Shown: piece by piece, positions 1-64,000 of the stretch
Numbering within the stretch: the stretch's first letter is position 1
Layout: each line of letters opens with the position of its first letter
Assembly (NCBI RefSeq): GCF_000831645.3
Contig: NZ_CP012559.1
Coordinates: forward strand, 1,798,001 to 1,862,000
Reading direction: 5' to 3'
Source: Companilactobacillus heilongjiangensis
Lineage (GTDB): Bacteria; Bacillota; Bacilli; Lactobacillales; Lactobacillaceae
DNA: 64,000 nt
Translations under genes and position numbers: made by a program
Notes under the pieces: model-generated
Databases searched by the model: none
Told to the model about the DNA's origin: nothing
Seen by the model: the letters and a program-made list of their open reading frames with translations, nothing else

Positions 1-40
1 TTTATCTAGCTTTAAATTTAATCAGGAGAATTAATCAATC

Positions 41-880
41 ATGTTCATTGAAATTATTAAAACCATCATTTTAGGTATCATCGAAGGTTTTACAGAATTT
101 CTACCTATCAGTTCAACTGGACACTTGTATTTAGCTGATGAATTCATCAAATTGAATGAGTCAAAAGCTTTCATCAACATGTTCATGGTAGTTATTCAAT
201 TCGGAGCCATCTTAGCGGTTATCCTTATTTACTTTCACAAATTAAACCCATTCTCACCTAAGAAAAATCACCGTGAGAAGAGTCAAACTTGGAGTATTTG
301 GTTCAAAGTTTTAGTCGCTATCTTACCTTCAGTAATTATCGGATTGCCATTGAATGACTGGATGGATGCCCATTTGACAAGCTGGCAAGTTATTTCAGCC
401 ACACTATTGATTTACGGTATCTTATTCATCGTTGTTGAAAACTGGCTCAAGGGTAAACGACCACAAACAGCTGATCTGGAAAGTCTTTCATACAAGACAG
501 CCTTCCAAATTGGACTCTTCCAAGTCCTTTCATTAGTACCCGGTACATCACGTTCCGGAGCTACTATCTTGGGTGGTATGACAGTCGGTACATCAAGATT
601 TGTTGCCACTGAGTTCTCATTCTTCTTAGCTATTCCAACTATGTTTGGTGCTAGTTTATTGAAGATTGGTAAGTACTTCATGAAAGGCAATGCCTTCACT
701 AGCAGTCAAACAATCATCTTGCTCGTTGGTACTTTAGTATCATTTATCGTTGCTTACGCTTCAATCAAGTTCTTGCTTGATTATATTAAACGTAATGACT
801 TTAAGGCATTTGGTTGGTACAGAATTGTTTTAGCTATCGTTGTTATTGCCTACTTCGGTATCAAAGCTATGGTTGCTTAA
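41..880 (+). CDS. uppP: Undecaprenyl-diphosphatase UppP (BacA)
   Basis: This integral membrane enzyme dephosphorylates undecaprenyl pyrophosphate to recycle the lipid carrier used for peptidoglycan and teichoic acid synthesis; extra activity gives bacitracin tolerance. The 279-residue protein has the family's two signatures: an N-terminal segment with [15 protein letters not shown] (residues about 15-29) and a mid-protein [10 protein letters not shown] (about 167-176). Several hydrophobic helices run through it and the length is normal for the family. The ATG is preceded by AGGAG at about 24-28, a good ribosome site. A terminator follows at 890-917, so the gene is probably transcribed alone. 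A BceAB-type peptide resistance module lies 20 kb away; a functional link is only a possibility. Confidence 0.96.
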
Positions 881-889
881 CATTAATTA

Positions 890-917
890 AGGACGTCCCT
901 TGGGGCGTTCTTTTTTT
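890..917 (+). terminator. Terminator of uppP
   Basis: GGACGTCC pairs with GGGGCGTTC (two wobble pairs) across a short loop and is followed by a run of seven T. It sits 10 bases after the uppP stop codon. Confidence 0.8.
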
Positions 918-927
918 GTCTATATCT

Positions 928-1100
928 GCCGCCTCCGGGTGACAGTGATTGATTGCCGCTGTGGGACCGGTTCGAGCCAAAGTGCGGTCTCGAGCCTCGC
1001 TTTTGAGCCGAAACCCGCGTCTCAAAAACGTCCTGTGATGTAAGGGCTGAAGCCCTAACATCACTATCACTGCTGGCACCAATCACTGTCACCCGGAGGC
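928..1100 (-). repeat. Cloverleaf repeat, copy 1
   Basis: This is a copy of the window's dispersed element. Strand is given as plus when the copy ends in GGAGGCGGC on the top strand and minus when it starts with GCCGCCTCC. The outer arms GGGTGACAGTGATTG and CAATCACTGTCACCC are perfect complements. Inside are three hairpins; the first has stem GTGATGT pairing with ACATCAC plus AGGGCT pairing with AGCCCT when read on the minus strand. It lies just after the uppP terminator with its GCCGCC end facing uppP. Confidence 0.85.
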
Positions 1101-1310
1101 TATTGTATTTAAAGGCCCGGAGACTCCTTAATGTTTTAAGATCATAGTTGTACCTTGTAGTCTGGTTTTCGTTTATTTGGACTTGATAAATTAATTCAAG
1201 ATAGGTTAACCGAATATTTATATCAATATAAATTCAGAAACCTTAAAATATAATATTTTACCTAATCTGGATTACGTTATAACCAATTCCAATCAGTCCT
1301 TCAAAACACT

Positions 1311-1488
1311 AGCCGGAGGTCGTCAGGAATATAGTCATGTCATGGAGGTGGCGTTACGGCTTTAGCCGTTACACCACAGGGCGAGTTTTGAGATTCGCGC
1401 ATTATACGAAGCTCAAAATCGAGGTGCGAGACCTTGGCTCGCACCGGTCCTCATAGCATGAACTATATTCCTGACGACCGGAGGCGGC
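1311..1488 (+). repeat. Cloverleaf repeat, copy 2
   Basis: The outer arms GGTCGTCAGGAATATAGT and ACTATATTCCTGACGACC are perfect 18-base complements, unrelated in sequence to the arms of copy 1. Internal hairpins are GTGGCGTTACGGCT with AGCCGTTACACCAC, TTTTGAG with CTCAAAA, and GGTGCGAG with CTCGCACC. Together with copy 1 it brackets an AT-rich 210-bp spacer with no gene. The GGCGGC end faces cutC. Confidence 0.85.
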
Positions 1489-1566
1489 ATATATCAAACA
1501 TATATCATCAGACTTTTAGAAGAATATTTGTTAGAATATAACCACAACAATGAAGAGGGGTTGACT

Positions 1567-2214
1567 ATTATCTTTAAAGAAGTAGCTGTAGAAAACTTTA
1601 CTAAGATTCCCACCGCTGTTTTAAAGGGTGCTAATCGAATCGAATTAAATGATAATTTGGCTGTTGGAGGAACTACTCCTAGCCACGGTGTCTTGCAAGA
1701 AGCCACTAAATACCTTCAAGAAAAATCGGTTCCGCTTGTCGAAATGATCCGTCCTCGTGGTGGAGATTTCGTCTATAACGACTTGGAAATTAAAATGATG
1801 GAAGCTGACTTGTTTGAGGCTCAAAAGCTGGGTGTCGATGCGGTTGCCTTTGGTGCTTTGACTAAGGACGGCGACATTGACGAGGAAGCCATGGAACAAT
1901 TGATTGCTGCTTCTGCTGGTATGCAAATCGTTTTCCACATGGCTTTTGACGCTTTGGCTGAGGATAACAAGAAAAACGCTATCGACTGGTTGGTTGACCA
2001 CGATGTTGACCGTATTTTGACTCACGGTGGTCCGTTGACTACTCCTATTGATATGACTTTGGACAATATTAAAAAGTATATTGATTACGCTGATGGTCGG
2101 ATTCTTATCTTGCCTGGCGGTGGTGTTAACTTTGAGAATGTTGATAGCATTGCTGAAAAGCTTGGGGTTAAGGAATTGCATGGTACTAAGATTATTGATG
2201 GGGTTAATAATTAA
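1567..2214 (+). CDS. cutC: Copper homeostasis protein CutC family
   Basis: This is a CutC-family TIM-barrel protein, linked to copper homeostasis in other bacteria though its biochemical role is unsettled. Family features include FKEVAVEN at the N-terminus, an EMIRPRGGDF motif, DAVAFGALT, FHMAFDA, DRILTHGG and ILPGGGV near the end. About 215 residues is close to the usual length. The start is unusual: GAGAGGGG-like SD sequence at 1554-1560 is followed six bases later by ATT ATC TTT AAA GAA, giving the expected MIFKE start only if AUU is used. The conventional alternatives are TTG at 1561, which abuts the SD, or TTG at 1528, which lies upstream of it. The gene stands alone between repeat copy 2 and a strong terminator; copY-copB is 28 kb away. 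Confidence 0.88.
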   Translation: MIFKEVAVENFTKIPTAVLKGANRIELNDNLAVGGTTPSHGVLQEATKYLQEKSVPLVEMIRPRGGDFVYNDLEIKMMEADLFEAQKLGVDAVAFGALTKDGDIDEEAMEQLIAASAGMQIVFHMAFDALAEDNKKNAIDWLVDHDVDRILTHGGPLTTPIDMTLDNIKKYIDYADGRILILPGGGVNFENVDSIAEKLGVKELHGTKIIDGVNN

Positions 2215-2228
2215 CTCTTTGGTAAATT

Positions 2229-2294
2229 AAATAGGTTCGAATTCATTGGGATATTTTGACTATATTCCCGTTTTGAATTCGAACCTATTTTTTT
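2229..2294 (+). terminator. Long-stem terminator after cutC
   Basis: A 17-bp perfect stem (AAATAGGTTCGAATTCA with TGAATTCGAACCTATTT) is followed by TTTT. The loop can fold further (GGGATAT with ATATTCCC). It begins 15 bases after the cutC stop and could stop transcription from both sides. Confidence 0.85.
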
Positions 2295-2312
2295 GTATAT
2301 ATATTCAGTTGT

Positions 2313-2349
2313 GTTTTAGAGATTGCTGGGCATGCAGTGGCTCTAAAAC
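2313..2349. other. Inverted repeat GTTTTAGAG / CTCTAAAAC
   Basis: Nine-base perfect inverted repeat separated by 19 bases, directly upstream of the larger hairpin at 2356-2459. Part of a gene-free stretch between cutC and mgtE that is dense in secondary structure. Confidence 0.5.
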
Positions 2350-2355
2350 GAGTTC

Positions 2356-2459
2356 TGCAAGGGCAACTCCTTCCGCTTTGCATACTTTTAGCAATCACAC
2401 GCAAAACCGGCGTGTAATTGCTAAAAGTACGCAAATGCTCGGGAGCTGACCGCCCTTGC
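2356..2459. other. Long imperfect hairpin, about 104 nt
   Basis: Nested complementary segments fold the whole stretch: GCAAGGGC (2357-2364) with GCCCTTGC (2452-2459), TTGC with GCAA, and a core stem TACTTTTAGCAAT (2383-2395) with ATTGCTAAAAGTA (2417-2429), capped by ACACG and CGTGT. It is neither a normal terminator nor a copy of the cloverleaf repeat. No reading frame of interest lies in it. It may be a transcribed 3' UTR structure of mgtE or a degenerate small element. Confidence 0.5.
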
Positions 2460-2464
2460 TCCGC

Positions 2465-2500
2465 TCTCTCACTTAAACGAGTTCCGCAGGCCAATTTCTT
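2465..2500. repeat. Short repeat shared with 54.0 kb
   Basis: The string ACGAGTTCCGCAGGCCAATTTCTT and the adjacent GCTCCGCTCTCTCACTT recur in slightly changed form and in the reverse order at 54008-54062. A partial third match (ACGAGTTCTGCAAGG) lies at 2349-2363. Both main copies sit immediately downstream of the stop codon of a minus-strand gene. Confidence 0.45.
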
Positions 2501-2520
2501 GTGGCGTCAAGACGCCACAA
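2499..2520 (-). other. Perfect hairpin overlapping the mgtE stop codon
   Basis: TTGTGGCGTC and GACGCCACAA are perfect 10-base complements with a 2-base loop. On the minus strand the stem includes the last codons and stop of mgtE. There is no T-run after it, so it may protect the mRNA end or act on termination of translation; it is not a classical intrinsic terminator. Confidence 0.55.
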
Positions 2521-3880
2521 AATACTGCATAAACATTCCCGCAATACTGAAATAAATCAATACTGATGTCAAATCACTCAATGTTGAAATAAATGGTCCA
2601 CTGGCTACGGCTGGATCGAAACCGAAACTGGACATCAACATTGGAATCAAACTTCCGGCTAAGTTGGCTACGGTAATAGCTGCACACATTGCTAAACCGA
2701 TTACCATTCCTAGAACGAAGTTGTGTTTCCAGATTCCGACTAACATAAAGACGGAAATTCCGGTTACTACTCCGGTCACAAATCCAGTTAGTAGTTCTTT
2801 ACCAATCAGCTTTAAAAATTCGCTGCGATTTATTTCTTCAACTGCTAATCGTCTGACGGCAACGGCCAAACTTTGGGTACCTGCATTACCAGCTGTACCG
2901 GTGATTGTTGAAATGAAGACGGCTAGAATACTGGCTTCTGCCAACAATCCTTCGAAATGATTGATCAATGTTGCGGTAATCATACTCAGTAATAACAACG
3001 TAATCAACCATGGCAAACGTTTGGAAGCTGCCTTGAATGGTCCGTCATTATTGGTTTCATCCATACTAACACCGGCCAAACCAGAGTAATCTTGTTGGGC
3101 TTCGTCATCGATAACTTCAATAACATCATCAACGGTGACAATACCAACTAATTTATTGGAATGATCAACAACAGGAACGGCTAAAAATTCGTAATCTCTA
3201 AAGACTTGCGCAACTTCTGCCTGTTCTGCATCAACGTTGACTGTAATAATGTCACTATTCATTTTTTCGCCCAATGTATCGTTATCATCTAGCAAAATCA
3301 AATCACGCAATGACATAACACCGACTAAATCATCGTGATTATCCAAAATATATAAGTAATAAATCGTTTCAGCTGTTTGAGCATAGCCTTTCAAAGCTTT
3401 AATAGCATCGGCAGCTCTCTCTTCTTCATGAAACTTAACATAATCAGTGGTCATAATACCACCGGCTGTTTCGGTATCGTAATGCAACAATCCACGAAGG
3501 TTGTTGGCATCACTAGTTGGCATTTGTTCAAGGAATCGATCAACATCGACTTTGTCCAAATGTTCCAAAACATCGGCCGCATTATCATCGTACATATCGT
3601 TCAACATCTTGGAAGCATATCCGAGATCCATTTCTTTCAAAAGTTCTGGAATCTCCGGATTGTCGTCCTCAATCGTATCGAACATATCACCCATTTCATC
3701 TGGTTCTAGAATTGAGTATAAAGTTACACGTTCGGTCTTATTTAACGTGAGGTAAAAAGTACTCTGGTCGTAAAAATGCATATCCAAATAAGTTTTTCGG
3801 AAACGCTTTTTATCACCACCATCAAGATAACTCTTTAATTGCGTAAATTTATCTTGGAGTCTTTTTTCATTTTCATCCAT
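2507..3880 (-). CDS. mgtE: Magnesium transporter MgtE
   Basis: MgtE is a dimeric Mg2+-gated magnesium channel of the cytoplasmic membrane. An N-terminal MgtE_N superhelical domain (about residues 30-130) precedes two CBS domains (about 130-260; MSLRDLILLDD and VGIVTVDDVIEVIDDEA). A C-terminal five-helix pore domain follows, with the characteristic GNAGTQSLAVAVR stretch. Length (457 residues) is normal. ATG at 3880 is chosen over an upstream GTG at 3889 because AGGGG lies eight bases before it. It is the last gene of the relQ-nadK-rluD-mgtE run and its start overlaps the end of rluD by 8 bases, so it is probably translationally coupled. Confidence 0.95.
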   Translation of the reverse strand: MDENEKRLQDKFTQLKSYLDGGDKKRFRKTYLDMHFYDQSTFYLTLNKTERVTLYSILEPDEMGDMFDTIEDDNPEIPELLKEMDLGYASKMLNDMYDDNAADVLEHLDKVDVDRFLEQMPTSDANNLRGLLHYDTETAGGIMTTDYVKFHEEERAADAIKALKGYAQTAETIYYLYILDNHDDLVGVMSLRDLILLDDNDTLGEKMNSDIITVNVDAEQAEVAQVFRDYEFLAVPVVDHSNKLVGIVTVDDVIEVIDDEAQQDYSGLAGVSMDETNNDGPFKAASKRLPWLITLLLLSMITATLINHFEGLLAEASILAVFISTITGTAGNAGTQSLAVAVRRLAVEEINRSEFLKLIGKELLTGFVTGVVTGISVFMLVGIWKHNFVLGMVIGLAMCAAITVANLAGSLIPMLMSSFGFDPAVASGPFISTLSDLTSVLIYFSIAGMFMQYFVAS

Positions 3881-4793
3881 TCTTCTCACCCCTTAACACA
3901 CTCTTTAACATTACCATATCTGCTGGCAACGGTGCTTGAAGTTTTAATAACTGCTTGGTCACAGGATGAACAATGTTCAAACGGTAGCAGTGCAGCGCTT
4001 GGCGGTCTATTCGTGAATCAACTTTGCCACTGTACATATCGTCACCAATTATCGGATGACCAATCGCAGTTAAGTGAACTCTAATTTGATGCGTGCGTCC
4101 CGTCAAAAGTTTCAACTTTAATAAGCTGCCAGTTGAAAACTTTTCCACTGTTTCATACACAGTTTGAGACGCCTTACCTTTTTCGTGGTCAATATTACGC
4201 ATATAAAAAACGTCCGGATCAATCCCAATTGGCAAATCGATCAGACCACTTTCTGGTTCTACTTGACCATAAACCATCGCTAGATAAAATTTTTGAAAAT
4301 CTTCTGTATGCAAGATTCGATCTAGCAACGAATGGGCATACGAAGTCTTGGCAAACACCATCAGACCCGAAGTATTACGGTCCAATCGTGTTACCAAGTG
4401 AATTGTTGAATTCTCTTTTTTGCTCAGCAAATAACCTTTGACCAAATTGGCCATCGTTTTACCAGACTTAGCTTTAGCGGGCAAACTAGCAATCCCATGC
4501 GGCTTGTTCACAACTAATAAATAACTATCTTCATAAATAACGTCAACTGGCCCATACATTGGTGCAATCAAGTCAGACGGTTCTTCCTCATTCATAATAA
4601 TCAGGATCACGTCGCCTGGTTTCATCTTGAAGTCGAAATGGCGTTGTTTATGATTAACAAAGATCAGTCCACCTTTGTTTTTTAAATTGTGCAATTGACT
4701 AGAGGAAAATTTGTGTTGGACTAAAAACTTACGGACAATTTTCTTGTCGTCATCATCAATTGTGAACTTTAAGATACGATTATTTTTGTTCAT
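3873..4793 (-). CDS. rluD: RluA-family rRNA pseudouridine synthase (RluD/YjbO-like)
   Basis: The enzyme converts uridine to pseudouridine in RNA, probably 23S rRNA by family membership. An N-terminal S4-like RNA-binding part (about residues 15-75) is followed by the catalytic domain with VVNKPHG and HLVTRLDRNTSGLM; the Asp in RLDR is the family's catalytic residue. LLTGRTHQIRVH matches the third conserved motif. Length of 306 residues is typical. The start overlaps the end of nadK by 14 bases and the end overlaps mgtE, so it is internal to an operon. This order corresponds to Bacillus yjbM-yjbN-yjbO. The exact target uridine cannot be read from the sequence. Confidence 0.93.
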   Translation of the reverse strand: MNKNNRILKFTIDDDDKKIVRKFLVQHKFSSSQLHNLKNKGGLIFVNHKQRHFDFKMKPGDVILIIMNEEEPSDLIAPMYGPVDVIYEDSYLLVVNKPHGIASLPAKAKSGKTMANLVKGYLLSKKENSTIHLVTRLDRNTSGLMVFAKTSYAHSLLDRILHTEDFQKFYLAMVYGQVEPESGLIDLPIGIDPDVFYMRNIDHEKGKASQTVYETVEKFSTGSLLKLKLLTGRTHQIRVHLTAIGHPIIGDDMYSGKVDSRIDRQALHCYRLNIVHPVTKQLLKLQAPLPADMVMLKSVLRGEKNG

Positions 4794-5592
4794 CTTGTCC
4801 CAAGAAAGCTGTCTCTACTCTAGTCCAGAAGTGACGGTGGCGATACTGGGCAAATTGAGCACGTTGATAATTCAATTTGATCGTAATCTTCTTTACATTC
4901 TTCAATTTCGTTGTAATCCCATCGCAACTGATGACGTAATCGTCCGCTGTCTGTGGATAAAGGTCGACTTGTTGATTGTGAGGAATGATGATTGGTGATG
5001 AAATTGTCCGGTAAACTCGGTTGTTGATCGAAGCAATTTCAATCATTTGAAAAACACTGATTTTTGGATGAATCAATGCTCCACCGATTGACTTCGAGTA
5101 AGCTGTTGAACCCGTTGGAGTTGAAAAACACAAACCATCGCCACGAAAACTTTCGAAAAATTCCTTATCTAAGTCAACTCGGGCCTTCATTGTTAAGGAA
5201 GATAAACGTCTAACCACTGTTTCATTGATGGCAATTCCGTGGAACAATGAGCCTTCTTTGTTTTCGACCATAACGTCCAAAAGTGGATAACTTGTGGAGG
5301 GAATATTGTCCTTGCACTCGATAATCCGGTTGGCTAAATCGTCAATCTCAGTATCGGTCCAGTCAGAATAAAATCCTAAGTGACCTGTGTGCAAAGCCAA
5401 AAATTTAACGCGGTCCAAATGGGCTGCATAAGCGTGGAAAGTGCTCAAAAGCGTACCATCACCACCGACACTGATAACTAATTGGGGATCACGACGGTCC
5501 AAAATTAGGCCAGCATCAAGTAATTTACTGCGCAATTTGTTAGCCGCAGCAACTGATTTTTCTTTACTATTATTATTAATCCATAATTTCAT
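4780..5592 (-). CDS. nadK: NAD kinase
   Basis: This cytoplasmic enzyme phosphorylates NAD to NADP and is normally essential. The nucleotide-binding GGDGTLLSTFHAY motif is at about residues 42-54, and GSTAYSKSIGGALIHP, the second conserved NAD kinase motif, is at about 150-165. The length of 270 residues is typical of the short Gram-positive type. The ATG overlaps the relQ stop codon as TAATG, which implies translational coupling. It shares an operon with the alarmone synthetase relQ, as in Bacillus (yjbM-yjbN). Confidence 0.96.
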   Translation of the reverse strand: MKLWINNNSKEKSVAAANKLRSKLLDAGLILDRRDPQLVISVGGDGTLLSTFHAYAAHLDRVKFLALHTGHLGFYSDWTDTEIDDLANRIIECKDNIPSTSYPLLDVMVENKEGSLFHGIAINETVVRRLSSLTMKARVDLDKEFFESFRGDGLCFSTPTGSTAYSKSIGGALIHPKISVFQMIEIASINNRVYRTISSPIIIPHNQQVDLYPQTADDYVISCDGITTKLKNVKKITIKLNYQRAQFAQYRHRHFWTRVETAFLGQDEQK

Positions 5593-6245
5593 TATTTATC
5601 GTGCTCCGATGTATTATTTAGGTCACGCTTTCGATCTGTGAAGTATTGTTGAGCATCCTGAATTTCCTCACGAATCTTGGACATTTCCTCATCCAACATG
5701 AAGGAAGCTTCAGCAGCTCGTTTCAATCGTTCGTTAATTTCATCTGGAAAATCACCCTTATATTTGTAGTTCAAAGAGTGTTCAATCGTGGACCAGAAGT
5801 TCATTGCCAAAGTTCTAATCTGAATTTCAGCTAAAATATTTTTCTGACCACTAGCAGTTTGAATCGGATATTCAATCACCACATGATACGAACGATAACC
5901 GCTCGGCTTACTGTTGGCAATATAATCACGTTCCTCAATCACCCGCATATCTTCTCTGATATGAAGCAATTTGGCAACGTCATAAATATCTTCCACGAAC
6001 TGACATTGAATTCTAATTCCGGCGATATCTTGCATATCTTGTTCCAGCAAATCCTCATTAATAAAACGACGACGCATCTTCTCTTTGATACTATCGACTG
6101 TCTTAACACGTCCGGTCACAAATTCGATGGGAGAATGTTCGTTCTTCTCCAGAAATTCCTTACGTAAATTTCTAAATTTGATTTTTAATTCGTCTACTGC
6201 CTGTGAATATGGTATCAAAAATTCATTCCATTTGATTTCTGACAT
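5592..6245 (-). CDS. relQ: Small alarmone synthetase RelQ (GTP pyrophosphokinase family)
   Basis: A single-domain (p)ppGpp synthetase that makes the stringent-response alarmone from ATP and GTP/GDP without a hydrolase domain. RelA/SpoT-type motifs seen are RVKTVDSIKEKMRRR, DIAGIRI, SGYRSYHVVIEYP and EIQIRTLAMNFWSTIEH. The length of 217 residues fits RelQ/YjbM. The ATG follows a GAGGTC ribosome site. It is the first gene of the relQ-nadK-rluD-mgtE run. Cloverleaf repeat copy 3 begins 84 bases upstream, so any promoter lies in that gap or beyond the repeat. RelP is the alternative assignment but the neighbourhood favours RelQ. Confidence 0.93.
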   Translation of the reverse strand: MSEIKWNEFLIPYSQAVDELKIKFRNLRKEFLEKNEHSPIEFVTGRVKTVDSIKEKMRRRFINEDLLEQDMQDIAGIRIQCQFVEDIYDVAKLLHIREDMRVIEERDYIANSKPSGYRSYHVVIEYPIQTASGQKNILAEIQIRTLAMNFWSTIEHSLNYKYKGDFPDEINERLKRAAEASFMLDEEMSKIREEIQDAQQYFTDRKRDLNNTSEHDK

Positions 6246-6328
6246 AATGACCTCGCTTTACTTACTTCTTTAAATATATCTTATATTCGATTTAGATTCA
6301 CTTTATTCTTACAAAGTTTTATATATAT

Positions 6329-6509
6329 GCCGCCTCCGGTAGCCAGAAAATGGGGCAGTCCGCTGTGAGGACCGGTTCGAGCCAAGGTCTCTCACCTCGA
6401 TTTGAAGCCTTACCACAGTTCGGTAAGGCTCCAAAGTCGTCCGTTGTGTAATGGCTAAAGCCATAACACAACCTTCACGGCGTACTCCCCATTTCTGGCT
6501 ACCTCCGGC
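6329..6509 (-). repeat. Cloverleaf repeat, copy 3
   Basis: Starts with GCCGCCTCCGG; arms GGTAGCCAGAAAATGGGG and CCCCATTTCTGGCTACC are complementary with one bulge. Internal stems include GTGTAATGGCT with AGCCATAACAC on the top strand. The GCCGCC end faces relQ. Arms and core are nearly identical to copy 6, so these two are recent relatives. Confidence 0.85.
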
Positions 6510-6689
6510 TAGGTTATTTTTGGATAATCTAATTACTAATTTTAGTTGATAGTCTATTGTAAATATTCACGTCAATTTCAGAGTATACGACAAATAGATA
6601 CGCATGGCTCTAGTCGATAACCTACTACAAATATTCCATATTCTAAAACAGTTTACATGCTTTTACACTCAACTAATAACGATTAATTA

Positions 6690-6850
6690 GTCGGAAGAGC
6701 TGGGAAATATTTGTGTGCCGTGGTTGTGGTATAAGGGCATGTTTGGAAACTTGACGAACTTTGTCAAGGCTTCAACCCGAGACTCGAGACCGAACTTTGG
6801 CTCGAGTCGTTCCGCACAGCTAGTGAATATTTTCCAGCTCTGTAGACGGA
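6690..6850 (+). repeat. Degenerate cloverleaf repeat, copy 4
   Basis: Arms AGAGCTGGGAAATATT and AATATTTTCCAGCTCT still pair and the second and third hairpins remain (TTTGGAAACTTGAC and GTCAAGGCTTCAA; CGAG-CTCG). The first hairpin and the GC-rich tips have decayed. It stands in tandem with copy 5. Its arm matches the repeat fragment at 43983-44014. Confidence 0.65.
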
Positions 6851-7040
6851 ATACTTAAAACACCGCACAAAATTAGTCACACCAATATTTTGGTAAGATC
6901 TATCCATATATTTGATTAAACAAAATGATTCAACTTTGCAAAATTGACTCATCATTTTAAAACTTATTATTAGTAAATTTCTCCGATATCCTTTACTATG
7001 CATATATCAACACAACAACTTAGCAATTAAAAAAACACTA

Positions 7041-7219
7041 GCTGGAGGTTATCAGTAATATAGTCAGCAGTGCAGGTGGTGTTAGAAAGGCGTTTTTCCT
7101 CTCTTACTCCACCGACGTATTTTGAGATTTGCGGTTTATGCAAACCTCAAAATCGAGGCGTGGGACCTTGGCCCACACCGGTCGCACAGCAGACTATATT
7201 GCTGATAATCTTCGGCGGC
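7041..7219 (+). repeat. Cloverleaf repeat, copy 5
   Basis: Arms GATTATCAGCAATATAGTC-type are complementary (left GGTTATCAGTAATATAGTC, right GACTATATTGCTGATAATC). The first hairpin is GTGGTGTTAGAAAGG with CCTCTCTTACTCCAC, different in sequence from other copies but still paired. The GGCGGC end faces spxH, 85 bases away. Confidence 0.82.
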
Positions 7220-7303
7220 AGCAACGTCATGAGTTTATAATTTTACCTTTTTAAAAATTGTTGGTAGAATGACTATGCAATAGAGAGATGGAGGGAAAAC
7301 GTA

Positions 7304-7951
7304 ATGTGGGAAATATTCTTATATATTAATCCCTTATGTTCGTATTGTTTAACAGTGGAACAAGCTATTATCGACTTCACTAGAAAGCACGACATTGATA
7401 CACAATATCATTTCGTAACGAACTATAATATGGCTACAATTAATGATTATATGCAATTAAAAGGTTTCAAAATTACCGATATTGAGGAACGTACTACCGC
7501 TTCCCAAGAAGTGCTTGAAGCCGCTAAATTATATAAGGCAGCCTCATGCCAAGGAAATAAGAAAGCACGTAACTTTTTAATGAATCTTCAAGAACAAGTT
7601 AATGTTCTAAACAATCCCTTTGATGATACCACTATCAAACGTGCAATTAACAATAGTGGGCTCGACTATAAGGCAATTATGACCGATAAAGAAAGTCAAT
7701 GTGTCGTTCAAGGTCTTAAACGTGACCAACAACTATCAATGGAAATGCAGATTCAAAAGGCTCCCACAGCTATTGTCTTCGATCTCGACCACGAAGAAAA
7801 ACCCGGTGTCATGATTAATGATTTCGGCGATTCGTGTGATCCAGAAAGTATCAACAACAATCTTAATGCGATGTTGGAACGCGAACTTCCTCAATCGGAA
7901 AAATATGTCGATTCTAGTACCGTTATCAGTTTGGATAAATTCAGACGTTAA
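7304..7951 (+). CDS. spxH: ClpXP adaptor SpxH (YjbH), DsbA-like fold
   Basis: SpxH delivers the redox regulator Spx to ClpXP for degradation. The 215-residue protein starts with a thioredoxin-like segment IFLYINPLCSYCLTVEQAI carrying a CxxC-type CSYC, and has a KAPTAIVFD stretch typical of the DsbA-like fold near its end. GGAGGG ten bases upstream supports the ATG. It lies next to coiA and near relQ-nadK, the same neighbourhood as Bacillus yjbF-yjbH-yjbM-yjbN, which supports SpxH over a generic DsbA-family thiol protein. mecA and spx are in the same window. The protein shows no signal peptide and should be cytoplasmic. Confidence 0.85.
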   Translation: MWEIFLYINPLCSYCLTVEQAIIDFTRKHDIDTQYHFVTNYNMATINDYMQLKGFKITDIEERTTASQEVLEAAKLYKAASCQGNKKARNFLMNLQEQVNVLNNPFDDTTIKRAINNSGLDYKAIMTDKESQCVVQGLKRDQQLSMEMQIQKAPTAIVFDLDHEEKPGVMINDFGDSCDPESINNNLNAMLERELPQSEKYVDSSTVISLDKFRR

Positions 7952-7969
7952 TCAGACGAACATATTGAA

Positions 7970-7999
7970 AAAAAGCCTTCACGGCTGTGGAGGCTTTTT
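7970..7999. terminator. Bidirectional terminator between spxH and coiA
   Basis: AAAAAGCCT pairs with AGGCTTTTT around a 12-base loop. A-run and T-run on opposite sides serve both converging genes. It overlaps the last codons of coiA. Confidence 0.8.
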
Positions 8000-8857
8000 G
8001 ATTTGTGCATAATCTAATAACGGCTGTTGTAAAAGCTTTGGTTTCTTGCCGCAAACCATCTGCCAAATTGGAAGTTGGTAAATTGGCGGTTGTGGCGTAA
8101 AAACATGTTTATTTAAATAGCTTTCAACGGTCTGATTCCGTTGTTGATAAAAATTCATTTTGACCCACTGTGCTTGTGGATCATTTTTTTTACGCAATTT
8201 TTTAAGCAGATACGCGCTCATTACTTGTGATTTGATGGGATACTCTTCCGGTTGATACGAAAACAAATCTGGCAATCCACCCTTTTCAAAAATCTCTCTC
8301 TGGAAGAAAATTTTATTGAATGGACCCAAGAATTTAACGTGATGAAAGAGTGTGAAACGCTGATTTAATGAATCGAGCATTAAAATGTAATAACCAAAAT
8401 TTTCGCTATAATCAATAAACTTCAAGTGCTCTCGGCGCAATTGAACATCCAAATAGGCTTCACCTAAAATCCAAATACTGCGCAGGCCAACCTTTCGATA
8501 TCCATCCACGCGGTCGGATAAAATATTCTCATCTATTTTGGCGCACTGATACTCCACGATTAATTTTTGATTGATCAAAATATCTGGTCGTTGTTTAATT
8601 TCTGGCAAGTAATACTCGCTTTCTAATGATTCAAAATTGTATTTCTGTAATTCATCAATTATCAGCTGCTTACCTTTTCGATGAATCAAGCGTTCGTTGA
8701 TATTATTGGCTGTTTTATTCGTATGGCGAAAGTATTTTCTGGTGTCAGTTAGGATCAGTTGAACTAATTGGTCGCAGTGACAACAGTAGTAGTTTCTATT
8801 CTCGATTGCTTCTTTGGCATAAATTAGTGTTCCTTCTTCATCCAATGCTGCATACAT
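7979..8857 (-). CDS. coiA: Competence protein CoiA
   Basis: CoiA is a competence-induced protein that acts on incoming single-stranded DNA during transformation. The N-terminus has a cysteine/histidine pair cluster YCCHC (about residues 24-28). A nuclease-like core follows with KQRPDILI and KLIVEYQCAKID, matching the PD-(D/E)XK pattern, and then ILGEAYLD. About 292 residues is somewhat short for the family but complete. ATG at 8857 is preceded by AGAGGTGAT at a good distance; a GTG at 8866 is inside that ribosome site. Repeat copy 6 sits 50 bases upstream. Whether the host is transformable cannot be judged from this window. Confidence 0.85.
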   Translation of the reverse strand: MYAALDEEGTLIYAKEAIENRNYYCCHCDQLVQLILTDTRKYFRHTNKTANNINERLIHRKGKQLIIDELQKYNFESLESEYYLPEIKQRPDILINQKLIVEYQCAKIDENILSDRVDGYRKVGLRSIWILGEAYLDVQLRREHLKFIDYSENFGYYILMLDSLNQRFTLFHHVKFLGPFNKIFFQREIFEKGGLPDLFSYQPEEYPIKSQVMSAYLLKKLRKKNDPQAQWVKMNFYQQRNQTVESYLNKHVFTPQPPIYQLPIWQMVCGKKPKLLQQPLLDYAQIKKPPQP

Positions 8858-8907
8858 TTTTATCACCTCTGATAGAAATTACGCAAAAAATATATTTTTT
8901 GTTCACT

Positions 8908-9089
8908 GCCGCCTCCGGTAGCCAGAAAAATGGGCAGTCCGCTGTGAGGAACGGTTCGAGCCAAGGTCTCTCACCTCGATTTGAAGCCTTGCCATGGTTC
9001 GGCAAGTCTCCAAAGTCGTCCGTGGTGTAATTGCTAAAGCAATAACGCCACCTTCACTGCGTACTCCCCATTTTCTGGCTACCTCCGGC
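8908..9089 (-). repeat. Cloverleaf repeat, copy 6
   Basis: Near twin of copy 3 with arms GGTAGCCAGAAAAATGGG and CCCCATTTTCTGGCTACC. The middle hairpin is TTTGAAGCCTTGCC with GGCAAGTCTCCAAA. The GCCGCC end faces the coiA start. Confidence 0.85.
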
Positions 9090-9195
9090 TAATATATTTT
9101 CTGTTTCTATCAGAGGTATTTAAATATGTAGCCTATCTGGAGTAGAAAAAAATTTAATCTCTGCCAAATATTTGAAACTTAATTAAAACTCCTTA

Positions 9196-9489
9196 TCACA
9201 ACCCCAGGCCAAAGAATAAATCGTTTCCTAAATCTTTCATCGACGCTAATTCATGCCATCTTTTATATTCAATGTCATTCAATTTGACCCCTTCTGATGT
9301 TCGCAACATTCCAGCTTTGACAATATAATACTCAAAACCACCGACGAAAGCTTTACTCTCACACTTCTCCAATTCTGAAATTGTTTCTTCCACATACTGA
9401 GCAGTCTGAGTCCCACCATGATATTTATTCAATGCTTCGCTCAAACTTCTCATGGCCTTCAAAACTCTTTCTTGATCTGCTTGTTTCAT
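9196..9489 (-). CDS. Small hypothetical protein, paralogue of the next gene
   Basis: I do not recognise this 97-residue protein. It is predicted soluble and mostly helical, without signal peptide or cysteine motif. It aligns along its length with the protein encoded at 9514-9798: shared features are LNxxHGxxQTAxxV, ELxKxExxAFxG, an xxSxGxxxNxxExxxWHE stretch and DLGNxL near the end. Its leader GGTGAAGATAAT before the ATG matches the leader of the paralogue, so the pair arose by tandem duplication including the translation signals. Size, pairing and tandem layout recall bacteriocin immunity proteins, but I see no matching motif and no bacteriocin gene nearby. Confidence 0.7.
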   Translation of the reverse strand: MKQADQERVLKAMRSLSEALNKYHGGTQTAQYVEETISELEKCESKAFVGGFEYYIVKAGMLRTSEGVKLNDIEYKRWHELASMKDLGNDLFFGLGL

Positions 9490-9513
9490 ATTATCTTCAC
9501 CTTCAAACTATTT

Positions 9514-9798
9514 CTACAATCTTGCTCCCCATAGATTGTTACCTAAATCATTGAATGACCGAACTTCATGCCACAACTTCTTTTCAACTTCATTAAATTC
9601 AATGCCATCGGATAATTTAACTACTGGCACTCGATTTAAAAAATATTGCAACGAACCAGTAAAAGCCATGCCTTCACTTTTCTGTAGCTCTACTAAACTT
9701 TCACTGACAAACCGAGCTGTCTGCGAATTGCCATGAACCCGATTCAATTCTTGACTAAATTTCTGCATTGCTTCAATAACTTGAGTTTTTTCTACCAT
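9514..9798 (-). CDS. Small hypothetical protein, paralogue of the previous gene
   Basis: This 94-residue protein, starting MVEKTQVIEAM, is the upstream member of the tandem pair. ATG at 9798 is preceded by AGGTGGTGAGGATAAT; a longer frame to 9885 lacks a ribosome site and is not chosen. Conserved positions with the partner include HGNSQTARFV, LVELQKSEGMAFTG, WHEV and NDLGNNLW. It is 24 bases from the next gene, so the two are one transcript. No function can be assigned from the sequence. Confidence 0.68.
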   Translation of the reverse strand: MVEKTQVIEAMQKFSQELNRVHGNSQTARFVSESLVELQKSEGMAFTGSLQYFLNRVPVVKLSDGIEFNEVEKKLWHEVRSFNDLGNNLWGARL

Positions 9799-9947
9799 AT
9801 TATCCTCACCACCTAAAATAATTGTAGCAAAAGTTGTATGCGGTTTCACACATTTGACAAGATGCCATCTAGCGACTTTAGGCATTAAATATACTGATCA
9901 AAAACAATTATGGTAAACTTTAGAAAATGTCGACTGAAGGTGTCAGT

Positions 9948-10277
9948 ATGATAAATCTAATTGGACTTTGCTTAGCGATATTATTTATCGTCTTAATGGG
10001 TGTCGTGTCTATTCTAAACATCCCTAGTTATCGAAAAAAAAACAATCTAATGAAATTTTCAGGATTTTTAAATATCTTGAGTTTAGTAATTCTATTAATC
10101 ACAATCATTATATTCAGAAGTAAAATCTATCCAGTGACGGCTATTTTACTTCCAATAATTTGGTCAGCAGCACTGGTTCATGGTTTTGCTCAAAAGAAAA
10201 TTAATTGGTCACATCATTTGATAAGAACTGTTATTATCGTAATTTTATTAGTAACGATGTTAGGACCTTGGAGTTAA
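9948..10277 (+). CDS. Small membrane protein, four predicted helices
   Basis: Unrecognised protein of about 109 residues. Hydrophobic segments at roughly residues 2-20, 32-51, 57-74 and 85-104 suggest four membrane helices with short polar turns (SYRKKNNLMK, QKKINWSHH). ATG at 9948 is preferred to the upstream ATG at 9927 because GAAGG lies seven bases before it. It is divergent from the paralogue pair at 9196-9798 and is followed by a hairpin at 10282-10315. No family assigned. Confidence 0.6.
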   Translation: MINLIGLCLAILFIVLMGVVSILNIPSYRKKNNLMKFSGFLNILSLVILLITIIIFRSKIYPVTAILLPIIWSAALVHGFAQKKINWSHHLIRTVIIVILLVTMLGPWS

Positions 10278-10281
10278 AATA

Positions 10282-10315
10282 AGCTCACACGAATATTAAC
10301 TTATTCCTGTGAGCT
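10282..10315. terminator. Hairpin after the small membrane protein gene
   Basis: AGCTCACA pairs with TGTGAGCT around an 18-base loop, five bases after the stop. The T-rich tail is weak (ATTTAGTT), so termination is likely but not certain. Confidence 0.55.
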
Positions 10316-10389
10316 ATTTAGTTACAATTATAAAAAACATTTCATAAAGTCTTACTAAAACGAAAACCTATTTAGTGGTTCTTCTAGAT

Positions 10390-10653
10390 TCAATAATGAA
10401 AGCGGCACTGAATAATAATTATTGAATCTCTGGAAACAGCATATACAATTCTGTCACTTTTATTAATTCTTCTTAACCAATAATTATCCATACTATACTT
10501 CAACGGCTCAGGCTTTCCGATTCCCGTAAACGGATGTCTAATAATGTCGTCAATCAATTTATTCAAAACCTTAAGTGTTTTTCGATCCTGTCCTTGCCAA
10601 TACTGATAATCAGCTAGACCTTTCAAAGAAAAACTTACTCGATTAATTTTCAT
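10390..10653 (-). CDS. yoeB: Toxin YoeB (Txe) of a type II toxin-antitoxin pair
   Basis: YoeB is a ribosome-dependent mRNA endonuclease of the RelE fold, held inactive by YefM. The 87-residue protein has GLADYQYWQGQDRKTLKVLNKL at the start, HPFTGIGKPEPLK, WLRRINKSDRIVYAV and an ending CRFHY; the family's catalytic residues include the Glu in KPEPLK, the Arg in DRIVY and the terminal His-Tyr, all present here. It overlaps the end of yefM by 11 bases, the usual antitoxin-first arrangement. The toxin looks intact. Confidence 0.93.
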   Translation of the reverse strand: MKINRVSFSLKGLADYQYWQGQDRKTLKVLNKLIDDIIRHPFTGIGKPEPLKYSMDNYWLRRINKSDRIVYAVSRDSIIIIQCRFHY

Positions 10654-10924
10654 GAGACATTTTATCCCACTCTTCTTTAGAAAGAGTCTTTATATGTCCT
10701 TCTTTTACCTGCTTTATTGATTCATCTAATTCTTTTCTATTTGCTTCAGTTCCTAATAAATATAGTGTCTCTTTCCAAGAATCAAATTCTTTTTCAGACA
10801 TAAGAACGACATTTCTATTTTGTGGTTTAGTAATAATAACATGATCATCATAATCAACCACATCATCTGTTATTTTTTTTAAATTTTTTCTAATTTCTGA
10901 AATACTAACTGCAGTAGTTGCCAT
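10643..10924 (-). CDS. yefM: Antitoxin YefM
   Basis: A Phd/YefM-family antitoxin that binds YoeB and represses its own promoter. The 93-residue protein begins with a DNA-binding part, SISEIRKNLKKITDDVVDYDDHVIITKPQNRNVVLMSEKEFDSW, the family hallmark, and ends in an acidic and basic tail that would wrap the toxin. GAAAGGAGA before the ATG is a strong ribosome site. The palindromic TGTACA operator lies about 50 bases upstream. Confidence 0.93.
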   Translation of the reverse strand: MATTAVSISEIRKNLKKITDDVVDYDDHVIITKPQNRNVVLMSEKEFDSWKETLYLLGTEANRKELDESIKQVKEGHIKTLSKEEWDKMSHEN

Positions 10925-10951
10925 CTTATTCTCCTTTCAAAGAACAAATTT

Positions 10952-10986
10952 ATTATATCATGACGTTTTAATTATTGTACAATAAT
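10952..10986 (-). promoter_or_regulatory. yefM-yoeB promoter and palindromic operator
   Basis: On the minus strand TATAAT (10952-10957) is a good -10 box. A perfect 16-base palindrome ATTATTGTACAATAAT at 10971-10986 lies over the -35 position. Its TGTACA core is the core described for the E. coli YefM-YoeB operator. A partial second core AGTACA is at about 11019-11024. Confidence 0.65.
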
Positions 10987-11070
10987 ACGTACCAATTTTC
11001 TTATTCATTACAATAATTAGTACATTTATAATTATATATTTTATAAACAAATACTGAAGCATACTTCAAT

Positions 11071-11105
11071 AAAACAAAAAAGACCAACCTCAAATAGGTT
11101 GATCT
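11071..11105 (-). terminator. Terminator of mecA
   Basis: AGATCAACCT pairs with AGGTTGGTCT (one mismatch) followed by TTTTTGTTTT on the minus strand, three bases past the mecA stop. Confidence 0.85.
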
Positions 11106-11107
11106 GC

Positions 11108-11779
11108 TTAATTTCCAAAATAATATCTAGTCAATTCCAAAGCCGTCTTCGTCATAACTTTCTTACCATACTCTGATAAGACAGCCGCTGTAACTTTAGT
11201 CTTGAAACTATACTCGCTTAGCAATGCCAAAACATCGCTGTAAGTCATTTCATGCATTTCATCTGTGAACAGAATCAATTGCAAATAATACTTATCTTTG
11301 TATTCCCAAAGGTTTGAGATACCACTTTCCAAGTGTAACAAATTAGCCAATTGGACATAATCTTCAAAGTCTTTAAATTCAACAATAACTGTCTTAGTTG
11401 GTGTATCGGGGTCATTCAAATATGGAGCAGTATCGCTGTCATATTCTTCAGTACCAATCTTCTCATCGTCCAGACTATTATCGTCATTATCGGTTGAATC
11501 TTGTAGCCCATTTAATGGCAATGAACCTGTGCCGTCGGAATCATCACTCTTGCTAATTAACAGCTCCAAGCCAGCCTTGTTAGGCATAATTTGGAAAGTA
11601 ACGGGTTCATTATTCGTAAAAGCGTGATCCTTATCAACTTCATCCAAAATACTGTAGAAGAACGTTTCTATTTGTTTTTTATTGCCAAGCAAATCCAAAA
11701 CAGTCACTCCACGTTCTTGTAAATCCTCTGTACTAAGAATGACTCTGATCGTGTTCTCATTAAGTCGATCCATTTCCAT
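11108..11779 (-). CDS. mecA: ClpCP adaptor protein MecA
   Basis: MecA brings substrates such as ComK, and in some species Spx, to the ClpC protease. The N-terminal domain MEMDRLNENTIRVILSTEDL (residues 1-20) matches the substrate-binding region; an acidic linker rich in Asp and Ser runs at about 85-125, and the C-terminal ClpC-binding domain begins near TVIVEFKDFEDYV. At 223 residues the length is normal. Three ATG codons lie close together at 11782, 11779 and 11773; 11779 is chosen because it gives the family's MEM-R start six bases after GAGGTG. In Bacillus mecA lies between spx and coiA, as it does here with extra genes inserted. Confidence 0.93.
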   Translation of the reverse strand: MEMDRLNENTIRVILSTEDLQERGVTVLDLLGNKKQIETFFYSILDEVDKDHAFTNNEPVTFQIMPNKAGLELLISKSDDSDGTGSLPLNGLQDSTDNDDNSLDDEKIGTEEYDSDTAPYLNDPDTPTKTVIVEFKDFEDYVQLANLLHLESGISNLWEYKDKYYLQLILFTDEMHEMTYSDVLALLSEYSFKTKVTAAVLSEYGKKVMTKTALELTRYYFGN

Positions 11780-11915
11780 CATAGTCACCTCAATTCTGTA
11801 TCTACATTTTAACAGTCTCAAAAACTATTTCAACTATCTCATATCGATATTAAAAGTCATTCGAACAATATACTAAATGTCGGAAAGTTAGTCAAAGAAA
11901 ACGACCTTTTTAAAG

Positions 11916-12075
11916 GCTATTTGTCGTGTTTAACTTGAGAGTTGTTGATTAGCACCAGTTTCTGGCATATCGTTTATTAGCTATCTTCAACGAGGTTCTA
12001 TAATCTGCATCCCCAAACAGGATACTTTCACCAATATTAATAGCACTCGAGTAAATTTAAGTATCGGTAGCGGAC
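11916..12075 (-). pseudogene. Remnant of a third BspA/WxL protein gene (C-terminal end)
   Basis: Translated on the minus strand in one frame, this stretch reads DT*IYSSAINIG ... RYARNWC*STTLKLNTTNS. The intact neighbours end in DTKIYSGDIANG ... RYAENGHYSTTLKWTLTNS. The match is collinear but carries in-frame stops and substitutions. It lies directly downstream of the gene at 12134, so the locus once held at least three tandem copies. Confidence 0.7.
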
Positions 12076-12086
12076 GGAATTGATTC

Positions 12087-12116
12087 AAAAAAAGACACCT
12101 CAATTGAGAGATGTCT
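12087..12116 (-). terminator. Terminator of the first BspA/WxL gene
   Basis: On the minus strand AGACATCTC pairs with GAGGTGTCT (with a wobble) and is followed by seven T. It separates the intact gene from the remnant. Confidence 0.82.
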
Positions 12117-12133
12117 CGATTCATATCATTCAT

Positions 12134-14617
12134 CTATAAACTATTTGTCAAAGTCCATTTAAGTGTGGTTGAATAGTGACCATTTTCCGCATATCGATCA
12201 TGATTCATATCCAAAAGAATTCCGTGGTCATCGTCCCATGATATTGTATTGGGGCCATTAGCGATATCACCTGAGTAAATTTTCGTATCGGCAGATGACA
12301 AAACATTTTCATTATTATATTTATCCTTAAAAACTAAAACATCGTTGAGTGTTTTAGTCTTATCCGTCTCGTCAGTCAACGGCGCATCCATTGATACATA
12401 TAAGTCAGACGGCACAGCATCGGTTGGATATGTGCTATTAGTAACATTTATCGCGAAGTCATTCTTACGTCGGACAAGGCCAGAGGCATTCGAAGTAGTC
12501 CCAAAATCAATGTCAGGAACGGTCATCTTCATATCGCCCTTTGTTTGTTGCTGCCAGACATAAGTCGTTACAGGATTACCAACAGTAGAAAACTTATCCA
12601 TAATATCCTGTGCGGAAACTAAATCACCTAATGGTTCATGATCAGTTCCACCATCGGCTGTATCGACCACTTGCCACTTGTCACTGATTGCTGAATAAGT
12701 TTTGTCGGTTGAATCGTCTTTAATGGCGGTACCTGGTACGGGCGTTGGAACAGAAGCCGTTTGCTCCAAAGCTGGACCATTTAAATTAGTCAAAACAGAT
12801 TTAGGACCTAATGTTAATTTCCATAGATTGGTATCATTTTTCAACATTGCCTGTACGTCGGTCGCATTAGTAGTATCAAAATTAGAGATATCAAGTGTCT
12901 CCAAATTAGACATGGCATCAAACATTGCATAAAATGTATCCACATTGGAAGTGTCCCAAGTTGAAACATCCAAGGTCTTAACACCCGTCCCCCAGAACAT
13001 TCCACGCATAGTCGTTGCACTTGAAACATCCCAATTGCTTACTGGTAAATTCTCAAAACTTGGGGACAGATAAAAGGTGTATGAAAAGTCAGTAACGTTT
13101 GAAACGTCCCATTTACCGACTGGAATATATTTCAAATTATTATCCTTAGAAAAAACATATGTGAGACTAGTAACTTTTGAAACATCCCAATCTGCAATAT
13201 TCAATTGACTGATATCACTGATATTGGAATTGTAAAATAAATTATTAATACGATTCACTGAGCTGGTATCAAAATTTCCTTTCACTTCCTGTAACTTACT
13301 CGTATTCCCAAACATATAATTTATATCGGTTACTTTACTAGTATTAAAATTGTTTAAATCAAGATTTACAAAGCCTGTACTTTGAAACATATAAGCCATA
13401 TTGGTAACTTCACTCGTATCAAATAAAGACAATCCTTTCAGATTGTTTTCATTTAACTTTGAGCACCCACTAAACATATTTTGCATGGTTTCAACATTAC
13501 CCGTATTCCAATTTGTTAAATCCAAAGATTCAAGTTTACTGCAGCCGGAAAACACGCCTAACATAGACACTACATTACTAGTATCCCAATTGCTTAAATA
13601 CGGTAAAGTTATTAAACTACTATCCATCTGAAACATACTACTGATATTTGTAAGATGTGTCATATCAATCGAGTCTATGCCAATAACTTCCGTTAATGAT
13701 TTACAACCGGAAAACATACTACCAGTATCTTCCAAACTATTTGTTTTCCAATTTGAAATATCAATACTCTTAATATTCGAATTCTGACTAAACATAAAAG
13801 GCATCTTCACAACTTTGGAAACATCCCAATTTCTAACCTGCGATAAGTCTTCCATTTGAACTCCAGAAAAAGCTGAACTCATTTCAATAACTTTGGACGT
13901 ATCCCAATTCTCTATTCCGGTTATATTCAACTTTTTATCACCAGAAAAAATTGAGACCATCCTTGTAACATTTGAAGTATCCCAATTTTCTAACCCTTGA
14001 ATTGACTGTAAGGAGCTATCACTAGAAAACAATGACTCGATATTAGTCGCATGTGAAATATTCCACGTCTCTAATCCTGTAAGGGAAGTCAAACTGGGAT
14101 CTAAATAGAACATGCTGGACAAAGTGCTTGCGTATTGAACATTTAGGTTCTTAACATCAATACTAGTAACATTCGGTAAGAAGCTAAATAGATATGACGA
14201 ATTATTATAGGCCAGTACTTTTTCTCCCACGTAAACACTAGTTATCTGGTTACGAAAATTGTACCAAGGCATATCAGGAATCGAATTATTTAATTGAACC
14301 TGACCCAATAATGCTGATTTGTCATCAGGTACACTTATACTCAACCTTCCACCTGCATCAATGACCCAATTACAACTGCCAAAAGTTCCACTAGCAATAT
14401 CAGTCGGATCGGCAGCAGTAGTGGCAGCCAAAGGCATAATTGTACTAGTAGAATTATTATCATCAGTCGCAATTTTATTTTGGCTAACTACATCTTGAAT
14501 ATCATTTGTATCTGCATGAACAACCTGCATTGAAAATAACGGCAATAGTGCACTACAAAGAAAGATAATCAATCTCAAAGTATACTTATGTTTATATATC
14601 AAATTCATCCTTGTCAT
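12134..14617 (-). CDS. Secreted BspA-type leucine-rich-repeat protein with WxL-like C-terminus
   Basis: A large exported surface protein of about 827 residues. After a basic N-terminus comes a signal peptide (LRLIIFLCSALLPLFSMQVVHA). Residues about 120-600 hold many copies of the BspA/DUF285 repeat, of the form WDTSNVTxMxxMFxxCxxL. The C-terminal part has VPDIDFGTTSNASG and ends LKWTLTNSL, matching the IDFG and final WxL motifs of WxL domains, which bind peptidoglycan non-covalently. No LPXTG signal is present. ATG at 14617 follows AAAGGCGG; the longer frame to 14701 has no such site. A role in adhesion or wall-associated complexes is usual for this class. It is a close paralogue of the next gene. 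Confidence 0.85.
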   Translation of the reverse strand: MTRMNLIYKHKYTLRLIIFLCSALLPLFSMQVVHADTNDIQDVVSQNKIATDDNNSTSTIMPLAATTAADPTDIASGTFGSCNWVIDAGGRLSISVPDDKSALLGQVQLNNSIPDMPWYNFRNQITSVYVGEKVLAYNNSSYLFSFLPNVTSIDVKNLNVQYASTLSSMFYLDPSLTSLTGLETWNISHATNIESLFSSDSSLQSIQGLENWDTSNVTRMVSIFSGDKKLNITGIENWDTSKVIEMSSAFSGVQMEDLSQVRNWDVSKVVKMPFMFSQNSNIKSIDISNWKTNSLEDTGSMFSGCKSLTEVIGIDSIDMTHLTNISSMFQMDSSLITLPYLSNWDTSNVVSMLGVFSGCSKLESLDLTNWNTGNVETMQNMFSGCSKLNENNLKGLSLFDTSEVTNMAYMFQSTGFVNLDLNNFNTSKVTDINYMFGNTSKLQEVKGNFDTSSVNRINNLFYNSNISDISQLNIADWDVSKVTSLTYVFSKDNNLKYIPVGKWDVSNVTDFSYTFYLSPSFENLPVSNWDVSSATTMRGMFWGTGVKTLDVSTWDTSNVDTFYAMFDAMSNLETLDISNFDTTNATDVQAMLKNDTNLWKLTLGPKSVLTNLNGPALEQTASVPTPVPGTAIKDDSTDKTYSAISDKWQVVDTADGGTDHEPLGDLVSAQDIMDKFSTVGNPVTTYVWQQQTKGDMKMTVPDIDFGTTSNASGLVRRKNDFAINVTNSTYPTDAVPSDLYVSMDAPLTDETDKTKTLNDVLVFKDKYNNENVLSSADTKIYSGDIANGPNTISWDDDHGILLDMNHDRYAENGHYSTTLKWTLTNSL

Positions 14618-14737
14618 GATATTATCCGCCTTTGATAATTTCTTAACTAAGTGAATTTTATCAATATATTCATAATGTAATTTTTCAATATGTATAAACA
14701 CATTTTTCTTAATATGAATACTGTTATAACGGGCTTT

Positions 14738-14774
14738 AGATAATACTCACCGTGAAAAAATCTGTGTATTATCT
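14738..14774. promoter_or_regulatory. Inverted repeat upstream of the first BspA/WxL gene
   Basis: AGATAATAC and GTATTATCT are perfect 9-base complements 19 bases apart. The surrounding sequence (AATATGAAT, then TTTAGATAATACTCA) is conserved at the same place upstream of the paralogue (17474-17502). It is a candidate shared operator or regulatory stem. Confidence 0.45.
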
Positions 14775-14818
14775 CGTAAAATCTGATGAAATTTGGTCGA
14801 AAAATTGGTAAAGAAAAA

Positions 14819-14842
14819 CCACTATACGTGATGTATAGTAGC
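14819..14842. terminator. Terminator of the second BspA/WxL gene
   Basis: ACTATAC pairs with GTATAGT around GTGAT, with T-rich tracts on both sides (minus strand GGTTTTTC). It is 23 bases past the stop at 14865. Confidence 0.65.
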
Positions 14843-14864
14843 TTTATTTTTTGTTAATAACATA

Positions 14865-17342
14865 TTAAATACTGTTAGTTAGAGTCCATTTAAGCGTGGT
14901 TGAATAATGACCATTTTCCGCGTATCGATCATGATTCATATTCAAAAGAATTCCGTGGTCGTCATCCCATGATATTGTATTGGAGCCATTAGCGATATCA
15001 CCCGAGTAAATCTTAGTATCCTCAGATGATAAGATACTTTCGTTATTAGATTTATCTTTAAAGACCAAAACATCATTAAGCGTTTTAGTCTTATCTGTTT
15101 CATCAGTCAAAGGAGCATCCATCGAAACCGACAAATCAGATGGTACGGCATCGGTTGGATAGCTTTCATTATCAATTGATATTGCAAAATCACTCTTACG
15201 ATGAACAATCCCTGCAGCATTGGAAGTAGTTCCAAAATCAATATCAGGAACCGTCATCTTCATATCAATTTTTGCCTGTTGTTGCCACACGTAAGTTTCC
15301 GTCTTTCCACCGGGATTAGCGTATAATTCCAGCAATTGATCCTGAGAATATAAATCTCCATTTGGTTCATGATCAGTCCCTGTTCCTACTGCTTGCCAAT
15401 ACGACCCAACCGCCTTATACGAACCGTCAGGATCAATTGGATCATTGATTATCGAACCCTTATCATGCGTTGTCAAACCTGTACCCAAAGGAATAACTGA
15501 ATTTGGTCCTAATTTTATTTTCCATAGATCAGTAGTATTGGCAAATGCTGAGGTCATTGTAGCATTAGATATATCAAAACCTGACAAATCTAATGAAGTT
15601 ATCTTGTTATCATTAAGAAACATATAATACATGGATGATACAGGTACGGCTGGGGTCCAGTTAGACATATCAGCACTAATAAGTTCCGGATCATTACCAA
15701 ACATCTCAAAAAGATTTAATTTTCCTACAATACTTTTAATTGACCACTTAGCTGTTGGGGCAGTAACTATATTTTTACAATCACTGAACATATATTGAAA
15801 AATCTGTCCTGAACTAACATTCCAATTTTTCAAAAAATCATAAGTCTCAAAATTTGTTCCTTTAAATGTTCCGTTAAAACTTTCTATATTTTTAGTATCC
15901 CAGTTTTCTATGTTAAAGTTTGAGAAATCTGAAACATTTGAATTCATAAATACATTTGTTAATTCAGTTAACCCGCTAATATTAAAATTGCCTTTTAATT
16001 GCTGCAATTTTTTTGTATTAGAAAACATATTATTCATATTTGTCAAACTGTCAGTATTGAAATGATTTAAATCTAAAATCACAAAACCTGTATTACTGAA
16101 CATTCCTGACATATTAGTTACTTTTGATGTATCAATATTTGAAATACCTAGTAAGGTTTTCTCATCCAAATTTAAATCTCCTCCAAACATACTCGACATG
16201 TTTGTAACATTGGAGGTGTCCCATCTGGTTAAATCTAGAGACTGTAAATTACTGCACCCATTAAAAAGAGAAGTCATATTAGCAACATTACTAACATCCC
16301 AGTTTTCTACCCCTGATAATGATGATAATAATGAATCCTGACTAAACATTATACTAATATCCGTTACTTTACTCATATTCATAGATCCTAAACCTTTTAT
16401 ATCATTCAAAGATTTACATCCACTAAACATATTTGAGGTATTGGCCAAACTGTCGGTATTCCAATGTGATACATCAATATTGGTCATTGCCGTATCCCTT
16501 GAAAACATCGCCATCATATCAACAACACTAGAAACATCCCAATTTGCTAGCTGTGTAAAGTCTGATATTCCAGAAGAATTAAACATTGAGGCCATACTTG
16601 TAACATTTGACGTATTCCAGTTTTCGAAATCACTAAAATTAAGCATTTCATCATTTAAAAACATGGAACCCATATTCGTAATATTTGATGTATCCCATTT
16701 TTCAATACCAGAAATAGATGATAATTGCTCATCATAAGCAAAAATATTATTAATAGTTATTGCATTTGATATATTCCAATTTCCCAATCCGCTTATAACT
16801 TTTAGATTATCATCATGTGCAAAAAAATTATCCAATCCTAAAACATACTTAACATCTAAATTTCCAACATCAATCTCCTCCACATTAGGCATATTTGAAA
16901 ACAAACCTGCGGAAGAATTATTAGCAACTATGCCCTTTCCAACGTAAACACTTGTTATATCATCAACAAAATTGTCCCAAGGAAGTCCTATGGGTTTTCC
17001 GCTCGGTAGAGTTTCAAATGGCTGTGTAATTCCTGATAGAGCACCATCATGAGTATAAATACTAAGTTTTCCACTCACATCAATATTCCAATCACAATTC
17101 CCCCAAGTCCCACTAGCAATATCAGTCGGATCGGCGGCATTAGTGGCAGCCAAAGGCATAATTGTACTAGTAGAATTATTATCATCAGTTACAATTTTGT
17201 TTTGACTAACCAAATCTTGAATATCATCTGCATGAGCGACTTGCATTGAAAATAACGGCGAAATGGCACTACAAAGAAAGACAATCAGCCTTAAAGCGTA
17301 TTGCATCGTTTTCTGTTTATGTTTCAACTTTGCTCCTGCCAT
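14865..17342 (-). CDS. Secreted BspA-type leucine-rich-repeat protein with WxL-like C-terminus, second copy
   Basis: Paralogue of the gene at 12134, about 825 residues. The signal peptide is YALRLIVFLCSAISPLFSMQVAHA and the mature start (DDIQDLVSQNKIV) is nearly the same. DUF285 repeats fill about residues 120-590, more diverged from the sister protein than the two ends are. The C-terminus again has VPDIDFGTTSNAAG and LKWTLTNSI. ATG at 17342 is preceded by AAGGGTGG at eight bases; GTG at 17354 overlaps that site. Conserved ends with a diverging middle suggest the repeats change faster than the export and wall-binding parts. It lies between mecA and spx. Confidence 0.85.
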   Translation of the reverse strand: MAGAKLKHKQKTMQYALRLIVFLCSAISPLFSMQVAHADDIQDLVSQNKIVTDDNNSTSTIMPLAATNAADPTDIASGTWGNCDWNIDVSGKLSIYTHDGALSGITQPFETLPSGKPIGLPWDNFVDDITSVYVGKGIVANNSSAGLFSNMPNVEEIDVGNLDVKYVLGLDNFFAHDDNLKVISGLGNWNISNAITINNIFAYDEQLSSISGIEKWDTSNITNMGSMFLNDEMLNFSDFENWNTSNVTSMASMFNSSGISDFTQLANWDVSSVVDMMAMFSRDTAMTNIDVSHWNTDSLANTSNMFSGCKSLNDIKGLGSMNMSKVTDISIMFSQDSLLSSLSGVENWDVSNVANMTSLFNGCSNLQSLDLTRWDTSNVTNMSSMFGGDLNLDEKTLLGISNIDTSKVTNMSGMFSNTGFVILDLNHFNTDSLTNMNNMFSNTKKLQQLKGNFNISGLTELTNVFMNSNVSDFSNFNIENWDTKNIESFNGTFKGTNFETYDFLKNWNVSSGQIFQYMFSDCKNIVTAPTAKWSIKSIVGKLNLFEMFGNDPELISADMSNWTPAVPVSSMYYMFLNDNKITSLDLSGFDISNATMTSAFANTTDLWKIKLGPNSVIPLGTGLTTHDKGSIINDPIDPDGSYKAVGSYWQAVGTGTDHEPNGDLYSQDQLLELYANPGGKTETYVWQQQAKIDMKMTVPDIDFGTTSNAAGIVHRKSDFAISIDNESYPTDAVPSDLSVSMDAPLTDETDKTKTLNDVLVFKDKSNNESILSSEDTKIYSGDIANGSNTISWDDDHGILLNMNHDRYAENGHYSTTLKWTLTNSI

Positions 17343-17473
17343 GATTATATCCACCCTTGTTAATTGATAACTTTTTAACTAAGTGAATCTTATCAAAATA
17401 TTCATATTATTTAATTTCATTTTATATAAAGCACTTTCTTCTAATATGAATCCCGGTATCATAGGGTTTAGAT

Positions 17474-17502
17474 AATACTCATCGCAGTAAAATATGAGTA
17501 TT
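17474..17502. promoter_or_regulatory. Inverted repeat upstream of the second BspA/WxL gene
   Basis: AATACTCA and TGAGTATT are perfect 8-base complements. Position, flanks and sequence match the repeat at 14738-14774, so the upstream regions were duplicated with the genes. Confidence 0.45.
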
Positions 17503-17607
17503 AACTCGTGAAATTTCTTGTTATTTTGCTTAAATTAGTCAAATCACAACGGTATACATGGTGTACATTGGTCTCTTTTTAAGACGTTTATATCCAAAAA
17601 AGTATTT

Positions 17608-17648
17608 TAAAGCAAAAAAAACCACCATACGTAAACGTATAGTGATCC
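17608..17648 (-). terminator. Terminator of spx
   Basis: On the minus strand CACTATACG pairs with CGTATGGTG (one wobble), with loop TTTA, followed by a T-run. It lies just after the spx stop. Confidence 0.78.
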
Positions 17649-17658
17649 CAGTTTTATT

Positions 17659-18057
17659 TTATAAGCCAGCCATTAATTGAGCCTTTTGAAGTTCCATAGT
17701 TCTAACGCTTCTAGGCAAGAATCTTCTGATTTCATCTTCGTTGAAACCTACTTGAAGACGTTTGTCATCCATGATGATTGGACGCTTCAAGAGACCTGGG
17801 TTTGTTTGAACTAAATCTAACAATTGATCAACTGTTAAATCGTCTAAATCAACCTTAAGGTTTTGGAATGCCTTTGAACGAGTAGAGATAATTTCCTCTG
17901 TTCCGTTTTCAGTCATTTGAAGTACTTGTTTGATTTCTTGCTTATTTAAAGGTTCAGAGTAAATGTTTCTTTCTTTGTAAGGAATGTCATGTTGTTCAAG
18001 CCAAGCCTTGGCTTTACGACATGAAGTGCAACTTGGAGATGTATAAATGGTTACCAT
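17659..18057 (-). CDS. spx: Transcriptional regulator Spx (ArsC/Spx family)
   Basis: Spx binds the alpha subunit of RNA polymerase and redirects transcription under thiol stress; its level is set by ClpXP with SpxH. The 132-residue protein starts [20 protein letters not shown], with the redox CxxC switch at Cys10-Cys13, and contains RSKAFQ and LLKRPII(M)[15 protein letters not shown], the family signature. GGAAAGGAGA precedes the ATG. It is followed by its own terminator. Having spx, spxH and mecA in one 11-kb stretch is consistent with the Bacillus gene order. Other Spx paralogues may exist elsewhere in the genome. Confidence 0.93.
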
Positions 18058-18315
18058 ATATAATCTCTCCTTTCCTGTGTAGTATCAAACTCTTTAAACA
18101 CATAAATATTGTAACTTACTACCATAATAAAATCTATACCTTTTCAATAAAAAGTTACGAATATTTGTTCGAAATTTGTTTACTTGTGAAAACATGCACC
18201 CGACAAATAGCCCTTTATGTAAAGTGTTCACAAATTACATAAATAATAAATTATTTTTAGCATTAGTTAAACTTTATATGACTTTCATTGTAAACTAATC
18301 ACTGTGAGACTGCGA
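18058..18315. other. AT-rich intergenic region upstream of spx
   Basis: No reading frame of interest. It holds the spx promoter region and the 3' end of the hydrolase gene's upstream neighbour space. I see no clear hairpin or repeat. Confidence 0.4.
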
Positions 18316-19041
18316 TTAGAGATCTACTTCTAGCCCTTCGAATGCATGAACGACGGGAACATCGCCAGCATACTTTTGTGATTGGCTTAACATAGTTTCC
18401 AAATCGACTGTTTGTGGCAAGTGGCTGATCATCAAGCGCTTAACTTTAGCGTCTTTAGCCAACGTTCCGGCTTCTTTAGTATTCAGATGAGCCTTTCTAC
18501 CAGTAACATTTTCTGGGAAATTAGTATCAGCAATCAACAAATCAGCATCTTTGGCAAAATCGACTAAACCGTCGAAGTAAGTTGTATCCGCTGTATAAAC
18601 GAGCACCTTACCTTCTTTGTCAGTGATACGCATTGCATATGCTGGGACGGGATGAACGGTTCTGAGAAATTCAAATTTCAAGTCGCCAATCTCAGTTGGT
18701 TCGTAGTCGTTGTAGGCGATTCCCTTCGTTGCATTTTCCACTGTCAGTTGTGCATAGTTGACAAAATCCTGTGTATGACCATAAATAGGAAGTAGATTTT
18801 CTTTTTTAGCGGCCAGCCATTCGTACTGCAAAACACCGACATCTGCTGTATGATCATGGTGATAGTGTGAAAGAACCACAGCATCTAAATCAGTTGGTTT
18901 CATATACTTTGATAGAGCATTCAAAACGCCACTACCACAGTCGATCAACAATTTCTTGCCGTCAGCCTGTAACAAGTAACCAGACGTTCCGATTCCATCA
19001 TGGGGATACCCACCATAAAAGCCTAATACTGTAACTAACAT
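18316..19041 (-). CDS. Metallo-beta-lactamase-fold hydrolase (RNase Z-like, YhfI type)
   Basis: A 241-residue cytoplasmic hydrolase of the MBL fold. The metal site HYHHDHTADVG (residues about 59-69) is intact, with later ligands in TVHPVPAYAM (about 133), ADTTYFDG (about 157) and SHLPQT (about 212). LGTSG-type beginning (GFYGGYPHDGIGTSGYLL) is as in YhfI-like proteins. It could act on phosphodiesters or cyclic nucleotides; the substrate is not known from the sequence. It is divergent from the small gene at 19087. Confidence 0.85.
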   Translation of the reverse strand: MLVTVLGFYGGYPHDGIGTSGYLLQADGKKLLIDCGSGVLNALSKYMKPTDLDAVVLSHYHHDHTADVGVLQYEWLAAKKENLLPIYGHTQDFVNYAQLTVENATKGIAYNDYEPTEIGDLKFEFLRTVHPVPAYAMRITDKEGKVLVYTADTTYFDGLVDFAKDADLLIADTNFPENVTGRKAHLNTKEAGTLAKDAKVKRLMISHLPQTVDLETMLSQSQKYAGDVPVVHAFEGLEVDL

Positions 19042-19086
19042 AGAAAACCTCCATAAAAAATTTAAGTTGAAAGGATTTCAATAATT

Positions 19087-19539
19087 ATGAACATAACATT
19101 AAAGCTAGGCACATATAATTTTTTAAAGAGTCAGCTAACATCTGCTGATACTTTATTAAAACCCTTATTTCATGCTAATGCGGACCACCTTTTAATAAAA
19201 AAGTTATCGACATTTGCACAATATCGCAGTATCAATGGGGTTTACGAACCTATGAACAATTTGTATTCCTTGACTTATTTGAAATTAAACGCTGATCAAG
19301 CCAAATTATTCGAAGATAAGCTCTTTGGTACCCACCAATACTCCTTTAATTCTAACGCAACTGCTACCTTGCAAAAAAGGGAAAGTCCACGAGAATATTT
19401 AATTATTCGGACATTCTCTGAAACCAGCCAGATTAAAGCTTGGCAGCTCATGCTTCAAGAAGAGATTCAAAAACAAATTCAAGGCACTACTGAAGAGGAC
19501 TTTGGTTTCTTCTCCAAAGCTTACTCACTTGCTGATTAG
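19087..19539 (+). CDS. Hypothetical cytoplasmic protein, 150 residues
   Basis: I do not recognise a family. The protein is soluble with no signal peptide, cysteines or catalytic motif. It has a mixed charged composition, with YNFLKSQLTSADTLLKPLF at the start and a helical segment QIKAWQLMLQEEIQKQIQG near the end. The upstream AAAGGA lies about 12 bases before the ATG, which is long but usable. Repeat copy 7 begins 16 bases after the stop with no terminator between, so the repeat is probably in the 3' end of this transcript. Confidence 0.65.
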   Translation: MNITLKLGTYNFLKSQLTSADTLLKPLFHANADHLLIKKLSTFAQYRSINGVYEPMNNLYSLTYLKLNADQAKLFEDKLFGTHQYSFNSNATATLQKRESPREYLIIRTFSETSQIKAWQLMLQEEIQKQIQGTTEEDFGFFSKAYSLAD

Positions 19540-19554
19540 GTTGTATTGACATCT

Positions 19555-19735
19555 GCCGCCTCCGATTGCCAGAGTTTTTCGCCTGCTGTGGGGCCGGTTC
19601 GAGCCATAGTACGGTCTCGAACCTCGATTTTGAACTTCGCCATGGACCTTTGCGAATTTCAAAATCGTCCCCTAAAATAAGGACTTCGTCCTTATTTTAG
19701 TTTCACTGCGGGCGAAAACTCTGGCAATCGGAGGC
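19555..19735 (-). repeat. Cloverleaf repeat, copy 7
   Basis: Arms CGATTGCCAGAGTTTTTCGCC-type: left and right strands are complementary over about 20 bases with one extra T. The first hairpin is a perfect 13-bp stem CTAAAATAAGGAC with GTCCTTATTTTAG, quite unlike other copies in sequence, which shows the fold is conserved rather than the bases. Confidence 0.85.
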
Positions 19736-19989
19736 TATTTTATTTAAAAATTTAGTTGGTTGAAACCAGTAACTAATCTTCTAGAGTATTGCGCTACTTG
19801 TTTTAGAATTTGTTTGATATTCCCTTTTACCTAATATATTGATACTGATTTTAGTATTTTCTATCCTTTAATCCAGTCATATTACATTACGTAAAATAAT
19901 AATAAAGACAAAAGCGTTGGATCAATTCGATTATAATTTAAAAACACTGCGGAAATAAAACAGACATTCAAACTAACCGAGTAACTAGA

Positions 19990-20171
19990 GCCGGAGGGTG
20001 ACGGGAAAAATGCAGTCTGCCATGAAGGTGGCGTTAGAGCTTTAGCTCTTACACCACGGACGACTTTGGAGACTTGCCGAACTATGGCAAGGCTTCAAAT
20101 CGAGGCCCGAGACATTGGCTCGGACCGGTCCACATGGCAGAACTGCATTTTTCCCGTCACCCGCAGGCGGC
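19990..20171 (+). repeat. Cloverleaf repeat, copy 8
   Basis: Outer arms GGTGACGGGAAAAATGCAGT and ACTGCATTTTTCCCGTCACC are perfect complements. First hairpin TTAGAGCT with AGCTCTTA; middle hairpin TTTGGAGACTTGCC with GGCAAGGCTTCAAA. It forms a facing pair with copy 7 around a 254-bp AT-rich spacer. The GGCGGC end is 20 bases from the bceB stop. Confidence 0.85.
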
Positions 20172-20190
20172 ATATTTCAATAAATCCAAA

Positions 20191-22191
20191 TCATAGTTTG
20201 AATTTCTGTTTAACACACCGCCATGAAACTTTAAAGCTGATAATTCCAAATAATCCATAAAGTACAATGTAGCCACCATAAATTAAGATAATGTTCTTAG
20301 ATATATGGCGTCCAAAATCAAACATCGCAATGGCCGCAAAGGACTGCACTAACGCAAACACAATTGGTATCAAGAACGTCAAGGTATTTTCACGTCGGAT
20401 AATCCCCTTGATCTCACTTTCTTCAACACCGATTTTTTGCAACGTCCTTAATTGGCTTGACTGATAATCATCACGCAATAAAATTCGTAACGTTAACACG
20501 CTTCCCAGTGCAACTAACAAGGCCACACTGAACAGTGCCACGATGAAGAGATAGAATCCTCCACCTTGTTTGAAATGCTTTTTAATACTGCCTTGTCGTA
20601 AGAATCCAGATTGAGTATAGATTGCGGTCTCATACTTATTGGGTTCTTTTTTCATGACTTCGATTGAAGAATCTGCCAATGACGACCTGAATTTAACCCT
20701 CATATAATAAGCATCGCGATAACTATCCAATTTCTGTAATTGCGAACGTTTCAGGCGGTCACCTTTTTTGAAATCCCAACCGTAGAATGTATCTTTGACC
20801 TCGCTCGGCATCTTTTGATAATAGCTATTAGGCACGATCATCATGGGGCCAAAATGCATCGAACTTCCATATGGGAACGAATTTCCCTGCTTGGCAGTCT
20901 GAATCATTGGCGCACCTTTGACCTCGATATTGTGCTCATCGGACTTGTTTCTATACATAATTGAAGAGCTGTAATCAATCTTCAAAAATTGGTGAGCATT
21001 GATTTTGGAATTATTTTTTCGCATTCTTTTTGGCAAAGATTTGTAATCTGAATACGACATAAACGTCATTGGTTGGCGAATGTACGACTCACTGGACTTG
21101 TTATAGTAAGAAACCAGATTTATCTTAACGTCCGTCTTGTAACTACCCCTAATTTTGGCGTCATTTTTTTTGAGTTCATGACGAATAACATTGACAGTAT
21201 CCTTGTTGGCAGCCAATTCGAACGGATAAGCGCTGTTGTAATTTTGATGAACAGCTTGATAACCGAAGTAACAAAACGTCAATAATGCCAAGGCCAAAGC
21301 TGACAATTCGGTAACGAACCAGAGGATAGAAATATTTTGAAAGAGTCGTTCTTTCATATATTTGAACGAGAAAATATTGATACCTGAATATGAAACTGAG
21401 TGAATTTTCTCCATAATATTTAAAATTGTGGGCAGAAAACCGAAGTAAACCAGATACGTTCCAAAAATATCGGAGCCCAAAATATAGACAATTTCTGTCA
21501 GTGGCTTGGATGAATAACTGATTGTCCGCATATTTTTGAACAGATAAAATGTTGCAATTTCGGCAGTAATTAGTAAGACAACTCCAAAAAGTCCCGCAGG
21601 AACACGTAGCCACCAACGAGTTTTGACAATCGTCCGGCGTTCTTTCTTTTTCAAAATTCGATATGTTTTAATAGCATTGATAATGCTCAACGTCAGCGTT
21701 GTCCAGACAAATGTCGCGATTAACAATTGAATATTATTCATCCCAATGTGCATCACGAAATCAAAATGCATCTGCATCAAATAGACTAATAGCATTCCCA
21801 TAAATTTCTGAAAAATCACCATAAATGTCAGTCCGATAATCCAGGCTACCGCTTGAACGATAGTCGTCTGCAGAAAGCTGATCATAATGATTGTCCAGCG
21901 TTGCATACCTAGCTTTTCAAATGTCAGAAACTCATTTCGCTGCTGTTTAACGAAGAATCCTCCGACGTACGCCATATATACGAATGCACAGAAACCGAAA
22001 ATACTGCTCATAATGATTGCAACATCAAAAATCAGCGAATTCCACCACCGCAAAGCATAGTGAACCGACGGATTATCGCCCATCGACAGCAGGATTCCGA
22101 AAACTCCAATTGCGAAACTGCAGGCTAAAATATAAATTAGATAACTGTCGCGCATATTGGACAGACTTCGTTTAATTATTTTGCGATACAT
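20191..22191 (-). CDS. BceB-type ABC transporter permease
   Basis: Large permease of a peptide-sensing and detoxification ABC transporter (BceAB/VraE class). The 666-residue protein starts MYRKIIKRSLSNMRDSYLIY and has ten likely membrane helices: four to five near the N-terminus, a large extracellular domain (about residues 320-560), and a C-terminal FtsX-like block with LRTLQKIGVEESEIKGIIRRE. ATG at 22191 is preceded by GGAGGGG. It overlaps the ATPase gene's end by 20 bases. The partner kinase and regulator are divergently encoded at 23532-25208. Resistance to bacitracin-like or other cell-wall peptides is likely; the actual ligand is unknown. Confidence 0.88.
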   Translation of the reverse strand: MYRKIIKRSLSNMRDSYLIYILACSFAIGVFGILLSMGDNPSVHYALRWWNSLIFDVAIIMSSIFGFCAFVYMAYVGGFFVKQQRNEFLTFEKLGMQRWTIIMISFLQTTIVQAVAWIIGLTFMVIFQKFMGMLLVYLMQMHFDFVMHIGMNNIQLLIATFVWTTLTLSIINAIKTYRILKKKERRTIVKTRWWLRVPAGLFGVVLLITAEIATFYLFKNMRTISYSSKPLTEIVYILGSDIFGTYLVYFGFLPTILNIMEKIHSVSYSGINIFSFKYMKERLFQNISILWFVTELSALALALLTFCYFGYQAVHQNYNSAYPFELAANKDTVNVIRHELKKNDAKIRGSYKTDVKINLVSYYNKSSESYIRQPMTFMSYSDYKSLPKRMRKNNSKINAHQFLKIDYSSSIMYRNKSDEHNIEVKGAPMIQTAKQGNSFPYGSSMHFGPMMIVPNSYYQKMPSEVKDTFYGWDFKKGDRLKRSQLQKLDSYRDAYYMRVKFRSSLADSSIEVMKKEPNKYETAIYTQSGFLRQGSIKKHFKQGGGFYLFIVALFSVALLVALGSVLTLRILLRDDYQSSQLRTLQKIGVEESEIKGIIRRENTLTFLIPIVFALVQSFAAIAMFDFGRHISKNIILIYGGYIVLYGLFGIISFKVSWRCVKQKFKL

Positions 22192-22942
22192 TGAAATAAT
22201 CCCCTCCGCCAATAGTCCGTTGCATGTTGATAATTTGCTCAAAGAATTTGTCACGGTTGCCCGGATTAACAATCTCTGAGAAAATCACCCCATCTTTAAT
22301 AAAGACAACTCGACTGCAATAACTAGCCGTAAAAGCATCATGTGTTGCCATCAAAATAGTCGTCTTTTCTTTCTCATTGACCATCTGCATATAGTTCAAC
22401 AAAATCGTCGCTGACTTCGAATCCAACGAACCCGTAGGCTCATCCGCAAACAAAATCTCGGGACGATTAATCAAAGCACGCGCTGCCGCAACAATCTGCC
22501 TTTGACCAAGCGACAACTCATCCACCGCCCGATCGGACAGATTTTCAATATTGAGCAGTTGCATCATATATTTAAATCTCTCTTCAATTAATCGTTTATT
22601 GGAACGATTCAAAGCTAGTGGCAGAATAACATTTTCTTTAACGTTCAAAGAATCGAGCAATTCAAAACTTTGATAAATAAAGCCCATTTTATTACGACGA
22701 TATTTAGCTTGGTCACGATCATGTAATTGTGTTAAATCCATGCCATCAATAATGATTTGTCCGTGATCAGGACGTTCATTAGTTGAAATCATATTCAACA
22801 AAGTGGTTTTCCCAGCCCCTGAGGGACCCATGATACCAAAGAATTCGCCATGTTCAACTTCAACACTGATATCCTTAATAGCATGCACAGCGTTTCTTTT
22901 TTTACCGAAATCTTTTGAAATATTTTTTACAGCAATTTGCAT
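22172..22942 (-). CDS. BceA-type ABC transporter ATP-binding protein
   Basis: ATPase of the peptide-resistance transporter, 256 residues. Walker A is GPSGAGKTTL (about residues 39-48), the signature is LSLGQRQIVAAARAL, and Walker B is EILFADEPTGSLDSKSA. This is the MacB/LolD-like ATPase group that pairs with FtsX permeases. It is the first gene of the pair. The minimal cloverleaf repeat copy 9 sits 22 bases upstream of the ATG, so the promoter must lie in or beyond it. Confidence 0.93.
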   Translation of the reverse strand: MQIAVKNISKDFGKKRNAVHAIKDISVEVEHGEFFGIMGPSGAGKTTLLNMISTNERPDHGQIIIDGMDLTQLHDRDQAKYRRNKMGFIYQSFELLDSLNVKENVILPLALNRSNKRLIEERFKYMMQLLNIENLSDRAVDELSLGQRQIVAAARALINRPEILFADEPTGSLDSKSATILLNYMQMVNEKEKTTILMATHDAFTASYCSRVVFIKDGVIFSEIVNPGNRDKFFEQIINMQRTIGGGDYFNVSQNN

Positions 22943-22963
22943 AAATAATTACCTTCTTGGGTA

Positions 22964-23066
22964 GCCGCCGGAGGCAGTGAGCGAGTGACGAAGTCTGCCA
23001 TGGGACCGGTTCGAGCCAAAGTACGGTCTTGAGCCTCGCTGTCTTCATCACTCACTACCCCCGGCT
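22964..23066 (-). repeat. Cloverleaf repeat, copy 9 (minimal, two hairpins deleted)
   Basis: Only 103 bp. Arms GGCAGTGAGCGAGTGACGAAG and CTTCATCACTCACTACCCC still pair imperfectly and the GGTTCGAG hairpin is kept, but the first and second internal hairpins are missing. It shows a natural internal deletion that leaves the outer stem. Confidence 0.72.
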
Positions 23067-23263
23067 AGGATATTTTTAGTTTACATTTAATTTTTTGATA
23101 TTGAGTATTGTTATTAAAATCAATACATTAAATATTTAAACGTGAGAGTATTCTGAAACTTTTCAAATTATTATGGAAATGAAGTTATATCCATAAACCA
23201 AATCAAAGAATCAGCTATAATAACAACTATATTACTAACAACAATCAATCCAAAAATGCATGA

Positions 23264-23449
23264 GCTGGAGGTTGTCGGGGAAAATGCAGTCTGCCATGGA
23301 GGTGGCGTTATGGCTTTAGCCATTACACCACAGGGCGAGTTTTGAAATTCGCAAACTGTGCGAAGTTCAAAATCGAGGTTCGAGACCGCACTTCGGCTCG
23401 GACCGGTCCTCATGGCAGAACTGCATTTTCCCCGACAGCCGGAAGCGGC
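23264..23449 (+). repeat. Cloverleaf repeat, copy 10
   Basis: Arms GTTGTCGGGGAAAATGCAGT and ACTGCATTTTCCCCGACAGC pair with one mismatch, and the stem continues through CTGCCATG with CATGGCAG. First hairpin TTATGGCT with AGCCATTA; middle TTTTGAAATTCGC with GCGAAGTTCAAAA-type pairing. The GCGGC end faces the response regulator gene. Confidence 0.85.
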
Positions 23450-23531
23450 AGCGGAAGAATCTACATTTTTACAATGATTATTGTTATCATACTATATAGT
23501 GTCTTTATTCTAGCACGGAGGGAATTTTATA

Positions 23532-24206
23532 ATGGCTAAAATTATGATTATTGAAGATGATCCATCTATCTCCCAACTAATCAGTGAAAATCTTGAAAAG
23601 TGGCAAATGAATTCTTATATTACCAAAGACTTTAATAATATCATGGATCAGTTTAACGAATACAAACCTGACTTGGTATTGCTCGACATCAATCTTCCCG
23701 TTTATGACGGCTACTATTGGAATCAAGAAATCCGCAAGGTTTCCAAAACTCCGATTATTATTATCTCATCTCGTAATTCTAACATGGACCAAATCATGTC
23801 AATGAACATGGGCGCTGACGATTTTGTGGAAAAGCCTTTCTCAATTGATATCTTGATTGCTAAAATCAACGCCCTTTTGCGCCGGACATATGACTTTACC
23901 AAGAGTACCAGCGATGTAATTGAACACAATGGTCTCAAACTCAACCTTTCGAGCGGCTCGGTGGAAATCGCTGATAACAAAATTGACTTGTCTAAAAATG
24001 AGTACAAATTGTTGCAACGGCTTTTGAAGGACCAAGGCAAAATTGTCACACGTGAGCAACTTTTGAATTTTATGTGGGATGACGAGCGTTTCGTTGATGA
24101 CAACACTTTGACCGTTAACATCAATCGTCTCCGTGGAAAAATCGAAAAGTTTGGCTTGAAGAATTATATTGTTACTAAAGTTGGACAAGGATACATCATT
24201 CCCTAG
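23532..24206 (+). CDS. BceR-type response regulator (OmpR family)
   Basis: DNA-binding response regulator, 224 residues. The receiver domain (about 1-120) has the acidic DD pair in IIEDDPSIS, the phospho-acceptor Asp in DLVLLDINLPVYDG and Lys in VEKPF. A winged-helix OmpR domain follows, ending VDDNTLTVNINRLRGKIEKFG...VTKVGQGYII. GGAGGG precedes the ATG and a TATACT-like -10 lies about 30 bases further up. With the downstream kinase it probably controls the divergent BceAB-type transporter. Confidence 0.9.
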   Translation: MAKIMIIEDDPSISQLISENLEKWQMNSYITKDFNNIMDQFNEYKPDLVLLDINLPVYDGYYWNQEIRKVSKTPIIIISSRNSNMDQIMSMNMGADDFVEKPFSIDILIAKINALLRRTYDFTKSTSDVIEHNGLKLNLSSGSVEIADNKIDLSKNEYKLLQRLLKDQGKIVTREQLLNFMWDDERFVDDNTLTVNINRLRGKIEKFGLKNYIVTKVGQGYIIP

Positions 24207-24215
24207 AGGTGAAAT

Positions 24216-25208
24216 ATGACATTTTTTAAATACTTACGCGATCATATTTATTCAATTCTCATTGTCTTGGTGGGGATGACTTTTGTCGAATTAGTCCTCT
24301 ATTTGGACCCTCACGTTAACTTTAACCCGGGTACATTGATTTACACATGGATTCTGGCAATGGTCTTCCTAGTGGCAAATTTGGCTATTTCGTATACACA
24401 CAAGAAGACGTGGTTCCAACAGTTGGAAAATTATCAAGAGGACCTGTCGAAAGAATTATACGGTGCTCGAAATAATGAACAAAAATTTATTCAATCAAAA
24501 ATTAACAATATTTCTATGGAATATCGTAATGAGTTGACTGAACTTTATCAGAACCAAAAAGATCAGCGAGAATACACTGAATCTTGGGTGCATGACATTA
24601 AAGTTCCTTTGGCGGCATTGAAGTTATCCCAAGATGACGACTTGGACCCCGACTTGATTGCTGAAGAACTAGACCAAATCGATTATTTGGTTGATCAAGC
24701 ACTCTACTTTGCCCGTTTAAATAATTTCTCGAATGATTATTTAATTCAAGAACAAGATTTAAACGACATCGTCAAAGCCTGCATCAGAACCAACAAACGC
24801 CTATTTATCAGCAAACGTATCGGCATCAATTTTGACATCACCGATAAGAAAATTTTAACCGATGAGAAATGGCTGAGCTTTATCATCAATCAGATTTTGG
24901 CTAACAGTTTGAAGTATACCGATAACGGCGGTAAGATTTCAGTCTTCACAACTACAGACGACAATAATATCGAATTACATATTAAAGATAACGGTATCGG
25001 GATTGCTGACCAAGATATCAGTCGAATCTTTAACAAAGGATTCACCGGTAGCAATGGTCGGAAATCTGGCAGCAAGTCTACCGGTATGGGATTGTATTTG
25101 ACTAAGAAGATGGTCGATAAACTTGGCCATACAATCAGTGTTAATTCACATCCTGGCGACGGTACCGAAACCATAATTACATTCTTGGATTTACCATACT
25201 ACAAGTAA
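24216..25208 (+). CDS. BceS-type intramembrane-sensing histidine kinase
   Basis: A 330-residue kinase with only two membrane helices (about residues 12-30 and 42-62) and almost no extracellular loop, the mark of intramembrane-sensing kinases that rely on a BceAB transporter to detect peptide. The phospho-acceptor His is in ESWVHDIKVPLAALKL. The ATPase domain has NQILANSLKYT (N box), IKDNGIGI (G1) and STGMGLYLTKKM (G2). It starts nine bases after the regulator gene and is followed by two terminators. Confidence 0.9.
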   Translation: MTFFKYLRDHIYSILIVLVGMTFVELVLYLDPHVNFNPGTLIYTWILAMVFLVANLAISYTHKKTWFQQLENYQEDLSKELYGARNNEQKFIQSKINNISMEYRNELTELYQNQKDQREYTESWVHDIKVPLAALKLSQDDDLDPDLIAEELDQIDYLVDQALYFARLNNFSNDYLIQEQDLNDIVKACIRTNKRLFISKRIGINFDITDKKILTDEKWLSFIINQILANSLKYTDNGGKISVFTTTDDNNIELHIKDNGIGIADQDISRIFNKGFTGSNGRKSGSKSTGMGLYLTKKMVDKLGHTISVNSHPGDGTETIITFLDLPYYK

Positions 25209-25226
25209 TTTTAAAATTATTACTAC

Positions 25227-25278
25227 GCTGAAATCTCTTTGGTAAAGAATCAATGCCTAAATAGATTTCAGCTTTTTT
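25227..25278 (+). terminator. Terminator after the kinase gene
   Basis: GCTGAAATCT pairs with AGATTTCAGC and is followed by seven T. Confidence 0.85.
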
Positions 25279-25293
25279 ATTTTATGCACAACA

Positions 25294-25327
25294 AAAGGAC
25301 CAGTGAAATTTCTCACTGATCCTTTTT
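25294..25327. terminator. Bidirectional hairpin, likely terminator of the tetR operon
   Basis: AAAGGACCAGTGA pairs with TCACTGATCCTTT (one mismatch), with A-rich and T-rich edges. On the minus strand it lies beyond repeat copy 11, so copy 11 would be inside the 3' UTR of the tetR transcript. Confidence 0.75.
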
Positions 25328-25385
25328 GAGTTCACAAATTATTAACTTTAAATCCCCAACCAACAAAAAAACAACGAATACATTA

Positions 25386-25572
25386 GTCGGAGGGAGACAG
25401 GGATTTGGAAGACTGCTGTGAAAGTGGCGTTACGGCTTTAGCCGTTACACCACCGGGCGAGTTTGGAGACTTACCGAACTGTGGTAAGGCTTCAAAAACC
25501 GAGGTTCGAGACCGCACTTCGGCTCGGACCGGTCCGCATAGCGGCTTCCAAATCCCTGTCTCCCGGAGGCGG
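25386..25572 (+). repeat. Cloverleaf repeat, copy 11
   Basis: Arms GGGAGACAGGGATTTGGAA and TTCCAAATCCCTGTCTCCC are perfect 19-base complements. First hairpin TTACGGCT with AGCCGTTA; middle TTTGGAGACTTACC with GGTAAGGCTTCAAA. The GGCGG end stops five bases from the tetR stop codon. Confidence 0.85.
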
Positions 25573-25576
25573 AAAC

Positions 25577-26227
25577 CTATTTCTCAATAGCAGAAATAAT
25601 TAATTTTTCAATCTCATCAAGATCCTCATTTACTTGCATATCGCTCTTAACTCCAAAAATCTTGTAATTTTGCAAAAAGTAAACCAGCACCTGCGAAACT
25701 ATCAGTCGAATGATTGACTCCGGTTTAATATCCGACCTAACTTCATCACTGTTCTCGACTAAATCAGTAAACACTTTAAAAATTCCTGCACCACGTTCAG
25801 AGATTAATTCCATAAATTTAGCTTTAACTTTATCCTTTGTCAAAATCTCCGAAAGCATAATTGATGCAACCTCACGATTATCAGCAATGAACTGATAGCG
25901 ACTACGAACCACGTAGTGAATAAATGATTTTAAATTGTTTCCGTGAGCCTGCAAAGAATTCTGAAAGTCCTCAACGTACACCGGAATAATATTTTCCATC
26001 AATGGAGCAATAATGAAATATAATAAATCTTCTTTAGTCTTAAAATATTTAAAAATAGTTGCTTGACTCATCCCTGATTCTTTAGCAATTTCTTGAGTCG
26101 ATGTACCATCAAATCCTTGTGCTGAAAAGAGTTTCAACGCTGCCAAAACAACCTTTTTCTTTCCAGCTGGCATGTCAGAATCTTCTACCCATGCTTTAAA
26201 ATCTTTCGATATTTGTTGCTCTGCCAC
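25577..26227 (-). CDS. TetR-family transcriptional regulator
   Basis: A 216-residue repressor. The N-terminal HTH has AALKLFSAQGFDGTSTQEIAKESGMSQATIFKYFKTKEDLLYF (about residues 28-70), the TetR pattern. It starts on GTG with AAGGGA nine bases upstream. It is the last gene of an ABC-2 exporter operon, 15 bases after the permease, so it probably represses the operon through the palindrome at 28106-28125 and responds to the exported compound. Confidence 0.9.
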   Translation of the reverse strand: MAEQQISKDFKAWVEDSDMPAGKKKVVLAALKLFSAQGFDGTSTQEIAKESGMSQATIFKYFKTKEDLLYFIIAPLMENIIPVYVEDFQNSLQAHGNNLKSFIHYVVRSRYQFIADNREVASIMLSEILTKDKVKAKFMELISERGAGIFKVFTDLVENSDEVRSDIKPESIIRLIVSQVLVYFLQNYKIFGVKSDMQVNEDLDEIEKLIISAIEK

Positions 26228-26242
26228 AAAATCAAGTCCCTT

Positions 26243-27352
26243 CTATACTTTACGATAACGTTTCAGTCCTAAGATATTTAAAATTGTTAATACTACTAAG
26301 AAAACCAAGAGTGCGCCAATCGGTGCCTGAATTTGACTGAGCTTGGCTCCACTCATAACTACATCGGCTGTCGCTTGCCCAGAATACTTGAGCGGCAATA
26401 TATACGAAATATTTTGTACCCAATGTGCCATAGTATCCAACGGAATAATTCCTGAGAAGAATACTTGTGGAATCACGATAATGGGAATAAATTGCATCAT
26501 TTGGAACTCTGATTTGGCGAAAGTCGACATCAAAATGCCGAATGCTAAAGCCACCATCGCTAAAATGACATTGACGATAACTACATTCCACATACTTCCA
26601 ATCACTTCGACTTTTAATACATAAATTGTGAACAAAACGATAACAAGCGTCTGAACGATTGCTAACAAGCCGTAACTGATCATATAACCAAAAACGATTT
26701 CGGAACGTCTGACTGGTGTCGCTAACAAGCGGTCTAATGTTCCGGTCGTTCTTTCTTTCAACAGTGCCATCCCCGAGATTAAGAACACGAAGAAGAAAAC
26801 AAAGAATCCCATTAAGATTGGCAAAATTTTATCAAAAAATGACGTATCTTTATCACCGTAAACGTAAGAATTGTGAATCTTCGGTGTCTTCTGATTTTTA
26901 GATTGCATCATTGCGGCGGCTTGAGGATTGTTGGCTGCCAGGGATTTTAATGTAGTTTTCAATTCCTCAATATTAGTTGCAACCATTGAAGCTTTCAAAG
27001 CTGCTTTTGTCGCGGTAGTCTTACTGGCATCGGTATTGGCGTTCTTTACGTAAAAATTACCATTCTTATAACGAACAATCCCATCAACTTTCTGATTTTT
27101 CAAAGCTTTGTTAGCTTTGGCTTGAGTTGCATACTTATAAACCTTGATATGGTCAACTTTCTTAATCTGTGTGACCAAGCTGCTTTGAACATTAACGGTC
27201 GCAATATTGACATTGGTTGTCGAATTAGACGTAAAAACGACTTTCATCAAAACTAAAATTAAGATTGGAGCGACGAACATTAAGGCTAAAGTCCGTTTGT
27301 CACGAAATAGCTCCTTTAAAACACGTTTAGCGATAGACCACGTTCTTTTCAT
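26243..27352 (-). CDS. ABC-2 type transporter permease
   Basis: A 369-residue permease of an exporter. One helix near the N-terminus (LALMFVAPILILVLMKVVF), a long extracytoplasmic domain (about 40-170, with many Asn, Lys and Ala) and five helices in the C-terminal half are visible. KERTTGTLDRLLATPVRRSEIVFGY is the conserved cytoplasmic stretch of ABC-2 permeases. It overlaps the ATPase gene by 26 bases. The substrate is unknown; a drug or toxic amphiphile is likely given the TetR regulator. Confidence 0.88.
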   Translation of the reverse strand: MKRTWSIAKRVLKELFRDKRTLALMFVAPILILVLMKVVFTSNSTTNVNIATVNVQSSLVTQIKKVDHIKVYKYATQAKANKALKNQKVDGIVRYKNGNFYVKNANTDASKTTATKAALKASMVATNIEELKTTLKSLAANNPQAAAMMQSKNQKTPKIHNSYVYGDKDTSFFDKILPILMGFFVFFFVFLISGMALLKERTTGTLDRLLATPVRRSEIVFGYMISYGLLAIVQTLVIVLFTIYVLKVEVIGSMWNVVIVNVILAMVALAFGILMSTFAKSEFQMMQFIPIIVIPQVFFSGIIPLDTMAHWVQNISYILPLKYSGQATADVVMSGAKLSQIQAPIGALLVFLVVLTILNILGLKRYRKV

Positions 27353-28070
27353 TCTCGTATTCCACCTTTAAGAAAACATTCTCGATTGTATTTTCATTAT
27401 ATTGAGCCTTGAGATTGGCTGGAGTATCATAAGCAATCAACTGACCGCCCAGAATCAATGCCACATCATCAACCAATTCAGCCTCATCCATAACATGAGT
27501 TGTGACCAAAATAGTCCTGCCTTCATCCCGCAATTTATGCAGCTCACCCCAGATTTGACGACGCAACGCCGGATCAATCCCAACAGTAGGTTCATCCAAA
27601 ATCAAAACTTCACTATCGCCAAGCATCGCAATTGCCAACGATAACCGCCGTTTCATTCCCCCAGAGTAACCACTGACACGCTTGTTCAAATCATTGGTCA
27701 ATTCAACAACTTCAGCAACATGGAGAATCTGGCGATTAGCTTTTTGACCAGCAACGCCTTTCATATCAGCGTAAAACGGGAGATTTTCTTTGGCAGTCAA
27801 GGCATCATATAAAGCATCCGTCTGTGCCATATAACCGATTCGATTTAACAATTGACGATTCGGCATAACTTTTCCAAAGACCGTGGCGGTACCCTGTTGT
27901 GTCTTTTCCATCCCTAAAATAATCTTGATAATGGTTGATTTACCAGCACCGGATGGCCCAATCAATCCGATTATCTTGCCTTGCGGTATATCAAAATTAA
28001 TATGGTTTAGAACAGTTTCTTTACCAAATTTTTTAACAACATCTTTCATGGAGATAATTGCATTTGCCAT
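27327..28070 (-). CDS. ABC transporter ATP-binding protein (exporter)
   Basis: A 247-residue ATPase with Walker A GPSGAGKSTI (about residues 38-47), signature YSGGMKRRLSLAIAM and Walker B EVLILDEPTVGIDP. First gene of the ATPase-permease-tetR operon. A near-consensus promoter and a palindrome lie just upstream. Confidence 0.92.
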   Translation of the reverse strand: MANAIISMKDVVKKFGKETVLNHINFDIPQGKIIGLIGPSGAGKSTIIKIILGMEKTQQGTATVFGKVMPNRQLLNRIGYMAQTDALYDALTAKENLPFYADMKGVAGQKANRQILHVAEVVELTNDLNKRVSGYSGGMKRRLSLAIAMLGDSEVLILDEPTVGIDPALRRQIWGELHKLRDEGRTILVTTHVMDEAELVDDVALILGGQLIAYDTPANLKAQYNENTIENVFLKVEYENEKNVVYR

Positions 28071-28103
28071 AACTATTACCTTCTAGCTTGTTTATTAATT
28101 TAA

Positions 28104-28165
28104 AGGTGAGTGTTTGGTTACTCACTTGATGAATAAAGAATAATACCCTAAAAAAACTTTGTCAA
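28104..28165 (-). promoter_or_regulatory. Promoter and probable TetR operator of the ABC exporter operon
   Basis: On the minus strand TTGACA (28160-28165) and TATTCT (28137-28142) are separated by exactly 17 bases. Immediately after the expected start point lies GTGAGT-N8-ACTCAC (28106-28125), a perfect inverted repeat placed to block elongation when bound. Autoregulation by the operon's own TetR is the simplest reading. Confidence 0.75.
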
Positions 28166-28264
28166 CAATTGGGGTATCATTTCTTATTCTCTTTCTTTAA
28201 AGCCGTTTTAAATTAATGCTATTCAGAACTACTTGTAGCACAATATACATACGAGGTGATTAAA

Positions 28265-28549
28265 ATGAAGTTAGAGAAAACATCAAAAGTTCAGATTAGT
28301 ACGACTATTGATCATAATATTAAAATTAAGGCCCAAAGCATTCTCGCTAACAACGATTTAACTATTAATGAATATTTGGAAATGGCCCTAACAGATGTCG
28401 CAAATAATGGACTACCTGAATACTTCGTAAATCCATCCTCAGAATTAACTGCTTCAATATTAGAGGCTAATGAAGTAATAAGTAATCAGAAAGACACTCC
28501 AAATATTACTACCACTCGTGAAGAATTAAACCGAATGCTAAACTCATAA
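28265..28549 (+). CDS. RelB/DinJ-family antitoxin without adjacent toxin
   Basis: A 94-residue protein starting MKLEKTSKVQISTTIDHNIK, a ribbon-helix-helix N-terminus typical of RelB/DinJ, followed by ILANNDLTINEYLEMALTDVANNGLPEYF. The ATG at 28265 follows GAGGTGAT. No toxin gene follows: the next thing is a hairpin and repeat copy 12. It may be an orphan left after toxin loss or may act on a toxin encoded elsewhere. Confidence 0.78.
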   Translation: MKLEKTSKVQISTTIDHNIKIKAQSILANNDLTINEYLEMALTDVANNGLPEYFVNPSSELTASILEANEVISNQKDTPNITTTREELNRMLNS

Positions 28550-28564
28550 AAATGGCAAAAAAAA

Positions 28565-28593
28565 GAAAACTCCAACCAAAACTCAGAGTTTTC
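28565..28593 (-). terminator. Hairpin between the two antitoxin genes
   Basis: GAAAACTC pairs with GAGTTTTC. The T-run is on the minus strand, so it would end the transcript of the gene at 28813 after reading through repeat copy 12. Confidence 0.65.
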
Positions 28594-28619
28594 AATATAT
28601 AAGATAAAACCAATAACCT

Positions 28620-28808
28620 AGCTGGAGGTCGTCTGGGAAAATACATTTTGCCATGAAGGTGGCGTTATGGCTTTAGCCATTACACCACGGGACGAGTTTG
28701 GATACTTGCAGAACTGTGGCAAGGATTCAAATCGAGGTGCGAGACCGCTCTTTGGCTCGGACCGGTCCCCATGGCAGAACTGTATTTTCCCAGACAACCG
28801 GAAGCGGC
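28620..28808 (+). repeat. Cloverleaf repeat, copy 12
   Basis: Arms GGTCGTCTGGGAAAATACA and TGTATTTTCCCAGACAACC pair with a G-T type mismatch. First hairpin TTATGGCT with AGCCATTA. The GCGGC end stops five bases from the stop codon of the next gene. Confidence 0.85.
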
Positions 28809-28812
28809 CCAT

Positions 28813-29040
28813 TTAACAATACGCCTCAAGCGCCTTACGAACTTGGTCTAACGAGATATCGGGACAATGATCATCAGAATTGCACAATGCTCTTTCATAA
28901 AGTTGATCGTCCATTTCGTCTTCTATTTTTTCAACCGCTGCTGAACGAAGAAAGGCGGAAACACTGATATTTTTAGATTTCGCATAGTTCTTGATCATCT
29001 TTTCGTCCTGTTCATCTAAATAAAAGGATATAACTGCCAT
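28813..29040 (-). CDS. Ribbon-helix-helix antitoxin-like protein (RelB/DUF6290 type)
   Basis: A 75-residue protein, MAVISFYLDEQDEKMIKNYAKSKN at the start, which fits a ribbon-helix-helix DNA-binding fold, with SVSAFLRSAAVEKIEDEMDD next, the usual pattern of small antitoxins with a conserved acidic tail. No toxin is adjacent; downstream is repeat copy 12 and then the convergent antitoxin gene. AGGTGACGGG precedes the ATG. Confidence 0.72.
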   Translation of the reverse strand: MAVISFYLDEQDEKMIKNYAKSKNISVSAFLRSAAVEKIEDEMDDQLYERALCNSDDHCPDISLDQVRKALEAYC

Positions 29041-29333
29041 TTCCCGTCACCTACCTTATTTTCAAATACAGTTTATTATGTCGAATAGCTTTTTTCAATA
29101 GTTAACCTATTCACAATTCAACTTTATATAAAGATTATTCTATAATTTGATTAATTATTTTTATTCTCAAAAGACATTTTTGGCATTTAATGTATTTATG
29201 CCTATAACGACACAAAAATACGGCCCCCAACCTTACTGGTAGCCGTATTTTGATTTGGATTCAAACCTGTAAAATAGTCAAACTTTTTGATTAAAATTTT
29301 GGTACCGTTAACTTTTCCAAGTGCACCTATCCA
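29041..29333. other. Intergenic region between antitoxin gene and copB
   Basis: AT-rich, no reading frame of note. It contains the promoter region of the gene at 28813 and the terminator at 29216-29251. Confidence 0.5.
29216..29251. terminator. Terminator of the copY-copB operon
   Basis: AAAATACGGC pairs with GCCGTATTTT around a 16-base loop. On the minus strand TTTTTGTG follows the stem; it is about 80 bases past the copB stop. Confidence 0.75.
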
Positions 29334-31382
29334 CTACATCTTCAACGTCATAGCGTTCAAAGCAACCACGACAGTTGACAATGACATGATGACCGCACCG
29401 ACTGCAGGACTGAGGACAAATCCGACACCTGCTAAAATTCCGGCAGCTAATGGAATAGCTAGAATGTTATATCCAGCTCCCCACCAGAGATTTTCAATTG
29501 TCTTCATATAAGTGTTGTGTGACAACTTCAAGAATTTAATGATGTCGCTTGGATCTGAATTGTAAAGGACAACTTGAGCTGAATCAATCGCAACATCAGT
29601 CCCAGCACCAATAGCAACACCGATAGTAGCTGAAGCCAAACTTGGAGCATCATTGATACCATCTCCGACCATCATGACATGGTGACCGTCAAGTTCGAGT
29701 TGTTTGATAACATTGTGTTTATCTTCGGGCAATAATTCACCACGGAACTCGTCGATTCCCATTTGTTTAGCCATGATAGCGGCAGCTTCTTTATTATCAC
29801 CAGTCAACATGATTGGAGTAATATTTCTAGCTTTTAATTCTTTAATAAATTCAACAGTATTCTTCTTGATCGTATCGCCCAATGCGACGAATCCGAGAAC
29901 CTTACCATTGTTAACTAAGAAACTGATGGTATTACCTTTATCAAGGTATGTTTGAACCAATTTCTTATCGACTGCAATCTTGTTTTCGTTGAGATACTTC
30001 ATATTAACTAGATAATAATCTTGGTCCTTCAAAGTGGCACTCATACCATAACCCTTGAGAGCCTTGACATTATCCAAAATTTCGGGTGTTACTTTTTTAT
30101 CTTTAGCATATTGCACAATACTGTTGGCAATTGGGTGACTTGAGCTACCTTCGATACCAGCAATGATAGCTAACAAGCCATTGTTATCAATTGATGAATC
30201 AGTACTTTGAAGTCCATTAACAGTAAATTTACCTTCAGTTAAAGTACCAGTCTTATCCATGGCAACGTAATCAATTTTGCGACTGTTTTCAATAGCTTGG
30301 TTATCACGGATAATCAAACCATTTGTGGCAGCGATTGATGTACTACGTGACATAACTAGTGGAATAGCCAATCCTAAAGCATGTGGACAAGCGATAACTA
30401 GAACGGTTACCAAACGGTTTAAAGCAGTATTCATATCTCCGAAAATCAACCAGTAAACGAATGACAATAGTCCGACTGTTAAAGCAGCATAGAACAACCA
30501 ACCAGAAACTCGATCAGCTAACATTTGTGTCTTAGAACGTTTACTTTGTGCGTCAGAAACCAACTTACTAATTTGTGACAAGTAACCTTCACCAGCAGAT
30601 TTATCAACTTGTACTTTGATAGTGCTGTCACCGTTGATTGAACCGCCAACAACTTTACTGCCGATTTCCTTTTTAACAGCTTTAGATTCACCGGTAATTA
30701 ATGATTCATTGATGTAACCAGATCCAGCAATAACGTGACCATCAAGAGGAACTGATTCACCGGCACGAACTTCAACAATATCGTCCTTTTTAACCATTGA
30801 AATATCGTGATCCATTGTTTCTTCACCATGAACCATGTGAACTTGGTTAGGAACAAGTGAAGCAATCTTTTGTAAAGCATTACCAGCACTCATTGTGGAT
30901 TTCATTTCAATCCAGTGACCCAGCAACATGATGACAATCAACGATGCCAACTCCCAGAAGAAATCCATAATGTGCGTTGAAGAATGTAACAGGTCGTTCA
31001 TAACAAAGGCGTAGAGACTGTAAATATAAGCAACACTGATACCCATTGTAATCAAGGTCATCATCGCTGGCTTTTTCTCAGCCAATTCACCACGAGCACC
31101 GGTTAGAAATGGTTTCCCACCGTAGAAGTAAAGTGCTGTGGATAAAATCAACACAATCCAATCAGAGCCTGGAAACTGAAATTGAAATGGCAAATGCAAT
31201 CCCATAAATGGCGACAAGATAAAGACTGGAATCGCTAGAGCTAGTGAAATCCAAAATTTTTGTCTTAAATCACCCATGTCCATCATGTGACCACCATGCA
31301 TCATCATATCGTGACCACTAGACATATCCATTTTCATATCTTCGTGCTTCATATCCATATCTTTCATATCCATATTTTTCAT
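29334..31382 (-). CDS. copB: Copper-exporting P-type ATPase CopB
   Basis: A P1B-type ATPase that pumps copper out of the cytoplasm. The 682-residue protein starts with a Met/His-rich tail (MDMKDMDMKHEDMKMDM, then GHDMMMHGGHMMDMG) in place of a ferredoxin-like metal domain. The membrane metal site is CPH (VIACPHALGLAIP), the mark of the CopB subgroup; CPC would be CopA. The actuator TGES is present, with the phosphorylation site DKTGTLTEG, the nucleotide-binding HP (SSHPIAN), and TGDN and GDGINDAP. It follows copY by 13 bases. Confidence 0.95.
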   Translation of the reverse strand: MKNMDMKDMDMKHEDMKMDMSSGHDMMMHGGHMMDMGDLRQKFWISLALAIPVFILSPFMGLHLPFQFQFPGSDWIVLILSTALYFYGGKPFLTGARGELAEKKPAMMTLITMGISVAYIYSLYAFVMNDLLHSSTHIMDFFWELASLIVIMLLGHWIEMKSTMSAGNALQKIASLVPNQVHMVHGEETMDHDISMVKKDDIVEVRAGESVPLDGHVIAGSGYINESLITGESKAVKKEIGSKVVGGSINGDSTIKVQVDKSAGEGYLSQISKLVSDAQSKRSKTQMLADRVSGWLFYAALTVGLLSFVYWLIFGDMNTALNRLVTVLVIACPHALGLAIPLVMSRSTSIAATNGLIIRDNQAIENSRKIDYVAMDKTGTLTEGKFTVNGLQSTDSSIDNNGLLAIIAGIEGSSSHPIANSIVQYAKDKKVTPEILDNVKALKGYGMSATLKDQDYYLVNMKYLNENKIAVDKKLVQTYLDKGNTISFLVNNGKVLGFVALGDTIKKNTVEFIKELKARNITPIMLTGDNKEAAAIMAKQMGIDEFRGELLPEDKHNVIKQLELDGHHVMMVGDGINDAPSLASATIGVAIGAGTDVAIDSAQVVLYNSDPSDIIKFLKLSHNTYMKTIENLWWGAGYNILAIPLAAGILAGVGFVLSPAVGAVIMSLSTVVVALNAMTLKM

Positions 31383-31395
31383 AGTATCATCACCC

Positions 31396-31818
31396 TTACT
31401 TCAAATCAGCTTCCAAACAGTCACATTCGACTTCTTCTGGGGCTGTCTTAGCTTTTTCATTCAATGTAGCAATCATTTTTGCAATATCAGCTTGAGAAAT
31501 TGCTGAAGATTCAATTAATTCATTAATAGCGTTACCTTTTCGCATGCAACAAAGATTATCAAATAGATCAGTCACATTCTCTTTAATCGCTACGTCCTCT
31601 TGAATCGTTGGTTGGTAAACGTAAGGACGCTTATCTTCAATTGCTTTTAGAAAATGCTTTTTTTGGAGCCGAATAATTAAAGTCTTAATTGTGGCAGCTT
31701 TCCAATCAGTCTTTTGTTCTAGGATTTCAATGACCTGTTTACTAGTGGCCTGTCCTAGAGTCCAAATAATTCGCATCACTTGCCATTCGGCCCGGCTCAT
31801 TGTTTCAACTTCTTTCAT
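31396..31818 (-). CDS. copY: CopY-type copper-responsive repressor (BlaI/MecI family)
   Basis: A 140-residue repressor. The winged-helix N-terminus has MSRAEWQVMRIIWTLGQATSKQVIEIL and RLQKKHFLKAIEDKRPYVYQP, the BlaI/MecI pattern. The C-terminus carries CC (about 98-99) and CDC (about 132-134) but lacks the second CxC of the classical CxCxxxxCxC copper site, so metal sensing may differ. AAGAGG precedes the ATG. Two cop boxes lie immediately upstream. Copper release from the operator would derepress copY-copB. Confidence 0.88.
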   Translation of the reverse strand: MKEVETMSRAEWQVMRIIWTLGQATSKQVIEILEQKTDWKAATIKTLIIRLQKKHFLKAIEDKRPYVYQPTIQEDVAIKENVTDLFDNLCCMRKGNAINELIESSAISQADIAKMIATLNEKAKTAPEEVECDCLEADLK

Positions 31819-31836
31819 GTCATTTCCTCTTTGGTT

Positions 31837-31846
31837 TACATTTGTA
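31837..31846. promoter_or_regulatory. cop box, proximal
   Basis: TACATTTGTA exactly matches the CopY operator consensus TACANNTGTA and starts 18 bases upstream of the copY ATG. Confidence 0.88.
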
Positions 31847-31868
31847 ATCTTCTTAACAATTCATAGTT

Positions 31869-31878
31869 TACAACTGTA
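31869..31878. promoter_or_regulatory. cop box, distal
   Basis: TACAACTGTA, second perfect TACANNTGTA match, 32 bases (three helical turns) from the first. Paired cop boxes are the usual arrangement. Confidence 0.88.
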
Positions 31879-31917
31879 AACCTTAAAAGTAAAGCCTTAT
31901 TACTTATTTTTGTTTTT

Positions 31918-32097
31918 CCGCCAACGGGAGAGATAGATGCCATCGCCCTGTGACCGGTGCGAGCCAAGGTCTCGCGCCTCGATTTTGAGCTTTGCAGAAA
32001 CCGCAAATCTCAAAATACGTCAGTGGAGTAAGAGCTGAAGTTCTTACTCCACTTGCACTGCTGGTAGACTATCTCTCTCCCGCTGGCTCTTGTTTTT
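31918..32097 (-). repeat. Cloverleaf repeat, copy 13
   Basis: Tip is CCGCCAACGGG instead of GCCGCCTCCGG and the other tip CCCGCTGGC changed accordingly. Arms CGGGAGAGATAG and CTATCTCTCTCCCG pair. First hairpin GTGGAGTAAGAACT with AGCTCTTACTCCAC. The tip faces copY. Confidence 0.8.
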
Positions 32098-32408
32098 GTT
32101 GGCTTCTGCTTGATTAGTTGATTGATATAAACTGCATAGAATACCTTATGTATATCTGAAAGTAATGAATCTGACAAAATTGATACTGGATTCGAAGTCA
32201 CGTTCACTACTTTATATTGACTGAATACAATACAAAGCTTGATATATCAGAACTTAAAGTATCAATATTAATCAATTTATATTACCCAAATTAGAACCAC
32301 CTCGAATCATTTTCACTGATTCTATTACATACTTAATAATTGTTCAAAAATTCAAATTTTAAATTCTAAAAATTAATATAATTCAGAAGACACTTAGGGA
32401 CAAAAAAA
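32098..32408. other. AT-rich spacer between repeats 13 and 14
   Basis: About 300 bases with no reading frame or structure that I can support. Confidence 0.4.
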
Positions 32409-32451
32409 TACCCATGATAAGTTAGAAATAAATCTAACTATCATGGGTATT
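32409..32451. terminator. Terminator-like hairpin downstream of nrdJ and repeat 14
   Basis: ATACCCATGATAAGTTAGA pairs with TCTAACTATCATGGGTAT, a stem of 18 pairs with one bulge, with seven A on its left (T-run on the minus strand). It would end the nrdJ transcript after repeat copy 14. Confidence 0.75.
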
Positions 32452-32490
32452 ATTAATTTCAATTTATACATTCAAATATCAAGATAACCT

Positions 32491-32668
32491 AGCCGGAGGT
32501 CGACAGTGATGATGAAGACAGCTGTGCAAGTGGAGTTAGGGATTTATCCCTTACTCCACCGACGTATTTTGAAATTCGAGTGGTTTTCTCGAAGTTCAAA
32601 ATCGAGGTGTGAGACTTTGGCTCACACCGGTTAGCAGGCTTACATCATCACTGTCGACCGTAGGCGGC
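32491..32668 (+). repeat. Cloverleaf repeat, copy 14
   Basis: Arms GGTCGACAGTGATGATGAAG and CTTACATCATCACTGTCGACC pair. First hairpin GTGGAGTTAGGGAT with ATCCCTTACTCCAC, a perfectly compensated version of other copies. GGCGGC ends five bases from the nrdJ stop codon. Confidence 0.85.
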
Positions 32669-32672
32669 ACAG

Positions 32673-34913
32673 CTATCTAATAGGACATGCACCACCGGCA
32701 CAGTCTGATTGATCAACCAATTCGATATCTTTCTTATCGTGATTATCATTTTGTTCAGCGAAGACAGCAGCAACATTTTCGTTTACTTCTGATTCACGTT
32801 CTTGATAAACTTTCTTATCGATTGGTTCCTTAGGAGCTTGCTTAAAGTCAGCACCACTGTATGGCAATAGTGATGTTGATTTTGTGACATGTCTGTATTG
32901 ATACATCAAAGGTGCGATTTGATCGGCTTCATTTGGTTGGAATGTAATCGTACAACTAACCGCATTATCTGACCAGTAAGTTTGTAAGAATGCTTGTGTA
33001 GCAAATTGTTCAGCAATTGAAACTGAACCGGCAGAAGCAAAGTTAGGGTCGTCGGCATTAGCAGCTTTAACTGGGAATTCAACGCACATTGTATGTTTTG
33101 TATAAACGTCAGGTTCAATCTTGTATCCACAAGCCTTTAGAGCTGGCAACAATGGATCAGAGTCTTGGAATCTGATTCTTTGAATTAAGTAACCTGCATA
33201 GTGGAAATGCATACCTTCGGAAACACCAGCCAATTTAGCAACTGTACCTGATGGTTTAACAGTTGTGTGCTTGATTGATGGTTTACATCCAAGAGCGTTT
33301 GAGTACTCCTTGTCAGCTTCAACGACTGTGTGATACAAGCCATCGAATTTCTTCACAACGCGTTGATCGTAGATAGGCTTTTGAACTGTTTCTCCAGATT
33401 CAGGATCAGTGGTAGGTTCAAAACCAGTCACAACACGGTTGCCAAAGGTTGTCAAAATGTAGTCTTGAATACCTGACATTGAGACACCGATTCGGCGATT
33501 CTTTTGGATAACATTACGTGAAACTTCCCAATCGTAACTACTGAATGTAACACGTTTTGTATAACGGGCTGCTAAGGCAAAGGCTTCTTTCAAATTCCAG
33601 CCCTCTTCTTCAGCAATCAATGGGAAAATTTCGAACAAGTTACATGGTTCACCATTGCTCAATGAAATTTCTCCACAAGGGTTAGTTCCTTCAACGCCAT
33701 CATCAATTCCGGGTTGATAGCCATCAATGGCACGTCCATAATTACGTGACAACTCAAGGTTAACGATTCCGGGCTCACCATTGTGAGTAATGGAATCAGC
33801 GATTGGAGCGTAACGGTTGAATTCTGAATCAACCGCAACACTATTATTAGAAGCCCAACGGTGGTGATAAAGTTTCTTTTGGTCTTGTTTCATAGTAATA
33901 AAGTCATCATCAGTTGATCCGCCCAAAGCCAATTCAGCTGAACGACGAACGTTACCAGCAACAACTGTTTTACCAATCAAGTTACCCATATCGGTACAGT
34001 CAACTGAAGTCAATTTACGACCAACAGCACTGTTCAAAACTTCATTAATATCAAAGAACATTTCAATCAAAGGTACGGGACCTGAAGCAGTTCCACCGAA
34101 GCCTTTGATTTTTTCACCCTTGGCACGGATGTCAGTAATATCAAGGACAACATCTTTGAAACCATCATTAGTATCGTTAAAGTGAGCGTCAATCATATTG
34201 GCATTTCCAACGACCCAACCTTCACGAGTATCAGGCAATTCGTAGTGACGTGTGGCAGAAATATCATTCTTTACCAACCAGTCGTCACGGTCAACAGCAC
34301 CAGCAGCGATAGAGTCCTTATATGAAGCACTCTCCTTGCCAATAAGCACAGTTAAGCTGACTTTGTTATCAACTACAGGCATCAACTTCATGTTGCTAGG
34401 AACGACAGAGAAGCCGACACCGCCCCCCTTCATCAATTGATCGAACATGAATGAGAAAGGCATTGAAACAGCTAGTTGTTCCTTTTGAAGATAGTTAGGC
34501 ACAATGTGACTGTCACCATACTTTTGTGGACGGATAGCAATGAACCAACAATTGTTCAAAGCATCCCCGTTACGATGTTGATATTCAGTACCAGAAATCC
34601 AGAGGTTTCTCCCTGAAGGAGTGGCAGCTAAACCATAGACCAATTTGTATAAACTTTGAGCTTCTTTAACTAATCCGGCATATTGTTCATCAGTTAAATT
34701 ATTATCTTTTAAACGAGGGTCAAGATTGATATTTCCTTCGACCACACGCTTAACTGTTTCGGACCAATTTTCAGTCCGGCCAAGTTTGTCAATGAAACGC
34801 GCATATGTACGTTTGTATGTAACCCAGCCTAGTTCACCCCAGTGAGGTTTAATTGTCTTCTTAACTTCATCGACGAATTCGTCGGATAAAATAACTTTAT
34901 TAATTACGTCCAT
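32673..34913 (-). CDS. nrdJ: Adenosylcobalamin-dependent ribonucleoside-triphosphate reductase (class II)
   Basis: Monomeric class II ribonucleotide reductase that makes dNTPs from NTPs using adenosylcobalamin, working with or without oxygen. The 746-residue protein is the size of the L. leichmannii enzyme. Visible active-site features are NNCWF (about residue 120), NPCGEISLSNGEPCNLFE (about 408-425, holding the thiyl and partner cysteines) and a C-terminal redox pair in CAGGACPIR. It depends on imported or made B12; no B12 gene or cobalamin riboswitch is seen here. Two NrdR boxes overlap its promoter. ATG at 34913 follows a weak GGAGTG site. Confidence 0.95.
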   Translation of the reverse strand: MDVINKVILSDEFVDEVKKTIKPHWGELGWVTYKRTYARFIDKLGRTENWSETVKRVVEGNINLDPRLKDNNLTDEQYAGLVKEAQSLYKLVYGLAATPSGRNLWISGTEYQHRNGDALNNCWFIAIRPQKYGDSHIVPNYLQKEQLAVSMPFSFMFDQLMKGGGVGFSVVPSNMKLMPVVDNKVSLTVLIGKESASYKDSIAAGAVDRDDWLVKNDISATRHYELPDTREGWVVGNANMIDAHFNDTNDGFKDVVLDITDIRAKGEKIKGFGGTASGPVPLIEMFFDINEVLNSAVGRKLTSVDCTDMGNLIGKTVVAGNVRRSAELALGGSTDDDFITMKQDQKKLYHHRWASNNSVAVDSEFNRYAPIADSITHNGEPGIVNLELSRNYGRAIDGYQPGIDDGVEGTNPCGEISLSNGEPCNLFEIFPLIAEEEGWNLKEAFALAARYTKRVTFSSYDWEVSRNVIQKNRRIGVSMSGIQDYILTTFGNRVVTGFEPTTDPESGETVQKPIYDQRVVKKFDGLYHTVVEADKEYSNALGCKPSIKHTTVKPSGTVAKLAGVSEGMHFHYAGYLIQRIRFQDSDPLLPALKACGYKIEPDVYTKHTMCVEFPVKAANADDPNFASAGSVSIAEQFATQAFLQTYWSDNAVSCTITFQPNEADQIAPLMYQYRHVTKSTSLLPYSGADFKQAPKEPIDKKVYQERESEVNENVAAVFAEQNDNHDKKDIELVDQSDCAGGACPIR

Positions 34914-34940
34914 TAATAATCACTCCACACTTTTTAAATA

Positions 34941-34988
34941 ACACAATATATAGTACCCTCGAATAGAAAAAATGACAATATCTTGTAT
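34941..34988 (-). promoter_or_regulatory. nrdJ promoter overlapped by two NrdR boxes
   Basis: On the minus strand TTGTCA (34973-34978) and TACTAT (34950-34955) are 17 bases apart. NrdR-like boxes ACACAATATATAGTA (34941-34955) and ACAATATCTTGTAT (34974-34987) cover the -10 and -35 and are 32 bases apart, three helical turns, as known for NrdR-repressed genes. Confidence 0.8.
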
Positions 34989-35267
34989 GCGAATATTGTT
35001 ATTGACTTTTGAAGAGCTATTTTGAGTGTTGATATTTCGGCAATTTCAAATAAAAATATACATCTTGTAACTTAATGAATTCTTCAGAATTCAAAGCGAA
35101 AAGCCAAGGTCGCAATTACTATTCTAATATTGCACTTCGAGACTTAGCAATGGTTTTTTTAATTTAAACTATGAGCCAAAATTCAAGTGGATAAAGGCAA
35201 ATATTTCCCTTGACACGAACATATGGTTGTTACATCAGGTGTTCCACAAGATAATTAATTTTTGACA
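34989..35267. other. Intergenic region upstream of nrdJ
   Basis: AT-rich with a small TGAATTC-TTCA-GAATTCA palindrome at about 35077-35094. No gene, riboswitch or repeat copy that I can support. Confidence 0.4.
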
Positions 35268-35303
35268 TAAAAAAGCCCAATGATTTACTTCCAAATCATT
35301 GGA
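35268..35303 (-). terminator. Terminator of the SLAP protein gene at 35321
   Basis: On the minus strand CCAATGATTT pairs with AAATCATTGG, followed by GC and six T. Confidence 0.85.
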
Positions 35304-35320
35304 CCTATACCAATTTATTT

Positions 35321-35803
35321 TTAATCAACATCGGCAATTGAAACAAATTCATTAGTAGCAACTCGATTGAATGACATATGGTCAACAAAAATTGCTCTAT
35401 CCGAATACCAAACACTTCCAGGCGCTAACTCGCGATCAGTAATTAATTTACCATTATGATCATATAAGGGTGCTGGAGTCTTTCTGATTACTGTTAAGTC
35501 TCCAACCTCTGGCAGGTACATATAACCATCATTTTGATTAACCAAAACATTGGGTGCCAATTGGAAATATGTTTGATTTCCATGATAGAACTCACTATTA
35601 ACTTTCCATACGGTACCTGTATCCAAAATAACTGGAGTCACGTGGCCCTGCATATCAGTCGTTTGAGCCTTTTGAGTAACCGCAAAGTCATATCGACCTG
35701 AAGGTAATGTTGAATCAGCTTTAGCGGTTGTCGTATTTTCCAAAGCCAACGCACCAAATAATAAACTAACTGTTACCGATAAATATGCTACAAATTTCTT
35801 CAT
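35321..35803 (-). CDS. Small secreted protein with SLAP-type wall-binding repeats
   Basis: A 160-residue exported protein. The signal peptide MKKFVAYLSVTVSLLFGAL ends near TTAKA. The rest is two degenerate SLAP-like units; the second reads LYDHNGKLITDRELAPGSVW then FNRVATNEFVSI, the pattern shared by five secreted proteins in this window. AAGGAGG precedes the ATG. It has no catalytic domain, so it is probably a wall-associated structural or competing protein. It is a tandem paralogue of 35924-36409. Confidence 0.82.
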   Translation of the reverse strand: MKKFVAYLSVTVSLLFGALALENTTTAKADSTLPSGRYDFAVTQKAQTTDMQGHVTPVILDTGTVWKVNSEFYHGNQTYFQLAPNVLVNQNDGYMYLPEVGDLTVIRKTPAPLYDHNGKLITDRELAPGSVWYSDRAIFVDHMSFNRVATNEFVSIADVD

Positions 35804-35861
35804 ATTAAAAGCCTCCTTAACATATTTATTGCCCTAATTATAGATTCATAAAAAATAAAAA

Positions 35862-35890
35862 AAGCAGACATAGAGTATCCTATGCTGCTT
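35862..35890 (-). terminator. Terminator of the SLAP protein gene at 35924
   Basis: AAGCAG and CATAG pair with CTATG and TGCTT; a T-run follows on the minus strand. Confidence 0.8.
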
Positions 35891-35923
35891 CATATTAAAA
35901 ATTATCATTATTCAAATATGATA

Positions 35924-36409
35924 CTAATCGAGTGCATCCCCTAATGACACAAACTCATCAGTTGCAACACGATAATATGTCATCTTGTCACGGAAAATAG
36001 TTCTGTCAGTATACCAAGATGATTTTGGTGACAAAGCACGGTCAGTAATCAACTTACCATTGTGATCATACAAAGGCGCAGCAGTTTTACTACTGATAGT
36101 TAAGGTACCAACACTTGGCAGATACATATATCCAGCGCTTTGATTGACCAAAATATTTGGTGCTAATTCAAAGAATGTTTGGTCACCATGAGTATATTCA
36201 CTATTGATTTTCCAAACGGAACCGGCATCCAAAACGGTTGACGTAACATTGCCTTGCATATCATTTGTTTGTGCCTTATTTGTTACGGCAAAACTATAGC
36301 GACCAGCAGGCAATGGTGAATCAGCTTTAACAGTTGTTGTATTAGCTAAACTCAAAGCACCAAACAACAAACCAGCGAAAGCTACTAAAAAGGTGGTAAT
36401 TTTCTTCAT
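35924..36409 (-). CDS. Small secreted protein with SLAP-type repeats, paralogue
   Basis: A 161-residue exported protein about the same along its whole length as the protein at 35321: signal peptide ITTFLVAFAGLLFGALSLANT to VKA, then VTNKAQTNDMQGNVT and a C-terminal unit LYDHNGKLITDRALSPKSSW with YRVATDEFVSL. AGGGG precedes the ATG. It has its own terminator, so the two genes are duplicated but separately transcribed. Confidence 0.82.
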   Translation of the reverse strand: MKKITTFLVAFAGLLFGALSLANTTTVKADSPLPAGRYSFAVTNKAQTNDMQGNVTSTVLDAGSVWKINSEYTHGDQTFFELAPNILVNQSAGYMYLPSVGTLTISSKTAAPLYDHNGKLITDRALSPKSSWYTDRTIFRDKMTYYRVATDEFVSLGDALD

Positions 36410-36463
36410 AATATATATCCCCCTATACGATTTATTAATTTAATTATACTCCTCAAGAGGATT

Positions 36464-36489
36464 AAAAAAAGCAGACCCGAAAGTCTGCT
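36464..36489 (-). terminator. Terminator of the small membrane protein gene at 36488
   Basis: AGCAGAC pairs with GTCTGCT with loop TTTCGG; seven T follow on the minus strand. It overlaps the stop codon. Confidence 0.82.
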
Positions 36490-36781
36490 AAGCCTGTTTC
36501 ATATGAACCGTACTCTGGGATTTATACTGCATCAGTCGACCAATCCCATGTCCTTTGCAATAGTGGTCCCAATCAATCTTGCGAACCCAAATCTTAGTAT
36601 CCTTATCCCCAATATCTGACACTAAGACTTTTGAATGACTAAATGGATAAACGACTATCAATAATAATGACATTAAAAATCCATTTGCAAAAAACATCAA
36701 TCCAATTATCATCAACATAGTTACAATATCTAGTACTGTAATTCGGCGGTAATATGATTTCGATTGATCCAACGTCTGCAT
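36488..36781 (-). CDS. Small membrane protein, two predicted helices
   Basis: Unrecognised 97-residue protein. Two hydrophobic helices at about residues 17-52 (IVTMLMIIGLMFFANGFLMS then LLLIVVYPF) are followed by a soluble tail with KIWVRKIDWDHYCKGHGIGR. AAGGGAGAG precedes the ATG. It lies upstream of the SLAP paralogues on the same strand but has its own terminator. No function proposed. Confidence 0.6.
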   Translation of the reverse strand: MQTLDQSKSYYRRITVLDIVTMLMIIGLMFFANGFLMSLLLIVVYPFSHSKVLVSDIGDKDTKIWVRKIDWDHYCKGHGIGRLMQYKSQSTVHMKQA

Positions 36782-36874
36782 AGTAAACTCTCCCTTTGTA
36801 AGAATTCCCTTAACAACACATACTATAACCTCAGGAGATTATTAATAGCCACCGTATATTTGAATCTTAACTAT

Positions 36875-37723
36875 TTATTTAACATTATCGTTTTCAATTC
36901 TTAATTGTAACTTAGAGTTTTCTTGTGAAACAGCTGTGTAATAAGCAATATTTTTATATTTCTCAAACTCTTTATCTGTACCATTTGATTCTTTTATAGC
37001 TAAAGCAATATTATAGTTCAGATCATCAATGAAATATGATAAATGCTTAGAATTAGCATACTCGACTCCCCGCTTAGAAGTTTCAATTGCTAAATCATTC
37101 TCATTTAAATTAATATAAATTGCACCTAATGTTTTACATAAAAATAAAATTTCTATTCCCCGAGAGTTTTCCACATTCAAATTTTCTGAAAGCTCATCTG
37201 AAATTGTTTTAGCATAATATGCTGCCATATCACCATGTTTCTGCTCCAAGTAAATCATAGCTTTAACCAAGTAAGATAATAATGTATAAATATTGTAATT
37301 ATCCAATTTAGTTTTCTGCAAAACTTTGTCCAAGTTAAAAGAACTCCGCTCCAAGTTTCCTTGCCAAAAATTCAATAAACCCTCAATAAAATAAAACTGA
37401 GCCATATCTTTTGAATTAAGATTTGCCTCAACTAACGATAATTTTTCAGCTGTTTCAGAAATATTATTAAGCAAGACTTCTTCCTCAATGGCATCCAAAA
37501 CAAAAGCCTTTTCTTTTTTCGTATCTCCAGAGAAATCGCTAAAAATATCATTTAAGGACAAGTCAAGTCTATTACAAATCTTAATAAGAACATCAATATG
37601 TGGAGTCATATCATGTTTTTCTATTTTACTGATAGTATTCTGATTACAAATATCATTAGCAAGCTCTCCTTGAGTTAAATTCAAGCTACGTCTTTTATCA
37701 TAAATTACTGATCCTAAGAACAT
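36875..37723 (-). CDS. HTH-TPR transcriptional regulator (Rgg/PlcR-like, RNPP type)
   Basis: A 282-residue regulator. An XRE-type HTH at the N-terminus (LGSVIYDKRRSLNLTQGELA, then QNTISKIEKHDMTPHIDVLIKICNRL) is followed by about 200 residues of helical repeats like the TPR domain of Rgg, PlcR and PrgX, which bind short signal peptides. ATG at 37723 follows GGAGGT. It is divergent from a peptide-kinase-regulator operon; the 150-bp gap holds an inverted repeat. AT-rich composition resembles the kinase operon beside it. Peptide binding is inferred from fold only. Confidence 0.8.
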   Translation of the reverse strand: MFLGSVIYDKRRSLNLTQGELANDICNQNTISKIEKHDMTPHIDVLIKICNRLDLSLNDIFSDFSGDTKKEKAFVLDAIEEEVLLNNISETAEKLSLVEANLNSKDMAQFYFIEGLLNFWQGNLERSSFNLDKVLQKTKLDNYNIYTLLSYLVKAMIYLEQKHGDMAAYYAKTISDELSENLNVENSRGIEILFLCKTLGAIYINLNENDLAIETSKRGVEYANSKHLSYFIDDLNYNIALAIKESNGTDKEFEKYKNIAYYTAVSQENSKLQLRIENDNVK

Positions 37724-37843
37724 ATTTCTACCTCCACAATAAAAATTCAAATTACGATTAATTATACCATTATAGGATACATTTTACCTTTCACAGATTA
37801 GTCATTTTATAAGGAACCTATTTATGTTAGTATTCTTGGTATT

Positions 37844-37859
37844 GTCTAAATAAATAGAC
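37844..37859. promoter_or_regulatory. Inverted repeat upstream of the peptide-kinase operon
   Basis: GTCTA and TAGAC are separated by six bases (AATAAA) and lie about 10 bases before the ribosome site of the peptide gene. Candidate operator for the divergent HTH-TPR or the LytTR regulator; short and unproven. Confidence 0.35.
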
Positions 37860-37873
37860 TAATAAATGGAGGA

Positions 37874-37945
37874 ATGGCAACTATGTTAAATATTTTTCAA
37901 GTACTATCAACTATCGGAAAAACGTGGGGACTCAGAGGACACTAA
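37874..37945 (+). CDS. Small peptide gene coupled to the AgrC-like kinase
   Basis: A short frame with in-frame starts at 37874 and 37883 encodes 23 or 20 residues; the core is MLNIFQVLSTIGKTWGLRGH. GGAGG lies at 37868-37872, best spaced for the second ATG. The stop codon overlaps the kinase start as TAATG, and the kinase ribosome site (AGAGGA) lies inside this frame, the same coupling as seen again between kinase and regulator. The peptide could form an amphipathic helix and recalls the N-terminal leader of AgrD, but no autoinducer core, no Gly-Gly leader and no AgrB gene are present. It is either a leaderless signal peptide or the stub of a lost agrD. Confidence 0.55.
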   Translation: MATMLNIFQVLSTIGKTWGLRGH

Positions 37946-39282
37946 TGTTAAATAATATTTACAATATTGCTTGGATTGTAAATGACTATCTAAATAATTT
38001 ATTATTATTCATAACATTTATATGTATATTTCCAAAATCAAAGAACAAATCAAATTATTTTTTATCATTATTTATAAGCATTCTTTTTGTTTCATTAGAT
38101 ATTTTTAATTCTAACCATCAAGGCTTAAATTCCCTTATAATAATTATTACTTCTGCCATCTGTATTAAATTTGATTACACACTAGTAGGAAAGCTAATCG
38201 GATGGACCTTTTCATTCTTTTTAATCACGTTCACACAAGGATTAGCCAGTAATGCAATACTAACCGTCTTTCCTACCCTATCAGATCCTAAAACATCTAT
38301 CCAATCAGTATGTCTTTTTACCATCCTCACAGTTTTAAACTATACATTTTCTTTCCTTATAGTCTTTTTACTAAAATACATAAATATAAAGTCTCATATA
38401 TTTTCATTTCTGGAAGCTCCGTTAATTCAAAGAGCTATATTGTTATCACTGATTATATTAAATGTATCCTATATAATGCTGTATAATATTACGAATCGAC
38501 TGAAAGTAGAACAGTCTTATATAAAATTGACACTAGTTATAATCACAGTAGCAATTATATTTATGACTATCGGAATTTCATTATTGGTTTATAGTCAAGT
38601 TAAAGAAATAAAAACCAAGCTAAATCTTGAACAAATTAAAGAACGCAATTCATACATTAACGAATTAGAAAAAAATAATAATGAATTACGTAATTTTAAG
38701 CATGACTATAAAAATCTTTTATTATCATTGTCAGCCTCAATAAATAATAATGATAATGAGGATTTAAAGTCATCAATTTATAAATTATTACATTATAAGC
38801 GGGTTAATCTTGATTCAAATAGAAATAGAACAAATCTTTACGGAATTAATGATAAATTAGTAAAAGGTATTCTAGTTTCTAAATTAATGCTCGCAAAAAG
38901 CAAAGAAATCATGACAGATTTTGAAATAGACGATAACGTTAAAATACCTTCTAAATATTCTGTCGATATAACTAGAATATTAGGGATTCTGTTGGATAAT
39001 GCAATCGATGCATGTTTAGAGACTGATCATCCCGAATTAAGCTTTGCTCTAATTTCTTTCGATGGGTACAGTGAATTTATAATTAAAAATAACATAGTCT
39101 CTGCTGATTCTATCAATATCAACAATATATATATAAGTGGGTATTCCACAAAGAGAAATCATAGTGGCTTAGGTTTAGCTTCCGTAAGAGAAATAGTTAA
39201 TTCGAATGATGATTTATTTTTGCAAAATAAAGTAAAGAACGATCATTATTCAACTACTCTAATTGTATTGGAAGAAAAATAA
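37945..39282 (+). CDS. AgrC-like sensor histidine kinase (GHKL type)
   Basis: A 445-residue membrane kinase. Six to seven helices fill about residues 10-225, typical of peptide-sensing HPK10 kinases. A coiled segment (QIKERNSYINELEKNNNEL) leads to the phospho-acceptor FKHDYKNLLLSL (His about 254), then the GHKL ATPase with LGILLDNAIDACLE and SGLGLASVREIV. ATG at 37945 overlaps the stop of the small peptide gene. It overlaps the response regulator gene by TAATG. The ligand would be a peptide; the coupled small gene is the obvious candidate. Confidence 0.88.
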   Translation: MLNNIYNIAWIVNDYLNNLLLFITFICIFPKSKNKSNYFLSLFISILFVSLDIFNSNHQGLNSLIIIITSAICIKFDYTLVGKLIGWTFSFFLITFTQGLASNAILTVFPTLSDPKTSIQSVCLFTILTVLNYTFSFLIVFLLKYINIKSHIFSFLEAPLIQRAILLSLIILNVSYIMLYNITNRLKVEQSYIKLTLVIITVAIIFMTIGISLLVYSQVKEIKTKLNLEQIKERNSYINELEKNNNELRNFKHDYKNLLLSLSASINNNDNEDLKSSIYKLLHYKRVNLDSNRNRTNLYGINDKLVKGILVSKLMLAKSKEIMTDFEIDDNVKIPSKYSVDITRILGILLDNAIDACLETDHPELSFALISFDGYSEFIIKNNIVSADSININNIYISGYSTKRNHSGLGLASVREIVNSNDDLFLQNKVKNDHYSTTLIVLEEK

Positions 39283-40034
39283 TGTTACTAAATATAATAA
39301 TTTGTGAAGACAACGAAGAACTCAGAATGTACTATCAATTAATCATTAAGAACTATATCAAAGAACATCCTACTGTAGATATGAAAATAATATTATCAAC
39401 CTCAAATCCAAGGAACGTTGACATAAATATTGAAAATCAAGTTGATGAAGTTAAACTTTTTTTATTAGATATAGAATTTTCAAATTCAAAAATTAAAGGT
39501 ATCGAATTAGCAACAGATATTAGAAATATGGATTCTCGTGCTAAAATAATTTTCATTACTACTCATGAAGAATTGACTCCTTTGATTTTTGAACGTAAAG
39601 TACAACCGTTGGACTGTATTGATAAGGAAATCGGTATGGAAAAAATTAAAGAACGATTGTATGATGATCTTGATGAAGCATTAAAATCTATTAATCCAAA
39701 CCTTTATGAGAAAAAAAACACATTTGAATTTAATATTGGTCCCAAAAAATATAGTTTCACACTTGATCAGGTTGATTATTTTGAATCAGTTGAAAATAAC
39801 CATAATATATTTCTACATTCTACTTTTGAAGTTATCGAATTTCCCGGTACTTTGAAATCTATCGAGCAAAAGTTTCCAGAATTCTATCGTGCACACAAAA
39901 GTTTAGTGGTAAATATTGATAATATAAAAGAAATAGATATTAGAAATCATAAACTGAACTTCAAAGATAAATCAACTTGCGATATTTCACGTCGTAAGTT
40001 AGTAGCATTGAAGAAGCTTTATGAACTGAATTAA
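39282..40034 (+). CDS. AgrA-like response regulator (LytTR DNA-binding domain)
   Basis: A 250-residue regulator. The receiver domain has IIICEDNEELR and the phospho-acceptor in LFLLDIEFSNSKIKGIELA; the C-terminal LytTR domain (about 145-248) has VDYFESVENNHNIFLHS and FYRAHKSLVVNIDNIKEID, the AgrA/ComE pattern. It is translationally coupled to the kinase and followed by a strong terminator. The glucosaminidase gene 190 bases downstream is a possible target but no LytTR direct repeat was clearly found. Confidence 0.9.
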   Translation: MLLNIIICEDNEELRMYYQLIIKNYIKEHPTVDMKIILSTSNPRNVDINIENQVDEVKLFLLDIEFSNSKIKGIELATDIRNMDSRAKIIFITTHEELTPLIFERKVQPLDCIDKEIGMEKIKERLYDDLDEALKSINPNLYEKKNTFEFNIGPKKYSFTLDQVDYFESVENNHNIFLHSTFEVIEFPGTLKSIEQKFPEFYRAHKSLVVNIDNIKEIDIRNHKLNFKDKSTCDISRRKLVALKKLYELN

Positions 40035-40069
40035 GTGGTTTTGAAACTAGAATTGAACACGTTATTAAA

Positions 40070-40120
40070 AACTTTGAATCTCTCTTAAACAACAATAAGA
40101 GGAATTCAAAGTTTTTTTTG
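40070..40120 (+). terminator. Terminator of the kinase-regulator operon
   Basis: AACTTTGAAT pairs with ATTCAAAGTT, extended inside by CTCTTA with TAAGAG, followed by eight T. Confidence 0.88.
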
Positions 40121-40227
40121 CAAAAAAAATACTTTCAAAGTATTTTTAAAATACTATTTAGTTATATAAAAAAGAGTGGTAATATTCTTAATTGTGATAT
40201 AAATAACATTTAGGGGATTTTACTTTA

Positions 40228-41400
40228 ATGAAAAAATCAATTTTTATTTGTTCAATGATCATAGCTTCATTATCTATGACGAGTACTTATTTAACAGTTG
40301 CTAAAGCAGATACCAATCAATCGGCCGATCAAACAACTGATACGTTAGATGTAAGTTCATCTCAGAATTACAACGAAGAAAATAATAAAGATCATGAAAC
40401 CGCTCCAGCCGGAGCTACTGTTTTTGCTCGAAATAGCAGTAAAGGTCCAGGATATTATAAATTACCATCTAAATCAGACTATTTATTTGGAAACTCGCTT
40501 TCAGCAACTCCAGCCCAACAAGAAGCTTTTTTAGCAAAAGTTAAAGCTGGAGCAATGGACGGTTGGAAAAAATACAAAATTTTACCTTCTGTTACCGCCG
40601 CTCAAACAGCTTTGGAGTCTGGTTGGGGACAGAACATAAGCGGAAAAAATAATTTTTTAGGAATTAAAGGTCAACCAGGAACATTATGTTGGACTCAAGA
40701 AGATGGTCCAAATGGTACTTACTCCACACAAGCTTATTTTAAAGATTTTGCATCTTTTTCTGACTGTTTGGAATATCATAATATTCTCCTTGGAACAAAC
40801 CCTATCTATAAGCCTGTAGTTGGACAAAGAGACTACACAAAGGTTACAGCTTACTTACAAGGTACTTACGCCACTTCAAAAGTTTATACTCGTTCATTAA
40901 ATGGAATAATCAGCTCCTTTGGTTTGACTAGTTGGGATCAAGAAGCTTTCAATGAAACTGATTTTCCACATGCTGCAGTTGATACTTCAGTAATCACTAT
41001 CAAGTATATTCAAAACTACGGAGTCCTTGCTTTTAATGATTCAGGTGCTTCAATCGGTGGTTCAAACAAGACGTTTATTGACGGTACTAAATGGCAAACT
41101 GCTGGTTCAAAGATAATCAATGGTGAAGAAATGTATCAAGTATCTCCTAACGAATACATTCCCAAGCAGTACACTACTATTGGCGCTGACGGCACGGTTA
41201 CTATCAACTATACCCAAGGTTATGGTGTTCTCGGATATCATCTAAATGGCGCATCTATCCCCGGAAGTAACCAAACTCTTAAGACTGGTTCAGTTTGGAA
41301 AACATCTGGTGCAGCAACGATTAACGGTCAAATCATGTACAAGATTGCTACTGATGAATACGTTCCTAAGGAATTTACACAATTCGGTAATGGTAAATAA
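40228..41400 (+). CDS. Secreted glucosaminidase (GH73) with two SLAP-type repeats
   Basis: A 390-residue exported peptidoglycan hydrolase. The signal peptide (SIFICSMIIASLSMTSTYL) ends near VAKA. A Ser/Asn-rich linker leads to a GH73 N-acetylglucosaminidase domain (about 90-240) with LPSVTAAQTALESGWGQN and KNNFLGIKG; the Glu in ALESGWG is the family's catalytic acid. Two C-terminal units (about 255-320 and 325-385) of the form YGVLxFNxxGASIxGSN ... YQVSPNEYIPK bind the wall. AGGGG precedes the ATG. It probably cuts glycan strands for cell separation or turnover. Confidence 0.9.
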   Translation: MKKSIFICSMIIASLSMTSTYLTVAKADTNQSADQTTDTLDVSSSQNYNEENNKDHETAPAGATVFARNSSKGPGYYKLPSKSDYLFGNSLSATPAQQEAFLAKVKAGAMDGWKKYKILPSVTAAQTALESGWGQNISGKNNFLGIKGQPGTLCWTQEDGPNGTYSTQAYFKDFASFSDCLEYHNILLGTNPIYKPVVGQRDYTKVTAYLQGTYATSKVYTRSLNGIISSFGLTSWDQEAFNETDFPHAAVDTSVITIKYIQNYGVLAFNDSGASIGGSNKTFIDGTKWQTAGSKIINGEEMYQVSPNEYIPKQYTTIGADGTVTINYTQGYGVLGYHLNGASIPGSNQTLKTGSVWKTSGAATINGQIMYKIATDEYVPKEFTQFGNGK

Positions 41401-41420
41401 CCTAATTAAATTTTAAAACT

Positions 41421-41453
41421 AAAAAGCAGCCCATCTAATTTAGGCTGCTTTTG
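41421..41453 (+). terminator. Terminator of the glucosaminidase gene
   Basis: AAAAGCAGCC pairs with GGCTGCTTTT around a 13-base loop. Confidence 0.85.
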
Positions 41454-41472
41454 TCATTTAAGGGGGAAAAAC

Positions 41473-42942
41473 ATTATCGAAAGATTTCAAAATATCATCA
41501 ACAAAACTATTTTAACTTGTGTTGCCATCTTCGCTACAACAGTTTTCTTATTAATGTTAGTCTTCTATTACCAAAACTTTTTATTCGAGAATTCTCATAA
41601 TGTCATTATTGCCATAGCTTTCATCATCCTAGTACTCGTTCTTGGCTATGGACTAACGCGGATTAAAACTGACGACCGTATCCTCAATTGGTTGATTCTT
41701 ATCACGATGTTACTCGTCTTCATGATAACTGCTATCTTCTGGATTTCGAAAGTTCCTTCAGTTCAATTGAGTGACTTCGGTAATTTCTGGGACCGACTAC
41801 TGGATTACAAAGTTGGCGACCCACTCTATCAAACAGACAACGATTACTTCTCTAAGTATGCCTATCAATCAGGCTACTTCGTCTACGTCCTTGGAGTTTC
41901 CAGAATCTTCGGCTATCACATCTTTGCCGTTCAATTTCTCAACGTCGTCTATCAAGCATTGATTCTACTGTTCACCTACCTACTGGTTGTCAAAGTCTTC
42001 GACAATATCAAAATGGCTCGACTTTCCGTTCTGATATTGATGGTCGATCTCGACTGGTTTGCACTCAACAGTGTTGCCAGCAATCAATACCTAGGTTCAC
42101 TATTCTACTTAATAACACTCTATCTTTTAATGCAAAACAAACTGAAATATTACATTCTTGCAGGTATTACTTTGACCGGTGGCTGTCTCATTCGCCCCAT
42201 TGGTCCTGTAATTATTGCAGGTATCGTCGTTTACGCAGTGATTTACTTATTAATGAAGAAACACGATTTCCATGCCACATTAAAAGTGCTTTTAGCATTA
42301 GTAATTTACTTTGCCCTCTTCTCCATGGCAAGTTGGGGTATCAAAGCCTCCAACATCAACGCTTACGGTCTAACTAACAATGACCCCGAGTGGAAATTCG
42401 TTACTGGTCTGAACTATCAATCCAACGGAACTTATTCACCTGACATGGATAAGCTGATTGATCCAAGTAATACCCGTGCTCAAATGAGTAAAGTTGAAAA
42501 GAAGCAGTTACATAAGGAAATTGTTTATCTCAATGAAAATCATGCTTGGCTACGACTTTTCTTACACAAAACTCAGGTACTCTGGTCTAGTCGTACCATG
42601 GCAACCGATTTTGCCAATATCAAAATGATGCATAATGACGCAACAGTTGCACGAGTCGATTTCTTAGCTTACGTTGGCTCAATCATCCTAATAGTCTTCT
42701 CATTTATTGGTTCATTGCAACTCTTCCGCTCCAAGTTCAACGATAATTTGTACCTATTATTATTGCCATTGATGGCTTTCGCTGTAGTTCAATTATTGAT
42801 TGAAGTTCAAGGACGTTATCGAATTGAATTCTTACCCGTTATCGCAATTGTTGGTGGCGTGGGATTCTACCAAGTCTTACATATTTTCAGTTCAATCCGT
42901 TTGCGACAGAAGAAAGGCGTTCCATTGAATCAAACTTTATAA
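41473..42942 (+). CDS. Polytopic membrane glycosyltransferase-like protein
   Basis: A membrane protein of about 489 residues with some eleven helices. An early loop with SDFGNFWDRLLDYKVGDPLYQ resembles the first extracytoplasmic loop of PMT/ArnT-like (GT-C) transferases that use lipid-linked sugars, where acidic residues are catalytic. The start is unusual. AGGGGG at 41461-41466 is followed after six bases by ATT ATC GAA AGA, and this frame adds a full first helix (TCVAIFATTVFLLMLVFYY). The first in-frame ATG, 41554, falls inside that helix and has no ribosome site. AUU as start is therefore preferred. Substrate and acceptor are unknown. It lies between two wall hydrolase genes. Confidence 0.75.
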   Translation: MIERFQNIINKTILTCVAIFATTVFLLMLVFYYQNFLFENSHNVIIAIAFIILVLVLGYGLTRIKTDDRILNWLILITMLLVFMITAIFWISKVPSVQLSDFGNFWDRLLDYKVGDPLYQTDNDYFSKYAYQSGYFVYVLGVSRIFGYHIFAVQFLNVVYQALILLFTYLLVVKVFDNIKMARLSVLILMVDLDWFALNSVASNQYLGSLFYLITLYLLMQNKLKYYILAGITLTGGCLIRPIGPVIIAGIVVYAVIYLLMKKHDFHATLKVLLALVIYFALFSMASWGIKASNINAYGLTNNDPEWKFVTGLNYQSNGTYSPDMDKLIDPSNTRAQMSKVEKKQLHKEIVYLNENHAWLRLFLHKTQVLWSSRTMATDFANIKMMHNDATVARVDFLAYVGSIILIVFSFIGSLQLFRSKFNDNLYLLLLPLMAFAVVQLLIEVQGRYRIEFLPVIAIVGGVGFYQVLHIFSSIRLRQKKGVPLNQTL

Positions 42943-42948
42943 ATTAAT

Positions 42949-42989
42949 AGACAGAATTTCCAGATTTTCTAGGAATTCTGTCTTTTTTT
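42949..42989 (+). terminator. Terminator of the glycosyltransferase gene
   Basis: AGACAGAATT pairs with AATTCTGTCT, with inner CC and GG, followed by six T. Confidence 0.85.
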
Positions 42990-43086
42990 AACGTAATTTA
43001 GAATTAAGAAAACACTGTAACCATTATGTAAAATTTCCTTAGTCCCCACTATGTTACCCTTGATAATGGTATTTATAGGGGGAATT

Positions 43087-43968
43087 ATTATCACTAAAAA
43101 GAAACTGTTTTCAATCACATTTTTTATTATGTTATTTTCATTAATCAGCTTGACTCACAGTACCACTGTCAAAGCGGCCTCAAAAATCAATGACTACATT
43201 ATTTCTAACAAAATCAAACCAGCTGCCATTCAAAATCAAAAAGGTACTTTCAGTGAATGGACTGGTTACCGCAAAGGTGTTGGTCATCCCGAAGGCATTG
43301 TTGTTCATGAAACCTCTGAAGCTAACGTGACTGCACAACAATTTACTGACCGTTTCAATGCTCACTGGCCTACTCTAGAAACTTACGTTCACGCTTTTGT
43401 CGATGACAATAAGATTCTCAACATTCACAACACTGATTATTCTGTTTGGGGAGCCGGTCCCACAGCCAACGCACGTTACGTTCAAGTTGAACTCTGTCGG
43501 GTTAATTCATATGATGCTTTTGCCCGCTCGCTTTCAAATGATGCTTATTACATTGCTTCAAAATTGATTCAATACAATTTACCAGATATCCCTGGTCAGA
43601 CGGTCATCTCTCACGCTCAAGCCAGCAACACTTGGCACGAAACTGACCATCAAGATCCCGTTTACTACTTCAGTACTTGGGGTTACAGTATGGATCAGTT
43701 CAATGATTTGATTAAAACTTACTATAATAATTTAAAAACTTATGGCGATGTTAATGGTCATAATGATCATGTTATAAAGGTTCATAATGCTCATGGTTCT
43801 TTTGTTCCACTTGTTGGTATTAATACTGATAATCAGATTGTGCCAATTGAAAATAGAGATTTAGGTAATAATTCTGTTTGGTATACTGATCAGAAGAAAG
43901 TTGTTGATGGGGTTACTTACCATCGTGTTGCTACTCATGAATGGGTTGCTGATTCTTATAAGGCTTAA
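43087..43968 (+). CDS. Secreted N-acetylmuramoyl-L-alanine amidase with SLAP-type repeat
   Basis: An exported wall hydrolase of about 294 residues. The amidase_2/PGRP domain (about 50-200) has GIVVHETSEAN, VISHAQAS and TDHQDPVYYF, with the zinc ligands His, His and Asp in place. The C-terminal unit (about 240-290) has FVPLVGINTDNQIVPIENRDLG and YHRVATHEWVA, a SLAP-type repeat. AGGGGG at 43077-43082 is followed by ATT ATC ACT AAA AAG AAA CTG, which gives a normal signal peptide (KKKLFSITFFIMLFSLISL to VKA) from an AUU start; upstream ATG codons at 43051 and 43066 lack ribosome sites and lie before the SD. A repeat fragment and the group II intron follow. Confidence 0.85.
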   Translation: MITKKKLFSITFFIMLFSLISLTHSTTVKAASKINDYIISNKIKPAAIQNQKGTFSEWTGYRKGVGHPEGIVVHETSEANVTAQQFTDRFNAHWPTLETYVHAFVDDNKILNIHNTDYSVWGAGPTANARYVQVELCRVNSYDAFARSLSNDAYYIASKLIQYNLPDIPGQTVISHAQASNTWHETDHQDPVYYFSTWGYSMDQFNDLIKTYYNNLKTYGDVNGHNDHVIKVHNAHGSFVPLVGINTDNQIVPIENRDLGNNSVWYTDQKKVVDGVTYHRVATHEWVADSYKA

Positions 43969-43982
43969 TGTTTTGTAATATC

Positions 43983-44014
43983 CCGTCTACAGAGCTGGGA
44001 AATATTCTCTAGCT
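43983..44014 (-). repeat. Cloverleaf repeat fragment truncated at the intron boundary
   Basis: CGTCTACAGAGCTGG and AAATATT...CTAGCTG match the right arm of copy 4 (reverse complement of 6815-6846) with few changes. Only about 32 bases of one arm remain; the sequence switches to intron at 44015. Its tip faces the amidase gene, as the orientation rule of the family predicts. Confidence 0.65.
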
Positions 44015-45901
44015 GATCGAGTAGGAATTGCTTTTTATCGTCCTCGCACACCACCGTACGTACGGTTCCGTATACGGCGGTTCATTAATTTAAGCATTCT
44101 GAATAAACTGGAGTCTCTTGGACATATTTATTAGTCCAAGTGATTCCAGTTTTTCATTTGTCAAAGTGTACAACAACGTCTTGCTATGTGCTGTTCGCCA
44201 ATATCCTTTGCGGGTGTTGTCGAAAGTTCTAGCTTGGGTTCTTGTCATTCCTAGTTTTATCAGATTTTTAAATCTGGTTTTTATTTTCTTCCACGACTTC
44301 CATATGTATTGTCTGATTCTAGAACGCAGCCATTCATCAAGTGATTTGATAAATGCTTTCATTTTTCCAATTCCATAGTAGTTTATCCAACCAACCATTT
44401 TCTGGTTAATTTCCTTGAAGAGTTCATCGAGACTTCTGCCTCGATTTCTCTTCGTTATTTTCTTGAGTGATTGTTTAACTCTCTTTTTGGATTGCTGGCA
44501 AGGGCGCACGTAAGTGCCCTTGGCCGATACGCCAAGCGAAAATCCCAAGAACTTCAATCTTAAAGGAGACCCAACTTTGGTCTTCTTCTGATTTACCGTT
44601 ACTTTTAAGTCTTTCTCAAGAAATTTAGAAATATTACCTAGAACTCGATATCCTGCACGTTTGCTTTTGACATATATATTACAATCATCGGCATATCGAA
44701 CGAATTTGTGCCCGCGAGCGGACAACAACTTATCAAGCTCATTTAAATAGATATTGGCAAGCAATGGAGAGAGGTTACCACCTTGCGGTGTACCCTTTTC
44801 AGATTTTTGGAACAATTGTCCGTCCATTACTCCACTAGTTAGGAACTTACGAATCATTTTCAATAGCCATTCATCATCGATGTATTGTCTGATGAACTTC
44901 AATAGTAGGTCATGATTGACAGTATCGAAATACGCTTTTAAATCAAGATCTATCACAACGTGATAGCCTTGATTATAAAATTCTGTGACACGTTTTATGG
45001 CATCGTGAGCACTTCGATTAGGTCTAAAACCAAAGCTGTTATCTGAAAAGGCTCTTTCAAAGACAGGCGTCATCGCTTGCGCAATTGCCTGTTGTATCAG
45101 ACGGTCAACGACCGTTGGTACTCCCAATTTACGTTTAGTCCCATCTGGTTTTGGTATTTCTACTCTTCTGACTGGACTTGGCCTATATGTAAGGTCAGCC
45201 ACTGATTCAACCAATTCAGACTTATTCTCTCTGATGTAATCAAATAATTCATAGACAGTCATACCATCTATTCCAGCAGCACCCTTATTTCCATAGACCT
45301 TTTGGTAAGCTAGGTTGAGATTTTCTCTATTTAATACTAGTTCTTTGAATGAGATGCCACTCTTCGTCGTACTTTCACCAGAGGCGGTACTACGCGCCTC
45401 TGATTGTCTTTGGTCTTCCAGACCTATCCTCTTCAGATGGTCAGCTTTTTGTTCTGCTTTCTGCGATTTTCGCACCGCTTCCACCCCCAATATCAACAAG
45501 AGTTATTAATGTTCGGTCCTTCGCCGCAAGCGACTACTATGACCTCGGCTGACTTCTGTACCATTCAGCTAGACATCACTGCCTAGTTTGCTTGTAGGAT
45601 ACATTCCGTTTCCTTGCCAAACATATGACACAGACCTCCCCGGGTAAGAACGCTAACTTTCATACCATGTAGCTGTTGGCTTTACTGCATCTACTTTCGA
45701 GTAGTATTGGACTTTGGATTGTTGTGCATCCTTATCCAGTAGACACAGCCTTATAGCCACTTCTTGTAAGCTCAGTATTTTGCTTTAGACTTCCTTCATA
45801 TTCTGCCTCACGGCAGACACCCTTGTCCTCAGCTAGTGATTCCGACTACTACGGCTCACAGTGGACTTTCACCACCAAGTCAGCGCCCATGCCGGGCGCA
45901 C
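44015..45901 (-). mobile_element. Group II intron
   Basis: A self-splicing retroelement of about 1.89 kb on the minus strand. The 5' end reads GTGCGCCCGG at 45901, a GUGYG-type start. The 3' part after the reverse transcriptase stop has the domain V stem CGCCGTATACGG ... CCGTACGTACGGTGG and ends with CTACTCGAT at 44015, an AY end. Between is a 400-base structured 5' region and the ORF. It is inserted right after a hairpin with a T-run (45902-45940), the target type of bacterial class C introns; class is not proven. It probably moves by retrohoming. Confidence 0.88.
44090..45475 (-). CDS. ltrA: Group II intron reverse transcriptase/maturase
   Basis: Intron-encoded protein of about 461 residues that helps the intron fold, splice and reverse transcribe. 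RT motifs: VYGNKGAAGIDGMTV (RT0/1), VRRVEIPKPDGTKRKLGVPTV, FERAFSDNSFGFRPNRSAHDA, VIDLDLKAYFDTVNH, GTPQGGNLSPLLANI and the catalytic RYADDCNIY. A maturase (X) domain follows (about 330-420, with WINYYGIGKM). No HNH endonuclease domain is visible. GTG at 45475 is preceded by GGGGGTGG; other starts at 45484 (GTG) and 45499 are possible. The frame is intact, so the element may be active. Confidence 0.92.
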   Translation of the reverse strand: MRKSQKAEQKADHLKRIGLEDQRQSEARSTASGESTTKSGISFKELVLNRENLNLAYQKVYGNKGAAGIDGMTVYELFDYIRENKSELVESVADLTYRPSPVRRVEIPKPDGTKRKLGVPTVVDRLIQQAIAQAMTPVFERAFSDNSFGFRPNRSAHDAIKRVTEFYNQGYHVVIDLDLKAYFDTVNHDLLLKFIRQYIDDEWLLKMIRKFLTSGVMDGQLFQKSEKGTPQGGNLSPLLANIYLNELDKLLSARGHKFVRYADDCNIYVKSKRAGYRVLGNISKFLEKDLKVTVNQKKTKVGSPLRLKFLGFSLGVSAKGTYVRPCQQSKKRVKQSLKKITKRNRGRSLDELFKEINQKMVGWINYYGIGKMKAFIKSLDEWLRSRIRQYIWKSWKKIKTRFKNLIKLGMTRTQARTFDNTRKGYWRTAHSKTLLYTLTNEKLESLGLINMSKRLQFIQNA

Positions 45902-45940
45902 ACAAAAAGCGCTAATCTGAAAATACATCAGATTAGTGCT
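45902..45940 (-). terminator. Terminator hairpin at the intron's 5' exon, possible end of the folate operon
   Basis: On the minus strand AGCACTAATCTG pairs with CAGATTAGCGCT (one mismatch) and is followed by five T and then the intron. It is about 260 bases downstream of the Nudix gene, the last gene of the folate operon. Confidence 0.72.
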
Positions 45941-46201
45941 TAAGGTAACTAGGTTTAAGAAAGAAGCGCAACTACAGCATACTATCCCTTTTTTCAATTT
46001 TTAGTAGTATATTTAGTACGCTTTAAAAATGATTTACTTATTCCACACAACAGACGCTTAAAACATTTTTTGTAAACAAACATACAACTATCATCTATTA
46101 TTAACCTTTCCATACACGAGTGTCAGTTACATGTATTTATTCTTAACCTCTTACGTATACATATTTCATTAATTTATAATCCATAAATACAAATTGGTGA
46201 A
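45941..46201. other. AT-rich gap downstream of the folate operon
   Basis: Holds no gene or repeat that I can support; it is presumably the 3' UTR of the operon up to the hairpin at 45902-45940. Confidence 0.4.
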
Positions 46202-46756
46202 TCATAATATCCGGTTAAATACAAAATATTTTTTAAATTCTGTAGGGGTGGCTTCTTTATCTAGTAAATATGTTGGCAATGCAGCTAACGACTTGATTTC
46301 GGATCCAAGTTTAAGTTGATATCGATAATCTATATGGATGTGTTCTTTTTCGTTTGTTTTTAAATTTAGCGGAATACTAATTAAATTCACGTCAACAAGG
46401 GAGAAGGTACTTATGCTTTCACCAACATAACCTGTTTCTTCTCTAAGTTCTCTAATGGCTGTAGATAATGGATCTTCTAAAGCCTCCACATGTCCAGCTG
46501 GTAAAAGCTTTTTTTTCAGATATGGGTGTTGTACTAAAATCATTTTTTTACCAATGAAAACAACAGCACTGGCAGATAAGTGAATTTTTGAATTATCTTT
46601 TCTCAATAAATTTCTATTCAATTTAATTAATTCCTCTACCTCGCTTATCCTTCTCAAATCACTTGGGTCAAAAGTATTTTTTTTTAGATGTTTTAAATTG
46701 TTTAATATACTATTTTTTAAAAGCAATAATACTATCCCCCAAGGTAGTTTTCTCAT
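46202..46756 (-). CDS. Nudix hydrolase, candidate dihydroneopterin triphosphate pyrophosphatase
   Basis: A 184-residue enzyme with a complete Nudix box GHVEALEDPLSTAIRELREETGYVG (about residues 88-112; G-x5-E-x7-REUxEExGU). An N-terminal extension of about 55 helical residues precedes the core. It is the last gene of the folate operon, 18 bases after folP. The folate pathway needs a step from dihydroneopterin triphosphate to the monophosphate, done by a Nudix enzyme (FolQ) in Lactococcus. Position makes that role likely, but specificity cannot be read from the motif. Confidence 0.8.
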   Translation of the reverse strand: MRKLPWGIVLLLLKNSILNNLKHLKKNTFDPSDLRRISEVEELIKLNRNLLRKDNSKIHLSASAVVFIGKKMILVQHPYLKKKLLPAGHVEALEDPLSTAIRELREETGYVGESISTFSLVDVNLISIPLNLKTNEKEHIHIDYRYQLKLGSEIKSLAALPTYLLDKEATPTEFKKYFVFNRIL

Positions 46757-46774
46757 AAAGATTTACAATTTCAA

Positions 46775-47800
46775 TTAATTTTTTTGTTGCTTTAACGTCA
46801 TGTACACGTAATATTCTTCCCCAGACCGTATCATTATTCCCTCTAGAATAATAGACGACACCAAACGATCATTCACATCCAAATCAAAGAGTTTTCCCAT
46901 AAAACTTTTTCTAGAAATTGCAATCATTGTTGGATGATTTAATTGAGAAATGATTTTAATTCGAATCATGTCATCTGTCGGATTGCTATGCAATGAAAAT
47001 CCAATGCCCGGATCAAGGGCTATTTGAGATTTTTTTAAACCAAGAGATGACAATTGATCCAATTTGGAATCAAAATAATTATATAAATCTACAATGTTTT
47101 TCCCACCATCTCGTCCATTATTCATTACAATTACACTTGGTTGATATTCACTTATGATTTTTAATTTTTTGATGCTCTCAAACCCATTAATATCATTAAT
47201 AATATCTACACCATATTTATTAAGTGCATTTTCCATAACAAAAGAACTGTTTGTGTCAATTGATAACACAGTACTTGGAAAATTTTCTTTTACAGCTTTA
47301 ATAACTGGTTCTACTCTCGTCCATTCCTCATAATCAGATATTTCTAAATGATTCGGACGCGTTGATTTACCGCCAATTTCGATTATAGACGCACCTTCAT
47401 ATAAATCATTTTCTATTTTATCAATAATTTTGTAAGTAGTATCCCGTACTCCCGAATCAAAAAAAGAATCCGGTGTACAATTTATTATTGAACAAATAAT
47501 AGGCTTATATGTTAAATCAAAGTTGAAACTTCTCCCAGACCAAATAACTTTCTTGTTATTCAAAATAGAGTATAAAGTATCCATTTCATTTTTTGAGAAT
47601 TTTTTTTTATGACATTCAATCAAAAAACATCTTAATTGATGGATATTTAATTGTAGGAACCAACTATCATTAATTCTATTCATTCGGCAAAATAACTTAT
47701 TTACAATATAAAACAGGGTTTCAATCTCCTCTTTATTCATACGAGAAAATTGCAAAAGAATTTTTTCAGAATTGCCTTTTTCAACCTCACTAATAAGCAT
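46775..47800 (-). CDS. folP: Dihydropteroate synthase
   Basis: FolP joins p-aminobenzoate to the pterin pyrophosphate, and is the sulfonamide target. The TIM-barrel core begins at about residue 90: IICSIINCTPDSFFDSG, IIEIGGKSTRPN (usually GGESTRPG), SIDTNSSFVMENAL, INDINGF, IALDPGIGFSLHSNP and AISRKSFMG. At 341 residues it is longer than the usual 270-280 because of about 80 extra N-terminal residues (MNKEEIETLFYIVNKLF...) of unknown role. The Lys for Glu change in GGxSTRP is unusual. It abuts folC (start one base after the folC stop). Confidence 0.9.
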   Translation of the reverse strand: MLISEVEKGNSEKILLQFSRMNKEEIETLFYIVNKLFCRMNRINDSWFLQLNIHQLRCFLIECHKKKFSKNEMDTLYSILNNKKVIWSGRSFNFDLTYKPIICSIINCTPDSFFDSGVRDTTYKIIDKIENDLYEGASIIEIGGKSTRPNHLEISDYEEWTRVEPVIKAVKENFPSTVLSIDTNSSFVMENALNKYGVDIINDINGFESIKKLKIISEYQPSVIVMNNGRDGGKNIVDLYNYFDSKLDQLSSLGLKKSQIALDPGIGFSLHSNPTDDMIRIKIISQLNHPTMIAISRKSFMGKLFDLDVNDRLVSSIILEGIMIRSGEEYYVYMTLKQQKN

Positions 47801-49105
47801 TCACCTAACACTCCTTATATAATTTCTTACTTTATTTACAAGATAAAATGATCCAATAACAAATATAACTTGCTTGTCACCAATATTGTTTGCCATAGCT
47901 ATATCAATTGCTTCAACAGGATCACTGGTTGTTTTATATTGAGGGATTAGACTACTTTTATCAAAAATGGTTGCAAGTTCGGCAGTGTGCATTGTTCTTA
48001 CTTTATTTATGGGCTCAGTTAAAATAAATTTTGCTTCGATTTTTGATAGAATTCGACAGCATCCACTAACGTCCTTATCCTTCAAGAATCCAACTATAAT
48101 AGTTTTTTTAAAGTCTATATATTTGTCATTAACATATTCTTCAAACATTTGAATTCCATCTACATTATGAGCAACATCTACTATAACAAGTGGGCTCTTT
48201 TTTACAATTTCAAATCTACCTTTAATTGATAAATTTTGGAAAGCAATATTCAAAAAGTTAGAATCAAATTTCAAATTATTTTGATTACAAAAATTTTGAT
48301 ACCAGGTAAGGACCGTCCTTAAATTTTCCTTTTGATAATTAACGTTTAGTGGGAATAAAAAAGCTTTTTTTTCATCATTTCCTTGAAATGTTACCTTACC
48401 ATCACAAAAATTTAAATATTTTATTTTTGTTTCAGAGTTTAGTACTCTTGCCTTTTTTAAATTGCATTCTTCTTGAATCTTTAATATTGAAAGTTTCTGC
48501 TGGTTAGGAGCTATTATAACAACAGAATTCTTTCTAATTATTTTGATTTTTGTATCGATAATTTCTTCTAGTGTACTTCCTAGCACGTTCATGTGATCCA
48601 TACCAATTTTAGTAAAAATCGTGAATTCACTTTTAGTAATGGCATTAGTGGCGTCCAGCTCTCCACCCAGTCCACATTCTAAAACAACATAACTACACTC
48701 TTGCTCCGCAAAATAAAGGACACCAATTAAAAACAACATCTCAAAATATGAAATATCTTCGGTTATATTTAATTTCTGTAGACATTGGATAATCTTTTTT
48801 TCGTAATTTTTGAAAGTGCTTGTATTAATATTTTTACCATCAATCTTGATTCTTTCATTAATACTTTCAATATGCGGACTAGTAAATAATCCTGTTTTAT
48901 ATTTTGATGCAGAGAGTAATGTTGCAATCATTGTACTTGTTGAACCTTTACCATTTGTCCCACAAACATGGATAATTTTATATTGTTGGTCTGGGTTACC
49001 CAACAAATTCAAAATGTTTTTTAGTAAACTGATTCTATCACCCTTATCATACAGAAATAGAGGCAATTGACTTGTGAAGAGAATCTCATCCATTTTCAAT
49101 GCCAT
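47801..49105 (-). CDS. folC: Folylpolyglutamate synthase / dihydrofolate synthase
   Basis: FolC adds glutamate to dihydropteroate and to folates. The 434-residue Mur-ligase-fold protein has the P-loop HVCGTNGKGSTSTMIATLL (about 40-58), the FTSPHIESINERI loop, FEMLFLIGVLYF, LECGLGGELDATNAI, KIGMDHMNVLGSTLEEI and VVDVAHNVDGIQMFEEY. Length is normal. It follows folE after one base. Whether it does both synthase steps cannot be told, but as the single folC in a folate operon dihydrofolate synthase activity is expected. Confidence 0.93.
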   Translation of the reverse strand: MALKMDEILFTSQLPLFLYDKGDRISLLKNILNLLGNPDQQYKIIHVCGTNGKGSTSTMIATLLSASKYKTGLFTSPHIESINERIKIDGKNINTSTFKNYEKKIIQCLQKLNITEDISYFEMLFLIGVLYFAEQECSYVVLECGLGGELDATNAITKSEFTIFTKIGMDHMNVLGSTLEEIIDTKIKIIRKNSVVIIAPNQQKLSILKIQEECNLKKARVLNSETKIKYLNFCDGKVTFQGNDEKKAFLFPLNVNYQKENLRTVLTWYQNFCNQNNLKFDSNFLNIAFQNLSIKGRFEIVKKSPLVIVDVAHNVDGIQMFEEYVNDKYIDFKKTIIVGFLKDKDVSGCCRILSKIEAKFILTEPINKVRTMHTAELATIFDKSSLIPQYKTTSDPVEAIDIAMANNIGDKQVIFVIGSFYLVNKVRNYIRSVR

Positions 49106-49106
49106 C

Positions 49107-49682
49107 CTATTTATTATTCAAATTTTGTAAGAATTCGTATCTCATTTGAGGATATTTGTCAAACTTACCACTATAAAATGATGTTCTAGTAACACAATTA
49201 CCTTTTTTTATTCCTCTCATCTCTACACACATGTGACGAGCATCTAATACAACGGCAACTCCTTTAGGATTCAATATTTCATCTAAAATTAAAGCTACAT
49301 CTCTAGTGATATTCTCTTGAACATTTAATTTTCTCGAAACAAAGTCTACTAAACGGGGGATTTTACTCAATCCAATTATTTTACCATTGTTGGGAATATA
49401 GGCTACATGTGCTGTTCCAAAAAATGGTAACATATGGTGTTCACACATTGAATAGAATGGAATATCATTAATCAAAATCATTTGAGAATTATTTGTGGTA
49501 TTTGCTGTAAAAATTTTATATTCCTCAAACTTCTTTTTTCCTTGTGAAGATAATATTTCTTGATACATCCTAGCAACACGCTTTGGAGTCTCTAGTAATC
49601 CCTCCCTTTCTGGATTATCGCCAGTCAATTTGATAATGTTTCTTACGGATTCTTCGATGTTGGTTGTTCTATTTACGGACAT
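49107..49682 (-). CDS. folE: GTP cyclohydrolase I
   Basis: FolE opens GTP to dihydroneopterin triphosphate, the first step of folate synthesis. The 191-residue protein has DNPEREGLLETPKRVARMY, IPFYSMCEHHMLPFFGTAHVAYIP (zinc ligands Cys and His), GLSKIPRLVDF and LDARHMCVEMRGIKK. Length fits type I enzymes. It is 4 bases from folK and one from folC. It decides that the pathway is de novo from GTP. Confidence 0.96.
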   Translation of the reverse strand: MSVNRTTNIEESVRNIIKLTGDNPEREGLLETPKRVARMYQEILSSQGKKKFEEYKIFTANTTNNSQMILINDIPFYSMCEHHMLPFFGTAHVAYIPNNGKIIGLSKIPRLVDFVSRKLNVQENITRDVALILDEILNPKGVAVVLDARHMCVEMRGIKKGNCVTRTSFYSGKFDKYPQMRYEFLQNLNNK

Positions 49683-49686
49683 AATA

Positions 49687-50169
49687 TCAACTCCATTTTT
49701 TTATTTTTTGTTTAGTATCTTTCAATTTTGAAACACATTCTACCAATTGCTTTTTTTTATAAAAATCATTTTCACAAATTTCTAAAAGAGGAACCATTAC
49801 AAATAATCGGTTTTCTATTTCTTTGTGTGGGATTTGTAAAACATCAGATACAAGGCAATCAACATTAAAGTATAAGATATCCATGTCAATAGTTCTCGGA
49901 CCCCATCTTAAAACCCGTTTTCTATTCAATCTTTTTTCAATTATGTGAATCTGATCAAGTAATTCCATAGAATCATATTTTGTTGAAACTTTTAAAACCA
50001 AATTTAAGAAATCTGATTGTTTTACTTTGCTAACTGGTGAAGTTTCATAAACTGATGAAATTTTTTCAACAAAAATATTATTGTCATTTCTAAGATAGCG
50101 TATCGCAGATTTTAGATATTGTTCTCGATTGTCAATGTTACTTCCTAGACTTAAGTAAACTTGATTCAT
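49687..50169 (-). CDS. folK: 6-hydroxymethyl-dihydropterin pyrophosphokinase
   Basis: FolK transfers pyrophosphate from ATP to 6-hydroxymethyl-7,8-dihydropterin. The 160-residue protein has VYLSLGSNIDNREQYL at the start, VYETSPVSKVKQSDFLNLV, and RWGPRTIDMDILYF with the metal-binding DxD, then HKEIENRLFVMVPLLEI. It lies 4 bases after folB and before folE. Confidence 0.95.
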   Translation of the reverse strand: MNQVYLSLGSNIDNREQYLKSAIRYLRNDNNIFVEKISSVYETSPVSKVKQSDFLNLVLKVSTKYDSMELLDQIHIIEKRLNRKRVLRWGPRTIDMDILYFNVDCLVSDVLQIPHKEIENRLFVMVPLLEICENDFYKKKQLVECVSKLKDTKQKIKKWS

Positions 50170-50173
50170 ATGA

Positions 50174-50527
50174 TCAACGCCCTCTCATTTCAACTTCCAC
50201 ATTGTCAAAAATCCCATCAATAGGAACTGACAATTTTCTTACATTTACAATTACATCAATAATTTTTTTCTCGTCAACTTTCTTTATTTCGAAAATGATT
50301 TTTTGAGCTAATGTTTCAATTAAATCAACTCTACTATTAGAAACTATTTCCGAAATTATTTCATAAAATTGAGAATAGCTGATAGTATCTTCAATCTTGT
50401 CTGTAACAACAAACTTATTCATTTCAACCCTCAAATCAATTTCTAAATTTTGACCCATTTTCTTTTCTTCTGCATATTTACCTATATGAGAATGAAATTT
50501 CATGTTATTAATTTTTATACAGTACAT
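50174..50527 (-). CDS. folB: Dihydroneopterin aldolase
   Basis: FolB cleaves dihydroneopterin to 6-hydroxymethyl-dihydropterin and glycolaldehyde. The 117-residue protein has IKINNMKFHSHIGKYAEEKKMGQ at the start (family pattern with G-x-Y/H-x-x-E), DTISYSQFYEIISEIV, LIETLAQKI and a VRKLSVPIDG stretch. It is the first folate gene, 9 bases after the ABC permease, so the two groups are co-transcribed. Confidence 0.92.
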   Translation of the reverse strand: MYCIKINNMKFHSHIGKYAEEKKMGQNLEIDLRVEMNKFVVTDKIEDTISYSQFYEIISEIVSNSRVDLIETLAQKIIFEIKKVDEKKIIDVIVNVRKLSVPIDGIFDNVEVEMRGR

Positions 50528-50536
50528 ATTTTTCTC

Positions 50537-51313
50537 CTAAGACCCAGTAGCTGAATAATGGGTCGCGCTATATTGCCAAAATTTTAAAATAATTAACAAA
50601 AATATAATGGATAGGAATGGGACAAAAACAAGCTCTGAGTCTTTTGATTTACCAAATACATATAGAAATGGATAATAATTGATTAAAGCAAACGGAAAGA
50701 TATAAGTTAAAATAGTTTTCACTCCCTTATTCATAACATCCACAGGATAATGAAGACAGTCTGACCCACTACCCATCAGTAATATTGAAATATTGATTGC
50801 ATTGACGGTAAAGAATGTTAAAGATCCGAATAGAATATATAAACTTAAAAATAGAGTAATTCCACCAAATGGAATCATAAACAGTGCAACTATTCTAAAA
50901 AAGTCCCATTGAATAGAGCTTTTGCGGATTGCCAAGACTAATAATATAATTGATGTAATTAACCGACCTATCCGAGAAATTTCCACACCGCTCCCAAATA
51001 TTTGCACTAGTAATGGTTGTGGTCGTATTAGATAAATATCCAAGTTTCCTTGTCTAATCAAATCTGACAAGTTATTAATCCCTTTGCCAACAATTTCCGC
51101 ACAAGTGTAGGAAATATTTACTAGTGCATATACTAATAATTCTTGTGAAAAACTGTAACCTCTGATGGATCCAAGGGATTTAAATAGTAAAAAGAAACCT
51201 AAAATAAAAGTCATTTGTGCAATAAATTGTCCCACGATGAGTAAATAAGTAGAAATATTATATTCCAATTGGGATTTAATACTTTTTCTGACTAACATTA
51301 AATAAACACTCAA
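50537..51313 (-). CDS. ABC-2 type permease of the folate-linked transporter, second
   Basis: A 258-residue permease with six likely helices. QGNLDIYLIRPQPLLVQIFG is the marker of the DUF990-like ABC-2 permeases that occur as unequal pairs with a CcmA-like ATPase. It sits between the partner permease and folB, with gaps of 3 and 9 bases. The presence of this transporter in a ZTP-riboswitch folate operon suggests transport of a folate, pterin, pABA or a related compound; direction is unknown, though ABC-2 systems are usually exporters. Confidence 0.85.
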   Translation of the reverse strand: MSVYLMLVRKSIKSQLEYNISTYLLIVGQFIAQMTFILGFFLLFKSLGSIRGYSFSQELLVYALVNISYTCAEIVGKGINNLSDLIRQGNLDIYLIRPQPLLVQIFGSGVEISRIGRLITSIILLVLAIRKSSIQWDFFRIVALFMIPFGGITLFLSLYILFGSLTFFTVNAINISILLMGSGSDCLHYPVDVMNKGVKTILTYIFPFALINYYPFLYVFGKSKDSELVFVPFLSIIFLLIILKFWQYSATHYSATGS

Positions 51314-51316
51314 AGT

Positions 51317-52108
51317 TTATCCCCCCTGTACAATGATGTGTTGGATATTCCTTTTAAGCCATACTTTTCCAAGAACTATAATAAATACTATCCAAATTAA
51401 TTGATTTATAATCCCCAATAAATTTTCTATGTAATTTGTTTTCTCCGTTAGTAATTGAAGGGGGAACGCTGCTCCATATTTAAAAGGCAATATCCCCAGC
51501 ACTTTCCTTGCGCTTTCCGGAAATAATGAGAATGGTATAACTAGTCCACTTAAAAATTCCATAATTGATCCAAAAATAAGTAAGGAACCTGTAATAGAGA
51601 AAGTATGAAAAACAGAAATATAAACAAGTAGAGATAAAACAGTATTTAATATTAGTGCCAATCCAATGGCCACAATAAAAGCCATTATTTTTTCCTGTGA
51701 CATCTGTAGTTCCAAGGCGTAAGGTTTAGGAAGAAAGATTACAAGTGGTAATAGGGGAATACTTGAAGCAGTAGCAGTGAATATACGTTGTGCTATTAAT
51801 CGCATAAACCATGACCAATACAAATCCACTGGTTTCATATATTCACATGCGATATTCCCGGTCTTGATTATGTTATTCAACTCACTGTCAATAATCCAGG
51901 CATAAATAAAAGGTGCAAAACAGGTTTGTATCCAAATATAGTTTATTAATTTACTTACTTGATTAATCTGAGAAGAAAAGCCATTGAAAGTCATCATAAT
52001 TGAAATAGTCAAAAATCCTCTAATCAGATATAGTGGCAAAGAAGATATTAATGAGATTTTGTATTGCCACATCTGTTTGATTCTGTAGATAAAAATACTA
52101 CTGTACAT
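51317..52108 (-). CDS. ABC-2 type permease of the folate-linked transporter, first
   Basis: A 263-residue permease with six likely helices, including FLTISIMMTF near the start and IIKTGNIACEYMKPVDLYWSWF, the counterpart of the RPQP stretch in its partner. ATG at 52108 follows AGGTGG; the ATG at 52123 overlaps that site. It is 103 bases from the ATPase gene and 3 from the second permease. The three-gene layout matches COG4586/COG4587/COG3694-type transporters. Confidence 0.85.
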   Translation of the reverse strand: MYSSIFIYRIKQMWQYKISLISSLPLYLIRGFLTISIMMTFNGFSSQINQVSKLINYIWIQTCFAPFIYAWIIDSELNNIIKTGNIACEYMKPVDLYWSWFMRLIAQRIFTATASSIPLLPLVIFLPKPYALELQMSQEKIMAFIVAIGLALILNTVLSLLVYISVFHTFSITGSLLIFGSIMEFLSGLVIPFSLFPESARKVLGILPFKYGAAFPLQLLTEKTNYIENLLGIINQLIWIVFIIVLGKVWLKRNIQHIIVQGG

Positions 52109-52211
52109 AAATCCACCTAACATCCTTGTATATTAAATAGTTTGTAACACTAGTTAGTAATTCGTCAGTTTACTAAAGATTAAGCATTTTTCAACTTTTG
52201 AAACGATGTAT

Positions 52212-53204
52212 TCAAATGTCTAATTCAGAATAATAACGGGCAATAATCTCATCAATATTAAGAGACCGAATTTGATAATTGTCTATTATTTTTTTCTTAG
52301 ATATAAACTGAATAAAATCATCAAGACTCCCCATTTCCTTGCTTATCTCAACTCCTATCTCGTTTGCAATTACCGTCATATTATTCGGACGAAATTGCTG
52401 TTTAATTTGAGTAGCCACGGAATTAATTTGATCCACTTGGTTAATTTCAAGTCGGATTTTTTTTGTGCTTTTGTACTTATTTTTTATAGCCCTAAACTCT
52501 CCATCGAACAACTTACTTCCTTTCCCAATGATAATCACTCTACTTGTTAAGGCTTGAATATCATTCATATCATGAGTTGTTAGAATGACGGTAGTATTTC
52601 GTTTCTCATTAACTTTTTTTATGAACTGATGGACAGCTATTTTGGAACGAGCGTCAAGTCCTAATGTCGGTTCATCAAGAAAGAGAATTTCAGGATTATG
52701 TAAAAGTGAAACGATAATTTCACAGCGCATTCGTTGTCCTAAACTAAGTAGCCTCACTGGTATCTGCAATAAATCTTCAACATCCATCATCTCAGTCAAC
52801 TCTGCTAAATTAGTTAAAAACACCTCCTCTGGAATTGAATATAATTTTTTCATCATATAGACTGTGTCAATTACCGGTAAATCCCACATCAAATTGGACC
52901 TATTACCGAAAACCACACCAATCCTTTTTACAAATTGCATACGATTTTCCATTGGGTTAACACCCAATACGTAGCATTCTCCACTACTTGGCTTTAAAAT
53001 ACCGGTCATAATCTTAATGGTGGTGGACTTCCCCGCTCCATTTGGTCCAATGTATCCAATAATCTCCCCTTTTTTTATTTGAAAACTAACATTTTTTAAT
53101 GCTGACTTTATTTCATAATCCCTATTAAAAAAATTAAGAAAAGAATTATTTTGTCTCTTTTTTACCTGATACTCTTTTGAAATATTTGAAAATACAATAT
53201 CCAA
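52212..53204 (-). CDS. ABC transporter ATP-binding protein of the folate-linked transporter
   Basis: A 330-residue ATPase, larger than most because of a C-terminal domain of about 90 residues. Walker A is GPNGAGKSTTIKIMTG (about 53-68), the signature LSLGQRMRCEIIVSLL and Walker B EILFLDEPTLGLD; after ATP-binding an extended C-terminus follows as in COG4586 proteins. It starts on TTG with AAAGGA nine bases upstream. It is the first gene after the ZTP riboswitch. Confidence 0.9.
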   Translation of the reverse strand: MDIVFSNISKEYQVKKRQNNSFLNFFNRDYEIKSALKNVSFQIKKGEIIGYIGPNGAGKSTTIKIMTGILKPSSGECYVLGVNPMENRMQFVKRIGVVFGNRSNLMWDLPVIDTVYMMKKLYSIPEEVFLTNLAELTEMMDVEDLLQIPVRLLSLGQRMRCEIIVSLLHNPEILFLDEPTLGLDARSKIAVHQFIKKVNEKRNTTVILTTHDMNDIQALTSRVIIIGKGSKLFDGEFRAIKNKYKSTKKIRLEINQVDQINSVATQIKQQFRPNNMTVIANEIGVEISKEMGSLDDFIQFISKKKIIDNYQIRSLNIDEIIARYYSELDI

Positions 53205-53241
53205 TTATCTTTATCCTTTCTTAATATTTGAGACACAAATA

Positions 53242-53335
53242 GGGCACCTCTAAAAAGAGATGCCCAGGCGGTCGACTATTAAGAACTATATTCCCTTGTA
53301 GTTTATTCTACATCCGCCAGTTATATAGTTCTGTT
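53242..53335 (-). ncRNA. ZTP riboswitch (pfl motif) with terminator
   Basis: Reading the minus strand, AGAACTATA (53324-53332) pairs with TATAGTTCT (53282-53290) as P1. The inner loop holds ACTGGCGGA, and TGTAG pairs with CTACA as P2. GGCGG in the loop (53314-53318) is complementary to CCGCC (53267-53271), the conserved pseudoknot, followed by the hallmark CCGCCTGGGCA. The GGGCA also begins a terminator stem GGGCATCTCT with AGAGGTGCCC (53242-53265). ZTP builds up when 10-formyl-tetrahydrofolate is short, and binding should free the operon from termination. Confidence 0.9.
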
Positions 53336-53337
53336 AA

Positions 53338-53366
53338 AGATTAGCAAAATTCCAAATAACTAACAA
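53338..53366 (-). promoter_or_regulatory. Promoter of the riboswitch-folate operon
   Basis: On the minus strand TTGTTA (53361-53366) and TAATCT (53338-53343) are 17 bases apart. Transcription would start about where P1 of the riboswitch begins. Confidence 0.75.
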
Positions 53367-53840
53367 CAAATTTTGGATGGTTTTTTATATTTTTTCGTAT
53401 TTTAAATTTTCTGTGGCCTATATAGTTTTTATGGAATATCATCGTACATAAATTAATTCCACTTGGAACTATCTTTATCAAAATATAATTCAGAACGTTC
53501 CGTAATCAGAAAGACCACAAGCAAGGACCGTATTCCCATTGATTCCTGTTGCAAACTAACTATAAACTTGATTCAATACCACAACATGGCGTAACGTAGA
53601 ATTCATATCTATAATTTTTAATCCACTACTTTAGAATAAAGTTAGCACACCTTTATCCTTACATCTTTAATTATGAATTGCCAATTTCAGGAATACAACA
53701 TTAATGCTTTGTCGAGTTAATAAATTGGGGTACTCGAAAATATCTTAATTACCCTTTTATAGAAATACCCAACTTGGCGATCGTAGATCAACAAACGTTG
53801 ATGAATTACATGCCGTGGTCACCTACGGTTCAATTAAAGC
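53367..53840. other. Gene-free AT-rich region upstream of the folate operon
   Basis: About 470 bases without a supportable gene. Small inverted repeat ATCAAC-AAAC-GTTGAT is present near 53788-53803. No similarity noticed to other parts of the window. Confidence 0.4.
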
Positions 53841-53881
53841 GCAAATAAATAGGCAACCAGTGATGGTTGCCTATTTGCCGT
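53841..53881. terminator. Strong hairpin in the gap at 53.8 kb
   Basis: AAATAGGCAACCA (53847-53859) pairs perfectly with TGGTTGCCTATTT (53864-53876) around GTGA. Flanking TTCAATT motifs stand on both sides. No gene ends nearby except the minus-strand gene at 54066, so it may be a read-through terminator or a remnant. Confidence 0.5.
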
Positions 53882-54007
53882 TCAATTGAATGGTACCTCA
53901 TAATCCGGCGCTTACGATGCTTCCTACTTTAACAATCAAGTTAGAAATATCTTCCTTTTCTTATAACCAAACTTGAGAAAGAACCCTTTTTGTTTTGGAT
54001 TCTTTAT

Positions 54008-54062
54008 ATAGTCAGTGACTCTAAAATGAGTTCCGCAAGCCATTTTCTTCTGCTCGCTCCAC
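54008..54062. repeat. Short repeat shared with 2.3-2.5 kb
   Basis: CTCTAAAATGAGTTCCGCAAG and CTCGCTCCACTCTCTAC match parts of 2341-2500, in a different order. It lies immediately after the stop of the minus-strand surface protein gene, as the other copy does after mgtE. Confidence 0.45.
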
Positions 54063-54065
54063 TCT

Positions 54066-55376
54066 CTACTTTAAATTACTTGCCTTAACCCATTCATTTG
54101 TAGCAACTTGATAATAAGTTTCTCCATTAAGAGTCATCTTATTAGCTGTTTGCCATCTTGTAGCAGGTCCTAAAGCACGATCTGTAATTGCTACTCCGTC
54201 TTTTGTATAAAGAATAGCAACGCTTGAACCAATTGTTACGACACCCTTTGAAGGTGTGATATTTGAGTTAGCTGTTGTTTCTCCAGCAACAGTAACTGTA
54301 CTTGCGTCAACCCACTCATTTGTAGCAACTTGATAATAAGTTTTACCATTCAAAACCATCTTACCAGCTGTCTTCCAAGATGTGTTTGGACCCAAGGCAC
54401 GGCCTGATAATGCTTTACCAGTCTTATCGTACAATGTTGAAACTACTCCACCTGTTGTAACGTTACTTGTAAATGGTGTTACAGCATTTGTTGTATCGTC
54501 ATTAACGGTAACTGCACTTGCTTCAACCCATTCATTTGTAGCAACTCGGTAGTATGTCTTTCCTTTGATAACTTTTGTTTCGAAAGTCTTCCATGATGAG
54601 TTAGCTTTCAAAGTACGACCAGTAATAGCATTGCCTAAACTAGTGTAAAGTTGAGCTGCTTTATCATTAACAGTAACTTCGCCAGTAGCTGCGTCAGCAC
54701 TCTTTGAAACTGTAACAAATTGTGTGTTGTTATCAGTTTGTAGTGTCAAACTTGTTGTGCTTGCTGTGTAGCCTGTTGGGACTTGGCTTGATGTTAAGTT
54801 AACTGCATCGCCAACTTTGTCACTGAAAATTTCTGTACGGCCAACTTCAGTATTATCTGAAGTCTTGAAAATAACTGTATTGAAAACTTTCTTTGTAACA
54901 GGAACGTTGTATTCCTTGCCATCAACTAATGTGATAGTTTGTTCAGCATCGTTGACCCAGTTACAGCCAGCTGGTAGATCAGTCAATTTAACTGTATTAC
55001 CAACACCACCGTTGATAACTTCGGAGTTAACAAGTTTACCATTTTGGTCAACATAGTTAACGTTAACTGAAATCATCTTAGTAACAGTTGCTGTAACAGT
55101 AGTGTTATCGTCACCGAAAACATTCTTGTTATTAGTAGGAACTGCATAGCCATCTGGAGCATAATTAATAGCTGCTCCTTTAACACCTTGCAAACTCTTA
55201 TTAGCAACGTAATTGTTATCTTGGTCAACAAATCTAACATTATTAGTTACATTTGCAGCAGCTTGTGTGGTAGCAGTACCATCAGCGTGAACTGTTGTTG
55301 GTGTTGTTGCGACAGCACCAAGGACCATACCTGAAACTAATAGTCCACTGAACAATAATGATGTACTTTTTTTCAT
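54066..55376 (-). CDS. Secreted MucBP-like protein with three SLAP-type repeats
   Basis: A 436-residue exported surface protein. A signal peptide (MKKSTSLLFSGLLVSGMVLG to TVHA) is followed by three beta-rich MucBP-like segments (about 40-230) with VRFVDQDNNYV, VNYVDQNGKLV and FKTSDNTEVGRTE. Three SLAP-type wall-binding units close the protein (about 235-435), each of the form LYxKxGxAIxxRALGPxTxW then YYQVATNEWVxAS. There is no LPXTG. Adhesion to mucus or matrix is possible; wall attachment through the SLAP units is likely. It has a long 5' gap with no operon partner. Confidence 0.85.
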   Translation of the reverse strand: MKKSTSLLFSGLLVSGMVLGAVATTPTTVHADGTATTQAAANVTNNVRFVDQDNNYVANKSLQGVKGAAINYAPDGYAVPTNNKNVFGDDNTTVTATVTKMISVNVNYVDQNGKLVNSEVINGGVGNTVKLTDLPAGCNWVNDAEQTITLVDGKEYNVPVTKKVFNTVIFKTSDNTEVGRTEIFSDKVGDAVNLTSSQVPTGYTASTTSLTLQTDNNTQFVTVSKSADAATGEVTVNDKAAQLYTSLGNAITGRTLKANSSWKTFETKVIKGKTYYRVATNEWVEASAVTVNDDTTNAVTPFTSNVTTGGVVSTLYDKTGKALSGRALGPNTSWKTAGKMVLNGKTYYQVATNEWVDASTVTVAGETTANSNITPSKGVVTIGSSVAILYTKDGVAITDRALGPATRWQTANKMTLNGETYYQVATNEWVKASNLK

Positions 55377-55498
55377 AAAAACCCCTCCATCTAAATATAA
55401 TCATAATAATTGTATAACTATAAATTGATTATTTCGGATATTCAGATGAGGTTTAACACTAATTTAAAATATTACAAAAGTTTCTTGAGTAACCGTAA

Positions 55499-56734
55499 TT
55501 ATAAAACATCTTTCATATTAACTCTGCCATTCCTTAAATAATTGACTATTACAAATACCATCATTAAAATTCCACTAATTATTAGCAGAACGAATGGTTT
55601 GTATACTAAGGCAGTTCCAATAACCGTTCCAATTGGCATAGCTATTTGAGAAGCTCCAAAGACAAATGAAAAAATTCTACCTTGGATATTCTTTGGAATG
55701 GATGACTGCATGTAAGTACTCATTGGAATTTCCATTGAGACCAATGACGCCCCCATGATGACTGACACGATGAAAAATATTAATAAATTCATTAAATGAG
55801 GTGTCTTTATAATTCCGGTACTTCCAAAGATCATTAATGAAAACGATATACTCAACATTGCAAGCATACTCATTCGAATCGGATTCTTAATATTTTTCAC
55901 TACTGAGAGAATGAGTCCCGCCAATATGGATCCAACTCCCACCATCGTCTGCTGTAAACCATATTGTCCATTTGTAAATTTCAACACATGCACCATCATG
56001 AATGGCAGTGCAATATTCGAAATAGCTAGGAAAATATTTACCCCAACCGACATAACAATGGCATATAGCAAAACCCGATTTTTTTGTAAGATTTCCCATA
56101 TTTTAATATTATGATTTTCACAAACTTCAGGTTCATTAGTTTCCGTAGTACCAACCGATGCATGAAAATCTATTCCTAATATTAGCAATAACGAAACGAC
56201 CACTGTTACCAACCTAATTGATACCATGTTGTAAATTCCGAGCAAAGAATATATGGCTGCACCTAGCGCTGGTGAAAATATCTGTGAACATGAAGCTGCT
56301 AATCGTTGCAGTGAATTTAATCGTTGAATCTTTTCTTCAGGGACCAGATTAATAACGGACGATTGATACGCTGTCTGCTCAATCAAATTAAAGATGTTTA
56401 TAAACACGAGCACGACAAGCGTTATTAGAAATTTCATCGACATCGCAATTTTTAGTCGTAGTAAAAGGAAGTAACACATAGTCACTACGAACTCAAATAG
56501 ATACGACCATTTGAGAATGGTTTTGTGTGACCTTTGATCAATCAAGGTACCTATCTTGCGTGAAAGAAAGAAGGCAATCAATGGTGATATTATTTGTGTC
56601 CCAGCAAACCACAATGGAGATGATGATTCTCGCAAAACATACAGGTCAATAGCAAACGAAAACATCCCATTTCCAAAACCAGAAACGAATGATGCCGAAG
56701 TTGCCAAATAGATTTGTCTTTTAAATTTATCCAT
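55499..56734 (-). CDS. MFS transporter (macrolide-efflux-like)
   Basis: A 411-residue major facilitator with twelve likely helices. Segments include FVSGFGNGMFSFAIDLYVL in helix 1 and LSRKIGTLIDQRSHKTILKWSY (motif A-like loop between helices 2 and 3). The second half begins at about 215 with KIWEILQKNRVLLYAIVMS. QSSIPKNIQGRIFSFVFGASQIAMPIG resembles the MefA/MFS_3 subgroup. It is transcribed alone. Drug efflux is likely by subgroup, substrate unknown. Confidence 0.85.
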   Translation of the reverse strand: MDKFKRQIYLATSASFVSGFGNGMFSFAIDLYVLRESSSPLWFAGTQIISPLIAFFLSRKIGTLIDQRSHKTILKWSYLFEFVVTMCYFLLLRLKIAMSMKFLITLVVLVFINIFNLIEQTAYQSSVINLVPEEKIQRLNSLQRLAASCSQIFSPALGAAIYSLLGIYNMVSIRLVTVVVSLLLILGIDFHASVGTTETNEPEVCENHNIKIWEILQKNRVLLYAIVMSVGVNIFLAISNIALPFMMVHVLKFTNGQYGLQQTMVGVGSILAGLILSVVKNIKNPIRMSMLAMLSISFSLMIFGSTGIIKTPHLMNLLIFFIVSVIMGASLVSMEIPMSTYMQSSIPKNIQGRIFSFVFGASQIAMPIGTVIGTALVYKPFVLLIISGILMMVFVIVNYLRNGRVNMKDVL

Positions 56735-57022
56735 GTGTCGCCTTCTTAAATTAGAATATTATTATAATTGTTCTAATATTACTCTTTGGATAAATATTTA
56801 TCAATATCCTTTTTGTCCTGTAGTTTCAACTGCTATTTAATTTAATGACATCTTTACGCCACAGTATTTTTTAATTTTGCAAAATGTAAATTAGTTTAAA
56901 TTTAATAATAAAAAAAGAAACCGAACTAACAACTGTTCAGTTTCTTTTTAGTACCTTTACTTAAATGAATGTTGATTTCAAATTGATCATCACTAAAAAC
57001 TCTTCGGCTTTTGATAAAAAAA
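56735..57022. other. Intergenic region upstream of the MFS gene
   Basis: AT-rich; contains the terminator at 56915-56951 and otherwise nothing I can support. Confidence 0.4.
56915..56951. terminator. Terminator-like hairpin
   Basis: GAAACCGAAC pairs with GTTCAGTTTC (one mismatch), with A-run on the left and T-run on the right. It may terminate the remnant at 57023-57123 on the minus strand. Confidence 0.7.
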
Positions 57023-57123
57023 TCATAGACTTTCTAGCCTTTTCATTAGTTCTGCATTGTCTTCTATTGCCTTATGAGCTGATTTTAAAATGCTAGGTAA
57101 AGCTTGAAGAAAATTGCACTTGT
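57023..57123 (-). pseudogene. Possible C-terminal remnant of a lost gene
   Basis: One minus-strand frame reads CNFLQALPSILKSAHKAIED then NAELMKRLESL and a stop, with normal-looking codon use, but it has no start and is cut off upstream. The family is not recognised. A terminator follows it, as for a gene end. Confidence 0.35.
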
Positions 57124-57163
57124 TTCATTCAAATAGCTACAAAATAGGTATAAATGCATATTA

Positions 57164-57925
57164 TTACTTATTAAAAGATTTAGTTATCTTATTTAAATTA
57201 GGATAGCGATGCTTATTCTCATCTTTATAAAACGCCGGATTATTCAACTTAAACTTTCCATTTTTTTGAACCCAATAAGTAACTTCAGGATTACTTATGA
57301 CGAAGAAATTCTTAGTCGTTAAACCATTCTTTTGATACGTCTTCTTCTCGGCTTCACTTTCAGGATGAAACTTATTGAGACCAACAATTATTCTTTGACC
57401 AATATTGGACATCGGAATATCGGGGTTACTGAGATAAACTGACGTCTTCGGATTTTCAATGCCAAATTTTGCTCCAACATAATTACCCTCAATCGAAGTC
57501 AATTGATATTTGGCTGTACTCAAGCCACCGGAAAATTCAGTTTTAATGGTTCTCCCCTGATAGGCCTTATCACCAGAGATAACTTTTTCAATATAAATAG
57601 TCGCCTTAGTTTCAGTTACTAAAGACGGATGTTCCTGTTCCAAATTGACGACTTGAGCTTTGACAACTAGCTTGCTGCCATTCTTAAAATGCGACAGTGT
57701 CATATCCTCATCGTTGTAACCCGTCGGAACCTGCGAAATGAATGGTGCGTAACCTTTGTGATCAATATTGACGGCCGATTTTTTCTGCTTATTCCAAACC
57801 TTTTGATTTTTTCGAATCGTCTGTTGAAGCTTTTGTTCCTGTTGCTTAGCGTCATTATTTTTGGCACTACAACCTGCTATCAACAGTAAACTCAAGGTCA
57901 CAATCAGCCAGGATAATTTTTTCAT
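57164..57925 (-). CDS. Hypothetical lipoprotein
   Basis: A 253-residue lipoprotein. The signal MKKLSWLIVTLSLLLIAGC has a clear lipobox (LIAGC), so Cys19 is lipidated and the protein is anchored on the outer face of the membrane. After a Lys/Gln-rich stretch it has a beta-rich domain (about 60-230) with YAPFISQVPTGYNDEDM and VIAVGLN-like segments. No family recognised with confidence. It overlaps the upstream small membrane protein gene by 4 bases. Confidence 0.8.
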   Translation of the reverse strand: MKKLSWLIVTLSLLLIAGCSAKNNDAKQQEQKLQQTIRKNQKVWNKQKKSAVNIDHKGYAPFISQVPTGYNDEDMTLSHFKNGSKLVVKAQVVNLEQEHPSLVTETKATIYIEKVISGDKAYQGRTIKTEFSGGLSTAKYQLTSIEGNYVGAKFGIENPKTSVYLSNPDIPMSNIGQRIIVGLNKFHPESEAEKKTYQKNGLTTKNFFVISNPEVTYWVQKNGKFKLNNPAFYKDENKHRYPNLNKITKSFNK

Positions 57926-58257
57926 TTTTTCTGTTCGCCTTTTTTGAATTGGTTACCAATATAATACGTAATTGCGGTCATGAAAACTGACATTATGGCA
58001 AAAATTATTAGTGACGTCCAATTTGCGTAACTGCCAACTAGTAACATATAGATAAAGAAAACCACGAAATAAATACCCCAAACAATTTTACGTTGATAAT
58101 TAGTCGTGATTTGGATCAGTGCTAATAGGAAAATCAGCAACACTTCCCATGGAAAATTGTAAAATAGTGGTTGCTTATGCATGGCGTTCATTCCCATCAT
58201 GATTGCCAACCAAAAAACGACGAATATTAAGAAATTACGGACAACTTTGTTTTTCAT
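57922..58257 (-). CDS. Small membrane protein, four predicted helices
   Basis: A 111-residue protein. Four hydrophobic segments (about 8-26, 33-48, 54-75 and 80-100) with a basic tail NQFKKGEQKK. It overlaps the lipoprotein gene (ATGA), so the two are translated together and probably work together at the membrane. Not recognised. Confidence 0.7.
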   Translation of the reverse strand: MKNKVVRNFLIFVVFWLAIMMGMNAMHKQPLFYNFPWEVLLIFLLALIQITTNYQRKIVWGIYFVVFFIYMLLVGSYANWTSLIIFAIMSVFMTAITYYIGNQFKKGEQKK

Positions 58258-58395
58258 AAATCCCCTCTCAAGAAAATTTCTTATTCTAGGTTAACATAAA
58301 TTATGAAATCACTGCCATGATTGGGGTCAAGATTGGTTACTTTGACTAGATGTTTTCGTGCTTCTTTAAACGTTGAAAATTTGTTATCTATTTTA

Positions 58396-58424
58396 TTGCT
58401 GTTACCAAACTAACCTGATACAAT
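58396..58424 (+). promoter_or_regulatory. Promoter of sRNA unit 1
   Basis: TTGCTG and TACAAT with 17 bases between. The same boxes and spacing occur in units 2 (58654-58682), 3 (58907-58935, TTGCCG) and 4 (59397-59425). Confidence 0.75.
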
Positions 58425-58430
58425 ATCTTT

Positions 58431-58555
58431 GTATTAAAAAAGACGACAGACCACTGCAGAAGGCCTGCCGTCACAACTCCACGAAAGTGGTAGCAAGTTA
58501 ATCAACCAAAAGGATAAGCCAATCGACCGCTAAGTCTAGGATGGCTTATTTTTTT
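58431..58555 (+). ncRNA. Small RNA, array unit 1
   Basis: Predicted transcript of about 125 nt from the promoter at 58396-58424 to a terminator whose stem is ATAAGCCA with TGGCTTAT followed by seven T. Inside are a hairpin CCAC-GAAA-GTGG, an upstream stem GACG with CGTC around the ACAGACC/GGCCTG pair, and the conserved CAAGTTAATCAACCA. The opposite-strand frame that encodes the peptide in unit 3 is broken here (TGG to TAG) and lacks its hydrophobic start. Confidence 0.7.
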
Positions 58556-58688
58556 AGCGTCTTTTTGAATCTTTTCTATACCCTGACTAAGTGTGCGAGA
58601 TCAGACAGCAGTGCCATTAACCACAATTTACTTCAAATTTCACTTCTATTTTATTGCTGTTCTAAAACTAACCTGATACAATATCTTT

Positions 58689-58813
58689 GTATTAAAAAAG
58701 ACGACAGACCCATACAGAGGGCCTGTCGCCACAGCTCCACGAAAGTGGTAGCAAGTTAGTCAACCAAAAAAGTAAGCCAACGACCTGCTAAGTCTATGAT
58801 GGCTTATTTTTTT
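58689..58813 (+). ncRNA. Small RNA, array unit 2
   Basis: Same architecture as unit 1 and of equal length; upstream stem CGACAG with CTGTCG is perfect here where unit 1 has another pairing. CAAGTTAGTCAACCA is conserved, terminator GTAAGCCA with TGGCTTAT plus seven T. The opposite-strand peptide frame keeps the basic C-terminal part but not the hydrophobic part. Confidence 0.7.
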
Positions 58814-58941
58814 AGCGTCTTTTTGAATCTTTTCCATGCCCTGACTAAGTGCATAAGATCAGACAATAATCTCGATTGGTTAGTATAAAATAACCTTTCT
58901 ATTTTATTGCCGTTACCAGACTAACCTGATACAATATCTTT

Positions 58942-59066
58942 GTATTAAAAAAGACGACAGACCCATACAGGGGGCCTGCCGCCACAACTCCACGAAAGTG
59001 GTAGCAAGTTAGTCAACTAAAAAATAAGCCAACGACCCTGGTAAGTCTAAGATGGCTTATTTTTTT
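58942..59066 (+). ncRNA. Small RNA, array unit 3 (faces the peptide gene)
   Basis: Promoter TTGCCG-17-TACAAT at 58907-58935. Hairpin CCAC-GAAA-GTGG, then CAAGTTAGTCAACTA (59005-59019) and a terminator AATAAGCCA (59023-59031) with TGGCTTATT (59053-59061) flanked by A-run and T-run, so it works in both directions. It overlaps the end of the convergent peptide gene at 59057-59191. Candidate antitoxin RNA. Confidence 0.72.
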
Positions 59067-59191
59067 AGCGTCTTTTTAAATCTTTTCCATGCCCTGACTA
59101 AGTGCGTGAGATCAGACAGCAGTCCATTGGACTGTTTAACGACTGTTCTCAGAACACCTAGCAAAACGATGAGCGCTATCAAATAATACAA
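59057..59191 (-). CDS. Small hydrophobic/basic peptide, candidate type I toxin
   Basis: A 44-residue peptide: hydrophobic MYYLIALIVLLGVLRTVV, then SNGLLSDLTHLVRAW and a basic end KRFKKTLKK. A single membrane helix with charged tail is the typical form of type I toxins such as Fst. It starts on TTG with GAAAGGA seven bases before; a stop lies just upstream in frame. The stop codon is inside the bidirectional terminator shared with sRNA unit 3. Its own promoter would be TTGCTA (59313-59318), 17 bases, CATACT (59290-59295). Confidence 0.5.
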   Translation of the reverse strand: MYYLIALIVLLGVLRTVVKQSNGLLSDLTHLVRAWKRFKKTLKK

Positions 59192-59275
59192 CAGCTAATC
59201 CTTTCTTCCATAAGTTATTAACTATGTTTCCATAGCTTTCACCTCGCTTTACTTGGAATTAGCTACCACCTTCGA

Positions 59276-59318
59276 CAAGTTGCAACCACAGTATGCTGGT
59301 TATTACATTTCCTAGCAA
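59276..59318 (-). promoter_or_regulatory. Promoter and 5' leader repeat of the peptide gene
   Basis: On the minus strand TTGCTA and CATACT are 17 bases apart. The predicted transcript starts with TGGTTGCAACTTG (59276-59288), complementary to the sRNA segment CAAGTTAGTCAACCA apart from a 2-base insertion. Direct repeats placed this way let the two RNAs pair at the 5' end, as in the par/Fst locus. Confidence 0.5.
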
Positions 59319-59431
59319 CAAAATATGGCTGATATATTTCATTATTATGCAGTACTTTTAATCATAAATTTACTGCCAAAATATGTTCCTATTTTATTGC
59401 TGTTCTCAAACTCACCTGATACAATATCTTT

Positions 59432-59555
59432 GTATTAAAAGGACGACAGACCCATACAGAGGGCCTGCCGCCACAACTCCACGAAAGTGGTAGCAAGTTA
59501 GTCAACCAAAAAGTAAGCCAATTGACCGGGTAAGTCTAAGATGGCTTATTTTTTT
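59432..59555 (+). ncRNA. Small RNA, array unit 4
   Basis: Promoter TTGCTG-17-TACAAT at 59397-59425; hairpin CCAC-GAAA-GTGG; CAAGTTAGTCAACCA at 59494-59508; terminator GTAAGCCA with TGGCTTAT and seven T. The facing strand has no intact peptide frame. Confidence 0.7.
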
Positions 59556-59623
59556 GCGTCTTTTTAAGTATCTTCCCATAATAAATACCTAAACTTTAAA
59601 ATAAAACAGTCCATCACAAAAAC

Positions 59624-59809
59624 TAGCCTCCGGCTGACGGGGAAAAACAGTCTGCAATGAAGGTGGCGTTATGGCTTTAGCCATTACACCACGGGACGAG
59701 TTTTGAAATTCGCGTACTTTGCGAAGTTCAAAATCGAGGTTCGAGACCGCTCTCTGGCTCGGACCGGTCCCCATAGCAGAACTGTTTTTCCCCGGCAACC
59801 GGAGGCGGC
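59624..59809 (+). repeat. Cloverleaf repeat, copy 15
   Basis: Arms CTGACGGGGAAAAACAGT and ACTGTTTTTCCCCGGCAACC pair imperfectly; first hairpin TTATGGCT with AGCCATTA, middle TTTTGAAATTCGC with GCGAAGTTCAAAA. The left tip reads GCCTCCGG rather than the usual CCGGAGG. GGCGGC faces the MMPL gene. It is 27 kb from the nearest full copy. Confidence 0.82.
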
Positions 59810-59824
59810 AAACCCAAAAGCAAA

Positions 59825-59865
59825 AATAGCTTGCTTCATCCCTCAAAAGATGAAACAAGCTATTA
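59825..59865 (-). terminator. Terminator of the MMPL exporter gene
   Basis: AATAGCTTG and TTCATC pair with GATGAA and CAAGCTATT; on the minus strand TTTTTGCTTTT follows. It lies between the gene's stop and repeat copy 15. Confidence 0.82.
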
Positions 59866-59870
59866 TTTTT

Positions 59871-62800
59871 TTATTCTTTAGAATCAGCCTCAGCTGCTTC
59901 TTTATTTTCTTTAGGTTTTTTAACTTTAACCATCCGTTTATTATGCCAAGTCGTCAAACTTATCAAAGCTGACAAGGTCAATGGCAAGATAATAACCAAG
60001 ATTATTAAACCAAAGATAACGCCTAATGCAACTTGAATCAAAGTTGTAACGCCTGATGGCATCAAAGCTGCGAACGTACCACTCAAAATGATTGCCGCCG
60101 AAATGACAACTGTTCCGATTGATGTTGCCGCATTTAGCATCTTGTCTTTCAAATCCGGCATTGGTTCATCTTTAAACCTGATCATCAAGAAGATACTGTA
60201 ATCAACACCTAACGCCATCAACATGATAAATGTAAAGAACGGCGTATTCCAACTCAACATATTGTCGCCAAGCACTAGTCTTGAGAAGATTCTGGTGATA
60301 CCGAGTGAAACTTCATATGCTAACAACAAAGTCCCGATAATCGTCAATGGTTGCAAAATTGATTCAGTTACAACTATTAATGCAATTCCGATACCAATAG
60401 TCATAATTGTAGCTGTCCGACCAAAGTCACCGTTAGCAAGTGTTCTCAAATCATTATTCTGAGAAGTTTGTCCACCGACTGCTACCTTTGCATGCTTGAG
60501 TGGACCATGCTTTAATTTGGCTTTCATATCAGATTGAATCGTCTTCAATTCTTTCGAAGTGGTATCACTATTAGGATCACCCTTGAACACAATAGTTAAT
60601 GAAGCAATCTTTCGATTATCATTCATGTATGCATCAAGTGCTGGCTTAAAGGCTTTACTCTTAATCGTATCTTTTGGTAGATAGAACGTATCGCCAACGT
60701 ATGATGTCCGCAATCCATCCAAGTAAGTCTTCATTGTCGTGTTACCTTTTGCCAAAGTATCTAAACCATCATTAGCTGAAGTTAAGCCAGATTCGAGTTC
60801 AGTAACTTGAGCTGACATTTGTTTCAATTGTGTATTCATTTGTTGAACGCCACTATTGACTGTCGCTGTTCCACTGGCAACACTTTGACCACCAGAAGTT
60901 AAGGTTGAACTGGTTGAAGCTAATCTATTAGTTCCACTGGCTAATGTTGACATGCCTGAAGTCAAACTAGGCATAGAACCTGATAATTGAGAAATACCTG
61001 ATGAAAGCGCCGTTGATCCAGCACTCAATTGACTGATTGAACTTTGTAATTGAGAAATCTCACCAGCTGCTGCTGTCGTATTTTGTCCAGAAGCCTGCAT
61101 CAAAGTTAATAATTGTGTAGCTTGACCTGACAAAGCACTAACTTGCGACTGCAACTGTGACATACCAGATGCAAGTTGTGTGGAACTGCTATTCAATGTG
61201 GAAACACCACTTGTCAAAGTTGGCAATTGGCTATTGGCACTCTGAACGCCACTGTTGATACTCGAGACACCAGAAGTATATTCATTAATACCGCTGGATA
61301 ATTGTTGAGCACCACTTTGTAACTCACTCGTACCATTGGCTAACTGTTGAACTTGAGCAGTACTGCCACTAATATTGGCACTCTGCAATTGGGAACTAGC
61401 AGAACTCAAACCTGATTTGATTTTCCCTAGTCCCTTAGTCGAAGTCGTCAAACCGTTGGTAATAGTTAGTAATTGATTCTTGAGATACATACTCTTAATT
61501 TTATTGCCACCAGGTTCAGTCGCGGAAGTGACCGTCTTAACACCTGGTTCTTTTTGTAAATAAGTTGTCAAGTCATCAATGGCAGCCAATTTAGCTTGGG
61601 AAGTCATCTTGGAATTATCCTCAATTTCGACCGTTGCTGGAGCTGACATACCTTTACTGAAGTGCTTTTGAATAATCTGATAACCGGCTTTTGCTTGATA
61701 ACTATCTGGCACTTCGTCAGCGTTATTAAAATTCAAAGTTGAATTCTGGTTGATGAAAAATGGCACTGCACAGACAGCAATGATACCAAGCATGACAACC
61801 GGATATGCTAAGGCTGATCTTGATAAGCCATACCAAATCCGACTCTTGCCACCACCAGCACTGACTTTGCTAGGCCAAAACATTTTCTCACCTAACGTTT
61901 GCATAAAGAACATGTTGAGCGTCAACAAAACTGCGAGTAGCACCAAAATACCAATGGCGACACCAACGGCACTTTGATAGAACGAAAACTTAGCTAAAGC
62001 AAGGACTGAGAATCCGATGAAGACTGACAAGCCACTGTAAAGAATCGTCCGTCCACCGTGAATTTGGGCATCATGTGAAGCCTCTTTAGCCGAAAGTCCC
62101 CGCGCCAACGCTCCTTTGAAGTAGTTATAAAGTAAAATATTGTAATCCGTACCAATACCAAACAACACTACGACCAAGAAAACTTGAGTAAAGTTGGAAA
62201 TTGGAAAGTTAACTTTTTGTGCAAGATTCATAACGATACTCAATGAAGTAACAAACGCTACCCCAACGTTAAGTAAGGAAATCAGTGGCACGATTGGCGA
62301 ACGGAAGACAATGATCAAAACGATGAAAATGAAAATCACCGCAATAACTTCAGTCTTTTGAATCCCCTTTTCAGTTACAGTTGAAAAGGCATCATTTAAC
62401 GCATCGACACCAGTCACATAAGTATGAATCCCAGAAACATCCAATTGTTTCTGCAATTCTTTGACCTGCTGCCCAACGTAATTGTTCTTCTTAACAGTTA
62501 CCTGAGCTAGTTGCGTCGTCTTATCCTTAGCAATCAGCTGCTTTTTAGTTTCAGCATTATCGCTGGGACCCATGACATTCTTAATCTTGAGTAATTTCTT
62601 ATTATCCAATTCATTTAATTTGTCATCTATTCTGTCTGACTGCGATGACGAAAGTTTGCCACCACTGTCATTCTTGAAAACGACTGTATAAGTTCGAACT
62701 GCCTTATTACCATTGGCTTTCTTTTCAATATTGGAAGCCTTCTGACTTTCGGCATAACTAGGTAAAGTGAAATTTCCCTTATTTCTGACCAGCTGCGATA

Positions 62801-62885
62801 CATTAGGCATAGCCACAAGTGCAACGACGACCACAATGATCCAACCAATCAAAGCTGCAATATATCTGCTCAGCTTCTTTTGCAT
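59871..62885 (-). CDS. MMPL/RND-family exporter
   Basis: A 1004-residue transporter of the MMPL class with two halves. Each has one helix, a large extracellular domain and a block of five to six helices (about 180-365 and 810-970). GTDYNILLYNYFKGAL and GVDYSIFLMIRFKDE hold the Asp-Tyr of the proton relay. Between the halves an unusual stretch (about 470-690) rich in Ser, Gly, Leu and Gln with LxSGxxxLxSG repeats resembles YhgE/Pip-type coiled regions and may form a long helical stalk. The C-terminus is acidic and basic. It is divergent from a TetR regulator. Export of a lipid or drug is likely. Confidence 0.88.
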   Translation of the reverse strand: MQKKLSRYIAALIGWIIVVVVALVAMPNVSQLVRNKGNFTLPSYAESQKASNIEKKANGNKAVRTYTVVFKNDSGGKLSSSQSDRIDDKLNELDNKKLLKIKNVMGPSDNAETKKQLIAKDKTTQLAQVTVKKNNYVGQQVKELQKQLDVSGIHTYVTGVDALNDAFSTVTEKGIQKTEVIAVIFIFIVLIIVFRSPIVPLISLLNVGVAFVTSLSIVMNLAQKVNFPISNFTQVFLVVVLFGIGTDYNILLYNYFKGALARGLSAKEASHDAQIHGGRTILYSGLSVFIGFSVLALAKFSFYQSAVGVAIGILVLLAVLLTLNMFFMQTLGEKMFWPSKVSAGGGKSRIWYGLSRSALAYPVVMLGIIAVCAVPFFINQNSTLNFNNADEVPDSYQAKAGYQIIQKHFSKGMSAPATVEIEDNSKMTSQAKLAAIDDLTTYLQKEPGVKTVTSATEPGGNKIKSMYLKNQLLTITNGLTTSTKGLGKIKSGLSSASSQLQSANISGSTAQVQQLANGTSELQSGAQQLSSGINEYTSGVSSINSGVQSANSQLPTLTSGVSTLNSSSTQLASGMSQLQSQVSALSGQATQLLTLMQASGQNTTAAAGEISQLQSSISQLSAGSTALSSGISQLSGSMPSLTSGMSTLASGTNRLASTSSTLTSGGQSVASGTATVNSGVQQMNTQLKQMSAQVTELESGLTSANDGLDTLAKGNTTMKTYLDGLRTSYVGDTFYLPKDTIKSKAFKPALDAYMNDNRKIASLTIVFKGDPNSDTTSKELKTIQSDMKAKLKHGPLKHAKVAVGGQTSQNNDLRTLANGDFGRTATIMTIGIGIALIVVTESILQPLTIIGTLLLAYEVSLGITRIFSRLVLGDNMLSWNTPFFTFIMLMALGVDYSIFLMIRFKDEPMPDLKDKMLNAATSIGTVVISAAIILSGTFAALMPSGVTTLIQVALGVIFGLIILVIILPLTLSALISLTTWHNKRMVKVKKPKENKEAAEADSKE

Positions 62886-63140
62886 AACTCTATCTCCTTA
62901 CATGAATATCACATAATTACTTTCTGAAAATACTGTGACAATCATAAATTTAATGAATTATTTATACAAGAGACAATTTCTGTATATCAGCCTATATTTA
63001 GACATATATTTGAATATGCAAAATATTGGACACATAATATTTTAAGTAAAGCGGTTACACTATGCTAGAATATTGTTAAGGTTTCCGGTAGTCAGAAAGT
63101 ATTTTCTAACTATATATATGTTTTTGGGGAGAATTATAAA
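62886..63140. other. Divergent promoter region of MMPL gene and tetR
   Basis: AT-rich; holds the palindrome at 63089-63112 and presumably both promoters. No small gene seen. Confidence 0.5.
63089..63112. promoter_or_regulatory. Probable TetR operator
   Basis: TAGTCAGAAA and TTTCTAACTA form an inverted repeat matching at 9 of 10 positions, 30 bases upstream of the tetR ATG. Likely target of the adjacent regulator, controlling itself and the exporter. Confidence 0.6.
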
Positions 63141-63716
63141 ATGAAGATTGATGTCACTAACCACCTGACACTTGGTGCTAAACGTACGCTCAAAGCCTTT
63201 CGAGTTGCTATGTTTGAATCCTTGGCAGAACAAGAATTTGATAAGATAACTGTTAACGATATTTGCCAAAAGAGTGAATACCCTCGGGCCACTTTCTATA
63301 ATTATTTCGATGATAAACTGGATCTATTGGAATATCTCTGGTCATACATCGGTCGTGATATCTTGAAACAACTTCCAAGTGTCGCTAAAAATGAAGATGG
63401 TTTGATTGAAACATTTAATTTGTTACTGGATTTCTTCCATGAACATATTCCACTATTGGAAAAAATCAAACTAAACAATGGCGTTGATTCGCATCTTTGG
63501 CATAATACCTCGCATTATTTGAAACATGAGGCTAATAGAATTATTGTGGAAAACGCCTTGCCCAGTACATCTGAACGTGTGCCTGCTAAATTGTTAGCTC
63601 GATTTTATAGTGATTTGATTGTTGTGATGTTGGAATGGTGCTTGTTCGAACAGCCTGATATTAGTAAAGTTGAGGCTGACCAGTACTTAACTACGCTGTT
63701 GCATGGTGGATTATAA
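63141..63716 (+). CDS. TetR-family transcriptional regulator of the exporter
   Basis: A 191-residue regulator. The N-terminal HTH reads AMFESLAEQEFDKITVNDICQKSEYPRATFYNYFDDKLDLLEYLW (about 22-68), the TetR pattern, with a ligand-binding C-terminal half like the TetR_C group seen in Lactobacillales (SDLIVVMLEWCLF). GGGGAGA precedes the ATG. It is divergent from the MMPL gene, the usual layout for a local repressor of a drug or lipid exporter. Confidence 0.88.
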   Translation: MKIDVTNHLTLGAKRTLKAFRVAMFESLAEQEFDKITVNDICQKSEYPRATFYNYFDDKLDLLEYLWSYIGRDILKQLPSVAKNEDGLIETFNLLLDFFHEHIPLLEKIKLNNGVDSHLWHNTSHYLKHEANRIIVENALPSTSERVPAKLLARFYSDLIVVMLEWCLFEQPDISKVEADQYLTTLLHGGL

Positions 63717-63727
63717 TTTGGGATTTA

Positions 63728-63758
63728 AAAAGAGACTTGCAAAATTGCAAGTCTCTTT
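63728..63758. terminator. Bidirectional terminator
   Basis: AAAGAGACTTGCAA pairs perfectly with TTGCAAGTCTCTTT. It serves tetR and the converging gene at 63782. Confidence 0.85.
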
Positions 63759-63781
63759 ATTTCGTGAACAATAATTAATTG

Positions 63782-64000
63782 CTACAACGTCAAAAATACC
63801 AGTAAAGCTATAAACAAAAATAAAAATGATGGTAATAAATATTTACCGCCTTTCAATGCAAGTTGATTAGCATTTATAAACTTTGAAAGCTTTTCCTGAA
63901 CTTCTGGATCAGAAACCTTCTTCAAAGAATTTTGAGTTTCTAACTTTGTTTCCAAAACACGACGATAAAAAATCATTATCAAGATATCTGCCACTATTCC
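63782..64000 (-). CDS. Partial membrane protein (C-terminal part, runs off the window)
   Basis: The frame is open to the window edge and encodes about 70 residues: IVADILIMIFYRRVLETKLE, a polar helix LKKVSDPEVQEKLSKFINANQLA and a C-terminal hydrophobic helix KYLLPSFLFLFIALLVFLTL. The beginning is probably outside the window; a start at GTG 63994 or ATG 63976 would give a very short protein. No family recognised. Confidence 0.55.
   Translation of the reverse strand, partial: GIVADILIMIFYRRVLETKLETQNSLKKVSDPEVQEKLSKFINANQLALKGGKYLLPSFLFLFIALLVFLTL

What the first reader, a model, noticed from the sequence alone, without database searches (positions are those of the whole stretch)
928..59809. 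A family of about 180-bp cloverleaf elements with strong compensatory base changes
Seen in sequence: 15 copies (928, 1311, 6329, 6690, 7041, 8908, 19555, 19990, 22964, 23264, 25386, 28620, 31918, 32491, 59624) plus one fragment share the same plan. A long outer stem closes three hairpins. Outer arms differ completely between copies yet pair within each copy: GGTCGTCAGGAATATAGT (copy 2), GGGTGACAGTGATTG (copy 1), GGGAGACAGGGATTTGGAA (copy 11), GGTCGACAGTGATGATGAAG (copy 14). The first hairpin is GTGGCGTTACGGCT with AGCCGTTACACCAC in copy 2, GTGATGTTAGGGCT with AGCCCTTACATCAC in copy 1, GTGGAGTTAGGGAT with ATCCCTTACTCCAC in copy 14, and CTAAAATAAGGAC with GTCCTTATTTTAG in copy 7. The middle hairpin occurs as TTTTGAAATTCGC or TTTGGAGACTTGCC types, each with its matching partner. 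Inference: selection acts on the fold, either as an RNA or as a DNA cruciform used in spreading. I know no named family with this plan, and no transposase is nearby.
Basis: partly seen in the sequence, partly recalled or inferred. Interest (0 to 1): 0.87.

Follow-up and report, generated by a model that had tools for sequence, protein, structure and literature searches.

The report
Mobile cloverleaf RNA repeats in lactobacilli
Hundreds of copies of a roughly 185-letter sequence that folds like a cloverleaf are scattered between genes of this bacterium, their paired arms keep matching while the letters change, and relatives reach as far as streptococci, where published work found RNA from sites of this kind.

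Summary
The window has 15 copies of a 105-191 bp repeat. One strand folds into an outer stem, a hairpin (P1) and a short stem enclosing two hairpins (P2, P3); 56 of 73 pairs change on both sides across 150 copies. The genome holds roughly 450-550 copies. None of 177 overlaps a predicted gene; neighbours lie head to head; the right end often faces a stop codon or gene start. G.T outnumbers A.C in clear stem pairs (74:30), so one strand is the folded one, which argues against a cruciform. Sites differ between species, and some shared sites differ by compensated pairs. No target duplication, autonomous copy or partner transposase was found. One subfamily rides inside a MITE.

Window copies match no Rfam family, but R1 matches 11 of 80 sampled genera of the order. 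In the genus taken as Streptococcus one copy lies just behind infB; a sequence-only profile of it finds window copies. Other copies there overlap RF02616 (SSRC8), a Northern-verified S. pyogenes sRNA, same strand.

Best reading: a mobile family built on a transcribed folded RNA, like a bacterial SINE. The enzyme and the host function are unknown.

The parts
927..1102 (-). cloverleaf copy; head-to-head partner of 1310-1489
1310..1489 (+). cloverleaf copy
6328..6511 (-). cloverleaf copy; head-to-head partner of 6688-6851
6688..6851 (+). cloverleaf copy of the recent subfamily M, lacking P1
6600..6870 (+). approximate extent of the MITE (degenerate TIR ACGCATGG...) that carries this M copy; ends read by eye
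   Evidence: more complete relatives
7039..7220 (+). cloverleaf copy
8907..9091 (-). cloverleaf copy; absent at the same place in C. nantensis (G006)
19554..19737 (-). cloverleaf copy, 14 nt after a stop codon; absent in G002 and G006
19988..20172 (+). cloverleaf copy; an element is also at this place in G002 and G006
22963..23067 (-). internally deleted 105-bp copy
23262..23450 (+). cloverleaf copy; no element at this place in G010, G005 and G021
25384..25574 (+). cloverleaf copy; absent in G006
28619..28809 (+). cloverleaf copy
31916..32089 (-). cloverleaf copy; elements at the same place in G002 and G006, with compensated differences between those two
32490..32669 (+). cloverleaf copy, right end 3 nt from the stop codon of the facing gene; absent in G002 and G006
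59624..59810 (+). cloverleaf copy

Best explanation
A family of non-autonomous mobile elements whose unit is a transcribed RNA. The canonical strand (TAGCC...GGCGGCA) folds into a cloverleaf: outer stem P0, hairpin P1, and a short stem enclosing P2 and P3, the last two sharing a GAGAC/GGCTC motif. Shown: the fold and its covariation, the strand preference, high copy number, presence or absence of sites between species, placement beside gene ends with the right end towards the gene, and homologues in other genera. Shown by others for streptococcal relatives: RNA from the canonical strand. Inferred: the element spreads because this folded RNA (or, less likely, the same strand as single-stranded DNA) is recognised by an unknown enzyme acting in trans, as SINEs derive from small RNAs; some copies, such as the one behind infB in streptococci, were then kept for a host function. 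What moves it is not identified.
For: Covariation in 150 copies and in 40 distinct sequences, 39 streptococcal and one from another genus (33 of 51 pairs with a change on both sides, score 0.456 against 0.152 shuffled). G.T 74 against A.C 30 in 52 clear pairs, p 2e-5; outer stem 40:10, p 2e-5. Same direction where the gene at the right end reads towards the copy (29:14) and where it reads away (42:15). Presence or absence at the same sites between species. 0 of 177 copies overlap predicted genes by more than 20 nt. R1 finds the streptococcal relatives; R2 built from ten of them finds 11 of the 15 window copies, all on the canonical strand; the sequence-only profile R3 gives 13 matches at E up to 0.1 in 160 kb, all at cloverleaf copies and on their canonical strand, best E 7e-6. 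RF02616 lies on the same strand as R2; SSRC8 was seen on Northern blots and mapped by circular RACE (PMC3675131). An array signal on the + strand between rbfA and infB is listed in PMC3542284 Table 1.
Against: No partner enzyme, no autonomous copy, no target duplication in 200 non-M copies. In the core pairs alone the G.T excess is not significant (28:17, p 0.14), nor in the clear streptococcal pairs (21:14, p 0.31), and for the 42 copies within 60 nt of a stop it is only 17:10. Like topology alone can score: copies of the window score up to 63 bits on the wrong strand with R1, more than the streptococcal matches. I hold no transcript data from the window's genus. Strong conservation in streptococci fits a host function as well as mobility. 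Absence at a site may be loss as well as lack of insertion. That the array signal is antisense to the operon rests on the 'c' suffix of the gene tags, and I did not verify the element in that strain.
Confidence: 0.55

Rival explanations
1. Single-strand DNA transposition: the canonical strand is the folded DNA substrate of an HUH (Y1) transposase or a similar recombinase, as for IS200/IS605 relatives. It inserts 3' of an A-rich target and makes no duplication.
For: Left-flank consensus about AAATAMMY before TAG, alike in both placement classes, no duplication found, strand asymmetry.
Against: Two Y1 genes in the genome; both read like IS200 TnpA, and their ends do not resemble the element's. 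Element-rich relatives G002 (one contig), G006, G009 and G016 have no Y1 match. Streptococcal relatives are transcribed (papers).
Confidence: 0.2
2. A cis-acting mRNA element: copies are kept because they end, process or protect transcripts at gene ends, and the mobile phase is long past.
For: Right end faces gene ends: within 60 nt of a stop codon 51 of 80 times against 2 of 98 for the left end; within 15 nt 31 of 80 against 0 of 98. Of 55 spacers between paired copies 35 have no match to another at E 0.01 while the stems stay paired. Conserved place behind infB.
Against: Sites differ between species of one genus. The G.T excess points to the same strand whether the neighbouring mRNA carries that strand or its complement. 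Some spacers still hold a terminator-like hairpin beyond the copy (read by eye).
Confidence: 0.17
3. The covariation comes from DNA repair: template switching or gene conversion copies one arm onto the other (quasi-palindrome correction), with no selection on a fold.
For: Outer stems change wholesale while pairing stays nearly perfect at the same site, for example G002 50914 against G006 37780.
Against: Arm copying should leave G.T and A.C equal; the outer stem shows 40:10.
Confidence: 0.06

Closest known systems
RF02616 SSRC8_2, Streptococcus sRNA 8
   Same: Positions 138-242 of the model match the P2-P3 core of streptococcal homologues, same strand. The published homologues of SSRC8 in other streptococci align within nucleotides 142-250 of it (PMC3675131 Table 4).
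   Different: Described as one sRNA (model of 281 positions), not as a dispersed family. The model's structure holds P2 and P3 but not P0 and P1 as found here. No window copy reaches its cut-off.
BOX, RUP and SPRITE of S. pneumoniae
   Same: Short intergenic repeats predicted to fold as RNA, some transcribed (PMC3049150, section 5 and passages).
   Different: BOX and RUP are reported to have TIRs and target duplications; BOX is modular. Neither was found here outside subfamily M. No direct sequence comparison was made.
bcr1 of the Bacillus cereus group (recalled; only a search listing seen)
   Same: About 155-bp dispersed repeat with conserved RNA fold, as recalled.
   Different: Not compared by sequence; strand-specific covariation and the gene-end rule are not known to me for it.
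REP/RAYT and IS200/IS605-type repeats
   Same: Folded repeats moved in trans, no target duplication, short target (recalled).
   Different: No Y1 partner with matching ends found.

Membership tests
RF02616 SSRC8_2 | Score at or above the gathering cut-off | tested here: not met
   No window copy. Of the streptococcal loci, 1 of 12 reaches it; of four scanned, two reach it (86.1, 76.9 against 72) and two do not (54.9, 53.4).
RF02616 SSRC8_2 | Transcribed small RNA | not testable with these tools
   No RNA data for the window's genus held; Northern and RACE for SSRC8 in PMC3675131.
Classical MITE (TIR plus constant target duplication) | Target-site duplication | tested here: not met
   200 non-M copies: best of 918 listed length/offset combinations 12 against 3.1 expected, k=4. 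Subfamily M does have TIRs; the 101-bp X element has a 9-bp duplication.
IS200/IS605 or REP/RAYT derivative | Y1 transposase with the same ends in the genome | tested here: not met
   ends compared by eye.
IS200/IS605 or REP/RAYT derivative | Folded single strand, no target duplication, fixed target | tested here: inconclusive
   Fold strand and left-flank consensus fit; cleavage sites unknown.
Any other Rfam family | Gathering score | tested here: not met
   Window; eight homologue loci.
Integron attC | Integrase and R/L core sites | not tested
   Considered from general knowledge only.

The most novel reading that the evidence does not exclude
An order-wide bacterial counterpart of SINEs: one small structured RNA family, kept as single copies beside genes such as infB in streptococci, repeatedly escaped into mass amplification in lactobacilli, moving through a folded RNA without target duplication, and its stem arms diversify quickly while staying complementary.
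Probability: 0.3. Interest if true: 0.9.

Novelty: new variant of a known kind. Interest (0 to 1): 0.74.

Why it matters
It links an anonymous repeat filling perhaps 3-4% of a lactobacillus chromosome to a transcribed streptococcal RNA. That gives hundreds of natural variants with which to test what maintains a fold, how RNA-like repeats spread in bacteria, and why they settle with one fixed end towards genes. It also suggests that SSRC8-type sRNAs belong to a larger dispersed family.

Tried and rejected
tRNA or tmRNA origin: ARAGORN finds none in the window. Plasmid or phage carriage: one copy searched, no match in either collection (records near the window's genome may be left out). Composite of two inverted arms as the mobile unit: the head-to-head pairs suggested it, but arms within 49 pairs are no more alike than random ones (mean score 64.5 against 70.1, highest 94.5 against 177), and 35 of 55 spacers match no other at E 0.01. 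Autonomous copy spanned by the outer stem: in the 1.34 Mb then held, 244 stem pairs at 160-199 bp and 8 beyond 260 bp, which look by eye like cross-matches between copies. Transposase inside the TIR element: none seen in the two stretches whose ORFs I listed. Target duplication of 4 bp: a first signal (17 against 4.3) vanished when 14 M copies were taken out. Terminator role: some spacers carry a terminator-like hairpin beyond the copy (by eye). In eight literature searches I saw no paper describing this family, judging from the listings, the passages of PMC4448216 and the parts read of three papers; most subscription papers are not in that library. Rows dropped: one weak match (L084 5437-5621, 35.8 bits) is not among the 177, while window 22963-23067, below that call's cut-off, was added; 3 of 40 matches (two cut by a stretch end, one left out when I copied the list) are not in the placement counts.
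Full report
What is there. The window holds 15 copies of one repeat. In its canonical orientation it mostly runs TAGCCGGAGG or TAGCCTCCGG ... CCGGAGGCGGCA. An outer stem of up to about 35 pairs (P0) encloses hairpin P1 (GTGGCGTTACGGC TTTA GCCGTTACACCAC type) and a short GGAC/GTCC stem that encloses P2 and P3. P2 and P3 share a GAGAC...GGCTC motif with an A opposite a G or bulged, P1 keeps a C.A and a T.T mismatch in most of the 60 copies printed, and hairpin types are combined in many ways (read by eye).

Copy number and range. Twenty 20-kb stretches chosen for density plus the window give 177 copies, 162 and 15. Fourteen further stretches, placed between those without regard to matches, gave 40 in 280 kb. 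With the 15 in the 64-kb window this is 0.16 per kb, and roughly 450-550 copies, 3-4% of 2.79 Mb. In the genus, 30 of 36 genomes match, some with one weak match only; three of the six others match when more candidates are scored, making 33 of 36. The genus is Companilactobacillus: one pattern found C. nantensis and C. huachuanensis, whose contig lengths 68,100 and 169,199 equal those of G006:C9 and G010:C4. That the window is C. heilongjiangensis is recalled from the genome size and shown by no call.

Selection on one strand. On 150 copies, 56 of 73 pairs have a change on both sides, against 43.4 in shuffles and at most 35 when slid. Over all pairs G.T counts 612 and A.C 129, but that alignment is fitted to the model. 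In the 52 pairs that are Watson-Crick in at least 93% of copies the count is 74:30 (p 2e-5); 15 outer pairs give 40:10 (p 2e-5); 33 core pairs 28:17 (p 0.14). By placement: 29:14 (p 0.03) where the gene at the right end reads towards the copy, 42:15 (p 5e-4) where it reads away, 17:10 for the 42 copies within 60 nt of a stop. A strand-blind DNA mechanism predicts equality. These counts ignore relatedness among copies.

Placement. None of 177 copies overlaps a predicted gene by more than 20 nt; genes were called by my own codon-usage script. Neighbouring copies less than 600 bp apart: 55 of 61 (-,+) neighbours against 3 of 24 (+,+), 3 of 22 (-,-) and 3 of 49 (+,-). In the unbiased stretches: 8 of 10 against 0 of 6, 0 of 2 and 0 of 7. 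The right end lies within 15 nt of the stop codon of a gene read towards it in 31 of 80 cases, the left end in 0 of 98; in the unbiased set 4 of 18 and 0 of 17. Where the gene at the right end reads away, its start codon is within 131 nt in 63 of 91 cases. Copies within a pair are unlike each other, so pairs are probably separate arrivals. A target preference (A-rich left flank) may produce the orientation, since sense strands tend to be T-rich after genes and A-rich before them; this is inference.

Mobility. Compared with relatives that align at about 70-90% identity, many copies have no counterpart: 8907 in G006, 19554 and 32490 in G002 and G006, 22963/23262 in G010, G005 and G021, 25384 in G006. 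Loss and lack of insertion cannot be told apart there, and the intergenic flanks are too diverged for exact ends. At shared sites G002 and G006 differ by compensated pairs: GGGCAC/GTGCCC against GGGTGC/GCACCC and TTCACC/GGTGAA against TTAACC/GGTTAA at 33707/17115; GGAACA/TGTTCC against GGAGCA/TGCTCC at 42484/25708; nearly the whole outer stem at 50914/37780 while P1-P3 stay alike (read by eye). Three other shared places (30565, 34703, 39071) look like different insertions or replacements. No duplication was found and no autonomous version. Subfamily M, whose copies include the most alike ones, sits in an element with TIR ACGCATGGTGCTAGTT; a 101-bp relative without the cloverleaf has a 9-bp duplication TAGGTTATT. 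So an ordinary MITE seems to have picked up a cloverleaf and carried it along.

Other genera. R1 matches 38 of 395 genomes of the order, 11 of 80 genera; 6 candidates per genome were scored, so this is a lower bound. Some Companilactobacillus carry a diverged form without P3. There, 11 genomes gave one match each. In L209 it lies between reading frames that I recognise as IF2 (infB) and RbfA, its right end 8 nt after the infB stop, canonical strand antisense to the operon. The 11 sequences fold to the same plan but vary little, with 2 of 55 pairs changed on both sides. Model R2 from ten of them finds matches in 131 of 147 g5 genomes, some weak and many multi-copy. A strict pattern for the infB end was met in 24 of the 30 best loci (a frame-dependent one in 22). 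Among 40 distinct sequences from several loci 33 of 51 pairs have a change on both sides. The G.T excess there (82:14) comes mainly from fixed pairs and is 21:14, p 0.31, in clear pairs.

Homology or mere likeness of shape? R1 scores window copies up to 63 bits on the wrong strand, so the 54-55 bits of L209-L211 prove little alone. R2 finds 11 of the 15 window copies, all on the canonical strand, best 53.6 bits. The sequence-only profile R3 gives 13 matches at E up to 0.1 in 160 kb of Companilactobacillus and other DNA; all 13 lie on cloverleaf copies and on their canonical strand, best E 7e-6. It also finds ten of ten streptococcal loci outside infB. I take this as homology.

Link to known RNAs. 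Some g5 copies match RF02616 SSRC8_2 on the same strand. In PMC3675131 (passages and section 17 seen) SSRC8 gave a Northern signal and ends by circular RACE; homologues in other streptococci align within 142-250, the part that matches here. PMC3542284 (section 5 read) lists a 49-nt array signal, strand +, between rbfA and infB of S. pyogenes; I did not verify that the element is present in that strain.

Mechanism. The best single account is a transcribed folded RNA that is also the unit of spread. Transcription is shown only by others and only for relatives; the spread through RNA is inferred; the enzyme is unknown. Single-strand DNA transposition is the main rival.

Noticed in passing
L130:17737-17837: 101-bp MITE with 16-bp TIRs and a 9-bp duplication TAGGTTATT; a cloverleaf inserted in a relative of it probably founded subfamily M.
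   Followed up: partly
window 45516-45817 and 44090-45499: Two group II intron domain matches by Rfam beside a 469-aa frame that may be its protein; a candidate source of reverse transcriptase.
   Followed up: no
window 53255-53334: ZMP/ZTP riboswitch on the minus strand (Rfam).
   Followed up: no
window 12134-17354: Two long frames with repeated 48-nt units (repeat families D3, D4), probably repeat-rich surface proteins.
   Followed up: no
window 58377-59607: Direct repeats of 231 nt, four copies, three of them spaced about 255, next to the last cloverleaf copy.
   Followed up: no
L186 and L191: Element in another family of the order with a 30-odd-bp outer stem and P1/P3-like hairpins; weak R1 matches (39 bits).
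   Followed up: partly
L054, L056, L058-L061, L063, L065: Diverged two-hairpin form of the cloverleaf in other Companilactobacillus.
   Followed up: partly
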